From assembly GCA_943736015.1 (NCBI GenBank), contig OX031060.1, positions 888,001-952,000 of the forward strand: 64,000 nt of DNA, read 5' to 3'. The notes under the pieces were generated by a model that was given only the letters and a program-made list of their open reading frames with translations, was not told the DNA's origin and searched no databases. Each line of letters starts with the position of its first letter. The first letter of the stretch is position 1. Positions 1-64,000 of the stretch are shown piece after piece. Source of the stretch: Tridacna crocea. Its lineage: Eukaryota; Mollusca; Bivalvia; Cardiida; Cardiidae. The position numbers and the translations under genes were made by a program.

Positions 1-172
1 AAATCTGCCTTTCCTGATCTGTGGTTGATTCCCAGCAGGAGTTTGTTTAGAGGTGAAAGTAGTAAAGGGGACCCAGTCTCCCTCACCAAGTCTATAAATA
101 GCCCTTCATGACCTAAAGCATCCTCTAACACTTGTAAACAAAGTAGGGCTGACTTCTCCAAGGATTCTTGAC
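1..172 (-). CDS. NUP205: NUP205 coding exon 18 (partial, runs off left edge)
   Basis: Acceptor AG at 174-173. Encodes residues 821-877 of the assembled protein, containing SLEKSALLCLQVLE and LLGINHRSGKADF, which match the NUP205 helix around the human block GINPRTKKAD. The first codon is shared with exon 17 (phase 1). Confidence 0.88.
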
Positions 173-3100
173 CTGAAATTATAAATAAACCACATGTCAA
201 CCATGGTTTTTAATCCTATGGTACTTGACACACAACAATTCACATGATTTTCATTAACCCTTTACCACACAATGATGACTTTTAACAACCCTAAGAAAGA
301 GGCCTTTGGAAAACTTTGTGGGAAAAGGAGAAAATGCTGGTAACCAGCATTTTCTCCTTTTTCCACAAAGTTTCCTACTCAAACAAAAATTGCATCATTT
401 GAGCCACTATAAATTATCGTCTGTAAATGCTTTAGAGTTAAATTAGATCTAAAATCATGCTGTCTGGTAATGGGTTAAATGATTATTTGTCATTGAATAC
501 ATAGAAACCATTGTGTGAAGAGAAGAATATGCTGGTTCCCACCATATTTTTTATCCATTCACAAACAAATTTCACAATTTGAGCATCATGTAATTTGTTA
601 TCTACAGTATTTATGTACCTCTTACTTCCTATTTTAACTTATATTTCTGCTTCTTCAAGGAAATGGGGAAAATGCTTGTTTACAGCATCTCCTTTACCCA
701 AAATGTTTTCACCAGTTACCAGCATTTTCTCCTTTTCCCACAATGTTTTAAAAAGGCTCTTCTTCCAGAGTCACTTAAATATGGGATTGTATGGTAAAGA
801 GATGAACAAATACTTATATACATACCACTGGTCTGAGTGTAGGTTTCAGAGTGTTTCATAGCATCATCCAAAATTCTTAGAATCTGCAAGGGGAAAAAGA
901 CTATAATATTACAAGAAGTTTAAAAAAAAAAACAAAGTCCAATTTTAAGTAAAAATGAAACACAATGTATTCAAGCCTTGAAACAACTTTATTCTCTGTG
1001 TCATTCAATAAAATGTTAGGTAAATGCACTGATGACACATCATATGGTTGTTTATTTTCCCCACAATGTTTTCTACTCTTCCAAAGAACAAAATTAGCTG
1101 AAGTGAAAGCAGACTAGATCTGAAAAAAACTAGAGCTATTACTAAACATGATTATACCCACCACCATCTCCTGGTCACAAAAACAGGTCTTTGTCACAAA
1201 ATGCAGAATGGTCTAGTACAGAAGTAAGACTTGAAAAAAGTTCAAGGGGGATAATTCCGCGACAAATCGCAGCATAGTCATGAAAATTGCACATGCACAA
1301 CTTCATATATATATAGGAACCCTATGTGTAAAATCAAGTTCAGTACGTGAAAAACTGATGGAGTATTGCTCACGACAAATTTGTGTTTACAGACAGATGG
1401 ACTGATAGACAGACAGACTGCCATGGCGATTCCAGTATACCCCCTCCACTTCGTTGTGGGGGATACAAAAACTCCTAACCTCTTTGGACAATTTCCCATG
1501 ATCAAAGACAATATAGCCCATACTTACCATCTGTAATAGGTGACTGTTCTTGAACATGTGTACCAATAAAGTGAAACCTGCAGGTTTGCTAGCTAACATT
1601 GTACCCCCAGACTGCAACTCTAGTACATGGTCTGTAAAGTGGTCCCCTTGTACTTCATAACTGTGCAGAATTTTACGAAGGATACTTAAGCACAGGCTTG
1701 TTACCTCCCACTAGGAAAAGAAAGAACTAAACTGTTCATACTTGAAATTTAATACTAATCTAATATAAAAAAACTTGCAACCTCAAATTAAAAGAAAATT
1801 CTGTGGTAATTATTGGTCGCTCCTTGTGAAATGGGGGTTGACAGCTTCCTCGCAGGCAGACTGTGGTCGAAAAATTCTTGCTTTTTGTAAATATCCAGCA
1901 CATCAAAAGACCAGTCTAGCTTATGTTCCAGTCTCTGTTGACCTTTCCCAAATAATCCTTGGTTTTCATGACCCTGAACAGGTAGCCTTTTGAAAACATT
2001 GTGGGAAAAGAAGAAAATGCTGGTAACCAGCATTTTCTCCTTTTCCCACTATGTTTTACAGCCATCCCAAAACAAATTTCAATTTTTTGAGCCACATTAC
2101 TTTTGTTGTCTGCATATGCTACCACTTTGGACTAGTCTAAAGTTTTGAAATATTTGCTGACACAATTTCAAATTGGCTCAATTTTTCTTTAAAAAGGTAG
2201 AAAACATTGTGGTAAACAGAGAAAAAATGGTTACAAGCATTTTCTCCTTTTCCCACAATGTTTTAAAGTCTTCTGACATCCCTATGGTCATTTAAAGCAG
2301 ATATTTTATGATAAAGGATTCAGATCGATTTTCAACATAATTTCTGGTACATTGCAGCAGCCAGTGCACCTATCCATGCTTTCCTGGAGTCTCCTTTACC
2401 AGTACTTCTCACTATTTTCTTTCCAAGCCCCTGGCTACTTTTCCACATAAATATTGTCAAGAAAATGGTCAGCACTGGGAAAGGAATGTATCCTGTTTCA
2501 ATGTCTGTCATCAATCCTCAGAAAGTAAATTGGCTGAGCCAGGGATCAAACCCATAACCCCCTGTTCTCAAGTGCTGCATGCGACAGACAGAGCTACCAG
2601 GACTCGGCAAAAAGGTTAACTCATTTCCAAACAACAAAACTTTAGGTTTGTCCAACTCAAAAGCATTTGCAGACGACAAAATAAAAGGGACTGAAAATTT
2701 GAAATTTGTTTTGTGAAGGGTAGAAAACATTGTGGGAAATGGAGAAAATGCTGGTTACCAGCATTTTCTCCATTTCCTACAATGTTTCTTAAATGGTACT
2801 TTCTCAGGGTCGTCAAAAGTAGGGATTGTGTGGTAATGGGTTAAGAAGAGCAGAGGATATACAAACCCTCTCTCCTGGATTCTTGTATGCCCTGCTGCCT
2901 GACTTCAAGAAAACATCATCCCTGATGTATTGTAAATAGGGCTCAAACCCGGGCACCCTAGATCCTGCCCCTAGGGCCGCTGGAACTGGGGTGTCAGTCA
3001 AAATATCTAGAAACTCCAGAAAGCCCTTGGTTATTGGATACTCTTCATTGCGTGACTCCACCTCTTCCAACTCTACTTGTATGCCACCCGCTTGTTTCTC

Positions 3101-6100
3101 TCCACCAGTCGGCACTGTTACCAGGATCTACAAGATAGTGAAAATGTGCTTAAATTTTTCTTAGAGGCAAGCAGTTTTTTATGCTTCTGAAGACAGGTTT
3201 TAGAAATTATTTTGAGAAAAGTACAGTTTCTACACCTAATAATATAAGAGCAATACAACAACACCCGATAGGCATTATATCTCTTCTGTTCAAATGTAAA
3301 TTACGGAACATCTGTACATGAAAATTTAAAAATTTTGTACCCTATAAACAGCTAAAAAATCTGACCTGAGACGCTTCCAAACTGAGCCAAAGTGAGGCTG
3401 CGATGTCCGACGTCTTACACAAGGCAGCCAAAAGTTTTAACAGCTCTGACTTCATCTGTGGGGGTACACTGCAAGTGATCAGTCCAAACATCGTCATGGA
3501 AACAGACCAATGCTGATTCTCAAACACAGCAAATCTACAGTACTCATTCTGAAAGATTGATATCGTGTTGATAAACTGGAATCCCATTGAAACATAGTAG
3601 CAGGGAGTCACATTTAGCAAGCCATTGTAACACTTTATCACCTATTCATTTTATTTTAACAACCCTTGAGAAAGAGAACTTTTGAAAACATTGTGAGAAA
3701 TGGAGAAAATGCTGGTAACCAGCATTTTCTCCTTTTCCCACAACATTTTCTACCCTTTCAGAGACAAAACAATGGATTTTTGCTACATTTTCATCTGCCA
3801 ATACTTTCATTATGGGCCACCCAAAATATTTTTGTTGTAAGGTGAAGTCAAACAAGGTTAAAATGAATGAAACATCTGCTATCCCTATTCACATTCTGCC
3901 AATACAGTCTACATACTGATGGACAATAATGTTTACATAATTATATGCTACCAAACCTTCATCCTCATTATTATCAAATTCACATACAATACACATGTAC
4001 AGCCCAAACATGTAGTGTTTCATCATTATGCTTTGTGAATGAAAGTTACCCTGCAGAAATAAAGGAAATTTGTTCTTACAAATTTACACAGGCATCTTTA
4101 ACTCTTCACTAAACCTCAAGCTTTTTGCAAATTGAAAGCATCTTTGTGCAATAATTTTAACGTGGCTAGAACTTCACTAGTTGACTGTGAAGGAGTAAAC
4201 ATTGTGGGAAAAGTAGAAAATATACACATTTTTTCCTTTTATCACAATGGTTTCAAAGCTTTCTTTCCCGGGATTGTTGGAAGTTGGGATTGTGAAATAA
4301 AGAGTTGGTTGTACAAGGGCATTTTTCTAAACTGTGTCAAAAATATCCTTGTTATCATGAGTTCCCATTTCAATACTTAACGAGAAATCCTATTTGAATT
4401 AAATATATTCAGCAATGACAGAGATATCATAAAATCCTGAAGTTACTGCACAACCATGCAGATGATTGATAATGCTAGGGCATTTTCTTCAACACCAGCT
4501 GAATTAAAAATGTAAAAAAACAAAGGCCTGGCAAAGAGGCCCATATTATGCCTTGTCAGTGAAATGGATTAAAAACTAGACATCTATACAGATCTTTATT
4601 TTAACTCATTACCTAATAAGAATATTTTTAGGCTTGTCCAAATTGAAAGCATTTAATGACGACAACATGAAATTTACTGAAAATTTGAAACTTGTTCTGT
4701 AAAAAGTAGAAAACATTGTGGGAAAAGGAGAAAATGCTGGTTAACAGCATTTTCTGCTTTTCCCACAATGTTTTCTAAAGGCTTCTTTGCCAGGGTCGTC
4801 AAAAGTAGGGATTGTGTAGTAATGGGTTAAAGTCACATGCACTATTATACACCACAGAGATTAATTATTGTGAATTTCAAATTATTCCGACGAAAACTGT
4901 AGTCGGAGTTGCGAACACAAGAAATTGCTAACGGAAGGATGGACAACTACGGCTGTAACATAATATCACCCTTCCAGCATACAAAAACAGCAATGGCAAT
5001 ATTTGTCATGCTATCATAAAAAGATATTTTCATCTCCTTTAACCCTTTCCCAAACGATAAACTTTTGAACTAGACCAAATTGAAAGCATTTGCAGACGAC
5101 AATTCAACTCTTGCTGAAAAGATGATGTCTTTCTATGATAGGGTAGAAAACATTGTGGGAAAAGGAGAAAATGCTGGTTACCTACATTTTCTCCTTTTCC
5201 CACAATGTTTTCAAAAGGCTACTATTCCAGACCAATAAAACCAGGGATTGTTTGAACAAAGTGATAGAAATTGGATTGTTTCAAATCTATGCAATACAGC
5301 TACCTATAGTTTAAATTTTTCACATTTTACAAAAATCATATGTTTCTATAACTCCTACCAACACAACAAAATCTAAGACCTATCTAAATCGAAAGTCTTT
5401 GAGGACAACAAATCAAATGTTATTCAAATTAGGAATGTTGTCTTTAAAAGACTGGAAATTATTGTAGGGAAAAAGGAGAAAATGGTGGTTACCAGCATAT
5501 TCTCCTTTTCCTAAATGTTTTCTGAAGCTCTTTTTATGGACTTTGTTAATAAAAGTAGGGTTGTACGGTGACGGGTAATCACTAGACAAACTCTAGAACT
5601 ATAAATAAGCCATACTCTGACAAAAACAGACATGCAACTGCTAACCACATCAGCCTGCGCTGTCTGCGCAGGCTGCCCTTGGCCAAAACTTTTCACTATT
5701 GGTCAATTTTCTGTATGACAAGGGCCAGTCTACCTCTTGGATAGGTCTGTTGTTACACAAAATGGATATTACAGATCTGTTATGTGATGGCTTGCTTGGC
5801 ATCATATTTTACAGAGAAGCATTAAGCCCTGTTTTGCCAGAGCCTGACTGACATGTATCACCTGTTCACAAATAACCCTGACAAGTTTGATGACGGCAAC
5901 CAAACCCTCCAGTTCCTGTGGAGTGATGGCTCGCGTTGATGTCCTGTGAGTGAATGTAGAATCTGCAATACCAGGAGTGTCCCGTCTTAAACTGCTGTAG
6001 TACTGATGGAACGATGTAAAAATGTGGTCCAATGACACGGTGCTGGATGTGTTACCTGAAACATGAAAAAATATTAACCCTTAGGCTGCCAAGCAGCACT

Positions 6101-9100
6101 AACTGACCTTTTGCTGACAGTGTAGATTAAGATCAGACTGCACATAACACACAGTCTGATCTTGGGCCTATGCAGCCATATGAAGAAGATTTGTAATTCT
6201 CAAAACTGAATCAATTTGAAATAACAATTTCTGGGTTTTTACCACAGGTTTGTGAGTTTTTATACCACAGGTCTGTCAGTTTTATATAAGTTATTTAGCA
6301 GTATAGCAATTAATTCTTTATTTCCCTATCTTGTCTATTAACCCTTTATTCTACTAATTTTAACATCTCTGACAGGAGTCTTTTGAAATCATTGTTGGAG
6401 TAGGAGAAAATGCTGTTAATCAGCATTTTCTCCTTTTCCCACAATGTTTTCTACCCTTTCCAAAACAAAGTTTGAAAGTTTAGTAATTTCCATTTTGTCC
6501 ACTGCAACTGTTTTCAATTCTGACCAGTCCAAAATTTTGTTTTTTGGTAAAGAGTTAATGAATACCATATCTTTTTCTTATGTTGTAATCAAATGACCAC
6601 CATTGCTACCATACAGACATTTTACAAACTATCTTGAACAGTTTTATACCTGGGTAAAAATGAAGGACAACCAAGTCCGCAGTGGATTGTACACATTGCT
6701 ACATAAGTTCATCTGCAGCCCTTTCTAAACCTTATCACATTTCAAATCACCTTGATTTCTGACTTTTGGCTGATCTACTGCAGTCCTGCAGAATGAGTAG
6801 ATTGAAATAGAGAGCAATGGTGTGAAAAAGGGAATTTACAAGATTTGTTTGGCAAACTGTACTGGTTACATGTGATTTTTCAACACTGATTTTTCAGCAT
6901 ATCCAACACATAATTATATAAAACATACATACCATTAATTTTCAGTAGATTATAGCAGTGATGTGCACAAGGATTGTTGTTGGCCAGCCCTGTCAGCATA
7001 TTTATATACGGGACATATAGAGATGGGGGTAAAAGGTCACCAGCCATTCTTACAAACTTGTACAGGGCTACCTGAAAAAGTATGTTACTTCATTAGATAC
7101 CTGCAAGCTTTCTGGCTAAATACAATATTACACATGAGGATGAATGAATGTTTGTGAGTTTTAGTAAGTTATCATGAGGGTGAATGAACGTTGTTTTATG
7201 GGAAATTGATAGCTTTTGTCATTTTAGCAGTCTTTGATCTATGATGTCTACTTTACTGAAAATCTGTAGACAGAAAGAAACCACTAAATTGCAATTTTCT
7301 GGTCTTATTCTTGACTGAAAATGCCCATTAGGGTTTTTGGCACTTTAACCCTTTCCCAAACAATCCCTGTTTTTTACGGGTCTGGAATACTAGCCTTTGG
7401 AAAACATTGTGGGAATAGGAGAAAATGCTGGTAACTAGCATTTTCTCCTTTTCCCACAAAGTTTTCTACCCTATCATAGACAGAAATAATCTTTTCAGCA
7501 AGAGTTGAATCGTCGTCTGCAAATGCTTTCAATTTGGTCTAGTCCAAAAGTTTGTTGTTTGGGAAAGGGTTAAATTCAACAGGTTAACCCATTAACACAC
7601 AATTCTTACTTTTGAGGATCCTGAGAAAGAAGCATTTAGGTAACATTGTGGGAAAAGGGGAAAATGTTGATAACCAGCATATGCTGATAACCAGCATTTT
7701 CTACTTTTCCCACAATGTTTTCTACCCTTCATAAAACCAATTTCAATTTTTGGTCACTTTTATTTTGTTGTCTGCAAATGCTTTCGATTTGGACAAGCCT
7801 CAAATATTGTCGTTTGGTAATGAGTTAATAAGAAAGACAAACGCTCACTTGTTTCTGTGGAGGTCGTCTGTGAAAAGATTCATACTGATTCCCAGTCTCA
7901 GGTGGACACCAGTATTCCACAGACAGTTCTAGGTTCAGTGGATCTTTGATGTACAGCTCATAAATCTGCAAAAATACAGTAAGGTATCTAATATTTCCTT
8001 CCTGCCTAGCACAGCTCTCTGTTTTGTCACCCTCAAGTTACAGTAAAACAGTAAACACAATCTCAATTGGAAACAACAAAGAAACTGTTGACCAATACAT
8101 AATAAACCGACCAAACTGACAGATTATAAAGAGATTATTCTAACTCTTTACCACAAAATTCCAATTTTTAATCACCCTGCAGAAAGAGGCCTTTGAAAAC
8201 ATTGTGGGAAAAGGAGAAAATGCTGCTAACCAGCATTTTCTCCTTTTCCCACAATGTTTTTTTTACTTTGTCAGAGACTAGCAGTTAACCTCATTATTTG
8301 AGTCATGTCTAGTTTCTCCTCTATAAAAAGTTCTAATATGGATGTCTCTAAATTTTTGTTGACGAAAGGATTATTTCAGTCATGTTCTTCAAAACCCCAG
8401 CACAAGCTTTAACCATATTTATTTTACATCCATTGAGAAACAGTTTCTGACAACTTTTACTAAACTCTTTCCATTCTGCTTTCTAGGAACTGCACCAGTA
8501 TTCCTGCAGAATGTGAGGGCCAATGAACAAATTCCCAAAGCTGACATTCAGTCCTGAGTCTCAAACCTGGTAACAAGTCAATACCATTTTCAGCATGTGT
8601 TCAAAATCACGTCTCAGGTTTCCCGGTGGTTCTTGTCCCTCATGTAAATGTGCAAGTATAATTCTGGCTGTTTCATCACCATGGTTACGGATCTCTTTCA
8701 CCTGTACAAAAATAAGCAAATACAATATTGTTTAACTGCCATGTTTTTTCACCTTGCTGCAGTTCACTTTATTATCCAACTATCATTTATATAATAATTA
8801 TTTACTTTTTTACCTTATTTTGCTGGGAAATAGTGCTGACTTTTGGTGCTCAAGTACATTATCAAAGAAAGTATGAGATTCATGACTAATTAATTTATAT
8901 GAGATGCAACAGGTGATTTTTGTCGTATTTTTGCTTGCTGATACCCAATCATATTATTTCATACTAAGCTAACCATTCAACACTTTATCGAGCAATCCTG
9001 AGTACCAACAACCCCTGAAGGACTGGCATTTTCTTCAGTAATAAAGGCTCTGTAAGCATCGTGAGAAAAGGAGAAAATGCTAGTGACCCAGAGGTTTCTC

Positions 9101-12100
9101 CTTTTTCCACAATGCTTTCTTCCCTATCAAAGAAAACTTCTACAATTTGAGCCACACTCAGAGTTAACTCTTTACCACACAATCTCCACTTTTAACAACC
9201 CTGAGAAAGAAGCCTTTTGAAAACATTATGGAAAAAGGATAACCAGCATTTTCTCCTTTTTCCACAATATTTTCTATCCTTCCCTAAACAAATTTCAAAT
9301 TATGAATGACACTTATCTTGTTCTTGTTTTGTTCCTTAGATAAGGTCTAAAATTTTGTTGTTTGGAAAAGAGTTAGACTTCACCAAAACAAAATACATCT
9401 TTACAACATCTCACAACAATCTTGTAACAGGTACATGGTTATAAAACTGTTATCAACTCAAGTATGAAATTTTTTCAAAAGCTAACAGATTCTCACCTTC
9501 AAAGGAAACTGATAGATGAAATCTGTTAAAAGTCTGTGTACTTTTGTCAGGTAAAACTCCTGAAGAAAAAAAAAGAGGTTATAGGAATTCAACTTAATGG
9601 CCAAGAACTATTGATAGACAAGGCTATATTTCAGGTCTGACATAAAAATTTGAAACAAAATTTTATTGATTCTAGAAAAAACATTATTAAGCATGCCTTG
9701 GCAGGCTTAAAAGATTTTTTAGACAAGTTTAGCAAACTTATTCCTCAAGTCTATGGCAACTGATATTCTTTTGATAGAACATGCTTCATCACCTGATGAG
9801 ACTTAAAGATAAATAGAAAATTTAACAGGGGTAGTTTTTCTTTGTGGAACATTAACCCTTGATCAGACTGGCTTACGGATATGTAAGAGAAAATGGACAA
9901 ACACATGCAAAGCTCACATGATTGGTTTGTGGAGCGAAGAATGACTGCCTGAGTACCACACATATAAAGGAAAGAAAACAGTACTGGATTATAAACGGTC
10001 TTTTATCGGATATCACTGTAGGAGTAGCAAACTTGTACTAGATAAAACAGAAATGCAATGCATGAGAACCTGACAAAACTTTCTTCCAACGTACAGTGAA
10101 CAGAAATATACCATACACCAAGGTCACAGGGTACTGGTTGCCACAGGTTAAAATAGTCAGACGCATCCAAAATTTGCAATTTGCATGTCTCTGCCTGACT
10201 TGTCCCAAGGAAATTTTTTAACATGCTCAAAACTTCCCATCAGACAGAACAGATGTGGTCGGACAAGTAGCAGATTCACTGGATAAGAAACGGACATAAA
10301 ATTGATACAACCAGGCATAAACTGATAAAATGATTTTATATCCATTACACCTCCATTTAGCTTGCTGTGACCAAACCTTTTGATAAATGTGAAAGTGTGC
10401 AAGGGCAGTGTATTCCTTGGAGGCAATTTTCCTTGTAGGTAGAGTTGCAAGGGGCAGTTCTTGGAAGGGCAGTTTTCCTAAAATTCTAAATTATTTATAT
10501 TCTTAGATTGTTTTACCATGTTCCTCAAAAAAACTGTCACACAGTCTAAGTCTAAATCAGACTGCACAATTTAAGCATTTTGAGTCACAAAGTTGCTCTT
10601 TTATTCATCACCAAGGGTCTGGAAGAGATCTTATTAATTAACCCATTACCACACAATCCCTACTTTTGACGACCTTGAGAAAGAAGCCTTTAGAAAACAC
10701 TGTTGGAAAAGGAGAAAATGCTGATAATCAGCATTTCTCCTTTTCCCATAATGTTTTCTACTCTTCACAAAACAAATTTCAAATTTTCAGTCCCGTTTTT
10801 TTGTCGTCTGCAAATGCTCACGATTAGGGAAAATAAATTTTGTCATTTGGTAATGAGTCAAGAAAACCATCACTTCCACTTATAAGGGGCTCTGAACTAC
10901 CAAACAAAGTTTTGACCTATACACTACCTCCTTGTGAAATTTGTTGATAGATATGACAGATGTATGTAGAAACTCGAACACATCCGACTGGACAGCTAGA
11001 TCTAACAAAGTCTCATCTTCCTCATAGTATTCTCCAGCACCTGTTTGTTCAATAAATGAAAAATTTTTGGAAAAGCATCTCCATTAGCTCTCTATTACAC
11101 AAATAACACTGGGAAAGAAGAATTACGAAAACATGGTGGGAAAAGTAGAAAATGCTTTTAACCAGTAACAACACAACATTTTTTAACCTATCATAGACAA
11201 ATTCCAGCATTTGAGCCACACTTAAATTTTCCTCTACAAATATTTTCAATTTGGCAAGTCTAAACTTTTGTCATTTAGGTTAAGAGTTGAGACTATCCAT
11301 GCTACATTTGGAAACTAGTCGTATACAATGGTGGTCTAAATGTTGACAATCTCAGCATCCATCTGGATTTGGACTTGAACTGTTGTTTCTCAGTGTACAC
11401 TTCCTTCATTGTAAACAAACTGCCCACCCATGTAACTCAGTAGTTAGCATATCAGACCTGTGACCTGGTGGTTGTGAGCTTGATACATGGTTGAGACAAA
11501 CTTTCTTTCCTGCTGTTTTTCGCCTCTCACCTCAGATGCATATGAGAAAGTAGTATAACTTAGAAAGAAAGTCATGCCAGTATTGGTTTAAGAGAGCTAA
11601 GAAACACTTGTGTAGGTGCACTGGCTGCCATGATATGTCTAAAATTATTAAACAGCACAAAACTTTTATTCAATAAGACAAGCTAAATAACTTGCTTATT
11701 ACATCACTCATTAAAACGACATAAAGAATATTAAAATGTGCAATATAACTTAAATAGCAAAACTATAATCACCCAGTCTTACACCCAGTCTTACACCCAG
11801 TCTTACACCTGGTACAACAATCATTCAGACATCTAGACCCTGTGCACATACTGACCAAAACTATCAATGAAGTCTGGTATCAAACGTTAAGATCCCAGTC
11901 AAACAAAGTCGGCCAAGTTAGAACTTACCAGCAGCAAACGGGTATTGGGATAGTTGCCGTAAAGTAACCCCCCACGCAAACTGGGCAACAGCTTTTAACT
12001 CCGGAATCTTCCATTCAGGCCCCTCCTTCAACTCTTTGTGTATGTCTGCTATGTACTGAGCATCGGCTAGTATTGGCATGCTCTGTCTAGTATCTGAATC

Positions 12101-15100
12101 AATCACATTTATTTACAGTTTTACTACAATTAATTAATTGACAACATACATGTGTATATCAAAATCAGACCAAACGGTATAAGTTATCTTAAATATCTTC
12201 TGTCCCAAATGTTTTCATTATGTACCATATGACAAAAATGTACTCATATCCAAACTGAAAGCATATCCATACAACAAGTTAGACTTGGCTCAATTGACTG
12301 AATAAGTTCTTGAAAGGATACAAAAGATTGTGGGGAAAGGAGAAAATGCTGGTATACAGTACATTTTTCCCCCTTCATTGTTTTCTAATCTTTCATGGAA
12401 AAATCCCATTATTTTGCCAAATCTATTGTTGTCTGCAAACCCTTTCAATTTGGATTTGTCTAAAATTTTGTCATGTGTTAAAAAGCTTAAGGATAATGTT
12501 TATCATTTTAGATCAAAACCCAGTTGGCTATGTTGGTAAACTCTTCCCAAACCACAAAATTTTGGACTAGTCCAATTCAAAGCATTTGCAGACGACAAAA
12601 TAAATGTGAATCAAAAGCTGAAATTTGATTTGGAAAAGGGAGAAAACATTGTGGAAAAATGGAGAAAATGCTGGTAACCAGCATTTTCTCCTTTTCCCAC
12701 AATGTTTTCAAGGGCTTTCTTTCTCGGGGTGGTCAAAAGTCGGGATTGTGTGTAAAAGAGTTAAGGTGGTATGACCACTAAATTGTATCTATCAATACCA
12801 ATCCACTTTTTTAGTAGCATCTGATCATTATTGGATCCAATTCCAATCTTGATCTCTCCATTTTTGGGAATTTACTGTGCTCTTTTAATTTGTAAATTGT
12901 TTAACCCTTACCAGATGACAGAATTTTAGCCCTGTCCAAATTGAATGCATTTGCAGACGACAATTTCAAAATGGCTGGAATGGTGCAATTGTTTGAAAGG
13001 GTCGAAAACCTTGTGGGAAAAGGAGAAAATGCTGGTTACCAGCATTTTCTCCATTTGCCACAATGTTTTCAAAAGGCTTCTTTCCAATGGTTGTCAATAG
13101 TCATCTTTGTGTGGGAAAGGGTTAAATGATATTAATCATTGTTTTTTTCCCTAATCCTACCTGCAAATATCATAGCAATCGATTTAGAAATCACTCCATC
13201 TATATTCAGAAAATTAACTATAACATTGATTTTCTAGTAATGAAAACACATATTATGGCTGAAGTTATAACAAACTGTGTAAAACATATTGGCAAAATGT
13301 TTTCAGAAATATTCCCAATGCCATGCTAAAAAAAGAGTGTGGCGGTTGGTTTTGTTGTTTTCTGGATTCCACTGCATACTTTTTCCTTTGCATGTTTACA
13401 ATATTTAACTCTTTATCACACAATCCTGAATTTTAACAACCCTGAGAAAAAAGCTTTTTGAAAACCTTGTAGGAAAAAAAGAAAATGCTGGTAACCAGCA
13501 TTTTCTCCTCTTCCCACAATGTTTTATACCCTTCCCACAATGTTTCATACCCTTCCTTAATTTTTGAGCCATTTATTTTGTCATCTGCAAATGCTTTCAA
13601 TTTGGACAAGTCTATAGTTTTGTTGTTTGGTAAAGAGTTAAAAAGTAAAAATCTACCTTCTGCATCTTCTCTCTCCATAATGGAAACATCAAAACAGTAT
13701 AGTAAAGCCATCAGCAATGTCAGTGTAACTGGGTGGAGGGTGTTGTTGGCTTGTAACATGTCGTCTTCTTTCAGATGGGAAATGAGCTGTAGTGTGCCGT
13801 TTTTACTGAAGGGTCGTTGACAAGCCAAGCAAAACAAGCATTCTGCACAGGCTACCTGAATCTCCTCATACATGTCTTTTACCTACAACCAATTAAAAAC
13901 GATAAATGCTTACAGTATACAATGTGATCCTCTTCTCACAACCTTGAGAAAGAAAAACTTTTAAAAATATCACAAAAATGAAGAGAAAACGCTGATAACC
14001 AAAATTTCAATTTTATCCTTTTTCTACGGTGATTAGCACCACAAATCCCATCAGTTTAGTCTATCCTTACGTGTCATATGCAAATAATTCCAAAGTGGAT
14101 GAATCAAAAACTGTATCCTCTGGTAAATAGCTGACTCTTTAACCCTTAAAACTGTTAAATAACTAAAAATGACATTTTCAATTAAATACTACAAACCCAA
14201 ATATTGCTGTTTTAAGCTATGTTCTGCGGAATGATATCTCCTTATCAGACAGTGTAGATCCAAGATCAGACTGCATGTTCTGTGCAGTCTGATCTTGATC
14301 TACATTGTCTGCAAAAGGTCAGCAAGTCACGCTTAGCAGTCTAAGAGTTAACTCTTTACTACAAGTTGTTGCAGATAAAAAATTAATTGTGGCTAAATCA
14401 ATGATACATGACTCAGAAAGGGTAGAAAACATGGAGGAACAAGGAGAAAAGGAGAAAAACTTTGTTGCCAGCATTTTCTCCTTTTCCCATGATGTTTTTA
14501 AAGGTTTTAAGTGTTGTTTTAACTTAAAATGATGTAGCAAGGGGCTAATAGAACATTAAGATCAGTCAACAATGAACATTCAGAATGAGACAGATCTGTT
14601 CTTCACATAAAATTCCATTCTAAAATTTACTTTGAATTAAAAAAATTCAGACTGGGAGGGGTAAAATTTCCTTTGAATTCAAAAAATTCAGATTGGGAGG
14701 GGGTAGTGTTTTTTAATCTAAATAAAAACGTCAATTTTCTTAACCTTTAAGCATTTTAAGAGTAACACAAAAATAGTACACTGAATAAGTTTTTTCTATC
14801 AGTTAAACTTTCCATGAAAAAAGGTTGCTCAATAAAACACTGCCATTTCCAGAATAGTTTCCAATGCCATCAAATCTAACACCAGGACCTACCTGTTTCT
14901 TATATTTTGCGGGGCCAAGAGCTCTGTTGTTCTGAAGTTTCTCTAGTTCTTTAGTGACATCCATATCTTTTAAAATGCCTTAAGAAAAAGATAACATGAT
15001 CTTAACTCTTTTCCACACAATGACAATTTTTGATGACCCTGAGGTAGAACCATCCTCGGATACCCCAGGGTCTCCCTATTTGCTACGCTACATCGACCCC

Positions 15101-18100
15101 TGGGACAATTAATTGAATTTCCCTCGCTTTATCGCTGGCCGAATGCTGGCTTTTCATTGGTTCCATCATCATTTTGTGATGGGCGAGTCGATGTACGCTA
15201 TGACATTTCGTATCGATTTTCGGCGGCTGATTCAAAGTTTTATTAGTCAATTGTCCCAGGGGTTGATGTACCGTAGCAAATAGGGAGACCCCGGGGTATC
15301 CGAGGATGAGGCAGAAACCTCTTGAAAACATCGTGGGAAAAGGAGAAAATTTATTTTGTTGTCTGCAAATTTTTTCAATCTGAACCACCCTATAAATTTG
15401 TCGTTTGATAACAAGTTAACCTATGTCCTGCTAAATAACTATAATGAAATTTTCCGTACGGGAGTAAAAATCCTTATATTTCTATTCAAAAAAAAAGTTT
15501 CGGGGAGAAATATCTTCTTCTCGGACAGTGTGGATCTGAGATCAGACTGCATGTTCCTTTTCCCACAATGATTCCACAACCCTTCGCTCTCCTGTTTGTT
15601 TTAACACCTAATTAGGTAAAGGCCTTTAAGGGTTTAAAGTACCGTAACATGGAAAGAAAATAATTATAATCATATGCTTCTTCTCTCAACATAGTTTCTT
15701 AATTTTTCATTGGCCAGGGCCTAAAATGTAATTTTTACTGAGAGGGCTTCACCCATTACCATACAATCCCTACTTTTGACAACCCTGAGAAAGAAGCCTT
15801 TAGAAAACATAGTGAGAAAAGGAGAAAATGCTGGTAACCAGCATTTTCCTCCTTTTCCCACAATGTTTTCTACCCTTTAGAAAACAAATTTCAAATGTTC
15901 ATTCCCTTTTAATTTGTCATTTGCAAATGCTTTCGATTTGGAAAAGCCTTAAATATTATTGTCTGGTAAAGAGTTAAAGTTTTTACCCAGGATCTGGTTA
16001 ATTAACCCATCATTGACCAGCAGTCCTTCAATAAATTTGTTGGTCATTTCTATAAGGTCAGGAGGAAGGTCCAGTGTAAAGGTGGGTCCTTCTAGGGAAC
16101 ACAGCAGGGTCCTGAGTGCAGTGACCAGACTTCTACGACCATCATAGTATAGCATTACAGCAACAAGTCCACGGGTAAGTCCAGGAAAATTAGGCATGTT
16201 GTCCTCACCTTGAAAAAACACAAAAATTATAATAGTGAAATCTTGGTACATGTCTTTTAGATGAAACTGCATACCAAATATTACAGCTCTACAGCTCAAG
16301 ACCAAATGGTGGAATCAGAAGATCTTTGATTTTACACAAAGCTCCTTAAATTTTTTATACACCAATAACCTCCCACCCACTGCCACCAACTTCTTCTCCC
16401 TAGAGTGATACCAATTTTGACCTCAGGGAAATTTGTACAATTTGGTAGAGGTCTCAGGCATCATATCATATTCCATACTATCTGTAAATTCCTAAATTTT
16501 TTGCCAAATGCTTTAAAATAAAAAAAATTTAAAGTTTCCACTGTACAAACCCACACAAAGTTGTGACCTCCCATGACCATGCCATATGGCCAATTTCAAT
16601 ATTACTTCTAAGATTTTCAAATTTCAATTTGTGACCAGTCTAAAATTTTGTCGTTTGGAAAAGGGTTAATCAAACAATTCCTCATTTTTACAGCCCTGAG
16701 ATAGAAGCCTTTTGAAAAAAAAATGAGGGAAACCAGCATTTTCTCCTTTAACCACAATGTTTTCCACTGCTGGAAACAAGTTTCAATTTTTGAGTTGAGT
16801 TTATTTGGTCGTCTGCAAGTGCTTTCAATTGAGACCAGTCTAAATTTTGTCATTTGGGAAAGGGTTAACTCATTACCACACGAGAAAATTTTGGACTGGT
16901 CCAAATTGAAAGCATTTGCAGACGACAAAAATAGAAATTTGTTCTGGAAAGGATAGAAAACACTGTGGGAAAAGGAGAAAATGCTGGTTACCAGCATTTT
17001 CTCCTTTTCCTACAGTGTTTTCAAAAGGCTTCTTTCTCAGGGGCGTCAAAAGTAGGGATTGAGTGGTAAAGGGTTAAACATACCTGCCACTAACAGCTCT
17101 AGAGCTGCTATTTCATTTAGATCAAACAGGTCACTGATGATAATGGCCTCTTCAATCATGCTGTCAGGAAAGGTTTGTGTGTGTTGTTCACCATGTACGG
17201 GCAATCCAACAGTATTAGACTTCTTCACCAAGTCTCTGTGGCCAGCATTTTTTGGCTGTAAAAATGGACCGATTTAATGTATTGCATTTGACACAATTTT
17301 CAACTTTAATTCAGTTATATTGTAGCTCCAGTACACCTAGGCCTAAGAAGAAATATCTGTGTTTAGGGTTTCAGTCCAAGATGCTGTAGGTAGGGTAGGT
17401 AGAGATTTTTTTTCTTCCAAAAATTTTTTACATAGAACATAAAGTGAATTTTTACCAACAGATAATTTTTTTTTCAATCATGGCGAAAAAAGTTTAGGAT
17501 CTGCAGCATTTTCTAGGTAGGGTACGGAAACCCTTAACACAGACATTTTTTTTTAAGGCCCTATCTGTGCTTTCCTGGGGTTTCTTTTACCAGTACCCTG
17601 TACAAAATTCTTTCCAAGTTACTGGCTGCATTTCTACATAACTATCATCCAAACAAGGGTCTGCTGTGAGGAAAGAATGTATCCTATCACAATGACTATC
17701 ATCCATCAAGACAAAAACAAAATGGCTAAGCTGGGGATAGAACCAGTGAGCTTCTGTTCTCGTCCTGTATCAACTAAGCTACTGTGGCTCAGTGGCTGCA
17801 AGAACTATTTATGAACTCTTAACCAAACAACAAAATTTTAGACTGGTCCAAATTGAAAGCACTTGCAGATGACAAAATAAATGTTACTCAAAATTAGAAA
17901 TTTGTTTCCAGCAGGACAGAAAACATTTCGGGACAAAGCAAAAATGCTGGTAACCAGCATTTTTTCTCTTTCCCACAATATTTTCTACTCTATATCAAAG
18001 TCAGAAATCACCATATTTCCAAGATTTCATTTGTTGTCTGCAGCTGCTTTGAATTTGGTCCAGTCCAAAACTTTATCCTTTGGTAATGATTTAATCAAAC

Positions 18101-21100
18101 ATTTTCGAGTGGTAAAGGTAATTAAATACAAAATCACACAAAATGACGTTTATATTTTTGTAAAGCTGACTTTGAACAGCTTTCAATATCAAACCATTTT
18201 CTGAGATGTTTCCACTGAATCATGAGTTTTTGTATTATGTATTGATTCTTTACCAAAAAAAAAAAACCCAAAATTTTAGACTTCATCAAACTGAAAGCAA
18301 AAAAAGGCCATTGTCCACTTATCTTGTGTAAAATAACAGGTTTAGAAGTTACTTGTATTAATTGACACATCATGTCTTAGTCATGCAGAAATACTTATCT
18401 AGTAAATAACAGACACAAAAAATTGATTAGTGCAAAAAAAAAAAAACGCAGGAATCCGTGACGACAAATTTTCTCTTTAACCCTTTACCACACAACGTCG
18501 ACTTATATCACCCTTGAGAAACAGGACTTTTGAAAACATTGTGGGAAAAGGAGAAAATGCTGGTTACCAGCATTTTCTCCATTTTCCATATCATTTGCTT
18601 AACCTGCTTGAAAAAAATTTCAATTTCTGAGTTACGTTTATTTTGTTGTCTGCAAGTGCTTTCAATTTGGACCAGTCTAACATTTTGTCGTTTGATAGAG
18701 TTAAGATTGACCGATCAGAGTCACTTCAGACTCCCTTTTCAGCTTTTTAGTGACTTTAACCCTTTACCAGACAATCTCTGGTTTTTACGACCCTGAGATA
18801 GAAGCCTTTGAAAACAATGTGGGAAAAGGAGAAAATGCTGGTAACCAACAATTTCTTCATTTCCCACAATGTTTTCTACCCAACTGCAAAGAAATATCTA
18901 TTTTTGAGTTTCGTTTATTTCGACGTCTGCAAGTGCTTTCAATTTGGACCAGTCTGAAATTTTGTCGTTTGGTAAAGAGTTAAGCAGTAATTTCACAGAG
19001 ATATCAGACTATTTTTTGCTGAAATCAATAATGTGGATTCCTTTACCTCTAGTAAGGAACAGTTATTGTCATACCCTGTTATATGAAATCTTACCTGCAG
19101 ATTTCAAGCCCAGGGGGTAAATGTTCCCTTGAAATAAAAAGCTAGTGGGAACACTAATTAATATATTTTAACTCCTCATTAAGACTGACACTTTAACTCT
19201 TCACCACACAATCCCTACTTTTAACAACCCTGAGAAAGAAGCCTTTTGAAAACATTGTGGAAAAAGGAGAAAATGCTGGTAACCAGCATTTTCTCCCTTT
19301 CCCACATTGTTTTCTACCCTTCCCAAACCAAAGTTCTTTTTCAGTCACATTTAGTTTGTCATCTTCAAATGCTTTCAATTTGGACCAGTCTGTAATTTTG
19401 TTGTTTTGTAAAAAGATAACAAACCTGATTTTTCAGGAGACAGGTGAAGCTAGTTTTATGTTTCTGTAGCATGACCTCCAGTTCATGAATAGCTTGTGGT
19501 TGCTTCCTGTCAATGGCAGACTCAACAACATTTTGCAAGTCTTTGAAGGGTGCCCACACTCTAGCAGCTGAAAAAAATAAGATTTTAGTCTGAATGATCT
19601 GTGAAAAGGGTGTTTAATGCATCTAAAAAAATATTTATCCAGGTCAGCCTGGGGATAAAAGACTTTTTTTTCCCTAGGTTTGTTCACCCAAGCTTGTTCT
19701 TCCGGACTTGTTCATCCAGGCCTGTTTGTCCCGACTGATTTTCAGTTGGTGCTGGCTTATTTGTCCCAACTTATGTATCAGCCAACCAAAGGTGATAGTA
19801 GTGCATACTTCACTGATTTTGACAGGTATGTGAAAAGGTGTTAACGGCACATTATCCCCCATCATCTTACCGGATCTAAGATATACATCTGTGTAGAAAA
19901 TAGTAATCCCCCATCCTTTTGCTTAGAAATGAAATGAAAGCATGGATATCGACATGAATTTTCAATTTATAGTGTTTTGGAGAACAGTAGGCCGAAGGCA
20001 AGAGGCGGGTATAGTACTGGCTGCGATATAACTGCAATATTGATTTATATTGCTGAAATGGCATTGAATACTGCACTGAACAACAAAAACAAACAAATAC
20101 TGTGTTCCTTATCATAGTAGCTTTTCCATGCAATGACATGTTTAAACAACCGAAAGGTGATATTGATGTTATTTCATCAACAAAAAGCAATACACTTGTT
20201 AGCATCTTGTAAAAGAGAGGGTAGTTCAAGAAATAAAACAAGAGAAGTTTTATCTAAAGTAATTTTATGTGTAAAATAAAGAGTCATTTTATATGGCATG
20301 TAGCACTTTTCATTTAAATACAGCATGATGGATAAGGAAGAGGGGACATCTTTTTGTCATTTATAAATTTTCAGCATGTCAAAGTACAATTTCACCCGGC
20401 ATAATACCGTAAAACGCCCCTCTGCTATACACTCAATGCTTACATGTGGCATTGTTTTTTGACTTAACCCTTTACTCCATAGATACTTGTTTCTATGCAT
20501 TGCTTGTAGGAGCCTATGGAAAACATTGTGGCAAAAGGTGAAATTGCTCGTAACGAGCAATTTCACCTTTTGTCACAATGTTTTCTGTGCAATCAAGAGG
20601 TGTCCTATACACATAAAAAACAGCTTCATCCCTGCTGTTATTTAGGGTGAATTAGAGATACCATAGAAACGCCTTATGGGGTAAAGGGTTAAAAGAAGAA
20701 ATTAAATGAAAATTTCAGCTTCATTCCGTTGAAAAGTATTGTATTTGATGTTTACGAAATGAATCCATAAACCAGTTGCAATTTTTTGACACATATACCC
20801 TTCACCTGTATCTCCGTTCTCCTTAACTAATCATCGCTTGCAAAAATATAAATTTCGATGTTACCTTAATTTTTGCTTACACGGGTGTGTAGAACAATTA
20901 TTTTTCTATCCGGGCATAGCGTCGAAAGTAACAAAATAAACCAAATTCAGGAAGAAACCAACTTGTTTTAAACTCACCCCTCGTTCGAAATTCCAACCAC
21001 CATATTCCTATTACCCCATTCTCAATGACGTCATCATTATTGTAGCTACAAGCATGCACACAATTGGGTCATATCTATACAGCACGAAAAAGATTAGGCA

Positions 21101-24100
21101 TCGGACATTTCATAGAATTGTCCAATACTCAAAATAATTTCGTTTTTGAGCTTATCTGGGTCATTTTCAAACAGACCTAGACAAAAATAAGCCAGAAAAT
21201 CCAGCTTCATAAGTATGGTTGCATTTGATATAAATATCTACCACCCATGAATATCCCAAATTACTTTCAATAACTGAACCTAAAACCAACATAACAGATT
21301 AAAGGTAAATTTCAAATACAAAATAAACATATTTACAACTTGAAAATGTTAACAAACATTTTATTCTGAACAATGAGGGCACAGAAATGTGCTGTGCCTT
21401 CTAATGGTGGACTCCTCCGTGCAGAACTTGACATGAACCCAATGTGTGCAGCCAGGGTTGTCACATTTCACCCACTTTACGATGATCAAATAGGGATAAT
21501 CTCTCAGTCCTTCAGGGGAATGTAGCTTACAAACACAGCAAGCGTCTGATGATGATGTATCATCCATTTCAGTATCACTAGTGTCACTAGATTGGTGTAC
21601 AGCCAAGTTCTTAGACTGTATTCCACTTATGGCTTTGGTAATGATCTGATAGGTCGTTTGGCAGATTTTTTACAATTATTCTTTATTTTTTTCAAATTAG
21701 ATAATGTGGATTTTTCTAGCTCATACTGTACAAGTCTGTTGTGGTATGAATCCTCTGTAATGGCCAACCCACCAGCTCTGGGTCTTGAGGTAGCACTAAC
21801 AGTACAAATGCTTTGAGAATTTTGGTTTTGATTTTCAGATTTTTGGGTCTTTTTCTCAGATTTTTCTACAAGGAATTTGTTCACTTCTTCTCTGTTGATC
21901 TTCATGGCAGTGACCTTTTTCACTGGCTGCTCCTCTCGGAAAACCTCTGCTGGATAAAGTTTATCAGCTGAAACAACTTTTCTCGAGTATGGATATATTC
22001 CTGTTTTTCTAAAAGCAGTTTGAATGTTCGTTGGGGTCATGGCTTTGAGGTAGGCTTTACATCCAATCTCACACATGTTGTACCTTGTGACTACTTCCCC
22101 CATGTTCTTCTTCATAAACATACTACACTCAGCATGGTAATATGATTTAAAAGGTCCGTAGATACCAACGTCTAGTGGCTGCAGCAAATGACAAGTATGA
22201 GGGGGCAATACAAATAGGATCAGATTTTTTTCTTTCGCCCAATCAATCAGAGAAGTAGAGATGTGAGATGAGTGACCATCATAAAGCAGAAGTAAAGGCT
22301 GTGACGTATCAGTTGAAAATCTTACGTAAGGCAAGAAGTGTTCCTCAAGGTATTTATGGAAGATGGTAGAGTTAGACCATCCACTGTCAAACAAAACACC
22401 TCTTGCTCCAGGGCTGGCTCCCTTCATTAGGTCTGGATGGACATCTTTTCCCTTTAAATACTAGAGCTGGGGCGATATCATCGATGCATCGTGATATTTT
22501 TGCAGGCGATAGTATATCGCGATACTAACTCGTTGTATCGATACTTGGCGATACATTTACGTCGTGTGGTGTGCACAGTGTGTGAGATCACGTATCAATG
22601 TAAATGATTCATGTATAAAATAGGAAAAAAATACGCACAGTTTGTCTCTGCTATACATACAAGAACGTTAAAAAACTCGCCCTAGCAACAATGAAATTCA
22701 TAAAACTTTGTAATTTGGGGAATAATTTGAAGCCAAATGTTTACAGTCACTCGGTCATGCTTAGGGTTTTCCAGGTTTTAAATATAGATGCTAATTCGGG
22801 ACGTTCTAAGATTATCATATTTTCTTCGTGTCCAAAAAGTTGCGGCTGCGTTTTGAAGTGTTTGCCTCCTTACCCGTTTTACAAGGACTAAAATAAAATA
22901 AAGCATTAATTAACAAGGTCATTTGATTTAGGGGACGAATATAAGCTGCAATTTGATTATTTGCTAGCGAAAGATAGCACAGTTTGAATTGTCTTTGTTC
23001 TTTTTAAATAACAAATGAATGAGATGCGGATCGGCAACTATCTTCCGAAGTTGACCACAGTGCGGGTTTTGGGAAATTGACTTGATGTCTTTGAGGCTGA
23101 AAAATATCTGCCTAATTGTCAATCTGACGCATTAAGTTATGGTCTAGAGCTTCAAATAACCTAGTTTTAATGCATCCGGCAGAAATATGGGCTAAACACA
23201 ATCAGTATAAATGCAAAAGACACGCGCATGATCATGAAGCTGGCGAGTTATTTATGACAACGTAATAAAGGTGTTAATCCTCTGATCTAGTGTAAAAGGA
23301 CCGATTTTAAAGTTTCCTGCTATTCAAAATGACAAACTGATATCAAATCATGTAGTAATACTTCTCCAAAAATTATTTGTCACGAAAAAATCGATCGCCA
23401 AAAAACCGTGAAAACCCATGACACTACAATGATCAGCATGGCATCGTCCGATCAGAGGGACTTAAAACTATCTTCTCATTTTTAATAGTGAAGTTAAACA
23501 GTGGATTTACACAAATCTATGAATAAAACAGTAAGTTGTGGCTAAAATGCTGTTCATGAGTGAAGAAATTGTTGTTTTAGGAAATAAAAATACAGATCTA
23601 CGTGGGGGGGGGGGGGGGGGGAGGAGTCTGCAAATGCTTGAAATATGTCTAATTTTTATTTAAACTTTTGAAAATTGAAAATAGAGGACCAAAATGAATG
23701 ATATTGATTAAAGCAAAAATTTTAAATGGTACTGCAAAACCATTGATTTTTGAAGTACAAAACAAAGCATCCTTATAAACTTAATATCATGTAGACAAAC
23801 TGTCATGGTATTTAAAGCCAAAAGGCATTCTCAGTGAAATGGAGACACCGATTGTACAACAGATAACTAGTTGGTGTGCTCTTCAGATTACAAAACAATA
23901 ATCATTAGTGATTTCAACCTGATTGCCCAGCACTAACGATCTGATAGATTTTGTACAGGAATCGGACCAGTTCGATGGTATCTCACATACCTACTTGTTT
24001 TAGCAAACATTTGGATTGATTTTGCCAAAAATGGTTGCACAGTTTGAGAAAAGGTTCCTAAAGTCTTTGAAGAGCTTATAACTTTGAACATGTAGATCTA

Positions 24101-27100
24101 TTTATAAAATCTTGTTTGCGCATATCACATGAAAACAGTCTCTCTTTTAATAGGTTGTCATTAAGTTAATCTGGATCAATTAAGTATCGTGATATTGTAT
24201 CGTATCGCCTGTCTGGTATTGCGATAGTATCGCGATACATTTTTCTTGGCGATACCCAGCTCTATTAAATACCGTAATACTGTTGCTAATGGCGTTGGCA
24301 CACCCAATTAATGTGACAGTGGTTGACTTAGGTGAAACTATCGCCTGAGGTTTACTGTTTGGTGCAGCAATGATATTTGGTGGTTTGTGATAAGGCTGTA
24401 ATCCTGTCTCGTCCAAATTGAAAATGTGCGTTGGCTTGTCTTTTAAGTCATATTTTTGAAGAATTTCACTCAGATTGTCATAATAAGATGAGATCTGTTC
24501 AGGAGTTGCACTTTTCGCACGACAACTTTCCAGACTTCTTGGATTTAGAGAGGTTAGCTTATGTTTCCAGCGCCCAAGAAACCCATAGAGCCAACAATTG
24601 CTCAAGGCTTTTTGTGTTTTCTTATGCCCAAACTGGAAGGCTAGCTCACCACCCAGATGCTGAAGCTGAACATTTGTGTATCCATAGCCGAGTTCTGCCA
24701 ATGTCAAAACATGCTCTACAAGAATCTCTTCTTCTTTGAAGGAGAGTAAAGTGTCTGGACCAGGAGCACAGTTATCTAGATCTACAAGACCTATAACCCT
24801 ATCTCTGAGTGTCTGAGCCGGTATGCCATATTTTCTAGCAGTTGTTTTTATAGGGTGACCTTTTTTAACTTCATTGTAACCCTTCAGCATCACTTCATTT
24901 GTGTAAGCTGGTTTATTTCTGCCCTTCACTTTCTTTTGAGGATGTATCTGTGAAGGAAAATAAAACTTTGTATACTTTTTTTTTTTTCATTTGTTTATTC
25001 ACTTACCTGTCTAATATGTTGGACAAATCTGTCATCAAAAAATTACGTATGATTGATACTAATTTTCTTTTAAACTTTTATTTTCTTATTTCTTACATTC
25101 TCTCATGCACATTTATCATGATAAGGCATTAACAATGTTTCGTATATGAAAGTATCACGAAAAACCAAGATCTCCAAGTACAAGAAACTTAACTTTCTTT
25201 TGAACAGTATACATTCTTGAGTAATCACGTGACTTCAGTATGTCACGTGACAAGTACTAACCCTGAACTCTAACGCGGTATCTGTCAAAAGTTTAACATT
25301 TAAAAAAAGTAGAATTTATGGACAAATTGGTTCATAAAATGGTGTCAGGTGATTGATTTTTTCTTATTTTCGACAAAAACATTATTTTTTTGTATTTTTT
25401 CATTCAAATTACCTGTTTTTTCCTCATTTCTTCGGCTGTGCTGTAAACACAGACTTGTAAACATCCGGCGTCGACTGTTTGCGGTGACGTCACTAGATCG
25501 CACGTGCTGTATCAAGCGTTTTTACGGTGCAGATGGCAAAATAGGAAGGAACGGAGATATAGGAAACGGGGATAATTTTGATTTTCGTGGGTTTTCAAGA
25601 TTTATGGTGGGGTGTTTTACGGTATTATGCCTTTCACCCTATGAATTCTTTATTTTCAGACAAAATCGATCCATAATTACGCTCTTCTCCTGGTGATTCG
25701 TGTGGCTTAATTTTTCGAACAAGCGCATGCGCATTACTTGAACACAAATGTTTTGTCTAAATTGAAAAATAAAATCATGATAACTTCTTAAAGATAAATA
25801 AAACTCGAAAAACTGCATAAATTGCACAACATTGTAACCATTACCGCTTTGTAGGTCAGAGTCATGCTGATCCAGGTCACTTGGAAGCTTCTTTTCGGAT
25901 TCGTGGTATTTCATTGGGCTATAAATAGTAGGGGCACCTGAGGGGTTTTTTCATTGCTGGCATATTCAGGATTTCTTTCAATGTAAATTTGTACCTCAAG
26001 TTTATCCCACTTGTCAATTTTTGTATAGTTAAATATGGTTTTTTGTCGTTTGTAACAAGGAACCCTTCCATGAATTATGATGAATAATGGTGGAGCTACG
26101 TGCAGTGTTAAAGTCATATATTCCATGACAGCAAATTACAATGTCTACAAGAGCACCGCATTACGGCAAAACATAAATCTTTGTCAACTATAAACCTTCT
26201 TTCATAAAATAAGGTGATGCAATTAGAATAAATTATGTTTGAAAAATTCACAAATATCATTGAATATCACAAATATCATTGAATAAGACCGAATTTATCT
26301 AAATGGGTTCAATTGATCAAAAACAATAAAACAAGAAAAGAACGGAAACAAAGAATTTGAAACAGTTGAACACATTTAAAAGGTGCAGTGACAGCATAAA
26401 AACGTGTCTCCGCGTCTTACTACATTTTGGGTATGACAGAATGACAGATGTACCCAATGGTCACATTTGGAACACTGTGCCCATGAGACAATTTTGAGAT
26501 ATGGCCTGTTATTAAGGTTGGGGGGCGAGAACTTGTTACAAACACAGCAAAGGTCACTGTCTGAAGTATCGTCTGTGTCCATGTCAGATTCACTGTCCAT
26601 TTCAAATTCTGGTTGGGCATTGGTATTTTTGTTATTATTGACTCCACTAGTTGAAGGCTCTTCATTACTATTAATTTTTCTTTTCTGTCCCTGTTTTGGT
26701 TTTTTGTCATTTCTCTTGAATTGTTGCAATCTTTCGTTTTCATATTCTGTCAGTTCTTCCATATAAGGTCCTTCGGTTATGGCCGTGCCCCCTGCTCGTG
26801 GCTTAGTTGATCTATTGGCAGCTTTGCTGCAACATTGACAATGCTTAGATGATTTTTCTGTATCGTCCTTGTCTCCTTTCTCGTACATTTTTGACAAATA
26901 ACTTTCAACTGCATCTTTCCCACCTTTCATGGCTTGTATCTTTTGTATCGGGTTTCTGTCTCTGTATGATTCTGTGGGGTATAACTTTTCTGGCGATACA
27001 GCATATCTATCAAATGGGTATATACCACTCTTCCTGAAAGCTGACATGATGTTGATTGGTGACATAGCCTTTAGATACGCTTTACAGGATATGTCAACCA

Positions 27101-29432
27101 TGTCATACTTTGTGACAACCCTACCCATATTCTCCCTCATGAAGGCAGCACATTCCCCATAATAAAATCTTTTGAAGGGCCCAAATATCCCTACATCTAA
27201 CGGCTGCAGAATATGGGATGTGTGAGCAGGTAGAACAAATAGAATAATATTTTTGGAAGCTGCCCACTCAATCAGCGATTTTGAAATATGGGATGAATGA
27301 CCATCAAATATAAGTAGAACGTGTTGGTTCTCATCCCGTGCCAAGCTTGGGAGGAAATGACCCTCCAAGTATTGTTTAAATACTTGGTAATTTGACCATC
27401 CAGAATCAGACATGACCCCTTTACAACCAGGGCATGCTCCTTTCATTAAGTCAGGATTAAACCGTTTTCCCTTAAAAACAAAGAAGGGAGGCAAGAAGTG
27501 TCCAGCAGCATTTGCACAAGCAATGATTGTTGTTGTTGTTGATCTTGGGGAAGTCACGGACTGTGTTTTGCCACTGACCGGAGCTATCACATTAGGGGGT
27601 CTATGTTCTGGGTGTATGCCCGTTTCGTCCAAATTATATATAAACTGGGGCTTGTCATGAAGATTATACTTGGTAATTATAGCTTGTAGGTTGGAGAAAT
27701 ATGTTTCAACATTTTCCGGTGAAGCAGATTTTGCTCGAGTTGCCTCCAGAGCCTGTGGCTTTATTGCTCTAATACGATCTCCCCATCTCTTCAAGAATGC
27801 ATATAGCCAGCAATTACTCATTGGATTACAGCTCTGTCTTTTCCCCAAAGCATGAGCCAGTTCACCAGCAAGGTGTTGCACTTTGCGACATGTCGCACCA
27901 TAGCCAAGTTGGGCTAACGATTCCAGATGGTCAACCAAGCCTTCTTCCTCTTCCATGGTAAAAATCGTATCACCACCTTTTTTGAAGTTAATGGGGTCGA
28001 TGTTCCCTTTTACTCGATCTCTTAGGGTCTGCTCCGGTACCCCATGTAGTTTTGCAGAGTGTCTTACAGAAAGTCCACCAGTCATGACATCTTCATATGC
28101 TTTCAAAAGGTTCTCCGGGTGGTAAGATCGGTATTTATTTATGTACTGTTTAGGCCTCACCTGTTAATTTAAAACGATAATCAAACAGCTTATAATGTTA
28201 ATGAAAAATGCAGAATATACAGGCAAATCCAACTGCAAGTCGGGTCCTGTGTGGCTCAGTGGTAAAGTGTAGGACTGGCGTGACCCGGATGCCCCGGGTT
28301 CGAGCCTTACCGACTCCACTGGGTTTTTCACAGACTCTCTTCGAGTAGGACACTTCAGAGCCTAACCTTGTACTGGTGAAACCTAGGAAAACGTGAATGT
28401 TAGCTGTCGCCGTATATGACTGAAATAAAGTTGAAAACACCGTAAAACACTTTGCAAACAAAGAAAAAAACAGCTGCTAGACACAACTATTGTTGTTTTG
28501 TTTAATAGAATGTGCAAAAATGCCCTAAAATCGTGAAAGTACTGTCCCAATTAATTAAAAGTACTGGTACATGTATAATTAATTGATTTTCAGAAAATTT
28601 AATTGCTTCATTTAGCGTGTCATTTACCGTGTTAGAAAAATCAGCGATTAAGATTCCCCTATTGCGCCCCAGGTTTTCCCCATTCTTGCATGCGCCTTGA
28701 TGACTCTGATAATGTCACGTGACTTCATACGAAATACCTGGCGTCGGCTACATGAATGAAATTTGGGATTTTTATGCTTGAAATAAACAAATACAGCGCC
28801 ACCTACAGGTTTAAAAGATGTAAGAAATTAAATTGTTGATTATTTTTCTATTAATAGAAGGAATAAATACCTGCTTAGCTCGCATTTCGAAGTTTAATCG
28901 GCAGCTCGTCAACCTGTCTTCACTTGTACAGAATTCGGACACGCGAGATGCCATTCTCATTCGAAAAAATACGTCATTAAAAAATACACGAAATCGAAGG
29001 GTACCACGAACCGAGCAGAATCGAGTATATTTGAAAACTTGCTTGATATAACAGTGATAACCCTTTACTCTACTGCAGTACAAAACCTTCACAGATACAG
29101 AATATCTAAGCTGTATACAATATAATTGCTTCATCTTTTCTTGGAGAAACTATTTTGAAAGTGAGACCAATAACCCAGATTGGAACAAATGACCACCTCC
29201 CTTACATGTGCCCCATCGATGTTTCAGTTTTCAAAACGAAATTTGGCAAGTTATGGAGAAACAAACGCTACTCTGTATGATTTAACCGAAATAAATTCAC
29301 AGAAAAGTCACTACTGAAAGAAATCTAGGGGATATGGATACTAAGCCGAAAGGACTTAAAAAGCTTTCAAGTCAACAAAAGGTTAACAAAAGGTAGAATC
29401 AGATTTAAATTACCGGCATTTACCGCCGCCAT
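1..29432 (-). CDS. NUP205: Nucleoporin NUP205, N-terminal 877 codons (gene-level, partial)
   Basis: Structural scaffold subunit of the inner ring of the nuclear pore complex, a large alpha-solenoid that partners Nup93. Eighteen coding exons were joined by hand at GT/AG sites. The frame stays open through every junction, and the order of conserved blocks follows animal NUP205: WAPFKDLQ, FPGLTRGLVAVMLYYDG, LLMALLYCFD, LELSVEYWCPP, RNEEYPITKGF and LGAGSRVPGFEPYLQ. Coding exons (high to low): 29414-29432, 19425-19567, 17084-17255, 15987-16208, 14893-14978, 13657-13882, 11929-12093, 10928-11040, 9497-9559, 8585-8701, 7849-7965, 6933-7071, 5862-6055, 3366-3548, 2867-3127, 1528-1710, 826-883, and 1-172 continuing left. 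The family is usually about 2000 residues, so somewhat over half lies outside the window. Introns carry more than 30 foldback elements. NUP188 is the alternative paralogue, but the matched blocks are those of NUP205. Confidence 0.93.
254..478 (+). repeat. FB-A foldback element, full length
   Basis: TTAA at both ends and a central palindrome near 310-372. The left arm reads AACTTTGTGG and the right arm CCACAAAGTT, so this copy carries the same substitution (family AACATTG) in both arms. Lies in NUP205 intron 17. Confidence 0.9.
505..604 (+). repeat. FB-A fragment
   Basis: Degenerate palindrome centre plus the inner part of the right flank (ACAAACAAATTTCACAATTTGAG). The outer ends are missing. 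Confidence 0.6.
655..808 (-). repeat. FB-A copy, partial, next to NUP205 exon 17 donor
   Basis: Palindrome half at 717-752 and an outer flank ending in a decayed TTAA near 808. Its end lies about 18 nt inside intron 17, just past the 5' splice site of exon 17. Confidence 0.75.
826..883 (-). CDS. NUP205: NUP205 coding exon 17
   Basis: Acceptor AG at 885-884, donor GT at 825-824. Encodes residues 802-820 (ILRILDDAMKHSETYTQTS) and ends in phase 1. Confidence 0.85.
1015..1150. repeat. Possible decayed FB-A fragment
   Basis: Contains CCCCACAATGTTTTCTACTCTTCC, the inner boundary of an FB-A right arm, with no recognisable ends. Nothing else is seen between 884 and 1527. Confidence 0.4.
1528..1710 (-). 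CDS. NUP205: NUP205 coding exon 16
   Basis: Acceptor AG at 1712-1711, donor GTAAGT at 1527. Residues 741-801, beginning WEVTSLCLSILRKILHSYE and containing ASKPAGFTLLVHM, matching the human block YKPPGFSLMYHLL. Confidence 0.9.
1945..2140 (+). repeat. FB-A copy
   Basis: Left flank CCAAATAATCCTTGGTTTT, palindrome at about 1990-2055, right flank with the GTCTGCATATGCTACCACTTTGG block. End motifs have decayed. Confidence 0.8.
2195..2325 (-). repeat. FB-A copy, decayed
   Basis: Imperfect palindrome at 2203-2264, with a right flank ending near GATAAAGGATT. Confidence 0.65.
2345..2605 (-). repeat. tRNA-derived SINE, family 1
   Basis: On the minus strand a tRNA-like head (pol III B-box-like GGTTTGATCCC) is followed by a conserved body. 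Related copies lie at 17556-17795, 40765-40985 and 52078-52278. Confidence 0.75.
2616..2844 (-). repeat. FB-A foldback element, full length, next to exon 15 donor
   Basis: TTAA at both ends. The palindrome at 2727-2789 has AAATGG in the left arm and CCATTT in the right, a mirrored change from the family AAAAGG/CCTTTT. Its right end is 23 nt inside intron 15. Confidence 0.92.
2867..3127 (-). CDS. NUP205: NUP205 coding exon 15
   Basis: Acceptor AG at 3129-3128, donor GT at 2866-2865. Residues 654-740. Contains VELEEVESRNEEYPITKGF, LGAGSRVPGFEPYLQ and DDVFLKSGSRAY, the most recognisable NUP205 signature in the window. Confidence 0.95.
3366..3548 (-). CDS. NUP205: NUP205 coding exon 14
   Basis: Acceptor AG at 3550-3549, donor GTCAGA at 3365. 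Residues 593-653, NEYCRFAVFENQHWSVSMTM through ELLKLLAALCKTSDIAASLW, matching the human block LLKTLAAFGKSPEIAASLW. Confidence 0.94.
3654..3859 (+). repeat. FB-A copy
   Basis: Left flank TTTTAACAACCCTTGAGAAAG, palindrome at 3685-3752, decayed right end near GGTTAAAATG. Confidence 0.8.
4097..4305 (-). repeat. FB-A copy, decayed
   Basis: Recognisable subterminal blocks (AAATTGAAAGCATCTTTG) and an eroded palindrome at 4198-4253. Confidence 0.7.
4601..4830 (-). repeat. FB-A foldback element, full length
   Basis: TTAA at both ends; palindrome at 4710-4773; flank ends GTAGTAATGGGTTAA. Lies in NUP205 intron 13. Confidence 0.92.
5039..5261 (-). repeat. FB-A foldback element
   Basis: Starts TTAACCCTTTCCCAAACGA; palindrome at 5148-5210; right end decayed. 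Confidence 0.88.
5350..5577 (-). repeat. FB-A copy, diverged
   Basis: Palindrome at 5456-5522 with scattered mismatches; right end GGTGACGGGTAA. Confidence 0.75.
5617..5765. repeat. FB-G foldback element
   Basis: Central CAGCCTGCGCTGTCTGCGCAGGCTG palindrome followed by a CTATTGGTCAATTTTCTGTATG block. Similar copies at 38422, 50300, 58300 and 59500. Confidence 0.6.
5862..6055 (-). CDS. NUP205: NUP205 coding exon 13
   Basis: Acceptor AG at 6057-6056, donor GTGATA at 5861. Residues 528-592, including LDHIFTSFHQYYSSLRRD and RAITPQELEGLVAVIKLV, aligning with the human SRGITQKEQDGLIAFLQL block. Confidence 0.94.
6074..6313. repeat. FB-B foldback element, full length
   Basis: TTAACCCTTAGGCTGC at left, TTAA at right, and a palindrome built on AGATCAGACTGCAC / AGTCTGATCTT near 6119-6165, close to one end. 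Confidence 0.85.
6338..6558 (+). repeat. FB-A foldback element, full length
   Basis: TTAA at both ends; palindrome at 6384-6448; right end GGTAAAGAGTTAA. Confidence 0.9.
6933..7071 (-). CDS. NUP205: NUP205 coding exon 12
   Basis: Acceptor AG at 7073-7072, donor GTATGT at 6932. Residues 482-527 (VALYKFVRMAGDLLPPSLYV, then PYINMLTGLANN), matching human KFVRQMGDLLPPTIYIPYLKML. Confidence 0.94.
7345..7573 (+). repeat. FB-A foldback element, full length
   Basis: TTAA at both ends; palindrome at 7399-7464. Shares its right flank (CATAGACAGAAATAATCTTTTCAGC) with the copies at 34864 and 62292, defining a flank subtype. Confidence 0.92.
7584..7828 (+). repeat. FB-A foldback element with duplicated loop, next to exon 11 donor
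   Basis: TTAA at both ends. The palindrome centre carries a local duplication of GATAACCAGCAT, which lengthens the loop. The right end is 21 nt inside intron 11. Confidence 0.9.
7849..7965 (-). CDS. NUP205: NUP205 coding exon 11
   Basis: Acceptor AG at 7967-7966, donor GTGAGC at 7848. Residues 443-481 (IYELYIKDPLNLELSVEYWC, then PPETG), matching human LYKKNPFHLELALEYWCP. Confidence 0.95.
8141..8370 (+). repeat. FB-A copy
   Basis: Left end CTAACTCTTTACCACA; palindrome at 8199-8263; right end decayed. Lies in intron 10. Confidence 0.82.
8585..8701 (-). CDS. NUP205: NUP205 coding exon 10
   Basis: Acceptor AG at 8703-8702, donor GT at 8584-8583. Residues 404-442, VKEIRNHGDETARIILAHLH through NLRRDFEHMLKM, matching human ISLRRDLEHLMLLIGE. 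Confidence 0.94.
8975..9167 (+). repeat. FB-A copy, decayed
   Basis: Palindrome at 9060-9110 has diverged. The right end shares TTAA with the next copy at 9164. Confidence 0.7.
9164..9375 (+). repeat. FB-A copy with left-arm deletion
   Basis: Left TTAA and flank intact. The left palindrome arm is shortened (GGAAAAAGGATAACCAGC), removing one arm up to the centre. Confidence 0.85.
9497..9559 (-). CDS. NUP205: NUP205 coding exon 9
   Basis: Acceptor AG at 9561-9560, donor GTGAGA at 9496. Residues 383-403 (EFYLTKVHRLLTDFIYQFPL plus K), matching human EFYIRRVHNLITDFLALMP. Only 63 bp, so easily missed by ORF scans. Confidence 0.93.
10638..10861 (+). repeat. FB-A foldback element, full length
   Basis: Left TTAA; right end GGTAATGAGTCAA; palindrome at 10697-10755 with paired changes toward the loop (CTGATAATCAGC). 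Lies in intron 8. Confidence 0.88.
10928..11040 (-). CDS. NUP205: NUP205 coding exon 8
   Basis: Acceptor AG at 11042-11041, donor GTAGTG at 10927. Residues 345-382, including EDETLLDLAVQSDVFEFLHT, matching the human block EAMAELAIADNVFLFLMESV. Confidence 0.92.
11083..11290 (+). repeat. FB-A copy, palindrome partly deleted
   Basis: Left flank and subterminal right block (CTACAAATATTTTCAATTTGGCAAG) are present. Most of the right palindrome arm is missing. Confidence 0.72.
11425..11660 (+). repeat. tRNA-derived SINE, diverged
   Basis: A-box-like TAACTCAGTAGTTAGCA followed 40 nt later by a B-box-like GTGAGCTTGATACA. The tail AGGTGCACTGGCTGCCATGA resembles molluscan SINE tails. Confidence 0.55.
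11771..11813. repeat. 12-bp tandem repeat, three units
   Basis: Three head-to-tail units of CACCCAGTCTTA in intron 7. Confidence 0.85.
11929..12093 (-). CDS. NUP205: NUP205 coding exon 7
   Basis: Acceptor AG at 12095-12094, donor GTAAGT at 11928. Residues 290-344, including LADAQYIADIHKELKEG and AVAQFAWGVTLRQLSQYP, matching human TVRLAWALALRGISQLP. Confidence 0.95.
12255..12490. repeat. FB-A chimeric copy
   Basis: Both flanks look like the same (right-type) flank in opposite orientation, around a decayed palindrome at 12325-12390. This suggests recombination between two copies. Confidence 0.65.
12537..12764 (-). repeat. FB-A foldback element, full length
   Basis: Left end AAACTCTTCCCAAAC, right end AAAAGAGTTAA; palindrome at 12643-12704. 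Confidence 0.88.
12901..13125 (-). repeat. FB-A foldback element, full length
   Basis: TTAA at both ends; palindrome at 13007-13068; CTCCATTTGCC in the right arm only, so not mirrored here. Confidence 0.92.
13405..13641 (+). repeat. FB-A foldback element, full length, next to exon 6 donor
   Basis: TTAA at both ends; short duplication of CCCTTCCCACAATGTTT after the palindrome. Its right TTAA begins 16 nt inside intron 6. Confidence 0.92.
13657..13882 (-). CDS. NUP205: NUP205 coding exon 6
   Basis: Acceptor AG at 13884-13883, donor GTAGAT at 13656. Residues 215-289. ECLFCLACQRPFSKNGTLQL aligns with human ESLFAWACQSPLGKEDTLLL, then LLMALLYCFDVSIME. Confidence 0.96.
13915..14135 (+). repeat. 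FB-A copy, strongly decayed
   Basis: Left flank CTTCTCACAACCTTGAGAAAG recognisable; palindrome eroded. Confidence 0.55.
14139..14351. repeat. FB-B foldback element, full length
   Basis: TTAA at both ends; near-perfect palindrome (TAGATCCAAGATCAGACTGC and its complement) at 14246-14305; right end GCTTAGCAGTCTAAGAGTTAA. Shares one TTAA with the FB-A copy that follows. Confidence 0.9.
14348..14548 (-). repeat. FB-A copy, decayed, abutting FB-B
   Basis: Starts at the TTAA shared with the FB-B element; palindrome at 14425-14500 disturbed by a GGAGAAAA duplication. Confidence 0.75.
14620..14706. repeat. Short direct repeat, two units of about 45 bp
   Basis: TTTGAATTAAAAAAATTCAGACTGGGAGG is followed by a near-identical unit with AGATTGGGAGGGGG. 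Confidence 0.7.
14893..14978 (-). CDS. NUP205: NUP205 coding exon 5
   Basis: Acceptor AG at 14980-14979, donor GTAGGT at 14892. Residues 186-214. ILKDMDVTKELEKLQNNRAL aligns with human LVSQIDVNNEFEKLQRERGL. Too short for an ORF scan but phase fits both neighbours. Confidence 0.94.
15003..15419 (+). repeat. FB-A copy interrupted by a 256-bp element
   Basis: Left flank 15003-15051, right part 15308-15419. The right palindrome arm is deleted from the centre outward (GGAGAAAA joins TTTATTTTGTTG). Confidence 0.85.
15052..15307. mobile_element. 256-bp element with about 60-bp terminal inverted repeats
   Basis: Begins ATCCTCGGATACCCCAGGG and ends with its near complement. The inverted arms extend about 60 bp with few mismatches. 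Flanked by an imperfect duplication, GAGGTAGAA and GAGGCAGAA, derived from the host FB-A sequence GAGAAAGAA. Family unassigned; the 9-bp duplication would suit a MULE-like MITE. Confidence 0.82.
15416..15600. repeat. FB-B copy, partial
   Basis: Shares TTAA with the preceding FB-A copy; TCGGACAGTGTGGATCTGAG and AGATCAGACTGCATG remain; the second palindrome arm is lost. Confidence 0.7.
15750..15977 (+). repeat. FB-A foldback element, next to exon 4 donor
   Basis: Left end CACCCATTACCATACAATCC; palindrome at 15809-15871; right TTAA lies at intron positions 10-13 after the exon 4 donor. Confidence 0.9.
15987..16208 (-). CDS. NUP205: NUP205 coding exon 4
   Basis: Acceptor AG at 16210-16209, donor GTAAAA at 15986. 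Residues 112-185. FPGLTRGLVAVMLYYDGRRS is almost identical in type to human FPGLTRGLVAVLLYWDGKRC. Confidence 0.96.
16612..16669 (+). repeat. FB-A right-end fragment
   Basis: Only the terminal block AATTTGTGACCAGTCTAAAA to GGGTTAA remains; shares TTAA with the next copy. Confidence 0.7.
16666..16868 (+). repeat. FB-A copy with palindrome arm loss
   Basis: TTAA at both ends; the left palindrome arm is reduced to AAAAATGAGGGAAACC. Confidence 0.85.
16865..17077 (-). repeat. FB-A foldback element, full length, next to exon 3 donor
   Basis: Shares its left TTAA with the previous copy. Palindrome 16959-17021 with a mirrored change (CACTGTGG / CTACAGTG). Its right TTAA starts at intron position 7, so only the donor hexamer separates it from exon 3. 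Confidence 0.93.
17084..17255 (-). CDS. NUP205: NUP205 coding exon 3
   Basis: Acceptor AG at 17257-17256, donor GTATGT at 17083. Residues 55-111. MIEEAIIISDLFDLNEIAAL matches human LIKEAFILSDLFDIGELAAV. Confidence 0.95.
17350..17548. repeat. Small inverted-repeat element
   Basis: TGTGTTTAGGGTTTCAGT at left mirrors TACGGAAACCCTTAACACA at right; internal GTAGGTAGGGTAGGTAG / CTAGGTAGGGTACG blocks are also inverted-like. Confidence 0.55.
17556..17795 (-). repeat. tRNA-derived SINE, family 1
   Basis: Same body as 2345-2605 (GCTTTCCTGGGGTTTC, CTGGCTGCATTTCTACATAA) with a tRNA-like head at its right end on the minus strand. Confidence 0.72.
17819..18092. repeat. FB-A chimeric copy
   Basis: Both flanks are of the same type (GCACTTGCAGATGACAAAAT at left, its complement-like block at right), around a palindrome at 17920-17985. 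A hybrid of two copies. Confidence 0.75.
18477..18704 (+). repeat. FB-A foldback element, full length
   Basis: TTAA at both ends; palindrome at 18533-18590, right arm partly decayed. Confidence 0.9.
18756..18983 (+). repeat. FB-A foldback element, full length
   Basis: TTAA at both ends; palindrome 18812-18873 with changes in the right arm. Confidence 0.9.
19193..19419 (+). repeat. FB-A foldback element, next to exon 2 donor
   Basis: Left TTAA intact; right end decayed to GATAA. It ends 5 nt inside intron 2, immediately after the donor GTTTG. Confidence 0.9.
19425..19567 (-). CDS. NUP205: NUP205 coding exon 2
   Basis: Acceptor (T)7CAG at 19570-19568, donor GT at 19424-19423. Residues 7-54. 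ARVWAPFKDLQNVVESAIDR aligns with human SLWGPYKDIWHKVGNALWRR. The two leading bases CT complete a codon begun by a single G from exon 1. Confidence 0.94.
20464..20692 (+). repeat. FB-A2 foldback element, full length
   Basis: TTAA ends. Palindrome 20517-20583 reads GTGGCAAAAGGTGAAATTGC, differing from FB-A at four arm positions, all mirrored in the other arm. Inserted into the left end of transposon B. Confidence 0.92.
21026..21033. promoter_or_regulatory. CRE-like palindrome TGACGTCA
   Basis: Perfect 8-bp CREB/ATF consensus in the 3' region of transposon B. Function not shown. Confidence 0.35.
21361..24947 (-). pseudogene. Pogo/Tigger-like DDE transposase copy B, broken
   Basis: Relative of copy A. 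Pieces in order: N-terminal HTH and first catalytic Asp (HIFNLDETG) at 24947-24273; D2 (LLLYDGHSSHIS) and D3 (QPLDVGIYGPFK) at 22461-21627; PHD-like finger (CCVCKLHS to FLCPHC) at 21606-21361. Breaks: an 1803-bp hAT-like insertion at 22462-24264; an extra A in the run after GTATTTAAAGGG shifting frame near 22445; a deletion of about three codons before it; and a frameshift near 21630 before the finger. The exon 2 acceptor is TTCACAG ending at 24948. Confidence 0.9.
22454..24272. mobile_element. hAT-like non-autonomous element, 1803 bp
   Basis: Element 22462-24264 with 10-bp terminal repeats TAGAGCTGGG and exact 8-bp duplication TTAAATAC (22454-22461, 24265-24272), both hAT hallmarks. Subterminal zones are rich in TATCGCGATA and related palindromes, probably transposase-binding sites. 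No transposase ORF inside; the interior otherwise shows only a G-run at 23605-23623. Confidence 0.9.
25413..25427 (-). CDS. Transposase copy B, putative first coding exon
   Basis: ATG AGG AAA AAA CAG followed by donor GTAATT. The 15-nt exon has the same pattern (MR-x-K-Q, phase 0) as the first exon of copy A, which supports both. Part of the dead copy. Confidence 0.6.
25484..25493. promoter_or_regulatory. CRE-like GTGACGTCAC upstream of copy B
   Basis: Palindromic CREB/ATF-type site about 57 nt upstream of the copy B ATG, near the right terminal repeat; likely part of the transposon promoter. Confidence 0.45.
25640..26375. other. Spacer between the two transposase copies
   Basis: Minus-strand open stretches at 26126-25911 and 25914-25844 (the latter with CTATTTATAG upstream and a GTAATG donor-like end) look partly coding but match nothing I recognise. 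No terminal repeat for copy A was found here. Confidence 0.4.
26376..28160 (-). CDS. Pogo/Tigger-like DDE transposase copy A, main exon (intact)
   Basis: 594 codons plus stop, open throughout. Order (exon numbering): HTH of psq/CENP-B type about 15-50 (SVRHSAKLHGVPEQTLRDRV); DDE_1 domain with D178 (FIYNLDETG), D286 (LLIFDGHSSHIS) and D322 (LQPLDVGIFGPFK), giving DD35D; a Lys/Arg-rich and acidic linker; C-terminal PHD-like zinc finger (LCCVCNKF, WVHLSFC, FLCCHC). Acceptor TTAACAG ends at 28161 and joins in phase 0 to a 15-nt first exon, giving 599 residues. Binds and cuts DNA in the nucleus if active. It lies in NUP205 intron 1 on the same strand. Could be an active element or a co-opted host gene; the intact frame favours recent activity or selection. 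Confidence 0.93.
   Translation of the reverse strand: MRPKQYINKYRSYHPENLLKAYEDVMTGGLSVRHSAKLHGVPEQTLRDRVKGNIDPINFKKGGDTIFTMEEEEGLVDHLESLAQLGYGATCRKVQHLAGELAHALGKRQSCNPMSNCWLYAFLKRWGDRIRAIKPQALEATRAKSASPENVETYFSNLQAIITKYNLHDKPQFIYNLDETGIHPEHRPPNVIAPVSGKTQSVTSPRSTTTTIIACANAAGHFLPPFFVFKGKRFNPDLMKGACPGCKGVMSDSGWSNYQVFKQYLEGHFLPSLARDENQHVLLIFDGHSSHISKSLIEWAASKNIILFVLPAHTSHILQPLDVGIFGPFKRFYYGECAAFMRENMGRVVTKYDMVDISCKAYLKAMSPINIMSAFRKSGIYPFDRYAVSPEKLYPTESYRDRNPIQKIQAMKGGKDAVESYLSKMYEKGDKDDTEKSSKHCQCCSKAANRSTKPRAGGTAITEGPYMEELTEYENERLQQFKRNDKKPKQGQKRKINSNEEPSTSGVNNNKNTNAQPEFEMDSESDMDTDDTSDSDLCCVCNKFSPPNLNNRPYLKIVSWAQCSKCDHWVHLSFCHTQNVVRRGDTFLCCHCTF
28236..28455 (+). repeat. tRNA-derived SINE, family 3
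   Basis: A box TGTGGCTCAGTGGTAAAGTG, B box GGTTCGAGCC, then a body and a tail (TATGACTGAAATAAAGTTGA, then AACACCGTAAAAC) of the type seen in molluscan SINEs. Inserted in the intron of transposase copy A. Confidence 0.85.
28871..28885 (-). CDS. Transposase copy A, first coding exon
   Basis: ATG CGA GCT AAG CAG, then donor GTATTT. Phase 0 fits exon 2 (GTG AGG CCT), giving MRAKQ-VRPKQYINKY. Upstream in-frame codons extend the open frame, so an earlier start is possible. TACGTCA lies about 90 nt upstream. Confidence 0.65.
29414..29432 (-). CDS. NUP205: NUP205 coding exon 1 with start codon
   Basis: ATG GCG GCG GTA AAT GCC G, then donor GTAATT. The single leftover G plus CT from exon 2 makes Ala, giving MAAVNAAARVWAPFKD, close to human AVNSAASLWGPYKD. 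Chosen over a nearer candidate at 20978-21003 because it uses the canonical exon 2 acceptor and keeps the AVN-AA motif. Confidence 0.88.
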
Positions 29433-29560
29433 GCTGGTCGTTTGAGGATTTGTCTATATAACACCTGGTACGGTGAGGTAGGTGTGGCAAACCGATGAAG
29501 CGACATTATTTAACTCCGCCTTTTGATGACGTAATAGAAAAAGTTTCAGGGTTCTTGTAG
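29433..29560 (-). promoter_or_regulatory. NUP205: Probable NUP205 5' UTR and promoter
   Basis: GC-richer stretch upstream of the ATG with CRE-like TGACGTAA at 29527-29534, about 95 nt from the start codon. No convincing TATA box. Inference from position. Confidence 0.5.
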
Positions 29561-30232
29561 TGTCACACCAAAGGTTTCTACTTTTAAAAAGGCAAACCCA
29601 AGGCTTTCCTGTTTGTTTACAAATATCATACAGATCTATATCCAAAGGCCTGGACACGATGCTTGGAAAAAATGGCACGTCAGATTCCAGGGTGTTTTTT
29701 TTATTTTTTAACTAACGTTAATGTTCGAGCTGCAGATGGACCGGTGGTAAGCCTCCACCTTCTAAGTGTTGTCTGCATGTCGGGGTGCTGTGCCAGCTTT
29801 CCCGGGTGAATCTGAAGAGTTTGTTTCCCTATGGTCAACTCTTAGGAGACTTTATATTGAGCGCTGTGACTACATCATCGCTCAAAGAATTCCATATAGG
29901 CCTACCAACCACGTGCTTACTGAAATATTTTTTTCCTGAATTCTGTACTGGATCTTCCCTTGAACAAATCGTTTTCCCTTAATGCGGATGTGTTGTGATG
30001 ACCGAAGCAATACATTGTTGGATTCATCATAATTATAAATAACTTGTTACCTACGGTATTCAAATGCCATTGGTCTCAGATTGATTTGCCATTGACTGTA
30101 TTCGACAGTTTTCTTGTGCATGATAATAATTTTCATGGCTCTTCTCTGCACATTTTCATTGTCAGATTTGTTTTCTTTTTCTTTTTAAATATTCACGGTG
30201 ATCAAAAAGGGCTTGTATGGTCATGGAGTGGT

Positions 30233-30475
30233 CAACCCTTTACCAAACAATTCCTGGTTTTTACGACCTTGAGATAGAATCCTTGAAATAGAAGTCTTTT
30301 GAAAACATTGTGGGAAAAGAAAAAAATGCCGGTAACCAGCTTTTTTCTCCTTTTCCCACAATGTTTTCTATCCTGCTGGAGACAAATTTCAATTTTTGAC
30401 TTGCGTTTATTTTGTCGTCTGCAAGTGCTTTCAATTTGGACTAGTCTAAAATCTTGTCGTTTGGTAAAGGGGTAA
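30233..30475 (+). repeat. FB-A foldback element inside the LINE relic
   Basis: Left end CAACCCTTTACCAAACAATT, palindrome 30301-30366, right end GGTAAAGGGGTAAT; small duplication (GATAGAATCCTTGAAATAGAAG) in the left flank. Confidence 0.88.
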
Positions 30476-30724
30476 TTACCAAATGATTTGTACAGGTGAG
30501 GAAACATTGTTTTGTGAACGTATTTGAAAGTTCTGTGGATGATGCAGGCCTAGGTGTTGATTTTGCTTTCATACATGTAGTTTGTTCTCTTTTTTTTTTT
30601 TAAGTTTGTGGAAATCAAAATGTAGACCTCTTTCTTCTTTCACGTCATTAAATTCTTTTATTCGAGTTGGTGTCACTGTAAAATAGTTTGCTATAATTTC
30701 TTTCTTTCCTATATGTAACATTTT

Positions 30725-30950
30725 TATCCCTTTACCAAACAATCTCTGGTTTTTACGACCCTAAGAAAGTAGCCTTTTGAAAATACTGAGGGAAAAGGAG
30801 AAAATGCTGATAACAGTATTTTCTCCTTTTTCCATACTGTTTTCTACCTTTCTGGAAACAAATATTAATGTTTGCCTGACATTTGATATGTCATCTGCAA
30901 ATGCTTTCAATTTAGACCAGTCTAAGATTATGTCGTTTGGTAAAGTATTA
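30725..30950 (+). repeat. FB-A foldback element inside the LINE relic
   Basis: Left end TATCCCTTTACCAAACAATC, palindrome 30781-30842 with partly mirrored loss near the loop, right end GGTAAAGTATTAA. Confidence 0.88.
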
Positions 30951-31082
30951 AAATCACGTTTCAAAAGTTTTTTGTACTTTTAAATTGCCATTTAGATCTA
31001 ATAGATCTATTTCTCTGTGTGTGTGTTGGGAGGGGGGGGGGGTCATCTGCAAAAATATTTACTTCTTGTAGGTCGTTTATAA

Positions 31083-31240
31083 TGACAAAGAAGACATTTG
31101 GACCTAATACACTGCCTTGAGATACACCGCTACTCACGTTTTGGCGGTTCTGTCGACTAATAAGAGTCGATAGAATTGCCAAAACGTGATTAGCTGTGTA
31201 TCTCAAGGCAGTGTATTAGGTCCAAGTGCTCTGTCTGGAT
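31083..31240. repeat. Internal inverted duplication in the LINE relic
   Basis: GACATTTGGACCTAATACAC to CACGTTTTGGC is repeated in inverted form (GCCAAAACGTGATTAGCTG to GTGTATTAGGTCC), arms about 65 bp. Confidence 0.8.
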
Positions 31241-31844
31241 CCAAGTGTCTTCTTTGTCTTTATAAACAGATGACCACCTCTTCGCATCCATCACGGAGGT
31301 CTTTGAAGTTCCCCATTCAATAGTATAAGTTATCATGGATCCCATAAGATTGTAACTTTTGAAGTAATCTTTTATGCGATACTGTGTCAAAGTCTTTCTT
31401 AAAGTCATAGAAAATGATATCAGTATATCATTGTTGTGCATTGTTGTGCAAAACTGTCTGTCCAACCTTCCATATACTAATAACTGAAGTAGACAGGACT
31501 TTCCTTTTATAAATCCATACTGTTCGCTGGAGAAGACATAAATATTTTTTTTGTAATTTTATATGGTGCATAGTTTTGGTAAGCACACAAAGCACTACCC
31601 TTAAAGAAATACATAAAACAAAGTCCTTTTGGATGGTAGACCATGTCCCTTTATGTGGGCACAGGCACAAAAGAATTTACCAAGAAATAACAAACTTGAA
31701 CTCATTTTCTTCAAAAATCATCAACAAATCTTAGACCTGTCCTTCTACTTCGTCTGCTAGAACAGAGCAGCAGAGGAGCTTGCTGTCAAATTTTCAAAAG
31801 GTACTACTTTTGACTAAGGAGTTCGCAGTGCTGTCACACCCTGC

Positions 31845-32015
31845 ACGTTACCATACGACCAGCGTAGGTGGTAGAGCAGGTTTGTTCGATCCCTTCGGAT
31901 GGCCACCTGAAACACCTAATAGTATTTGCGATGGGACATGTAATGGAGGTCTCATTGGCCGGTGCTATACAACAAGCGCATTAAAGAACCAGGTGCAACT
32001 TGGGATGAATTTGGT
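31845..32015 (+). repeat. tRNA-derived SINE, family 2, diverged
   Basis: GTAGGTGGTAGAGC and GTTCGATCCC boxes, then CTTCGGATGG and GGGACATGTAATGGAGGTC blocks, ending GCGCATTAAAGAACCAGG. Same family as the split copy at 36519-37240. Confidence 0.75.
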
Positions 32016-32884
32016 TCTGTTTCTTGTACCTTTCCTCGTAGCATAATAACACTTCTTCTGGGGCTGTTGCCTATATGGACAACCGTTGGCGACAATAATT
32101 AATCGAAAATCAATCAAACGTTTCTAAACATGTTTAATTCACCTGCCCTGTTCACTGTATATCTAGCTAGAGGTGCTGGTTCTTGACCACTTTCTCAGTA
32201 TTAATGAAATCAAATTCGATAACTTGCGATTGGTAGAAAATTTGAACATGTTCATTCGCTGGATCCTGCTGGCATATTTGTTCGTACATTTATAACACCA
32301 ATAGATCTATACAAGTGTGTCCCTATATATATATTTTTTTTTTCTTTTTTTTTCTTTTTAGGTTAACTGAGCACGAAGTGCTCAAAGTGAGCTTTTTTAC
32401 CGTGCTATGCTCGTCGTCTATCGTGTGGTTGGATCAGAAGGTAGGCCACTCGAACAAACCTGCGAAATGCCTTGTATGGATTCTATAGCCAGACTATCAG
32501 ATACTCTTGAAGACTGGTCAGAGTGTTCGTTTTGATATCTTGTATTAGTTCAGGAGGGGGTCATGTTTGGTCATAAAGAGGTCACTGGATCAAATGCTGG
32601 ATCAAAAACACATCCCCGTGATCCATACATATATACAAGTAAAAGCAGCTGTCGTGCCTTCTGTCGATAAGAGCAAAGCTAAAGGATACATAGCAAGCCA
32701 AACTCTAAATGGGTATACAGGAAACAAGTAAAGTAAATACATGTATGAATGTTTTTTTATCTATATTCATTTTAATAATTGTGTTATTACCGTTTATAAG
32801 CACCGTGTTTTGTGTGAAGTTTCCTCTTTTGCAATTCAATATTTATCTTACCTGCTGCAGGGATACTACCATTACTTCCTGCTA
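32016..32884. other. Non-coding stretch with a mollusc-type dispersed repeat
   Basis: Contains a T-rich run at 32329-32361 and a GAGCACGAAGTGCTCAAAGT palindrome at 32370-32389, a form I associate with dispersed bivalve repeats. No gene seen. Confidence 0.5.
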
Positions 32885-33103
32885 GCCGGTGTAATGCAGA
32901 TAAATGACCCTCCCTACATAATGACCCATTGGTCAATTAACTACGTAGAGGAATGACCCGGATCATTAATCTACGAAGAGAAATTATCCCAGAGGGTTAT
33001 TTCTCTATACATGTAGAATAACGACCCGGGTGATTTCTCTACGTAGTGAAATGACCCATGTGTCATTTTGTAGGGTAGGATAATTTCTCTGCATTACACC
33101 GGC
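32885..33103. repeat. FB-E foldback element
   Basis: Begins GCCGGTGTAATGCAGATAAA and ends TTTCTCTGCATTACACCGGC; inside, ATGACCC / GGGTCAT and CTACGTAG motifs make several nested palindromes. Second copy at 42244. Confidence 0.85.
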
Positions 33104-33398
33104 ATTTTACAAATACACATCTATCTAATTCGGGCATCCTGGGTACAGAAGCGGAGTTTTTCAAAACAACAACCGTCACTTTGAATTTCAAATGAAATAA
33201 GCATTTACTAAATCAAAGGCTATCTGGTGCCATTCATTCAGCTATTATCGGCTAGCATGTAACATATGCACCGACCATTTATTAAATTAGTCCCTATATG
33301 CTCGGGTAATAGGCTAACAGTTCACAGGTATACGGGGAATGGTTAATGCGTCATAACAGACAGGTCGAATCTTCGAAGAATATGACATGCGCAGACTA
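33103..33398 (+). repeat. Dispersed repeat R, copy 1
   Basis: Both ends match, in inverted orientation, the segment 53146-53479: ACAAATACACATCTATCTAA at one end, GAATATGACATGCGCAGAC at the other. The middle is diverged. Confidence 0.75.
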
Positions 33399-33399
33399 C

Positions 33400-33672
33400 C
33401 TATATGGAGTGCAGCACGCGAAAAGGTGCATTCGGACATTTGCGTAAAGTGTCGTCCCGGATTAGCCTGCGCAGTCCGCGCAGGCTAATCCGAGACGGCA
33501 CTTTACGACTACATTAGATTTTGTGCTATAGTAGACTTGCGTAAAACAGAAAATCACATAAAATCGGAAAGTGTCCTTTTGGACTAGCCTGTGCGGACTG
33601 CATACGCTGATCAGAGACAACATTTTACGCAAATGTCCGAATGACCCTTTTCGCGTGTTGCACTCCATATAG
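33400..33672. repeat. FB-C foldback element, full length
   Basis: Terminal repeats CTATATGGAGTGCAGCACGC / CGTGTTGCACTCCATATAG. Subterminal CATTCGGACATTTGCGTAAA and a GC-rich hairpin GATTAGCCTGCGCAGTCCGC repeated twice inside. Confidence 0.9.
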
Positions 33673-33711
33673 ACTTTCTTTCATCGTCACAAAAACTGTC
33701 TGAGCATTCCT

Positions 33712-33895
33712 GGGCCCGTATTCACCAACCATTCTTAAGAACGTTCTTTGTCTTATTCTCTAGAGTTTTCTATATTTGTAAGTAACACCACTTCTGATTG
33801 GCTAAACCATTCGGTTTAGTCAATCAAAAGTTGTGTTACTTAGAAATTTTGAAAACCTTGGCGAGTAAGACTGAGAATATTCTGAATACGGGCCC
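33712..33895. repeat. FB-D foldback element, full length
   Basis: GGGCCCGTATTCACCAACCA at left, GAATACGGGCCC at right. The centre GATTGGCTAAACCATTCGGT pairs with itself, so two inverted CCAAT boxes face each other. Confidence 0.9.
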
Positions 33896-34022
33896 TGATG
33901 TACAATTATCGATCGGAGGATGAGACTCATTAGTTACTTACCAGCATACAATACAAAATAAATTAATACACTTAATGATCTATTTTAAAGTTATGATTTG
34001 AGACCCAAACACATTGCCTAAT

Positions 34023-34502
34023 TCAATCCTCAACACTTTTAGATTTATTGAAAAATAATTCCCCATTGATCACGTGAGACTGGACCTGTATGTGGTATAA
34101 ACGGTAAATAAGAATAGTCAACACTGATTTGTCAAAACGATGACACTTAAAATAGTGCGGATGTTCGCAGGTGAAGAATTTCTCGACGTCGTTGGGTGGA
34201 ACCATACAACGCGGAAATAAAGCACACGACACAAACGGCTTCATTAGATACTGAATCTCGAATGCGCCAGCATTGATGGCAATAAAAGAACCGTCAAACA
34301 CTTTTGCATATCGGAAAAGACACGGTTTCTCCTTTAACACTTCGAAAGTGTCTATTAGTGTATACATCGTTAAAGTCTCGCGTGTGTTTGAAACAACTAC
34401 TTTGTCCACTTTAGTCTTTCCCACCAGATAGACCAAGCCTGATTCTAGAAATCGGGTTGAAGCGTCCACCCACATGATAAACGGGTGATGCCTTATAACC
34501 AT
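34023..34502 (-). CDS. DUF1647-like gene, terminal exon 6
   Basis: Acceptor CCAG ends at 34503; stop TGA at 34023-34025. Residues 180-338, with MWVDASTRF and CHRFDKSVLTILIYRLYH. Confidence 0.85.
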   Translation of the reverse strand: MVIRHHPFIMWVDASTRFLESGLVYLVGKTKVDKVVVSNTRETLTMYTLIDTFEVLKEKPCLFRYAKVFDGSFIAINAGAFEIQYLMKPFVSCALFPRCMVPPNDVEKFFTCEHPHYFKCHRFDKSVLTILIYRLYHIQVQSHVINGELFFNKSKSVED

Positions 34503-37500
34503 CTGGAAACAGAAATGGGTGAAATCTTGTGAATTAAACGACAACGATCTCAAGGGCACTGGCAATTAAGCTTTTCCCACAATGTTTTTTAACCCATTAC
34601 CATACAATCCCTATACTTTTGACGACCCTGAGAAAGAAGCCTTTAGAAAACAAGGCTTTTGAAGGAAGCCTTTAGAAAACATTGTGAGAAAAGGAGAAAA
34701 TGCTGGCTAGGCGCGAGTCACTGACCATTTGCAAATAGTATAGATCAAGATCAGACTGCACAGAATGTGCAGTCGAGTGTTTAATCTACACTGTTCGAAA
34801 AATACCTATGAAATAAGTACATTTGGATTTTTACTACCCCCTTGAAAGTTTCGTTTCAATTATTTAACCCTTTCCCAAACAATCTCTGGAATAGTAGCCC
34901 TTTGAAAACATTGTGGGAAAAGGAGAAAATGCTGATAACCAGCATTTTCTCCTTTTCCCACATTGTTTTCTAGCCTGTCATAGACAGAAATCATCTTTTC
35001 AGCAAAAGTTGAATTGTCGTCTGCAAATGCTTTCAATTTGGTTTAGTCCAAAGTTTGTCGTTTGGGAAAGGGTTAAAGTATAACCATACTGACGCTTCTA
35101 CTTGAACATAGAAGGAGATTATTAGTTGATAAATAAGGATTTATATTGATATAATATTTTTGCACATTTCTAACCGACCAGAAATTCCTTTGATGTCCAT
35201 CTAGAAATTATTTGTTGACATTTTAGTTAGTTTTCTGAGAAGGAAGGTAATTATCATCTCCCTTTGTAATGAGAATAGAGTGGCCCTATATTTATAAATG
35301 ATAATTCTTAGACAGAAAAAAATGGAAAAAATGGCTCGGTCAAAGTAGTACAATAATACTCATTTTCAATCATAGCAACTTTTTTAGGATAATATTGTAG
35401 TCGAAATAGCTGTTTTCCATTAGGGGTCTACTTCCTGGACAAGGTAAAAGTTAACATACCTGCATTACTATAGGTTTCCATGCAAAAGCCCTCAGATTCC
35501 TTACATGGTTCGGAAACTTTTCGAATGGAAAAATCATAAACGTACAATTGCAGCTTTCTCGTATCTGAAAAGCATATACAGAAACAGAACAGAATTTAAG
35601 CTCATTTGTGTCCATTATGAATCTGTTGTCAGCAGATATCTTGATTTTGGAAGAGTATCACATTTTTCGTTCGGGATAGAGTTAGATATGCCCTTTTAAC
35701 GCTTTACCGAGGTACCAATTTGCCTAGGCTTCGGTGTACCAATTTGCCTAGACTTCTGTGTATCAATTTGCCTAGACTTCGGGGTACCAATTTGCCTAGA
35801 CTTCGGTGAACTAATTTGCCTAGACTTCGGTGTACCAATTTACCAAGACTTCGGTGTACCAATTTGCCTAGACTTCGGGGTACCAATTTGCCTAGACTTC
35901 GGTGTACCAATATGCCTAGGCTTCGGTGTACCAATTTGCCTAGACTTCGGGATACTAATTTGCCTAGACTTCGATGTACCAATTTGCCTAGACTTCGATG
36001 TACCAATTTGCCTAGGCTTCGGGGTACCAATTTGCCTAGACTTCGGGGTACCAATTTGCCTAGACTTCGGGGTACCAATTTGCCTAGGCTTCGGTGTACC
36101 AATTTGCCTAGGCTTCGGTTTACCAATTTGCCTAGGCTTCGGGGTATTAGCTTGTCTATATTTCCTTGATTCTGACAGATCAATTTTATTTGGCGCCTAA
36201 TTGCTTAAGATTTGATTTATTAATAGTAAGCGCAGACGCAAACGCGACTGAACTTTTGACCAATCACGTTCAAGGATTTCTGTATTGGTCGCGGGTCATC
36301 AATATTGATACGAGGTCAACTGTATTGATCGGAGGTCAAGGCGTATTAAGCCGGGGTCACGACCTGTAAACTATACGAAGTCGGAAATGTGACTAGTATC
36401 GCGTTGGTTGGTTATTTGCGTTTATTTATCGTCGCTACCGGTTGCCCATCTGAGCGACGCCCCCAGAAGACAGATAGTTGTTACGGTAAATAGTGCAAGG
36501 ATACAGGTCGAAACTACTGAGAGCTTCGCCTGGTTCTTTCACGTGCTTGGCGTATAGCACCGTCACACGGGACCTCGGTTTAAAGGTAGGTATTTAGAAT
36601 CTTTACATCTCACCAAATTAAAAAATGTATATATCACTGAAATTCATATGAAGAAATAATACAAATCATCAATAATTAAGATTCATAAAATTACAAAAAA
36701 AAAAATTATGGTATTCCCTTAAAAGGCTACGTAGCACCTTAAGGTATTTTTAGATTTCGCGCCAAAAATCAATAAAGCATTGTGGGAATGTCAAGTGACT
36801 GACACGTGACTCATAACGCTTAAATTCCCCATCATAACAAACATGTAATAATTATTTTCCATAATGTCTTCTTCGGACGCTATGTTTGAAGCTTCTTCTA
36901 TGTATTCCTGTAAGTAAATGAGCGAATTTATCATCTAAAAATAGAACGTGTCTCCCGTTGCTGTCAACCTGGGCGTAGTAAATCTCTAATTTCTCGCGTT
37001 GTCGGACGGTTTTCGACTACTGGGGTTTTATGAATGAAAATTAAAATGCTTTGGGAGTATAAGGATGATTTTTTTTGCGCTATTGTAAAATTTTCGTCCC
37101 AAAATCTGAAGGGCCACCTTTAATGTCTCATCCGAAAGACTATTAGTAATTTTAGTTTGCCAGCCGGGAAATCGAACCTTCAACCTGTACGACATTGTGT
37201 TCACAAGTCCTACGCTCTACCTACTGAGCTATATCGGCTGGTATTAGTATCGCGTGGACTGGTTTCCACATTATATAGTTAGCGAAGTTCGTCACAACCC
37301 GAACGCCTCTAGTCGTGATATATCAGTCAAATTTTTCCACTCTCTATTAAACACAATTCAAACGAATAATCCTCACCTCATCTCGCTCAGCACTCGTTAG
37401 CCCTATGTCGAATACGAAAAACAATGCTTGCGGCATTTCCTCCATTCTTATTTTGTTGATATGGTTTATCAATCCACGCCCCTCCTCTATATGGCTGGAA

Positions 37501-40500
37501 GAAAAGGCCGTTACGAAAGCTGGATATTCTGGCTTGGATGTTGCTATAGTAGCTTGAAATAACTCTGAAATGATATGAATCTCGTATATTTTCACGTTTA
37601 TTTATGTGATGTACTTGAAATGATCAGCGGTAAAAAAGTTTTATGTAATGTACTGGATCTTTCTGACAGAAAGCTGTTGTTCTGAAGTATCTTGCCAAAA
37701 GAGATTCCGACGAAAAAGAAAAAAAAACGTCGGGTTTAGCTGGGATCGAACAAGGAGCCTTCATTTTACAAATTCTACACATTCTGTCTGAGCGAATCTT
37801 TGCGACGTACAATTTTAGGTTAAAAAACAATGATGGCCTCTCTTGTAAAAGATAGTTTAACTCTTTACCACACAATCACTACTTTTAACACCCCTGTATA
37901 AGAAGCCTTTTGAAAAGATTGTGAGAAAAGGAGAAAATGTTGGTAACTAGCTTTTTCTCCTTTTCCTACAATGTTTTCTTCCCCATCAAAAATAAAAATC
38001 ATTATTTCAGTTTCATATAATTTGTCGTCTGCAAATCCTTGCAATTTGGACCAGTCTAATTTTTTTGTCGTCTGGTAGTGTTAATGCATCGCCATGGAGA
38101 TGATATTAATAGGTAGGCTACCCTTAATAACCATGGAGTATGTATTCATAATGAATTGCATTTGTCACCATTACTGTAGCCAATAGTGATTAAGCATTTA
38201 GTCGGTTTACTTCAAAAATCTCGCAACTACAGCTTGTAAGAAACTGAAGTTACGAGGTTTTCGCAGGAAACCGACGATTTGGCTGAACTCTACGTCATGA
38301 CAACACTCCCAAATGCAAAACTGAAAGTTTCTGTATAAAAGAATGGAGAGTTTATAAAACGTAACTTCTATACAGTCGAAAAAAGTTTGACCAATCGAAA
38401 TGAGCCACGCTTTGTGCAAACAGAGTCTAATGCATCTGCGACAAGTATCGACCCAGGTCAGCCTGCACAGTCCGCGCAGGGTGACCTGAGCCGAAATTTT
38501 TCTCTATTGGTCATTTTTCTGTATGTTTAAGGACCAGTCTACTTCGAGATTTAGCCGGTTGTTAAAAAAAGGGCTATCATTGATCCAAAATAACGCGATG
38601 GCTTAATTGTTACAAGAGGACCATGATGGTCCTATATCGCTCACCTGAATACCAAGCAGCAAAGGTCTACAATAAGGATAAATACCAAATATCAAGGTTC
38701 AAGGGCTCGTCACGAGCAATTTCACCTTTTGCCGCAATGTTTTCCAAAGGCTCCTACAAGCAATGCGTAGAAATGAGTATCTATGGAGTAAAGGGTTAAG
38801 ACACATTTTCACAGAATGTGGCTCAAACATAGCCTACCTTCTAGATACTGCTCTGTCCCCGGAAAACTGTACGAGGAGATTTTTTGTTGTACGAGTTCCG
38901 TGGGTTGATACGTTGCTTCATCGCACGTGAAATTTATAACCCGGTAACTGCTTGATTCTGGACGAACTTTCGGTCCTAAAATCAACAGAAACACTCGTAA
39001 AATTTAACTGCACAATAACATATAAGTAGGTATAGCGACGGACGGGTGGATGAGTGGATGAATGGATGAACGTACAAGTGCACGAAACAATGTACTCTGG
39101 CGAACAAAGTCTGTAACAAAGAAACAAATGAACGAATGCATAGTAGAGTAAAACGGACCGGGCAGGATTGGAACCTAGAACGCCCGGACAAAAGACCATC
39201 ACTTCAACCACCGAGCTAAAGAGAATTCTCTATAACGCATTTGTTAAGTATTGTATTTAAATCGAGATGAAGCCATACATGAAGGAGTGGTCTTCAGTAT
39301 CAGTACCAATGATAAACTGCCACACCTGCTCAAACACAGACCAAAAATTCTGTGCCAATTATGCCATTGTGATGGCAACCCCATGGAAAATGGTACTTAA
39401 TCTCATAATACGGTAGAAAGAGAAAATGCCCGTAACCAGCATATTTTTCTTTTCTTACAAATTTGCTCGGCCATTGAAAGAAGAATGCCATAATTTATCT
39501 TTAACAAGTTTCATTGTGCCGCCGCATGAGACATTGAGTAGTCTTGGGTAGACACATTGCATCTTATAAACGGTCTCTTTGGAATAATATGATTGAATTC
39601 CCTTGAAAAATAGTGTGATAGTGACAAAAAAAGTAAACTAAATTCAGGTTCAAGGCGTTGCCTAAGAATAGAGATGTTTGTGTAGGATCATGACGTCATC
39701 CGTAATATTTTCACGAGTGACGCAGCCACGACTGAAAATATTACAGTTGGTGTTCACGACATGAAATAAATTTCGATCTTTCACCGTAAAAACAACACAT
39801 ATTCTATTTATTTCATGCTTTTAACCCTGTCTTGGAGGAACTTTATCAAAATCAAGCACAGTTCCTTTCAGTTATTCCCCTTGCCGTACCCCTCCGCATA
39901 GCAACGCATTATAATATTACGTCAAGCGCGAGAAATGTAATGTAAATGACGTCATATTTCCATCTGGCTGTGACGGTCATGTGCATTTTACCTAGGTAAC
40001 TAGAATATAAAAATCGGTATTTTCACTGGTCGTACGTGTGTAAGATCGAAAAATATTTCCATTGCTATCTCTCGATATCCTACCTGAAAGCATGAAATAA
40101 AGACTCATCTTACATTGATTATTAAAAGAATATTGTAATTCAGACTGACATTGAAAAGTTAAGTGATTTTCCAATGCAGATAATTCTGTAAAACTGAAAG
40201 GATACTTTACCTATTTTAAAACCTGATAGTTCATCCAGTTTCCCTGTAATTTAAAGACTTTTTTTTTTAAATAAAATGATTAATGCATTTTGATAGTGTC
40301 TTAAATGGTCCATATTACGAACAAAACAATACACGTGTGTTTTATGCAACAATACACGTGTGTTTTATGCAACTATATTCTAAAAAAAAATTTAAAAAAT
40401 ACCTTATGGTTATACACCCCATGCAACACGCGAAAAGGTGCATTCGGAAATCTGCGTAAAGTGTCGTTTCGGATCAGCCCGCGCAGTCCGCGTAGGCTGA

Positions 40501-41606
40501 TCCGAAACGACACTTTCCGTTTTTTACGCATTTTTTTGTTTGCGCAAGTTTTCTGTAGCATAAAATCTAATATAGTCGTAAAATGTCGTCTCAGATTACT
40601 CAGGCTGATCCGAAATCAAACTTTACACAAATGTTCGAATGCCCCTTTTCGCATTTTGCAAGTTAGGTTACAACGTTACAAAATTACAAAAATCGAGGGC
40701 CACCAAAAATAATTAAACATAGCTAAATCCGAATGAATGTAGAAAGGAAAGTCAATCGTCTTTTTTTAACCACTTCTCCTCACAATCTTCTTTCCAAGCC
40801 TCTGGCTGCTTTCCTACATACCGATCATCGAAACAATGGTCCGCGGTGGGTGAGGAATAAATCTTGTCGCAATGACTGTCATCAACCCTCGGGAGGAGAT
40901 TGATCGAGTCAGGGATCGAACTTACGACCCCCTGTTTTCAAGTGCTGTACACTACCGACTCAGCTATTGGGACTCAGCGAGCCCAGAAGTATTGATAGAA
41001 GTATTCATACCTGAAATCCGACCTCCCAAGATCCTGTCACATGCTGTAATGGAATAGTAAATAAATTAAAAAATAAATTAAATGAGATTCAGTCTCTAAC
41101 TGTTGTGTGGGTAATACAATATTTAAAAGTAAGATCTACTTGTAAGTGTATACTAATTCTCACTAAAAAAATCCAGGAAAAGGAGATAAATACGAAGCCC
41201 AGAAAACGAAATACTAATTAGTTAAACGAAATACTATATCTATATGACGAAATGCTATTTCGAGAAAGCGGAACACTAAATCGTTAAAACAAAATACTAT
41301 TTCGATAAAACGGAATGCTATTTCGAGAAAACGAAATCGGTATGTTCGGATCACTTGGTTGTCGTTCTCTGCTATGGCCATGTGAAATGAGTGGCTACAC
41401 AGTCTGTAGATCTATACGATGACAACCAAGTGATCCGAGCATACCCATTTAGTGTTCTCGAAATAGCATTCCGTTTTACAGATTAAGAAGCATGTTACCC
41501 ACCAAACAAGGTAAAACCCAAGAGTATAGAGTAAGCCAGGAGATTCTTGGTGCCTAACGAGCCGCGTCTGATGTTCTGCATGTTGGTTTGTGAATCCTGC
41601 GATAAA
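34023..41606 (-). CDS. DUF1647-like type II membrane protein (gene-level, complete, 338 residues)
   Basis: Six exons: 41499-41606 (ATG at 41581), 41011-41033, 38838-38975, 37377-37564, 35460-35564 and 34023-34502; coding length 1017 nt, in frame throughout. Short basic N-terminus MQNIRRGSLGTKN, membrane anchor about residues 14-33 (LLAYSILLGFTLFGGGILGG), then a lumenal domain: YPAFVTAFSSSHIEEGRGLI, CNCTFMIFPFEKFPNHVRNL, WKPIVMQ, HHPFIMWVDASTRF (D192), VSCALFPRCM and CHRFDKSVL. This block order is what I know from the DUF1647 family, expanded in nematodes and molluscs. It is glycosyltransferase-like by topology and acidic motif, but no activity is established. The acceptor at 41608-41607 implies an unseen 5' UTR exon or a nearby start site. 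Confidence 0.82.
34589..34709 (+). repeat. FB-A half element fused to FB-B
   Basis: Left flank and left palindrome arm intact up to AAATGCTGG, then direct fusion to FB-B sequence. A short FB-A scrap (TTTTCCCACAATGTTTTT) precedes it. Confidence 0.82.
34710..34867. repeat. FB-B part of the fusion
   Basis: TAGATCAAGATCAGACTGCA palindrome at 34740-34785 with one arm shortened; right TTAA shared with the next FB-A copy. Confidence 0.75.
34864..35076 (+). repeat. FB-A foldback element, full length
   Basis: TTAA at both ends; palindrome 34903-34969; same right-flank subtype as 7345 and 62292. Confidence 0.92.
35115..35435 (+). repeat. Dispersed repeat Q, copy 1
   Basis: Matches 59015-59300 in inverted orientation (TTTGCACATTTCTAACCGAC, GGAAAAAATGG, AATACTCATTTTCAATCATA, GAAATAGCTGTTTTCCATTA). 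Confidence 0.75.
35460..35564 (-). CDS. DUF1647-like gene, exon 5
   Basis: Acceptor TTTTCAG ends at 35565, donor GTATGT at 35459. Residues 145-179, IRESCNCTFMIFPFEKFPNH through AFAWKPIVMQ. Confidence 0.88.
35708..36160. repeat. 24-bp minisatellite, about 19 units
   Basis: Head-to-tail units of the form TTCGGGGTACCAATTTGCCT plus AGAC, with GGTACC/GTGTACC variants. It is open on both strands (8-residue periodicity). Lies in intron 4 of the DUF1647-like gene. Confidence 0.97.
36519..37240 (-). repeat. tRNA-derived SINE, family 2, split by an insertion
   Basis: Head at 37240-37160 (ATATAGCTCAGTAGGTAGAG; GGTTCGATTTCC) and CTTTCGGATGAGACATTAAA at 37137-37118. The body then resumes at 36583 (CCGAGGTCCCGTGTGACGG, then CACGTGAAAGAACCAGG). 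Confidence 0.88.
36580..37123. mobile_element. 536-bp TTAA-flanked element inside the SINE
   Basis: Element 36584-37119 begins AGGTAGGT and ends GGCCACCT, with TTAA on each side (36580-36583, 37120-37123). Removing it and one TTAA restores the SINE body. The TTAA target suggests a piggyBac- or Kolobok-type MITE. Confidence 0.82.
37377..37564 (-). CDS. DUF1647-like gene, exon 4
   Basis: Acceptor TTTCAG ends at 37565, donor GTGAGG at 37376. Residues 82-144, YPAFVTAFSSSHIEEGRGLI through ALFFVFDIGLTSAERDE. Confidence 0.88.
37857..38084 (+). repeat. FB-A foldback element, full length
   Basis: TTAA at both ends; palindrome 37914-37978 with several unpaired changes. Confidence 0.9.
38206..38280. 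repeat. FB-F hairpin, copy 1
   Basis: TCGGTTTACTTCAAAAATCT ... inverted complement GAGGTTTTCGCAGGAAACCGA; about 33-bp arms with mismatches. Copies at 47463 and 54301. Confidence 0.85.
38422..38560. repeat. FB-G foldback element
   Basis: CAGGTCAGCCTGCACAGTCC / GCGCAGGGTGACCTG hairpin, then CTATTGGTCATTTTTCTGTA and GGACCAGTCTACTTC. Confidence 0.65.
38605..38700. repeat. Dispersed repeat with GGACCATGATGGTCC palindrome
   Basis: ACAAGAGGACCATGATGGTC then CTATATCGCTCACCTG, a sequence block I associate with many bivalve genomes. Confidence 0.6.
38702..38799 (-). repeat. FB-A2 half element
   Basis: One palindrome arm from GCTCGTCACGAGCAATTTCA and its flank to TTAA at 38796-38799; the other half is absent, the break being at the palindrome centre. 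Confidence 0.85.
38838..38975 (-). CDS. DUF1647-like gene, exon 3
   Basis: Acceptor TTTTAG ends at 38976, donor GTAGGC at 38837. Residues 36-81, stem region, with no conserved domain recognised. Phase 1 at both ends fits neighbours. Confidence 0.78.
39000..39225 (-). repeat. tRNA-derived SINE, family 4
   Basis: Head TTTAGCTCGGTGGTTGAAGT and B box GGTTCCAATCC at 39215-39155 on the minus strand, with a TGGA/ATCC-rich tail at 39040-39075. Confidence 0.65.
39395..39480 (+). repeat. FB-A fragment, decayed
   Basis: AGAAAATGCCCGTAACCAGC with eroded arms. The rest of 39226-40420 shows no gene. Confidence 0.5.
40421..40662. repeat. FB-C foldback element
   Basis: ACACGCGAAAAGGTGCATTC at left, complement at right; central hairpin GGATCAGCCCGCGCAGTCCG. 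Confidence 0.87.
40765..40985 (-). repeat. tRNA-derived SINE, family 1
   Basis: Best-preserved copy: head AATAGCTGAGTCGGTAGTGT, B box GTTCGATCCC, body GGGTTGATGACAGTCATTGC to GGCTTGGAAAG. Confidence 0.85.
41011..41033 (-). CDS. DUF1647-like gene, 23-nt microexon 2
   Basis: Acceptor GTGACAG ends at 41034, donor GTATGA at 41010. Supplies GILGGRIS and converts phase 2 to phase 1, exactly what exons 1 and 3 need. Supported by phase and by completing the hydrophobic anchor. Confidence 0.7.
41190..41480. repeat. Tandem and inverted repeat block
   Basis: Repeats of ACGAAATACTATTTCGA-like units at 41195-41335, and inverted arms TATGTTCGGATCACTTGGTT / AACCAAGTGATCCGAGCATA about 57 bp long. Possibly a foldback transposon. 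Confidence 0.75.
41499..41606 (-). CDS. DUF1647-like gene, exon 1 with start codon
   Basis: ATG at 41581-41579 opens MQNIRRGSLGTKNLLAYSIL; donor GTAACA at 41498. 25 nt of 5' UTR precede it back to an AG at 41608-41607. ATG chosen because it gives a classical basic-then-hydrophobic type II anchor. Confidence 0.78.
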
Positions 41607-41624
41607 CTGTAAAGAGAGGACATG

Positions 41625-42229
41625 TACAGGGTAGGCCAATAAAATGTTGCCACTTTATAATCGTACAAAAGTTTTGGAAATGAGAATTTATTCGAAAATT
41701 TTATTTACATAATTGAAACAGAAGTATCAAATTAACATTTGATTCCAAAGGTTTCTCAATTTGTCTCTTGTTTTCTGTACAGTTCAATATTTGATAGCAA
41801 TCCACACTCGTCTTCTTTGGATTACATCTGCAGCCTGCCTATATACTCTCCTGATCTTTCCCCCGCCGACAACTTCCAGTGTGGGTACCTGAAGGAGTGA
41901 GTGTACTACAACAACACACAGACCATTGAGGTCCTAAAGACCAACAGCTATCAGGAAATTCGGAGAATCCCTCCCGTGATGTGTGACAGTATCATCACAA
42001 ACTTCAACGTGCTTGTTGGAGATGTAATCCAGTGAAGAGGAGCATTGATTGAACATGTCACCAAATACTGAACTGAAAGAAAAACAAGGGACAAATTGTG
42101 AAACCTTTGGTGTCAAATTCTAATTTGATGTTTCTGTATCGGGTCTATAAATAAATTTTCGAGTAAGTTCTTAGTTCAAAAACTTGTGTACGATCAAAAA
42201 GTGGTAACATTTTATTGGCCCACCCTGTA
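41625..42229 (+). mobile_element. mariner-like deletion derivative, 601 bp
   Basis: Element 41627-42227 with about 45-bp terminal repeats (CAGGGTAGGCCAATAAAATG and complement), flanked by TA. Inside is a decayed transposase C-terminus on the plus strand (FQCGYLKE, stop, VYYNNTQTIEVLK). Only 18 bp (41607-41624) lie between exon 1 of the DUF1647-like gene and the flanking TA; 20 bp to the element itself. Confidence 0.9.
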
Positions 42230-42243
42230 AATTTCATTAGGAA

Positions 42244-42403
42244 ATGCCGGTGTAGTGCAAAAAAATGACCCCCATTACAAAATGACCCCCGGGTCATTTC
42301 TCGACGTAGAGGACCCGGGTCATTATTCTACATTCCTCTACGTCGAGAAATGACCGTGGGTCATTTTGTATAATGGGGGTAATTTCTCTGCATTACACCG
42401 GAA
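42244..42403. repeat. FB-E foldback element
   Basis: GCCGGTGTAGTGCAAAAAAA at left, CTCTGCATTACACCGG at right; inner GGGTCATTTCTCGACGTAGA mirrored. Confidence 0.87.
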
Positions 42404-42533
42404 AACTACATGTGTTGATGTATGTCTCTGACTGGCTAAAGACCTTTCAAAAGCAGTGTGACCAAAAAAACTCTTAATTAAATATTGCTTTGTTCGCTAA
42501 ACAGTTTTGCTATATCTATGATCTCTGAGACCA

Positions 42534-42712
42534 GAGCCCGTATTCACCAACCATTCTTGAGAGTACTCTTTGTCCTATACTTCATGACTTTCAAAATTTG
42601 AAAGTATCGCAATCAGCCAATCAGAAGCTGAGTTACTCTCAAACTTGGAGAACTCTTAAGAATAAGACTGAAAACGTTCTTAAGAATTGTTTGTGAATAT
42701 TTACTAGGGTTT
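42534..42712. repeat. FB-D foldback element
   Basis: CCCGTATTCACCAACCATTC to TTGTGAATATTTACTAGGG; centre less perfect (CAGCCAATCAGAAGC). Confidence 0.8.
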
Positions 42713-42880
42713 GTATTCACTAACCATCCTTATGAATGTTCTCGGTCCTATTGAAAGTTAAAAATAAACACCATTTGGTTTCTACCGATCAGATGAACAT
42801 TTTGTCACTGTCAAATCTATAAATTCTTGAGAACTGGACAAAGAAAAAATTCTTAAGAATGGATGTTGAAATACAGATCA
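42712..42880. repeat. FB-D foldback element, diverged
   Basis: Adjacent copy from GTTTGTATTCACTAACCATC to TTAAGAATGGATGTTGAAAT. Confidence 0.72.
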
Positions 42881-42883
42881 ACG

Positions 42884-43076
42884 GTCCGTATTCACTGGCC
42901 GTTTTTCAGAATATTCTTTGTCCTATTCTCCAACATTTTCTTCGTTGGAAAGAAACCCTACTTGTGATTGGCTAAACCATTTGGTTTAGCCAATCACAAG
43001 GATACACTCCAATGTAGGAAACCTAGAAGAACTAGACAGAGAATATTACTAAGGATTTTCGGTGAATACAGACCCA
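42884..43076. repeat. FB-D foldback element
   Basis: GTCCGTATTCACTGGCCGTT to GGTGAATACAGACCC with the perfect centre GATTGGCTAAACCATTTGGT. Confidence 0.85.
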
Positions 43077-43079
43077 GAT

Positions 43080-44014
43080 TGCCCGTTTGGTCTAGATTTA
43101 CAAGGAAAAAAATCAGAGTCGTCCCCAGCATAATGCTTCAGGAGTTAACTTATAATTGTCAAATAGTTTGAAAAAAAGTTTTATTTGTTGTAATTAAAAA
43201 AAAAACAACAACAACAGATTTCCATTGTCTCTATTATGTCCAAAATTTCGCAAACCGTTCAGCCTGATCCTGGAACTATATTGTCGGCACAACCACTTAA
43301 AAACGTCTTGTCAAGCCAAGTAGTACTTCGGTCACTTAGTGAAATGTAGCGATAAATCAAAGCGTCTAAATTAGCTGGAATTTAACGCAAACCCGGACAC
43401 CAAATTTACCGAAAATGATCTTCACAAACCGACATGATTTAAACAGTATAGTTTTTCCTTTCGTGAATCACAAACGTTTGTCTTAATGTTTATTCCGTCT
43501 TATTGAAACCCTTAGCTCTGTACAAAATGACAAATAGTTTAACTTGTCCAAATTGAAAGACGACAAAATTGTGACCAAAATTTTGGAATTCATTTTAGAA
43601 AGGGAAGAAAAAAGTGGTGGTTAACATCGTAAGAAATTTTTGAGGATCGTTTGAATTTAATTTGTGTACTTAAGGATAATATGTAAAGTGAATGAAATGG
43701 TCTTTTCGATCTCATATTTCGGATAAATCCTTTAATTTTTGCAATAATATGAAGGTTAATTTTATCAGCATATCCCATGCAAAAAAAAAAATAGTCTTTG
43801 AAGATCAGAGAGCAGACCGTTCCCTCTGTGCAGTCTGATCTTTATCCACGTTGTGCGCGAATTTTCTTTAAGTGTTGAGAAGCAAAGATGAATTTCATGA
43901 TTATTGATTGGTTGGATGTTTATTTTGACAAAAACTATAAACTATGAATATTGACAGGTAAATGCAGGCTCTCCGAACACAGATAGTAAACAGCACTGAG
44001 TACTAATGCCCCTC
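43080..44014. other. Non-coding stretch with repeat scraps
   Basis: FB-A fragment at 43525-43615 (AACTTGTCCAAATTGAAAGA) and FB-B fragment at 43795-43870 (CTGTGCAGTCTGATCTTTAT). No gene seen. Confidence 0.6.
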
Positions 44015-44191
44015 TACTTTTTACCAAACAACCAAATAATAGACTGGTCTATTTGGTTTGGGAAGGGTAGAAAACGTTGTGAGAAAAGGAGAAAATGCTG
44101 TTTACCAGCATTTTCTCCTTTTCTCACAATGTTTTCAAAAGACTTCTTTCTCAGGGTCGTTAAAAGCCTGAATTGTATGGTAAGGAGTTAA
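44015..44191 (-). repeat. FB-A copy with mirrored arm change
   Basis: Shortened left flank; palindrome 44069-44136 has GTGAGAAAAGG and CCTTTTCTCAC, so GGG to GAG is matched in the other arm. Confidence 0.9.
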
Positions 44192-44364
44192 ACCTTTCAT
44201 TCACAGCAAGTTTTAGACTGTTCCAAATTCAATACACCTGCAGGTGACAAGATAGAAAACATTGTTAGAAAAGGAGAAAATGCTGGTTACAAGCATTTTC
44301 TCCTTTTCTAACAATGTTTTCAAAAGCGTCGTTAAAAGGGGAGTGTTGTGTGGCAAAAGGTTAA
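44188..44364 (-). repeat. FB-A copy with mirrored arm change
   Basis: Shares TTAA with the previous copy; palindrome 44257-44318 has GTTAGAAAAGG and CCTTTTCTAAC in its two arms. Part of the flanks is deleted. Confidence 0.9.
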
Positions 44365-44735
44365 CCAAGCATTCTTAATTCTATATAAGTCTACTTCGAG
44401 ATCGAGTAAGTAATACACGCTCTGAGTGGCTAAACCATTTGGGTCCGTATTCACCTACGATTATTAAGAATATTCTTTGTCTTATTTTACAAAATTTATT
44501 ACATTCCAAAGAAACACAACCTCTGATAGGTTACACTTTCTGGTTTAGCCAATCAGAAGTTTAGTTTACTTTTAAGTGCAGAAAATTCTGAAGAGTTGTT
44601 AAAAATGGTTGGTAAATACGAACCCTGGTTTAAATGGTTTAGCCAATCAGAAGTTGCGTTTCTGTCAAATTTAGAGAATAATTGAGAATTAGTCTACGAA
44701 TGTTGTTAAGAACGTTAGGTGAATACGGAGGCATT
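44365..44735. repeat. FB-D element nested in FB-D element
   Basis: Outer copy 44365-44436 and 44636-44735; inner complete copy about 44437-44635. The inner one inserted at the central GGCTAAACCATTT of the outer palindrome. Confidence 0.8.
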
Positions 44736-44875
44736 ATTAGTTGTACAGTAAGGTGGCAGGGGACTTGGAAACTTGTTCACGGCTGTGGTAAATCAATGTC
44801 GCTCCGAGCCGAAGACCTGATTCACCACAGCAGTGAACGAGTTTCTAACTCCCCTGCCACTTGACCTTACAACAA
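44729..44875. repeat. Single-copy inverted repeat
   Basis: GTAAGGTGGCAGGGGACTTG pairs with AACTCCCCTGCCACTTGACC; arms about 60 bp with mismatches. Confidence 0.75.
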
Positions 44876-45049
44876 ATTTATTATACTGCAAAATTTAACC
44901 ATTCCAACGTTTGTTAAGCGAATTTTAACCAGTTTTTTTGTTTTAAAAAACGATTACGCTGACGAAGTAGAATTTCCCTTCTAAGTGCCCCAATTCAATG
45001 AACACTGACGCCACTGGGAGCTGACGTCACTAAAACCTTGTTAATACCA

Positions 45050-45233
45050 GCCAAAACGTGCAGTTTGGCGCATAATCTTGATGTTAATTTTGATTGACGC
45101 CGCCATTTTGGATGTTGTGTTGATAGTTTAGTCCACTCTCTTGCACTCCGGATCATTACATTTACCTCTGTAGTGGGCTCAGAAAGTAGCCCGTCATTAC
45201 GTCATATTTTTGTCACATGACCATAACTCAAAA
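45050..45233 (+). promoter_or_regulatory. Promoter-like segment
   Basis: GACGCCGCCATTTTGGAT (YY1-type) at about 45098-45115, ATTACGTCAT CRE-like at 45197, GTCACATGACC at 45213. Clustered motifs ahead of an ATG, but no downstream gene recognised. Confidence 0.3.
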
Positions 45234-45380
45234 TGGCTACACAAACGCCGGTAAAAGAAAGACCAATATCGATTGTTTCGTGTGCTGTTCAAACAGCATG
45301 GGACCAATCAAACTTAGTGATAGGAAACGAACAAAAGAGGGATTTTCTGAAAAGCCTAAATATCTTTAAAGGACGATAAC
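45234..45380 (+). CDS. Short ORF, 48 codons, possible first exon
   Basis: ATG in good context (AAAATGGC) opening MATQTPVKERPISIVSCAVQ, stop TAA at 45378. CCG/GTAAAA after codon 6 could be a donor. No family recognised; may be chance. Confidence 0.25.
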
Positions 45381-46090
45381 TTGATTTTTAATCGTACAAA
45401 CTTAGATCCAGCGGTGTGTCAAATCAGTTGTCATCATTCATGGGCGCAGCCATTTTTGTTAAAATCGGCGTAAGATTCTGAAAAGTGAAGAGGCTCGAAA
45501 AAATTAGTTCTATTTTATACAGGTAAATTCATCAGTTTGAACGCACCTATAATGTATCCAGAATCATATTTCCTTTGTCTAACTTACAATTTTACATATG
45601 AAACAGCTAAACAGTAACAAAACATCTTTTTCTCGGTTTGACAAGATTCTTGTCATTTAGCCCATCGCAGAGATGTATGTGAGGTAACGAACGACAACTC
45701 TGCTAGGAGATTGAGTTTAGTCATGTACAAGGGGCTCCCGAAAGGGAAACTGATTTTTGGTTTTGCCTGTGTTCATGATGTACTAATATATGTTCGGGTC
45801 ACATTATCCAATCAGATCGCAAGAATTTTTTTTGCAGCATAATAAATTATCCTGTCCTGTCTTTTGCAATCTAAAATTAAACATATCATAGCTTAGAAGT
45901 ATGTTCAGCATTGTGAAGAAGATTAAACTACTCTCTGTGCGGCCTGATCTCGATCTCCAGACTCTCCACCAAAGCTGGTATAAACATCTCTCTCCCCTTT
46001 TTCTACCATAACCATAGCTTATGTCTGTATACTCTTTGTTTACAAGTTTACTGTATTAAAGTTTGCTACAAAGTGCAACATCTTGTTGTT
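45381..46090. other. No gene seen
   Basis: Only an FB-B scrap near 45920-45965 (GTGCGGCCTGATCTCGATCT). Confidence 0.5.
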
Positions 46091-46310
46091 TAACCCTTTA
46101 GCAAACGACAAAACTTTGGACTCGACCAAATTGAAAGCATTATAGTAGACGACATATAAAATGTAGTTCGTAGTTGAAATAGTGATTTCTGTATTTGATT
46201 GAAATAGAAAACACTGAGAGAATACTCTATCGAACGACAAAATCTTGAAGAAGACCAAATTAGAGGCATTTGTAGACAACATAATTATCAAGTGTAGCTT
46301 AAATGGTGAT
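46091..46310 (-). repeat. FB-A-derived partial units leading into the tandem array
   Basis: TTAACCCTTTAGCAAACGAC start, then two rounds of AACGACAAAA...CAAATT(GA)AAGCATT flank followed by GTGATTTCTGT; a duplicated half element. Confidence 0.8.
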
Positions 46311-46850
46311 TTCTGTCATTGATAGGATAGAAAACATTGTGGGAAAAGCAAAAGATGCTGGTAAGTACAAGTAGTGACTTCTGTCATTGACAGGATAGAA
46401 AACATGGTGGGAAAAGCAGAAGATGCTGGTTGGTACAAATAGTGACTTCTGTCTTTGATTAGGACAGAAAACATTGTGGGAAAAGAAGAAAATGCTGGTT
46501 AGTACAAATAGCGACTTCTGTCTTTGATTAGGACAAAAAACATTGTGGAAAAAGCAGAAGATGCTGGTTAGTACAACTAGTGACTTCTGTCTTTGATTAG
46601 GACAGAAAACATTGTGGAAAAAGCAGAAGATGCTGGTTAGTACAACGAGTGACTTCTGTCATTGACAGGATAGAAAACATTGTGGGAAAAGCAGAAGATG
46701 CTGGTTAGTACAGTAAGTGACTTCTGTCATAGACAGGATAGAAAACATTGTGGGAAAAGCAGAAGATGCTGCTAAGTACAGATAGTGACTTCTGTCATAG
46801 ACAGGATAGAAAACATTGTAGGAAAAGCCGAACATGCTGGTTACTCGTAT
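46310..46850 (-). repeat. 68/69-bp tandem array from half of an FB-A palindrome, 8 units
   Basis: AAAACATTGTGGGAAAAGCA-type starts at 46331, 46399, 46468, 46537, 46606, 46674, 46742 and 46810: spacing 68, 69, 69, 69, 68, 68, 68. Each unit has one arm (to GATGCTGGT) and no second arm, followed by TAGTGACTTCTGTCATTGAC-like spacer. Confidence 0.96.
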
Positions 46851-46897
46851 ATGAGCCATGTTTTGAGTAAAGGGAGTTCAATGCATCTCTGTAGCCA

Positions 46898-47102
46898 GCA
46901 CCACACAATCCCTACTTTTGACGACCATGAGAAAGAAGAATTTAGAAAACATTGTGGGAAAAGGAGAAAATGCTGGTTACCAGCATTTTCTCCTTTTCCC
47001 ATAATGTTTCCTACCCTTCACCAAACGAATTTCAAATTTTCAGTCACTTTTATTTTGTCGTCTGCAAATGCTTAAATTCGACTTGGACAAACCTAAAATA
47101 TG
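46898..47102 (+). repeat. FB-A foldback element
   Basis: CACACAATCCCTACTTTTGA flank, palindrome 46946-47008, right end truncated near CTAAAATATG. Confidence 0.88.
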
Positions 47103-47157
47103 CACAGTATAAAAAGCAAGTCATCACAGGACTTTGATTCCATAAAATCCATTTTGT

Positions 47158-47388
47158 TTAACCCATAGGCTGCTGAGTAAAAGTATTAGGGACTCTGAGA
47201 CAAAAACCTTTTTGAAAACATTGTAGGAAAAGGAGAAAATGCTGGTAACCAGCATTTTCTCCTTTTCCCACAATGTTTTCTACCCTATTGAAGACATGTT
47301 CCATCATTTGAGCCACATTAGAATTGTCATCTGCAAATGCTTTCAATTTGGAATAGTCTAAAATTTTGTCGTTTGGTAAAAGGATAAA
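47158..47388 (+). repeat. FB-A foldback element with FB-B-like left end
   Basis: Starts TTAACCCATAGGCTGCTGAG, an FB-B terminal sequence, then FB-A palindrome 47213-47280 and right flank; a chimera. Confidence 0.82.
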
Positions 47389-47462
47389 AAAAGAATAGAA
47401 AACGTGGATAGGTGAACACGCTCTCATATTAAAATAACTGAAAAGTGTTTTCAAATGCCGTA

Positions 47463-47541
47463 TCGTCGGTTTACTTCAAAAACCTCGTAACTACAGCTTT
47501 TTTCAAGCCGTAGTTACGAGGTTTTTGAAGTAAACCGATGA
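47463..47541. repeat. FB-F hairpin, copy 2
   Basis: CGGTTTACTTCAAAAACCTC ... GAGGTTTTTGAAGTAAACCG, arms of about 34 bp almost perfectly complementary. Confidence 0.92.
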
Positions 47542-47822
47542 TTTCGTAAATGATACTCCATATCTTTGCAATTTATGTGGGAGTGCATCGTGCTGTGTAG
47601 CCTGCATGTTTAACTTACCTGTCTATGAATTAACTTAGCTCCTTCTGGAGAATATAAAATTTCACACGGATGTCAGTTCCTAACGTGCTACTCGTAGACA
47701 CGGAAAACTTATTATTGATACAGTAGCTTGGGTGGAGTGTTGGATACAAAGAGAGGAGAGTATTAACAAAGGAGATGCCGCCTACTGCTGCAAAGGTACT
47801 TTTTCTGTGCTATTTTTTTTTC

Positions 47823-48123
47823 TAACTCTGTACCAGATATTACGGCAATAATTTAGTATGTTCCAAATCGAAAGCATTAAGTCCTGCATTTTCTTCTTTT
47901 CCAACGATGTTTTCAAAAGGTTTCTTTTTCAGGGTCGCGAAAAACAGACGGCAAAATTAATGTGATTCAAAAATTGAAATTTGGTATGAGAGGGTAGAAA
48001 ACATTGTGGGAAAAGGAGAAAATGCTGGTTACCAGCATTTTCTCCTTTTCCCACGATGTTTTCAAAAGGTTTCTCTCTGAGGGTCGTGAAAAACCAGGGA
48101 TTTTTTTTTAGGAAAACGGTTAA
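47823..48123 (-). repeat. Two fused FB-A copies
   Basis: A truncated copy (47823-47940) runs into a second (palindrome 47996-48062), both ending with the CAGGGTCG(C/T)GAAAAA flank; right TTAA at 48120. Confidence 0.8.
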
Positions 48124-48269
48124 TTCTGTAACACCCACGCGTTAATAGATAGAATTATATGTATCAACGTTAGTATCGACTTCGAATCCTTTATATGTAG
48201 TTTAACTGATCATTTCCAGCCAATTGTTTGAAGGTAAAAAGTGCAAATTTGATCTTGTTCTCGCGACGG

Positions 48270-48430
48270 GGAAAACATAGATGTAAAAGTTACTGAACAG
48301 TGTGAATCCAAGCTCAGACTGGTCATTTTGTGTAGCCTGATCTTGATCTATTGTATCTGCAGAGGTGCATTTAAATTGACCATTTGCAGCCTCGGGGTCG
48401 GGGCGTTTATATATACTACTCAACATTTGC
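48270..48430. repeat. FB-B copy, partial
   Basis: AACAGTGTGAATCCAAGCTC and TGTAGCCTGATCTTGATCTA are decayed palindrome arms. Confidence 0.6.
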
Positions 48431-48637
48431 TAGGGATCACCATCTTATATTGAGCCGATATGTATGCGCGGCATGCATTTGGTATGGTTTTTCAGTACGT
48501 AATATTGCCTACTGATGATATAAACTATCTAAGGAAATGAGTATTTCTTAAGCAAAACTGAATTTATGTAACATATTCCTGTATTGAAGTATCGAATTGA
48601 TCCCTAGGAAACGCTGAGTAGTATATATGTAGTTCAC

Positions 48638-48829
48638 TTAACCCATAAAGCGCTGGAACCGACTTAACTTGTTTTTGTGGACTGTGTAGATCAAGATCAG
48701 ACTGTACAGAACGTGTAGTCTGATCTTGGATCCACACTGTCCACTACTTTGTTACATATTTTGGCCATAACAAAATGAAAATTCGGTATTGTGGATTCTT
48801 TATATAATCGTAGCAATCCATTATATTAA
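48638..48829. repeat. FB-B foldback element, full length
   Basis: TTAACCCATAAAGCGCTGG; palindrome 48685-48742; right TTAA shared with the following FB-A half. Confidence 0.88.
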
Positions 48830-48984
48830 CCCTTTCCCAAAACGACAACGTTTTAGACTAGTCTAGTTCAAATTGAAAGCACTTGCAGACGACAAAGTTA
48901 ATGTTACTCTAAAAACAAAATTTGTATCCAGCAGGGAAGAAAACATTGTGGGAAAAAGAGAAAATGCTGGTTACCAGCATTGAT
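48826..48984 (-). repeat. FB-A half element
   Basis: Left flank, left arm and loop (GGTTACCAGCATT) then abrupt change to other sequence leading into FB-B. Confidence 0.85.
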
Positions 48985-49239
48985 GAAATCTACTGTAACT
49001 CAAAAAGATTTTGCCTTAATCCTTATCTTTCTAAATAACTAAAATAAATTTTTGATCTTGATCTTTAAAACCCAACAGGATCTATTACTTTTTCAAAGTT
49101 ATGCTTTAGGGAATAATACCGGTATCTCCCTATCGGACAGTGTAGATCAAAGATCAGACTGTACGTTCTGTGCAGTCTGATCTTTATCTACACTGTCCGC
49201 AAAAGGTCAGTAAGTCTCGCTTAGCAGCCCAAGGGTTAA
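48985..49239. repeat. FB-B foldback element
   Basis: Palindrome 49138-49196 (TAGATCAAAGATCAGACTGT and complement); right end CGCTTAGCAGCCCAAGGGTTAA. The left end was lost in the fusion. Confidence 0.85.
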
Positions 49240-49339
49240 AGGCCTGACCAAATAGGTGCATGGAAGGGTATAGACCAAGATCATACTTAAAAATCTGTGT
49301 ACAACAGTGTAAGCTTGATTGCGAAGTCATAAAGTCAAA

Positions 49340-49640
49340 CATGGTTGGAAACCAGCATTTTCTCTCGTTTTTGTAATGATTTTTCCCGCTTTCAACGACA
49401 AATCTCAACATGTTAACTATGCATACTTTGAGCTGGTCTATCATTTGATTGCCTAGTTGTTATTATATAGCAGCTGTGTGAACAGCTTAATTCTGTAAAT
49501 AAAAAAGAAATACAATTTTATAGTCAGATAAGAAAATTATTTGCTGACAAAGGAACGTAAGTTAGATAATGGTGTTTGTCTCTGACAGGGTAGGAAACAC
49601 TTTAGAAGAATCAGAAAATGCTGTTTTCAAATGCACTCAT
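49340..49640. repeat. FB-A scraps, decayed
   Basis: GGTTGGAAACCAGCATTTTC at 49342 and GACAGGGTAGGAAACACTTT at 49586. No gene here. Confidence 0.5.
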
Positions 49641-49860
49641 CCACAAGGTTGTAAAAAACTGAAATAGTTTGGTATCAGTGATAGATGCTAAAAACCGTGA
49701 GGGATAGATGTTTTATTATGATAGACTTCGGAGGAGCGTTAATGTTTGTTTCTCAAAATAGACGAACTGCGGCTGTTGATTTATAAATGTGTTGAAATCT
49801 ACATCAAAGTTGGACCATGAAACATGTTCTTGCGCAGATACTCGAGATTTATGGCTCTTA

Positions 49861-50087
49861 TTAACTTTACCAGACGACAGAATTTTAGGTTTATCCAAAT
49901 CGAAAGCATTTGCATGCAGAAGGCAAAATAAAAGTGACTGAAAATTCGAACATTTGTTTTGGGAAGGGTGGAAAACATGCGAAAAGGGAAAATGCTGGTT
50001 ACCAGCATTTTCTCCTTTTCCCACAATGTTTCCTAAAGGCTTCTTTCACAGGGTCGTCAAAAGTAGGGATTGTGTGGTAATGGGTTC
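49861..50087 (-). repeat. FB-A foldback element
   Basis: TTAACTTTACCAGACGACAG left end; palindrome 49971-50032 with a small left-arm deletion; right end GGTAATGGGTTCA. Confidence 0.88.
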
Positions 50088-50299
50088 ATAAGGAAAAACA
50101 GTATACTAGTAGCTCATTTACCGTATTTTTTTTTTGACGACCACACTTGCACAGTACTGGTTAAATGATTGCATTTGAAATTAGAAGATTTGGCTCCGAT
50201 TCACGCCTTCAACCCGTTCTGAACTGTGCTTTGGCATCGAAACATAGACTGATACTCACTAGCTTAGCGGTAAAAACCCAGAAAAGATATTTAAGCCTT

Positions 50300-50440
50300 A
50301 CTTTATGAAAAGAACAGTACCTGGTAAGAGAGTCGATTCAGGTCAGCCTGCGCGGACCGTACAGACTGACCTGGCTCGAAGTTTCTTGCTAAATTGCTAA
50401 GGTTTCTTGCATGTAACAGGACTACTCTATCTCATGACGG
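50300..50440. repeat. FB-G copy
   Basis: CAGGTCAGCCTGCGCGGACC / ACAGACTGACCTGG hairpin. Confidence 0.55.
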
Positions 50441-50741
50441 TTGGGGTTTATTTTAATACAAAGCAGATCTACATCATGCAACGACTTGCGTTGTTTTATG
50501 CATTACAAAGATGCACTGAGATTCCTTTTGACAGACTGCCGGTAATTTGAAAATGAATTGTTGTGATATAATTGACAAAAAATTGTTTAAAGCAGAGAAA
50601 AATCAAATTTAAACAAACCAGAAAATTCATTTACTGGGTATTTTTCTAACCGCTGGATAAATGCCTGAAAATACACAGTAATTTAGATTCGAGGCGGTTC
50701 CCCTTCCCCCCCCCCCCCCCCCATCTAAAACAAAGCAAAGT

Positions 50742-50949
50742 TTAACCCTTGGGTTACTGGGTGGGCTTTTGTGGCCAGTGTAAATCAAAATCAGACTGCA
50801 CAGAACGTGCTGTCTGATCTTTGATCTACACTGTCCGATAAGGGGATATCATTTCCCCAAAGTAACTTTTGAAATAACAAATTCTGGATTTTTATTCTCG
50901 GTTTTGAAAATTCATTTCCACTTATTTAGTTTGATAGTATACTAGTTAA
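50742..50949. repeat. FB-B foldback element, full length
   Basis: TTAACCCTTGGGTTACTGGG; palindrome 50779-50831; right TTAA shared with the next FB-A copy. Confidence 0.9.
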
Positions 50950-51145
50950 CCCATTACCACACAATCCGTATACTTTGGGCGCCCTGAGAAAGAAGCCTTT
51001 AGAAAACATTATGGGAAAAGGAGAAAATGCTGGTAACCAGTATTTTTTCCTTTTCCCACAATGTTATCCACCCTTCCCAAAACAAATTTCAAATTTTCAT
51101 TTGATTTGGACAATTCTAAAATATTGTCGTTTGGTGAAGAGTTAA
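50946..51145 (+). repeat. FB-A foldback element
   Basis: TTAA ends; palindrome 51001-51064; a deletion removes the GTCTGCAAATGC block from the right flank. Confidence 0.9.
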
Positions 51146-51159
51146 GCAAGAGATGAGAG

Positions 51160-51389
51160 TTAACTCTTTCCCAAATAACAAAATTTTAGACAGGTCCAAA
51201 TTGATAGCATTTGCAGATGACAAAATAAACATAACTCAAAAATTGAAAATTGTTTCTGGCAGGATAGAAAACATCGTGGGAAAAGGAGAAAATGCTGGTT
51301 ACCAGCATTTTCTCCTTTTCCCGCAATGTTTTTAAAAACGCTTCTATCTCAGGGTCGTAAAAACCAGGGATTGTTTGGTAAAGGTTTAA
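51160..51389 (-). repeat. FB-A foldback element, full length
   Basis: TTAA ends; palindrome 51268-51331, arms GTGGGAAAAGG/CCTTTTCCCGC. Confidence 0.92.
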
Positions 51390-51813
51390 TCTACGTCTAA
51401 GAATAAACTTGGAATGGGTGTGTAGTGGTTGGTACAGGGCCAAAATCTCAAGAGTTTAAAATAAATTGGTTCCATCTGAAACCCTTAACGTATTTATTTT
51501 ACATTTTTTTACTCACACATAAAAACGGTTTTGTCAGATTTCTTGGACGGCGAATAATGAGGTACTAGTATATAAGACTTTTATTTTGTTGAGAAATGTT
51601 GAGAGTGTTTCCCAAATGATCAGACTACTCGAAAATGCGTCTGATCTTAGTATATATTATGTACTTCCCGCAACTTTCAGGGAGTTTTCTATCAGATAAT
51701 AAGGCCTAAATAACGGAACGAACTTCTCGAAAATCTAAATGGGCCATACTCTATGGGAAGGGGTATTTAGGCTTCTGTTTTAGGAAAAAAAGATTCGACC
51801 CATCCCAGCCTTT

Positions 51814-52042
51814 ATAACCCTTTGCTAAACAATCCCAGGTTTTTAGCATCCTTTATCAAGACCTTTTGAAAACATTGTGGAAAAAGGAGAAAATGCTGGT
51901 AACCAGCATTTTCTCCTTTTTCCACAATGTTTTCTACCCTGCTGGAAACAAATTTCAATTTTTGAGTAATGTTGTATTTCGTCGTCTGCAAGTGCTTTCA
52001 ATTTGGATCAGTTTAAAACTTTGCCGTTTGGTAAAGGGTTAA
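51814..52042 (+). repeat. FB-A foldback element with mirrored arm change
   Basis: Palindrome 51870-51932 has GTGGAAAAAGG and CCTTTTTCCAC, both arms changed identically; right TTAA intact. Confidence 0.92.
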
Positions 52043-52077
52043 ACAAAATAGATTTTATTGAAAGATGATTATCAGAT

Positions 52078-52278
52078 GTGCCGAGCCCCGGAATTGCACA
52101 GCCGGAAGTGTACAGGACTAGAGAACGAGCGTTGCAGGTTCGAATTTTCAGTTAAGCCAATTTTCTTCCCGAGAATTGATGACGGTCATTGCGACAGGAT
52201 TCAATCCCTTCTCACTGCCGATTGTTGGTTCGGCGATGGTTATGTGGGAAAGCAGCTAGTTGCCCGGGAAGTAACATA
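52078..52278 (+). repeat. tRNA-derived SINE, family 1
   Basis: B box AGGTTCGAATT and body GAATTGATGACGGTCATTGC to GGAAAGCAGCTAG, opposite orientation to the other three copies. Confidence 0.8.
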
Positions 52279-52365
52279 AAATCTAGGAAAAGCATTGGTA
52301 GGTTGGTCGTTTCGATTAAACTGAAATTATGTTGAAATCGACACTAAAAACAATCAATCGGTAAC

Positions 52366-52614
52366 ATATGGTATTCGGACATTTGCGTAAAGTGTCGTCT
52401 CGGATCAGCCTGTGCAGTCCGCGCAGGCTAATCCGAGACAGCACTTTTCGACTATATTAGATTCTGTCCTACGGTAGAGTGGCACAAAACAGAAAATTAC
52501 ATAAAAACGGAAAGTTTCGTTTCGGATCAGCCTTCGCAGATTGCACAAGCTGATCCGAGACGACACTTTACACAAATATCCGAATGCTTCTTTTCGCGTG
52601 TTTCAAGCCATATA
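52366..52614. repeat. FB-C foldback element
   Basis: TATTCGGACATTTGCGTAAA ... TACACAAATATCCGAATGC; two GGATCAGCCT / AGGCTAATCC hairpins inside. Confidence 0.88.
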
Positions 52615-52849
52615 ACTTTCTTGATGTGATATAATACATCGCGGAAGTGTATTAAAGCCCCTATTTGCATGGCGCTGCTCTATGTAAATCGTATCTGACT
52701 CAATGTGCTATCATGAAAATATAAACCTATCTAACATTATACATCTGTCGGTGTTTTCTAGATCGTTCTTTGGTAGATGGCCCAAAAATAGCCTTTTCGA
52801 TGACTGTACCGTCTATTTTGGAAAACAGAATACTGGCGGAAGTCCATGG

Positions 52850-53030
52850 GCCTGTATTCACCAACCAAGAACCTTGCTTGTCTTATTCTCCAGGATTTTC
52901 TACATTTGTAAGTAACAGAACTTCTGATTGGCTAAACCATTCGGTTTAGCCAATCAGAAGTTGTGTTACTTACAACAAACCTTGGAGAATAAGACTAAGA
53001 ATATTTTCAGGAATGGTTGGTATACAGGCG
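52850..53030. repeat. FB-D foldback element
   Basis: CCTGTATTCACCAACCAAGA to GGTTGGTATACAGG; centre CTTCTGATTGGCTAAACCAT and complement is a 34-bp near-perfect palindrome. Confidence 0.9.
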
Positions 53031-53145
53031 CATATCATGTCTTGGAAGTGTACATTACAATATCTTTTAGTATATATCTTATGATTTTAGTACTTTGATG
53101 CCGATTGCTAAGCATAGGTCAAGGTCAGCTCGCTCCTTCATACAG

Positions 53146-53479
53146 TCCTTGTCTGCGCATGTCATATTCTCCGAAGATTAGATCTTTCTTATAAGACACA
53201 TCACTCTCCCCAATATTGGGGAGATTGTAGTAATACGTGCCATAAGGTAGCAATGGAGAAAATGGCTGTTATTTATACGTTTGAGGAAATATCAGGCCTA
53301 TTTTAGCTCCAGATTTCTCTTAACTGCTGATCATAGCTGAATGAATCGCACCAGGTATATAGCGTTTTATTGAGTAAACGTTTATTTTAGTTTGAAATTC
53401 AAAGTAACGGATGTCGCGTAGAAAAGTAGTTCGGTTCTGTACCCAGGATTACCATTAGATAGATGAGTATTTGTAGAAT
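53146..53479 (-). repeat. Dispersed repeat R, copy 2
   Basis: Inverted relative of 33103-33398 (GTCTGCGCATGTCATATTCT at one end, ATAGATGAGTATTTGTAGAA at the other). It lacks the FB-C element that abuts copy 1. Confidence 0.75.
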
Positions 53480-53920
53480 GCCATCTAGTGGGAGATAATG
53501 TCATACAGTCCGATCTAGCGGGTTCTAATTTCAACCCTGCCAGTGGTTCCAACTTTTCAAAGCCTTATTACACCTATAAAACTAATACGTGTATACATGT
53601 GTTCGGTTCCGTTGGCTTTTGTAATTTCGCGATATGAATGAAAGTGACTGACATCCATTATCGCCTTGCTACTTGCTGTACAGAAATCTGAGAAACTCAT
53701 CAGCCGAGCTCATAAACCCTGTACATTATGCAGACGACTTTGGTTACCTCTGAAACGGACACTTTGGAAACATTGTAACAAATGATGCAGCTGTTCCGAA
53801 ATTGAGCAGTTTCTTTATTGACTTTTGAAGAAATCAATCTAGACACAAGCTAAATAAATCCTACTCAGTTCTGATATTCTTGTCTATACATGTATAGAAG
53901 CGTGTATATGAAAGTTTGGC

Positions 53921-54150
53921 CTTACCAAACAATCCCTGGCTTTTACGGCTCTTAGAAAGAAGCCTTTTGAAAACATTGTGGGAAAAGGAGAAAATTCTGG
54001 TAACCAGCATTTTCTCCTTTTCCCACAATGTTTTCTACCCTTCCAAGGAAAAAATTTAAAAAATCAATGTTTTTAGTCTCATTAATTCTATTGTCTGCAA
54101 ATGCTTTCAATTTGGATAAGTCAAAAAATTTGTAGTTGGGTAAAAGGTTA
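53921..54150 (+). repeat. FB-A foldback element
   Basis: CCTTACCAAACAATCCCTGG left end; palindrome 53977-54038; right end GGTAAAAGGTTA. Confidence 0.88.
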
Positions 54151-54300
54151 GGGTTGAAAAAATCGTGGGAGTGATAGTATTTCTGATGTTTTCCTACACC
54201 CAGAACTCTCTGTGTAAAAATAAACGAGCTATGTCGTGATAAAAGGGGGCTTAATGCTGTCTCCATGATTAATGATACATAGCAAGTGATAAATATAATT

Positions 54301-54376
54301 ATCGTCGGTTGCTTCCAAAACCCCGTAACTACAGCTTGTAACAAGCTGTAGTTACGAGGTTTTGGAAGCACACCGA
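54301..54376. repeat. FB-F hairpin, copy 3
   Basis: CGTCGGTTGCTTCCAAAACC ... GGTTTTGGAAGCACACCGACG. Relative to copy 2, CTTCAAAAAC became CTTCCAAAAC and the other arm GTTTTTGAAG became GTTTTGGAAG: mirrored changes again. Confidence 0.9.
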
Positions 54377-54424
54377 CGTTATATATCATGTAATCCAATT
54401 TGGTCTCCAAACCGACTGATTCAT

Positions 54425-55199
54425 GAGGTAAAATGGACCTTTAACACGCAGAAAGTTTACCTAAAGCAAAAAGGCTGACCTGGGTCAATACGTGAAGCCC
54501 CCTTTTCATAGAGTATTGCTAAACCGTATTTTAAGCAAATGAACAGATACAAGGAGAGGGCATGAAACCTTATCAGCGTGAAATATGCGAACTTGGCATG
54601 GAGTCAGGAGATGGATTTTGCAGGTGTACTTTTTCTTTAATTAGACTGCGGTCTGGCGGAGGAAAAATTACTTTTCTGCTTCGACCCTTGTTTTGTTTTT
54701 CTAGCCCCTTCTAATCTTCGTATCCCGTAGTCTTGGAGTTAATTAAAGAAGATGTAGACCAAGATAAGACTGTGTGGTCGAGCAGCCTGATCGTCGAATG
54801 CTGTTTTCGATACTTGAATAAGGACCATTCTTCAGTTATTTCCCTTGATTCTTCTCGGTACTACACTTGGTTCTGATAAGGGAATTACTTGGGTTTTATC
54901 CTTGATTTTCTTGCACTGGACAGCTATTTTCCTGGGGCAATATTTCAACTAAATCTAGTTAGACTGTTTCAAATATCAATATATACAGAGTTCCTGGTGA
55001 TTAAGAACAGAATTGGATTTGAATTACACGTGGACCTTAAACATATCATCCCCAACTTTCAGCTGCAGGTCGAGCAAGAGTTACTCTCCTTGGAACTTAT
55101 CGATTATCTGGTCCGAAAGGATTTCCGATAACGGCCTGTCATATAGGATTCTGAAGGAAAAACTTTTTGATCGACTAAAACACATTTTTCTTCTAAAAT
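54425..55199. other. No gene seen
   Basis: FB-G-like scrap near 54476 and FB-B-like scrap at 54750-54800. The plus-strand open stretch at 54889-55131 shows no recognisable motif. Confidence 0.45.
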
Positions 55200-55560
55200 G
55201 ATTAAAATCTATAACGTCTTGAAGTATTCTGTAATATCTCTACTTTACTTCAATATAATTTTAATTCCTGTGGCAAAATGGGAAGTTGCGTCCATTTTGA
55301 TTTAAAGTTACTGACCCATTCTCCTTCTTATTTCTATAGAAAGGTTTAAGAAATTTGCTCTTGCGCCGTTTTTGACGCTAAATAACATAAAAATGAATTG
55401 CAAGAAAAAAATGTATAACGTCTTGAAGTATTCTATGTTTTGTTGTGATTATGATCAAAGTACTCGTTTACATTTGTTGAATTGAGATCTTGCGTCCATT
55501 TTAATTTAAAAACGACACTAGCGTTAATTTTTGTATAAAAATGCTGTATCGAGCTAAGTG
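55195..55560. repeat. Direct duplication, two units of about 205 bp
   Basis: TATAACGTCTTGAAGTATTC occurs at 55209 and 55414, each followed by TTGCGTCCATTTTGATTTAA-like sequence; the rest is diverged. Confidence 0.75.
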
Positions 55561-56109
55561 AGATTTTAAGACTGGGTGAAAAGATTTAGCAACGGATAAA
55601 GGGAAGATAAGAAATGATGACATGATAACCTTGTCTGTATTGTTTTGTTAAACCTGGATCCTGGTTTTACACATTGTCCAAATATAATTTATAATGACTG
55701 TATTTATCATTTTTATACATGTACGTGTGTATTATTTGCATCAGTGAAAACTTTTAAGAGATTTGTAAAAACCATTATCTTCCCAGTATCGTCTTTTTTA
55801 GTTCTTTCTCGGAAAATAATTTCAATTTAGTTAGCGTAAATTTCTTTAAATTGCATTTTTATTTAATTATTGTCTTTATTTCTAAAGAAGATTGAATTTG
55901 TTGTACTATTGGATCGTTATAATAATTATGCAGTCAATAGACCAGTAACAAACTGTACAAAATAAGCAGTCTGATCCTGGGCCGAATCGGTTTTATTTAA
56001 TGTGTCGAAATTCTTTTGGCTTAAAAAAATTGACGTTGCAATATCAGTATGTGACTGAAATCAGCAGAAAACAATTTGCGTTTTGGGAGTATTGATATGA
56101 CACGTACAG
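55561..56109. other. No gene seen
   Basis: AT-rich; an FB-B scrap near 55940-55985 (AAGCAGTCTGATCCTGGGCC). Confidence 0.5.
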
Positions 56110-56328
56110 CACACTCCCGAATTTCAACGGCCCTGCATAAAACCTTGTGTAAACATTGTGAGAAAAGGAGAAATACCAATATCCAGTATTGTTTCCTTTT
56201 CTTACAATGTTTTCTACTCTTTTAAAGTGAAGAATATCAATTTAGCTACATTTAATTTATTTTCTGAAATTGCTTTTTTTTTAAAGTTGGTGAAGTCAAA
56301 AAGTTCTCCATATAGGAAAAGGTTTTAA
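56110..56328 (+). repeat. FB-A copy, decayed
   Basis: Palindrome 56151-56212 with mirrored loop changes (ACCAATATCCAGTATTG); right end GGAAAAGGTTTTAA. Confidence 0.75.
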
Positions 56329-57606
56329 ATTATTGACTTTTGAAAATACATGAGAGGGAGAAAATACATGTGATCAGATTGAAAATAGCAAGGAAATTTG
56401 AATATGTGAGCTGTCGCCATAAAATACTTTTGAAAATGCATTAATCATCACACATTTGCAAGTAAAAAGCTAAAGAGAGAAGGCGGCAAATTGGACTTCC
56501 TTATACAAAATCTTGTTAAACTTGACTTTAAATCCTTATAAATAATCTCACAAAAAAATTCTGATCTTAGTTTAAACATTTAGTTTTAATTTATTCAATA
56601 TATTAACACCATTCATTTACAACAACATGTATTGCGAAAAGGATTGAAACGAAAGCATCAAAGCTTATATAGTTCCTCTCCCTGAAGAAGTCTGATTTTT
56701 TTTCCTGATACTTTCTTTCCGATTACCCCATATAAATGTATCAATGTATACCATTACGTAACACCAATCAAGATACCCGATAGGCGTCTTATCTAACAGT
56801 GAGACTCGGTCATCATCGGAGAACCCCGGCACAATGCAAACGATCAGGGAAAAAGAAAGAAAATACGATAGTTGCTTTAAAAAAGTGTAAAAAGGGCTAA
56901 AATGTATTTTCTAAATGACTGAAAACTACGCCATATTAAAGAACAATAAATAAGCTTTCTGACTTCCCTGAAGATAATTTTGATTTTCCAACAATATTGC
57001 GCAGGCTGATTTATGTTTACCGTGTGCTCACAAAACCACTGACTTCTTCTAAAAAATGACGAAATTATTTTAAAAAGAACTGACCTATTGAACATAAAAG
57101 GTAAAAAAATATAATTTGTATACGGTTGGTTTGTTTATGATAGATCAGACGACACCAGTGTGGTCTGATCTACCAACACACTTTCCCCAGCCTAATATAC
57201 ATGTACGTACACGTTTTTGTGACGACGCTATGCAAAACAATTACAATAAAATACCGTCTGCTGACTATGTAATAGCTCTATGTAATAGCTCTATGCTACA
57301 GGTTGGAAATTAATGTTTTCAAAAACATTGTAACAAGAGAAGCCTCTTCATAATATCCTTAACTTTGTGGGTAGCTATTCAGAAATATATCCAACCGAAG
57401 TATTTTTACTATTGTACCATTTTTGTTGATAAATCAATAAAAATATCAGAGATTGAATTCAAAATTATGATGAAAAAATCAGAGATAAAATTCCAAAGAT
57501 GCAGTAAACAAATGTGCTGTTACATTTCGAGCGTTCGTGTCGCGCTCCTCCCGCGGCTTTAGTCTCATCATAAGACATTTGTACTGCGGATGTTTTTCTC
57601 TTTTTT
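56329..57606. other. No gene seen
   Basis: AT-rich sequence with an FB-B-like scrap GATCAGACGACACCAGTGTG at 57143. Short ORFs here lack recognisable domains. Confidence 0.5.
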
Positions 57607-57780
57607 TAACTCTTCAGGAACTGGCAATGTATGACTGCCCCAATATTTAAAGCAGTTGTAGACAACACAATAAATATGGCTCAAATTATTCAATTTGTAT
57701 TAATTAAGGCATGACAACATTGCTTGAAAAAGAGCAATTGCTGGTCAAAAGCATTTCTATAGCTGACCATAATTTTTCAA
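57607..57780 (-). repeat. FB-A copy, strongly decayed
   Basis: TTAACTCTTCAGGAACTGGC, AGCAGTTGTAGACAACACAA and an eroded palindrome at 57710-57765. Confidence 0.55.
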
Positions 57781-58299
57781 ACGCGTGCGTTCGGTAAAAT
57801 TTGAGGTAGATCAAATTGTAAGACCTGAAAGGAAAACAAATCCTACAAGTTTTGGTACCCCAGTAATTTACAACCCCAGATATCCCGCAGAGTTGTTTTC
57901 CAATAAATTGAAACCCTCTACACTCGAAGCGCAAAATTCGGGTTATAAGTGCAAAGGGTTTGCAGAGATCGCCAGTCAATATATAATTCCACATGTGATC
58001 GATTTCACGGCCAAAAGGGATCAAACTCTCATAATTTAATTGGCTTACATAACGGTCAAGTAACAGTTACCGGGTTTGATTTGCATGATAAAGTTGGCCA
58101 TGATCAAAAAATAATTGTTATAACTATCGCGACATCCCCAAAGGAACCAAGGATAAAAACAAAGGAATAAAGGTGAAAGGACCACTGTGTTATTTGGTTA
58201 CCTTCAGTCTTTATCCGGCAAGGGAGATAATTTAATTGACAGGAATGCTTCCCTCCCAGCTTTACAACAGCGATGCCCTGTAAAATGGGTGCTTCATAC
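57781..58299. other. Unassigned stretch, open on both strands
   Basis: Plus-strand 57785-58039 is open for 84 codons, minus-strand 58024-57704 for 106 codons. Neither shows a known domain or splice support. Confidence 0.35.
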
Positions 58300-58440
58300 G
58301 TCTGCTAAAATGTTCGACCCATGTCAGCCTTTGTAGTCCAAGCAAGCTGACATGAATCGATACTTTTTGCTGTTGTGAAGTCTTCTGCATGTCAAGGGGA
58401 TATTCTACCTCCAGATTCAGTCGACTATTAGATCAAGTAG
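58300..58440. repeat. FB-G copy
   Basis: CCATGTCAGCCTTTGTAGTC / AGCAAGCTGACATG, then CTACCTCCAGATTCAG. Confidence 0.55.
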
Positions 58441-58463
58441 AGTTGATGAATTCATATTAATGG

Positions 58464-58525
58464 CATGCATCACACGAAAAGAGTCATTCGGACATTGGTG
58501 TAAAGTGCTATTTCGCGCACTTTTC
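58464..58525. repeat. FB-C fragment
   Basis: CACACGAAAAGAGTCATTCG then GACATTGGTGTAAAGTGC only. Confidence 0.7.
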
Positions 58526-58557
58526 ATAAAGGCTATTAATTTTGGTCAATTTCGTAT

Positions 58558-58787
58558 CTTTACCCTTTATCCCATATGGCATATCTATGGCATCTCTAAT
58601 TGAACCTAAATAACAGCAAGGATGAAGCCGTTTCTTATGTGTAAATGGCACCTTTTTATAGCATAGAAAACATTGTGACAAAAGGTGAAATTGCTCGTCA
58701 CAAGCAATTTCAACTTTTGCCACAATGTTTTCCAAAGGCTCCTACAAGCAATGTGTAGAAATGAGTATCTATGGAGTAAAGGGTTAA
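58558..58787 (-). repeat. FB-A2 foldback element, full length
   Basis: Same flanks as 20464 in opposite orientation; palindrome 58662-58730 (ACAAAAGGTGAAATTGCTCG). Right TTAA intact. Confidence 0.9.
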
Positions 58788-59014
58788 TGAAAGTTAGGCA
58801 CCGTAGGCGTTAACAGTAAGCTGACAGTAAAACATAAGGCACTGCAATTTAATTTGTTTATGGACAGTATCTATAAATGATATAGTTCTATAAAAAAAAA
58901 ACAAAAAGCTTGAATTCAGTTGATACGTTAAATATGCAGAGGCCGATACTTAGAATTATAGGTTTAGCATTGCTGCATGAAAAGGAATTCGTTGAGACAA
59001 ATCTTTTAAGGTAA

Positions 59015-59300
59015 GACCTGTGTAATGGAAAACAGCTATTTTCACTAAAATATCATCCTGCAAAATAAGCTATAATTAAAAATGAGTATTATTGAACTGC
59101 TTTCACCTTTTCATTTTTTCCATTTTTTCCTTCTTTGAATTATCATTTATAAATCTAAAACCGCTATATTCTCAATTCAAAAAGAGATAATAATTACCTC
59201 CCTTTTCAGAATACTAACAAAAGTATCAAAAATAATTTCAACGGAATTTCTGATCCGTTAGAAATGTGCAAAAATAGTATTTCTGCATAAATCCCTATTT
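59015..59300 (-). repeat. Dispersed repeat Q, copy 2
   Basis: Inverted match to 35115-35435 (TGGAAAACAGCTATTTTCAC, AATGAGTATTATTGAACTGC, TTAGAAATGTGCAAAAATAG). Confidence 0.75.
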
Positions 59301-59499
59301 ATCCTTATATATAAACCGATTTGAATTTTTGCCCCATGTTCACTGGAAGTGCATTACACAGGTCTTACTTTAAATTAGGCAGTCCCGGGAAAAATTCTTG
59401 AGCAAACGGTAAAAGGGGTTCTAATGCATCTCCGTAATCTGTTATACCATGGTAAATCAATAACTTGTTATAGATTAACAAAATCTATTTACTCTAGCA

Positions 59500-59590
59500 A
59501 CCTACTGAATGATAAGGTAGACTGGTCCTTTGACACGCAGAAAAAGTTGCGACCCAGGTCAGTCTGCGACAGTTCGATACTTTTTAAAAT
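59500..59590. repeat. FB-G fragment
   Basis: GGTAGACTGGTCCTTTGACA and CCCAGGTCAGTCTGCGACAG. Confidence 0.5.
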
Positions 59591-59912
59591 GCCTTGTACA
59601 CGTTTTTTTTATGGTTTTCATTGAGTCCTCCAACTCTGATTTCAACAGAGTCGATTTGAAAACCAAGCACAGCAAACAAGTTTGGTTTCGTGGCGCACGG
59701 ACTGCTTTGTTAGTTGAATGAATGAACATTTTCAGCTCTTCTATCAGATGCAGACAATGCGAATTCCAGGATGTTTTGACCAAGATCATCACATATGAAT
59801 CAGGCTGCATGTTCTTTGTACTATGATCCGGATATATACACTTTAGACAACAACCCACAAAGAACCTTTCATGTAAAGGTTTACATTAATATAAATACCA
59901 GGGTTGACGTAC

Positions 59913-60006
59913 CTAAGATGTAAGATAATAATAATTCATGCAAACATAAATCTCTTCCAGTTCGGACCCCTTGCCGATAGGAGGTTGCTCAGATTTGATG
60001 TTAGGT
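59913..60006 (-). CDS. Possible exon following 60744-60898
   Basis: Acceptor TTTTTATCTAG ends at 60007. With the two bases left by the upstream candidate it reads R-PNIKSEQPPIGKGSELEE and stops at TAG 59915-59913. A strong-looking donor GTACGT directly follows the stop, so it may instead be untranslated. No family recognised. Confidence 0.25.
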
Positions 60007-60306
60007 CTAGATAAAAACGAATTTTACATGATTAGATTTACACATACATGTATCGAAGAGACTTTTTTACCTATAACAGTAGAGACTACTGCCTTTGACT
60101 TCAGCAGGATAATATATTCCTTTTCGACGCCTTCCTTCCGTCAATGAGCTGGACTAGACAAGTCTCTTTTTTTCGGCGATGCTGATTACTTTTTGAGTGT
60201 ACTGTATTAAAATGAATAAATAGCTCTTTTGAATTGGTAAAAAATCTGGACGTGTTTATTTTACGGGTCCCTGCTCTGTGGAAGCGGTTTATTTGCATTG
60301 TTTCTC

Positions 60307-60530
60307 TTAACTCTTAACTTGCTGAGTAAGTTGAAAGAAACTTTCAAGCCGATAGGTAAAACTGATAAAAAAAATGTTTAATTCAAACTATTTTTGGACA
60401 AAAATATTTCCTTATCGGCCAGTGTAGATCCAAGATCAGACTGCACGTTCTGTGCAGTCTGATCTTGATCTACACTGTCCGCAAGAAGTCAGTAAGTCGC
60501 GCTTAGAGCACTGTATTAGAATGGGAACTT
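60307..60530. repeat. FB-B foldback element
   Basis: Left AACTCTTAACTTGCTGAGTA; palindrome 60420-60478 (TAGATCCAAGATCAGACTGC, full complement); ends CAGTAAGTCGCGCTTAGAGC. Confidence 0.87.
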
Positions 60531-60743
60531 ACGTGAGAGCTTACATTATACATCTAGGATGGTTCTAAGTATAGTTCTAACTGCTTGTACAAATCAGGAA
60601 CGTGCCAATTATTGTTTCATTGTTTGAATAGACGGTCGTTTCTTCTTTTTATCTTCATGTAGACCTGTTCGACAGGAAAACTAATTAGTGTTCCGCTGTT
60701 CTACTACAGTTTATTCTTCCGCCTACAAGTGAATCATGCTCAC

Positions 60744-60898
60744 CTGAAAAGGGGGATTACTGGGTCCTCAAAAAAATAATTCGGCATTCCTTGGGTGATG
60801 GGAGCCATCAACTCCCTGAGCTGTATCTGGTGGATTGATATGATTGGTGCATAACCGGAAATACGCCGGTTTACCGTTCTGAAAGTTGTAAGGCTCCT
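60744..60898 (-). CDS. Possible exon of an unrecognised gene
   Basis: 155-bp stretch between acceptor TTTTTTAAG and donor GTGAGC (60743), open in one frame: SLTTFRTVNRRISGYAPIIS, then IHQIQLRELMAPITQ, GMPNYFFEDPVIPLF. It reads like protein, but an open run this long also occurs by chance and I cannot name a family. Could also be a 5' UTR exon. Confidence 0.3.
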
Positions 60899-61430
60899 CT
60901 TAAAAAAGAAAACTTGAGTTTCAGTTTTCTATCAAAATCTGTCTGTTTCTGTTGAGTTGGCAAACAGTTCATACATTCATTACTTATCGATTCCGATTAA
61001 AGTTTTCACCGAGAGATAAATAGATGTGAATAACTTCATCGAGGTTTTTCATGTCGTTGCTAAACGACTGACAGTCGCGCGCCATGTATAAGATCACGTG
61101 ATTCGCTGTTCAAACGGAAACGACCGTTATACGGACGAGGTAAGATGTAGGTACGGAATCAGCCGAGCGCAAAAAATATCGACCCGTGTCAACTTTTACA
61201 ATTAAAGAATGATTTGTACAATCCCATACAGGGCCTATTTCTCTCAGCATTTTATTAGATAGTTTGACTGTGAATAATTTTTAAGATGAACTATTTGTTG
61301 TGCTTGAGTTTCCCCGGTTTAGGGTTAGAGCTTTCAACAGACGAACAGGAAGAAAACCTCTTATTTTATAATACATGTAGTCTCTGCTGGAGTTAGATCT
61401 AGAGGGCTGAGTTAAGACGCTATACAGACC
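60899..61430. other. Possible promoter region, no gene seen
   Basis: CpG-containing segment 61060-61145 with TCACGTGA and CGCGCGCC; otherwise featureless. Confidence 0.3.
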
Positions 61431-61439
61431 AACTTCTGC

Positions 61440-61641
61440 AATCTGTCCGTTATTTACCAACTGTTCTAAGGAAGATTATTTGTCTTATTCTCCGGACTTT
61501 CATCAGTGTGAAAGTAACAGAACCTCTGATTGGCTAAACCAAATGGTTTAGCCAATCAGAAGTTCTGTTACTTTCACTGTCAGAAAATATTGAAGATTAA
61601 GACAAAGAACGTTCTTAAGAATGGTTGGTGAATACGGACCC
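61440..61641. repeat. FB-D foldback element
   Basis: Perfect centre CTCTGATTGGCTAAACCAAA/TGGTTTAGCCAATCAGAAG; right end TGGTTGGTGAATACGGACCC. Confidence 0.9.
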
Positions 61642-61687
61642 TGCAATTGATTATAACTAACATTGACGGTTTTGATACTAAATTAAG

Positions 61688-61892
61688 TCTGTACCAAACG
61701 AAAAATTATTAAGACTGGTAAAAATACTTACACATCGTAAATCTTTTGTGTCGAAAATGATCAACTTTGTCTTAGAAAACGTCTGAGGCATCATTGGGAA
61801 AAAGGGAAATGTTGGTTAGCAACGTTTCTCCTTTTCCTTTAATGTTTTCAAAAGCACTCTTCTTAGGGTAGTTGAAATTCAAGATTGTTTAA
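61688..61892 (-). repeat. FB-A copy, decayed
   Basis: CTGTACCAAACGAAAAATTA left; palindrome 61790-61850 with partly matched changes (GGGAAATGTTGG / CAACGTTTCTCC). Right TTAA shared with the next copy. Confidence 0.75.
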
Positions 61893-62117
61893 CTCTTCAC
61901 CAGAGAATCCCGACTTTTGACTACCCCGAAAAGGGAGCCTTCTGAAAACAATGTGGGAAAAGGAGAAAATGCTGGTAACCAGCATTTTCTCCTTTTCCCA
62001 CAATGTTTTCAAACATTTCCAGAACAATCTACAGAATTTAAGTCGCATTAAATTTGTCGTCTGCAAATGCTTTCAATTTGAACCAGTCTTAAATTTTGTC
62101 GTTTGATATAGGGTTTA
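61889..62117 (+). repeat. FB-A foldback element, full length
   Basis: TTAACTCTTCACCAGAGAAT; perfect palindrome 61949-62008; right end ATATAGGGTTTA. Confidence 0.92.
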
Positions 62118-62291
62118 TAAAGGGAAGCTTATGATTTGTGTACCAAGGGTTAATTTTTCGCTGATGAAGAAAGATCAAGAGGATACCATCGTTACCTTGA
62201 TTCCGCCATAAACTGTTGGCAGGAAGTCGGTGTGACGTAAAACACAAGTATAAACCAAATATTCTGATAACGTGATTACAGATCAGCTTCG

Positions 62292-62520
62292 TTAACGCTT
62301 TCCCAAACAATCCCTGGTTTTTATGGATCTGGAATAGCAGCCTTTTGAAAACATTGTGGGAAAAGGAGAAAATGCTGATAACCAGCATTTTCTCCTTTTC
62401 CCACAATGTTTTCTACCCTATCATAGACAGAAATCATCTTTTCAGCAAGAGGTGAATTGTTGTCTGCAAATGCTTACAATTTGGTCTAGTCCAAAAATTT
62501 GTCGTTTGGGAAAGGGTTAA
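62292..62520 (+). repeat. FB-A foldback element, full length
   Basis: TTAA ends; palindrome 62346-62411; right-flank subtype shared with 7345 and 34864. Confidence 0.93.
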
Positions 62521-62594
62521 CGCCCGGACGACAAAACTTTAGAATTGTCTAAATTGAAAGGAATTTTGCAGACGAGAAAATAAATGTAACTTAA
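62521..62594 (-). repeat. FB-A flank fragment
   Basis: CGGACGACAAAACTTTAGAA to GCAGACGAGAAAATAAATG, ending at the TTAA of the next copy. Confidence 0.7.
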
Positions 62595-62818
62595 CCCATT
62601 ACCACACAATCCCTACTTTTGACGCCCCTAAGAAAGAAGCCTTTGGAAAACATTGTGGGAAAAGGAGAAAATGCTGCTAACCAGCATTGTCTCCTTTTCC
62701 CACAATGCTTTCTACCCTTCCCAGATCAAATTCCAAATTTTCAGTGAGTTCTATTTTGTTGTCTGCAAATTCTTTCAATTTGGACGAGTCTAAAATTTTG
62801 TCGTTTGGTAATGAGTTA
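62591..62818 (+). repeat. FB-A foldback element, full length
   Basis: TTAA ends; palindrome 62645-62709 with one right-arm change (CATTGTCTCC). Confidence 0.93.
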
Positions 62819-62967
62819 AACATTGAAATTTGCCCAGGGCAAGGAAGAAAACCTTGTGGGAAAAGAAGGAAATGCTGGTTACCACAATATTCTCCTTTTC
62901 CCACATGTTTTCGAAGGCTTCCTTTCTCGGCGTAGTTAAAAGTCAAACTTGTGTAATAAAGGGTTAA
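62815..62967 (-). repeat. FB-A copy with deleted left flank
   Basis: Shares TTAA at both ends with its neighbours; palindrome 62846-62915 eroded. Confidence 0.85.
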
Positions 62968-63075
62968 CTCTTTGCGTTTCACAGACAACAAGATGTGATG
63001 TCGTGAACAGTGTGGATCAGGATTAGACTGCACAAAATGTACTGTCTGATCTTGGATCTACATAGTTCGATTTGT
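62964..63075. repeat. FB-B copy, partial
   Basis: Starts at the TTAA shared with FB-A; GGATCAGGATTAGACTGCAC / CTGTCTGATCTTGGATCTAC palindrome. Confidence 0.75.
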
Positions 63076-63129
63076 CGTGAAGTATATTTGTCTGAAGAAC
63101 AGATGATATGCAATATTTTGTGTATTACC

Positions 63130-63340
63130 TGTAGACAAACTCAACTAAGCCTTGGAATTTTAGGCCCTTTCAAATTGGAAGCATTTACAGGTTACATGTT
63201 TACTGTTGCTTAAACGATTAGAGTTATCTTCAAAAAGTAGAAAACATTGTGGGAAAAGGATAAAATGCTGCTTATCAGTATTTTCTCCTTTGCCCACAAT
63301 ATTTTCATAAGCCCTTTTCCCAGGATTCTTCGGAAAAGGA
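63130..63340 (-). repeat. FB-A copy
   Basis: CAAATTGGAAGCATTTACAG flank; palindrome 63240-63305 with paired loop drift (GCTGCTTATCAGTA). Confidence 0.8.
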
Positions 63341-63365
63341 TCAAAATAAGGGATGAACAATAGAC

Positions 63366-63793
63366 TATCATATTTAACGATCATTTTGTTACCAGTTGTT
63401 ATTATATCTATTACTGCTGCAAAACGGTTTTGTTACTTATTACTTGAACTTACTCGAATCTTGTAACAATATCAAACGCGTCTTATATCTCTGAATGAAT
63501 TACACAAAGTGATAAAATAATTATCCAAAATGGTTTATATGTGGCTTACATTGAGCAGACTACGAAAAGAGAAGGGTCCAACTAAACAAACGATAAATGG
63601 AAGAGAAGCCAAGAAATGCAAGAAGCGAACTTCCCCCACCCCCCACTCGTGTTAGTCAATGTTTGTAAGCATGTAAGCACTGTCATAGGCTAGACGTAGC
63701 TGATCCTCTCTTTTAAGGAAATTATGTATAGGTGCTCTGTGCGCTGTGCACTGACCTCCCGGGTTTTGTAACTAAAATAAAGTTGTAAACGAG
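63366..63793. other. No gene seen
   Basis: AT-rich to about 63620, a C-run at 63633-63645, otherwise nothing recognised. Confidence 0.5.
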
Positions 63794-64000
63794 GTTTGCG
63801 TAAAGTGTCTTCTCGGATCAGCCTGCGCAGTCCGTGCACGCTAATTCGAGACGGCACTTTCTGTTTTTATGTAATTTTCTGTTTTTCGCAAGTCTACTGA
63901 AGCACAATATCTAATGTAGTCGTAAAGTGCCGTCTCAGATCAGCCTGCGAGCACCTCGCAGGCTGATCCGACACGACACTTTACGCAAATGTCCGATACC
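63794..64000. repeat. FB-C foldback element, running to or past the right edge
   Basis: TTTGCGTAAAGTGTCTTCTC, GGATCAGCCTGCGCAGTCCG, and at the far end CACTTTACGCAAATGTCCGA; terminal bases probably lie outside the window. Confidence 0.88.

Follow-up and report, generated by a model that had tools for sequence, protein, structure and literature searches.

Palindromic elements in the window

The window, i.e., the whole 64,000-nucleotide stretch of the Tridacna crocea contig OX031060.1 analysed here, contains many copies of a short element bordered by TTAA and built around a central palindrome. The arm motif was found 107 times at three mismatches or fewer, with 0.03 matches expected in shuffled sequence. 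We counted 47 two-armed palindromes and, including single arms, 71 loci; a first-pass annotation had reported about 60 copies of a foldback family with a central palindrome. Family HMMs, built from the family's own copies, marked 75 stretches after merging, of which 46 exceed 180 bp and some contain two copies; the matches cover 21.7% of the window, and the reversed sequence gives none.

Most listed copies belong to family A. On the forward strand they lie at 254-477 (TTAA, left flank, 67-bp palindrome at 309-375, right flank, TTAA) and, with palindromes in brackets, at 3628-3847 (3684-3750), 6340-6558 (6385-6451), 7345-7573 (7400-7466), 7584-7828 (7639-7722, with a 17-bp internal duplication), 8141-8363 (8195-8261), 9164-9375 (shortened, 9219-9274), 10638-10860 (10693-10758), 13405-13641 (13460-13526), 15749-15976 (15803-15870), 18477-18700 (18532-18598, centre base T), 18756-18983 (18810-18876), 19193-19418 (19248-19314, near consensus), 30234-30474 (30301-30368), 30725-30950 (30779-30844), 34864-35076 (34904-34970), 37857-38080 (37912-37978), 47162-47386 (47214-47280), 50946-51144 (51002-51068), 51815-52042 (51868-51934, identical change in both arms), 53920-54150 (53969-54035) and 62292-62520 (62347-62413); the stretch 61684-62115 holds family A copies with a palindrome at 61944-62010. 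Reverse-strand A copies occupy 2616-2844 (2723-2789), 4099-4306 (eroded, 4195-4254), 4602-4830 (4709-4775), 5039-5255 (5146-5212), 5349-5577 (5457-5523), 12539-12764 (12643-12709), 12903-13125 (13004-13070), 47883-48120 (47997-48063) and 51160-51389 (51267-51333).

Two family A copies stand side by side at 16622-17077 (second palindrome 16956-17022, reverse), and other pairs lie at 1942-2320 (palindromes 1992-2058, forward, and 2200-2265, orientation weak), 44016-44363 (side by side, reverse; palindrome 44255-44321 with the same two changed bases in both arms) and 62523-62967 (62646-62712, forward, and 62847-62913, reverse). Family B is represented at 20464-20692 (forward; palindrome 20519-20585 with B-type arm changes; bounds counted from flank sequence) and 58559-58787 (reverse; palindrome 58666-58732; bounds derived from palindrome position and 55/107 spacing). 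A copy at 17813-18093 (palindrome 17919-17985) has right-type flanks on either side, in mirror orientation. Eroded copies were found at 14360-14547 (palindrome 14425-14499, unoriented), 56106-56324 (56149-56214, forward) and 63146-63327 (63240-63306, reverse), single-arm copies at 11105-11288 (arm 11127, forward) and 12221-12486 (arm 12321, unoriented), and a copy with one good arm (49968-50033) at 49865-50087. The unoriented HMM-marked stretch 13931-14131 has no listed arm; another, 46090-46364, extends into a forward tandem array of 7.9 units of 68 bp (46301-46843), a half-element satellite with one arm and flank per unit. Eight single-arm matches at 46.3-46.8 kb belong to this one array, which is adjoined by a forward copy at 46895-47100 (palindrome 46945-47011).

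Architecture and classification

The consensus of 104 copies is 229 bp long and comprises TTAA, 51 bp, a 67-bp palindrome, 103 bp and TTAA, with ends CCCTTTACC. Similarity drops sharply beyond both TTAA edges, and the left and right flanks are unlike each other. The terminal inverted repeats, CCCTTTACCACACAAT and CCCTTTACCAAACGAC, match at 13 of 16 positions and begin with 5'-CC, which bears out the TTAA ends and about 16-bp terminal repeats described earlier; the palindrome is likewise real, its arms being 33 bp each rather than about 32. Folded as RNA, the palindrome reaches -53.2 kcal/mol. The distances from its centre to the two ends are 84.5 and 136.5 bp, which at 10.5 bp per helical turn amount to 8.0 and 13.0 turns.

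The TTAA target-site duplication and the terminal inverted repeats starting with 5'-CCY are those of piggyBac-type MITEs, and the consensus (229-230 bp) is short and without coding capacity, the latter judged from length alone. Foldback elements, e.g., Tm1, carry large terminal inverted repeats that fold back; the Tridacna element was rejected as a member of that class, as its long inverted repeat is central and its terminal repeat only about 16 bp. Kolobok transposons, found in molluscs and other animals, share the TTAA site and are described in PMC9587614 with 5'-RR termini, which a Kolobok MITE would require, whereas the termini here are CC; this assignment was rejected as well.

Genome-wide, a 20-mer of the element has 553,439 and 551,312 matches at two mismatches or fewer, against 14 and 9 for its reversed control. 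Extrapolation from 19 sampled stretches gives about 0.7 million loci in the genome, and the superfamily covers 13.5% of the sequence in these stretches. The piggyBac transposase domain PF13843 has at least 118 matches in the genome, some with open frames. Complete TTAA-CCC ends were recognised at six of the 11 transposase loci inspected and are of five kinds (CCCTATCCTCCAC, CCCATTTATGCC, CCCTTTATATAC, CCCTTTCAGYGC and CCCTWGTCATGC), which have little in common with the MITE beyond CCC or CCCTTT. No autonomous element bearing the ends of the MITE was found among these 11 loci (of the at least 118 matches).

Flank families share the layout and differ by mirrored arm changes

The first-pass annotation had described a family with unrelated left and right flanks; the unlike flanks stand, and there are in fact several flank families, among them A, B and C. 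Their lengths are 229, 229 and 230 bp, with a spacing, TTAA included, of 55, 67 and 107 bp (108 in C). Among the listed genome-wide matches, the 55-bp spacing was found in 81 of the first 100 left halves (of 39,999) and the 107-bp spacing in 57 of the first 100 right halves (of 20,066), with 0 in either control. In gapped alignment the right flanks of A resemble those of B or C no more than shuffled sequence does (157/200 and 93/200 shuffles score as high), and for B-C 2/200 shuffles do. Ungapped, the A and B right flanks are slightly alike (35/91; 11/1000 shuffles as high), and left flanks agree between families at 16-21 of 35 positions, so that part of the layout retention reflects shared descent.

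The palindromes of the families are identical at 58-63 of 67 positions, and all arm differences between consensuses are mirrored (A-B 4/4, A-C 2/2, B-C 2/2). The four arm sites that differ are base-pair flips (A-T to T-A, G-C to C-G), and hairpin stability should therefore stay nearly unchanged (-37.2 to -38.3 kcal/mol). Cells changed on both sides number 67, against 16.0 +/- 3.4 after shuffling, and the covariation score is 0.129, compared with 0.051 +/- 0.004 in shuffles (0/500 reach it) and 0.020-0.034 when slid. A one-armed change is common to 10 of 21 B copies, which indicates that an imperfect palindrome is able to spread.

Pairing held by covariation, together with near-perfect 33-bp arms and the folding energy as RNA, is what would be expected if transcripts of the element folded and were processed to small RNAs serving the element or its host. 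We consider this origin of the conservation decidedly unlikely: unpaired cells show no G.T excess on the given strand (30 G.T, 41 A.C, 35 other), the Rfam search of the window returned nothing at gathering score, and a set distance to the transposon ends would not be expected of an RNA hairpin.

Conservation of the palindrome, flanks and ends

Copies and flank profiles were first obtained via the palindrome, and several flank families are present, so that mixed families and palindrome-based searching could in principle create the conserved centre as an artefact. Searches with one flank only were used to lower this ascertainment bias, the flank profiles themselves coming from the 104 palindrome-found copies. 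With the right flank (156 of 178 matches usable), identity was 0.85-0.87 in the arms, 0.70 in the left flank and 0.76 at the left end; with the left flank (136 of 144 usable) it was 0.90-0.91 in the arms, 0.74 in the right flank and 0.71 at the right end. Overall, palindromes of flank-found copies are 85-91% identical to the consensus and flanks 70-77%. The contrast thus holds when either flank alone finds the copies, and for shared changes relative to flanks it holds within one subfamily, which makes an artefact very improbable. Close pairs gave a palindrome/flank ratio of 0.43-0.59, with some loci counted twice.

The earlier statement that the centre is the best conserved part is correct with respect to flanks, but not with respect to the left end in the young A subfamily, where shared changes are rarer at that end (15/910) than in the arms (95/3705); there the centre surpasses the flanks, not this end.

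Changes before and after insertion

Private and shared changes were separated in 57 young A, 21 B and 7 C copies, the latter two samples being small. In young A, private changes are equally common in the arms (43/3705) and in left end plus flanks (58/5097), while shared changes number 95/3705 and 256/5097, respectively. B and C show a lower private rate in the palindrome than elsewhere (20/1018 vs 82/2977 in B, 3/323 vs 41/1015 in C). Pooling them with A gives a palindrome-to-rest ratio of 0.66 for private changes (p = 0.003), and private and shared changes then do not differ significantly in this respect (p = 0.52).

Decay of the TTAA, whose starting state is known, served as a yardstick. Per site, TTAA decay and palindrome asymmetry were 0.028 and 0.027 in 54 young A copies, and 0.039 and 0.046 in the 48 copies with best-defined ends of 91 sampled; in B and C, decay was 5/84 and 0/28, compared with asymmetries of 0.027 and 0.017. 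Under looser end definitions the palindrome/TTAA ratio fell to 0.76 (59 copies, 0.51-1.24) and 0.50 (67 copies, 0.36-0.74). Since private changes are equal and asymmetry matches TTAA decay in A, it is probably the active source elements, rather than resident copies, that are under constraint.

The same two results, from the best-sampled set and from copies with well-defined ends, suggest that most resident copies are not preserved. They make it highly unlikely that the palindrome is maintained because these copies serve the host, be it as replication origins or as regulatory or structural sites, despite its abundance and conservation and its lower private rate in B and C.

The first-pass annotation had also offered a repair process that restores symmetry, which would copy one arm onto the other, either by template switching as the palindrome is replicated or by gene conversion between the arms. 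Mirrored changes do exceed chance (15 vs 1.17 in young A, 1 vs 0.22 in B, 1 vs 0.06 in C), three of 17 involve alleles unique within each arm, and private changes are rarer in the pooled palindromes. However, eight of the 15 young-A mirrored changes are a single subfamily marker, T8C, inherited from sources, and the arms of one copy mismatch at a rate of 0.120, only a little below the 0.141 between copies. Correction would preserve symmetry, but neither arm identity across families nor spacing. As private changes are equal in young A, and a constant arm sequence across families would not follow from repair alone, repair finds no support as the main cause, and we regard this explanation as improbable. 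Given the lower private rates of the B and C palindromes, slow correction is still conceivable and may contribute.

Comparison with known TTAA elements

The view that the ends are the best conserved part of ordinary MITEs does not hold for the published CMITEs of Acropora corals, which are a precedent for a conserved interior. As described in PMC2872659, these piggyBac-linked elements of 96-108 bp (about 1600 copies in A. millepora) have TTAA sites and CC[C/T]T ends, a 75-bp interior better kept between families than the ends, and tandem arrays; the words palindrome, hairpin and stem-loop are absent from the main text of that paper. By description, the Tridacna element resembles them in TTAA, short length, CC-type ends, an interior conserved above the ends and a tandem array. 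The interior exceeds the ends across all copies, but not in young A, whose left end is equally well preserved, and the likeness of the 68-bp array at 46301-46843 to CMITE arrays is partial, because its units are half elements. Unlike the CMITEs of that description, the Tridacna interior consists of a 67-bp palindrome whose changes are mirrored and whose spacing is fixed, in some 0.7 million loci; a CMITE 60-mer folds weakly (-11.0 vs -53.2 kcal/mol).

A putative role of the hairpin in spreading

The sequence itself shows the TTAA site, the CCCTTT ends, the layout kept across families, the palindrome conserved above flanks and the co-changing arms. The window is rich in very abundant piggyBac-type small elements, and the co-changing arms at a set distance from the ends suggest that the central hairpin helps them spread. 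On balance we favour a piggyBac-type MITE superfamily in which hairpin and geometry would be cis-requirements for spreading, a reading weakened by the left-end result in young A and the ungapped A-B likeness. piggyBac and piggyBat target TTAA. A putative piggyBac transposase acting in trans would cut and paste the element at TTAA, and the palindrome, at a set distance from the ends, would be the cis part needed for efficient propagation, either as a double site where transposase or a host factor binds and holds the ends together, or as an extruded hairpin arising in excision or replication. Source elements losing arm pairing or spacing would leave few descendants, so that palindrome and geometry would persist while flanks drift; once inserted, most copies would decay without further selection. 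In piggyBac and piggyBat, as described in PMC11707139, the paired C-terminal cysteine-rich domains of the transposase dimer bind palindromic sites that lie inside the element close to its left end; in piggyBat the palindrome occupies bp 19-30 of that end, whereas that of Tridacna is 67 bp long, central and 51 and 103 bp inside the TTAAs.

The first-pass observation is thus confirmed and its interpretation partly supported. That the hairpin itself matters is supported by the flank-found copies, the mirrored arm changes and the excess of cells changed on both sides. Among the causes offered for it, transposition is best supported, because spacing to the ends is fixed and the constraint lies at source level.

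More tentatively, and with considerable doubt, the hairpin might work as folded DNA in mobilisation, with 33-bp pairing and the distance to both ends, not just a binding motif, being maintained. Such a requirement, if true, would go beyond the piggyBac descriptions given in PMC11707139 and help to explain how the superfamily fills about one-seventh of the sampled genome. Should spreading depend on the hairpin, the natural variants, which number in the hundreds of thousands, would allow a test of what DNA structure is required by a TTAA-type transposon, the conserved interior of coral CMITEs, unexplained so far, would gain a testable cause, and the copy numbers reached by tiny passive elements could in part be accounted for.

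Anatomy and conservation of the palindrome

The consensus of 104 copies reads TTAA, 51 bp, the 67-bp palindrome, 103 bp and TTAA, with a sharp drop of similarity beyond the TTAA edges; its ends, CCCTTTACCACACAAT and CCCTTTACCAAACGAC, are alike at 13 of 16 positions. As single-stranded DNA, the palindromes of families A, B and C each fold into one hairpin of −37.2 to −38.3 kcal/mol and are more stable than shuffled sequences by 14 to 16 standard deviations. The base at the centre is A in 52, T in three, G in one and a gap in one of 57 young A copies (60 fetched, chosen by their last 66 bp; loci L040, L049 and L084 dropped), and G in 14, C in five and T and A in one each of 21 B copies. Nothing in Rfam matched the window at gathering score.

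The first-pass annotation had described the palindrome as better conserved than both flanks and ends. To lessen ASCERTAINMENT bias, copies were searched for by one flank only, with flank profiles derived from 104 palindrome-found copies; incomplete matches and those touching a locus edge were discarded. When the right flank served as the query, 156 of 178 matches were kept, and their identity to the consensus was 0.85–0.87 in the arms, 0.70 in the left flank and 0.76 in the left end. With the left flank as the query, 136 of 144 were kept, with 0.90–0.91 in the arms, 0.74 in the right flank and 0.71 in the right end. The description holds over all copies, but the left end of a young A subfamily is an exception: changes found in at least two copies affect 15/910 sites there versus 95/3705 in the arms, so this end is kept at least as well as the centre, the flanks showing 102/1862 and 139/2325.

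Paired changes, families and geometry

Covariation was scored on 67 aligned palindromes (60 distinct), 11 of 80 copies not being placed as 67-bp palindromes and L046 and L054 being left out of the remaining 69. Pairing was found in 96.3% of cells. Eleven pairs have changed on both sides, in 67 cells (counted as copies, not events) versus 16.0 ± 3.4 after shuffling, and in four to eight cells when the partner was slid by 1–3 columns. The covariation score was 0.129 versus 0.051 ± 0.004 in shuffles; unpaired cells comprise 30 G.T, 41 A.C and 35 others. The wider sample gave 51 symmetric changes versus 15.0 permuted, 26 of them at arm positions 8, 26 and 31; in this count and that of close pairs, loci found by both flanks were in part entered twice.

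Beside A, we recognised families B (21 copies) and C (seven copies), for which 14 B and six C copies were picked via an exact 12-base end plus the first 13 left-arm bases and the remainder came from the sample. The layout (bp left of the palindrome/palindrome/bp right, TTAA included) is 55/67/107 in A and B and 55/67/108 in C. In gapped alignment, the right flanks are alike between A and B (41/94 columns; 157 of 200 shuffles as high) and between A and C (44/93; 93 of 200) no more than shuffles are, and B and C show a weak relationship (52/97; 2 of 200). Without gaps, A and B are slightly alike (35/91; 11 of 1000 shuffles as high) and A and C show no likeness (27/91; 497 of 1000). Left flanks agree between families at 16 to 21 of 35 positions, and the palindromes at 58 (A–B), 63 (A–C) and 62 (B–C) of 67.

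All arm differences between the three consensuses are mirrored in the other arm: positions 14, 21, 26 and 31 for A–B, 26 and 31 for A–C, 14 and 21 for B–C. All four sites are base-pair flips, unlike T8C, which is mirrored within A. Both the helical phasing and the base-pair-flip pattern are supported by few events. At arm position 13, a right-arm-only change (G facing T) is common to 10 of 21 B copies, which indicates that a slightly asymmetric source has spread. Among the first 100 halves of each side listed genome-wide, all on contig C1, 81 left halves measure exactly 55 bp and 57 right halves exactly 107 bp. The sample held 133 end signatures around 131 palindromes; the spacing was 55 bp for 55 of them and 107 bp for 31.

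A fourth flank type, D, occurs at one tandem locus, L001, with 3/33 arm mismatches, and was left out of the family comparison; positions 1358–1998 of this locus hold an array of whole palindromes plus a short spacer, at a spacing of about 143 bp.

Timing of the constraint

Private changes, seen in one copy only, are equally frequent across the young A copies (n = 57, non-CpG): 43/3705 in the arms versus 58/5097 in the left end plus flanks (ratio 1.02, p = 0.92). The shared changes number 95/3705 versus 256/5097 (the 15/910 included). The TTAA is a clock with a known starting state. In 54 young copies (L035, L070 and L086 also dropped), it mismatches at 6/216 sites (0.028) versus an arm asymmetry of 0.027 per site, and among 91 sampled copies the 48 whose ends are best defined give 0.039 for TTAA versus 0.046 for asymmetry (ratio 1.17, 0.65–2.62). 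Since private rates are equal and TTAA decay matches asymmetry, resident copies probably decay freely, and the constraint probably sits in the source elements.

Several results count against this source-level reading. Private changes are scarcer in the palindrome in B (20/1018 vs 82/2977) and C (3/323 vs 41/1015), and the pooled A, B and C private ratio is 0.66 (p = 0.003); the pooled private/shared contrast was not significant (p = 0.52). TTAA decay is 5/84 versus an asymmetry of 0.027 in B, and 0/28 versus 0.017 in C. With a looser end definition the palindrome/TTAA ratio drops to 0.76 and 0.50, and in close pairs, part of whose loci were entered twice, the palindrome/flank ratio is 0.43–0.59. 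These contrary results may stem from small samples in which inherited variants were scored as private, and from truncated copies among the loose ends.

Transposase and mechanism

The TTAA and CCC ends indicate a transposase of the piggyBac type, and at least 118 matches to its domain occur in the genome, so that assignment to this superfamily has good support. Six of 11 transposase loci examined had complete TTAA-CCC ends, which fall into five kinds; these resemble the ends of the MITE no further than CCCTTT, and an autonomous partner, which would match end type CCCTTTACC, was not found among them. A 4.25-kb piggyBac transposon, L089 (G000:C1:49494300-49498800), has complete ends CCCTATCCTCCAC and several degenerate palindrome pieces inside, which may be old nested insertions or else have been inherited. 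In L090, a further piggyBac-type transposon, the hairpin word CGTCCCCTTTTGGGGACG occurs close to each of the two ends, at unequal distances.

In piggyBac and piggyBat, the transposase dimer uses two cysteine-rich domains to bind a palindromic site within the left end (PMC11707139). By analogy, the 67-bp palindrome, at a fixed distance from both ends, might serve as a paired transposase-dimer site; alternatively, it might act as a hairpin.

Recombination through the palindrome would swap flanks. Of 152 palindromes, 102 retain the order left–palindrome–right, one has mirrored right flanks and none mirrored left flanks; seven are combined in other ways, and in 42 at least one of the two flanks was not recognised, so such exchange is at most rare.

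Abundance and other repeats

The arm motif of the first-pass annotation matched the window 107 times at ≤3 mismatches versus 0.03 expected, and the 1.049-Gb genome 553,439 + 551,312 times at ≤2 mismatches (14 + 9 for the reversed motif). We sampled 19 stretches of 10 kb (190 kb; 20 requested, one contig being too short). Counting single-armed as well as two-armed palindrome loci, the 64-kb window holds 71 and the sample 126, three of its stretches having none; extrapolation gives about 0.7 million loci, from a sample not strictly random because 17 stretches come from the 5-Mb position of a contig. Coverage by the family HMMs amounts to 13.5% in the sample and 21.7% in the window, and reversed sequence gave zero matches; L002 and L003, which overlap L001, were excluded from the HMM scan onward.

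A tandem array at window 46301-46843 (7.9 units of 68 bp, each one palindrome arm plus part of a flank) is a satellite derived from a half-element. On the minus strand, window 26376-28160 holds an open frame of ~593 aa with DDE_1 and HTH_psq domains, which we take to be a pogo/Tigger-like transposase; a second DDE_1 fragment lies at 21627-22427, and the palindrome-arm listing has no arm within 20.7-30.2 kb around the frame. The 24-bp minisatellite at 35712-36146 (18 copies, 90% matches) has an open frame with weak Pfam matches (best E 2.4e-7), taken as chance on repetitive sequence.

Known relatives

In literature searches on piggyBac MITEs, foldback elements and central palindromes, the coral CMITEs were the only close precedent among the papers listed; four arm words searched in full texts returned one unrelated archaeal paper and no other match. 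CMITEs (PMC2872659) resemble the MITE here in their TTAA, their CCCTTT-like ends, their tandem arrays and an interior that is conserved. They are smaller elements and several hundredfold less abundant, and the main text describing them uses neither 'palindrome' nor 'hairpin'. Given these shared traits, what is new in the T. crocea element is confined to an interior that is palindromic, co-varying and fixed in position, and to its scale.
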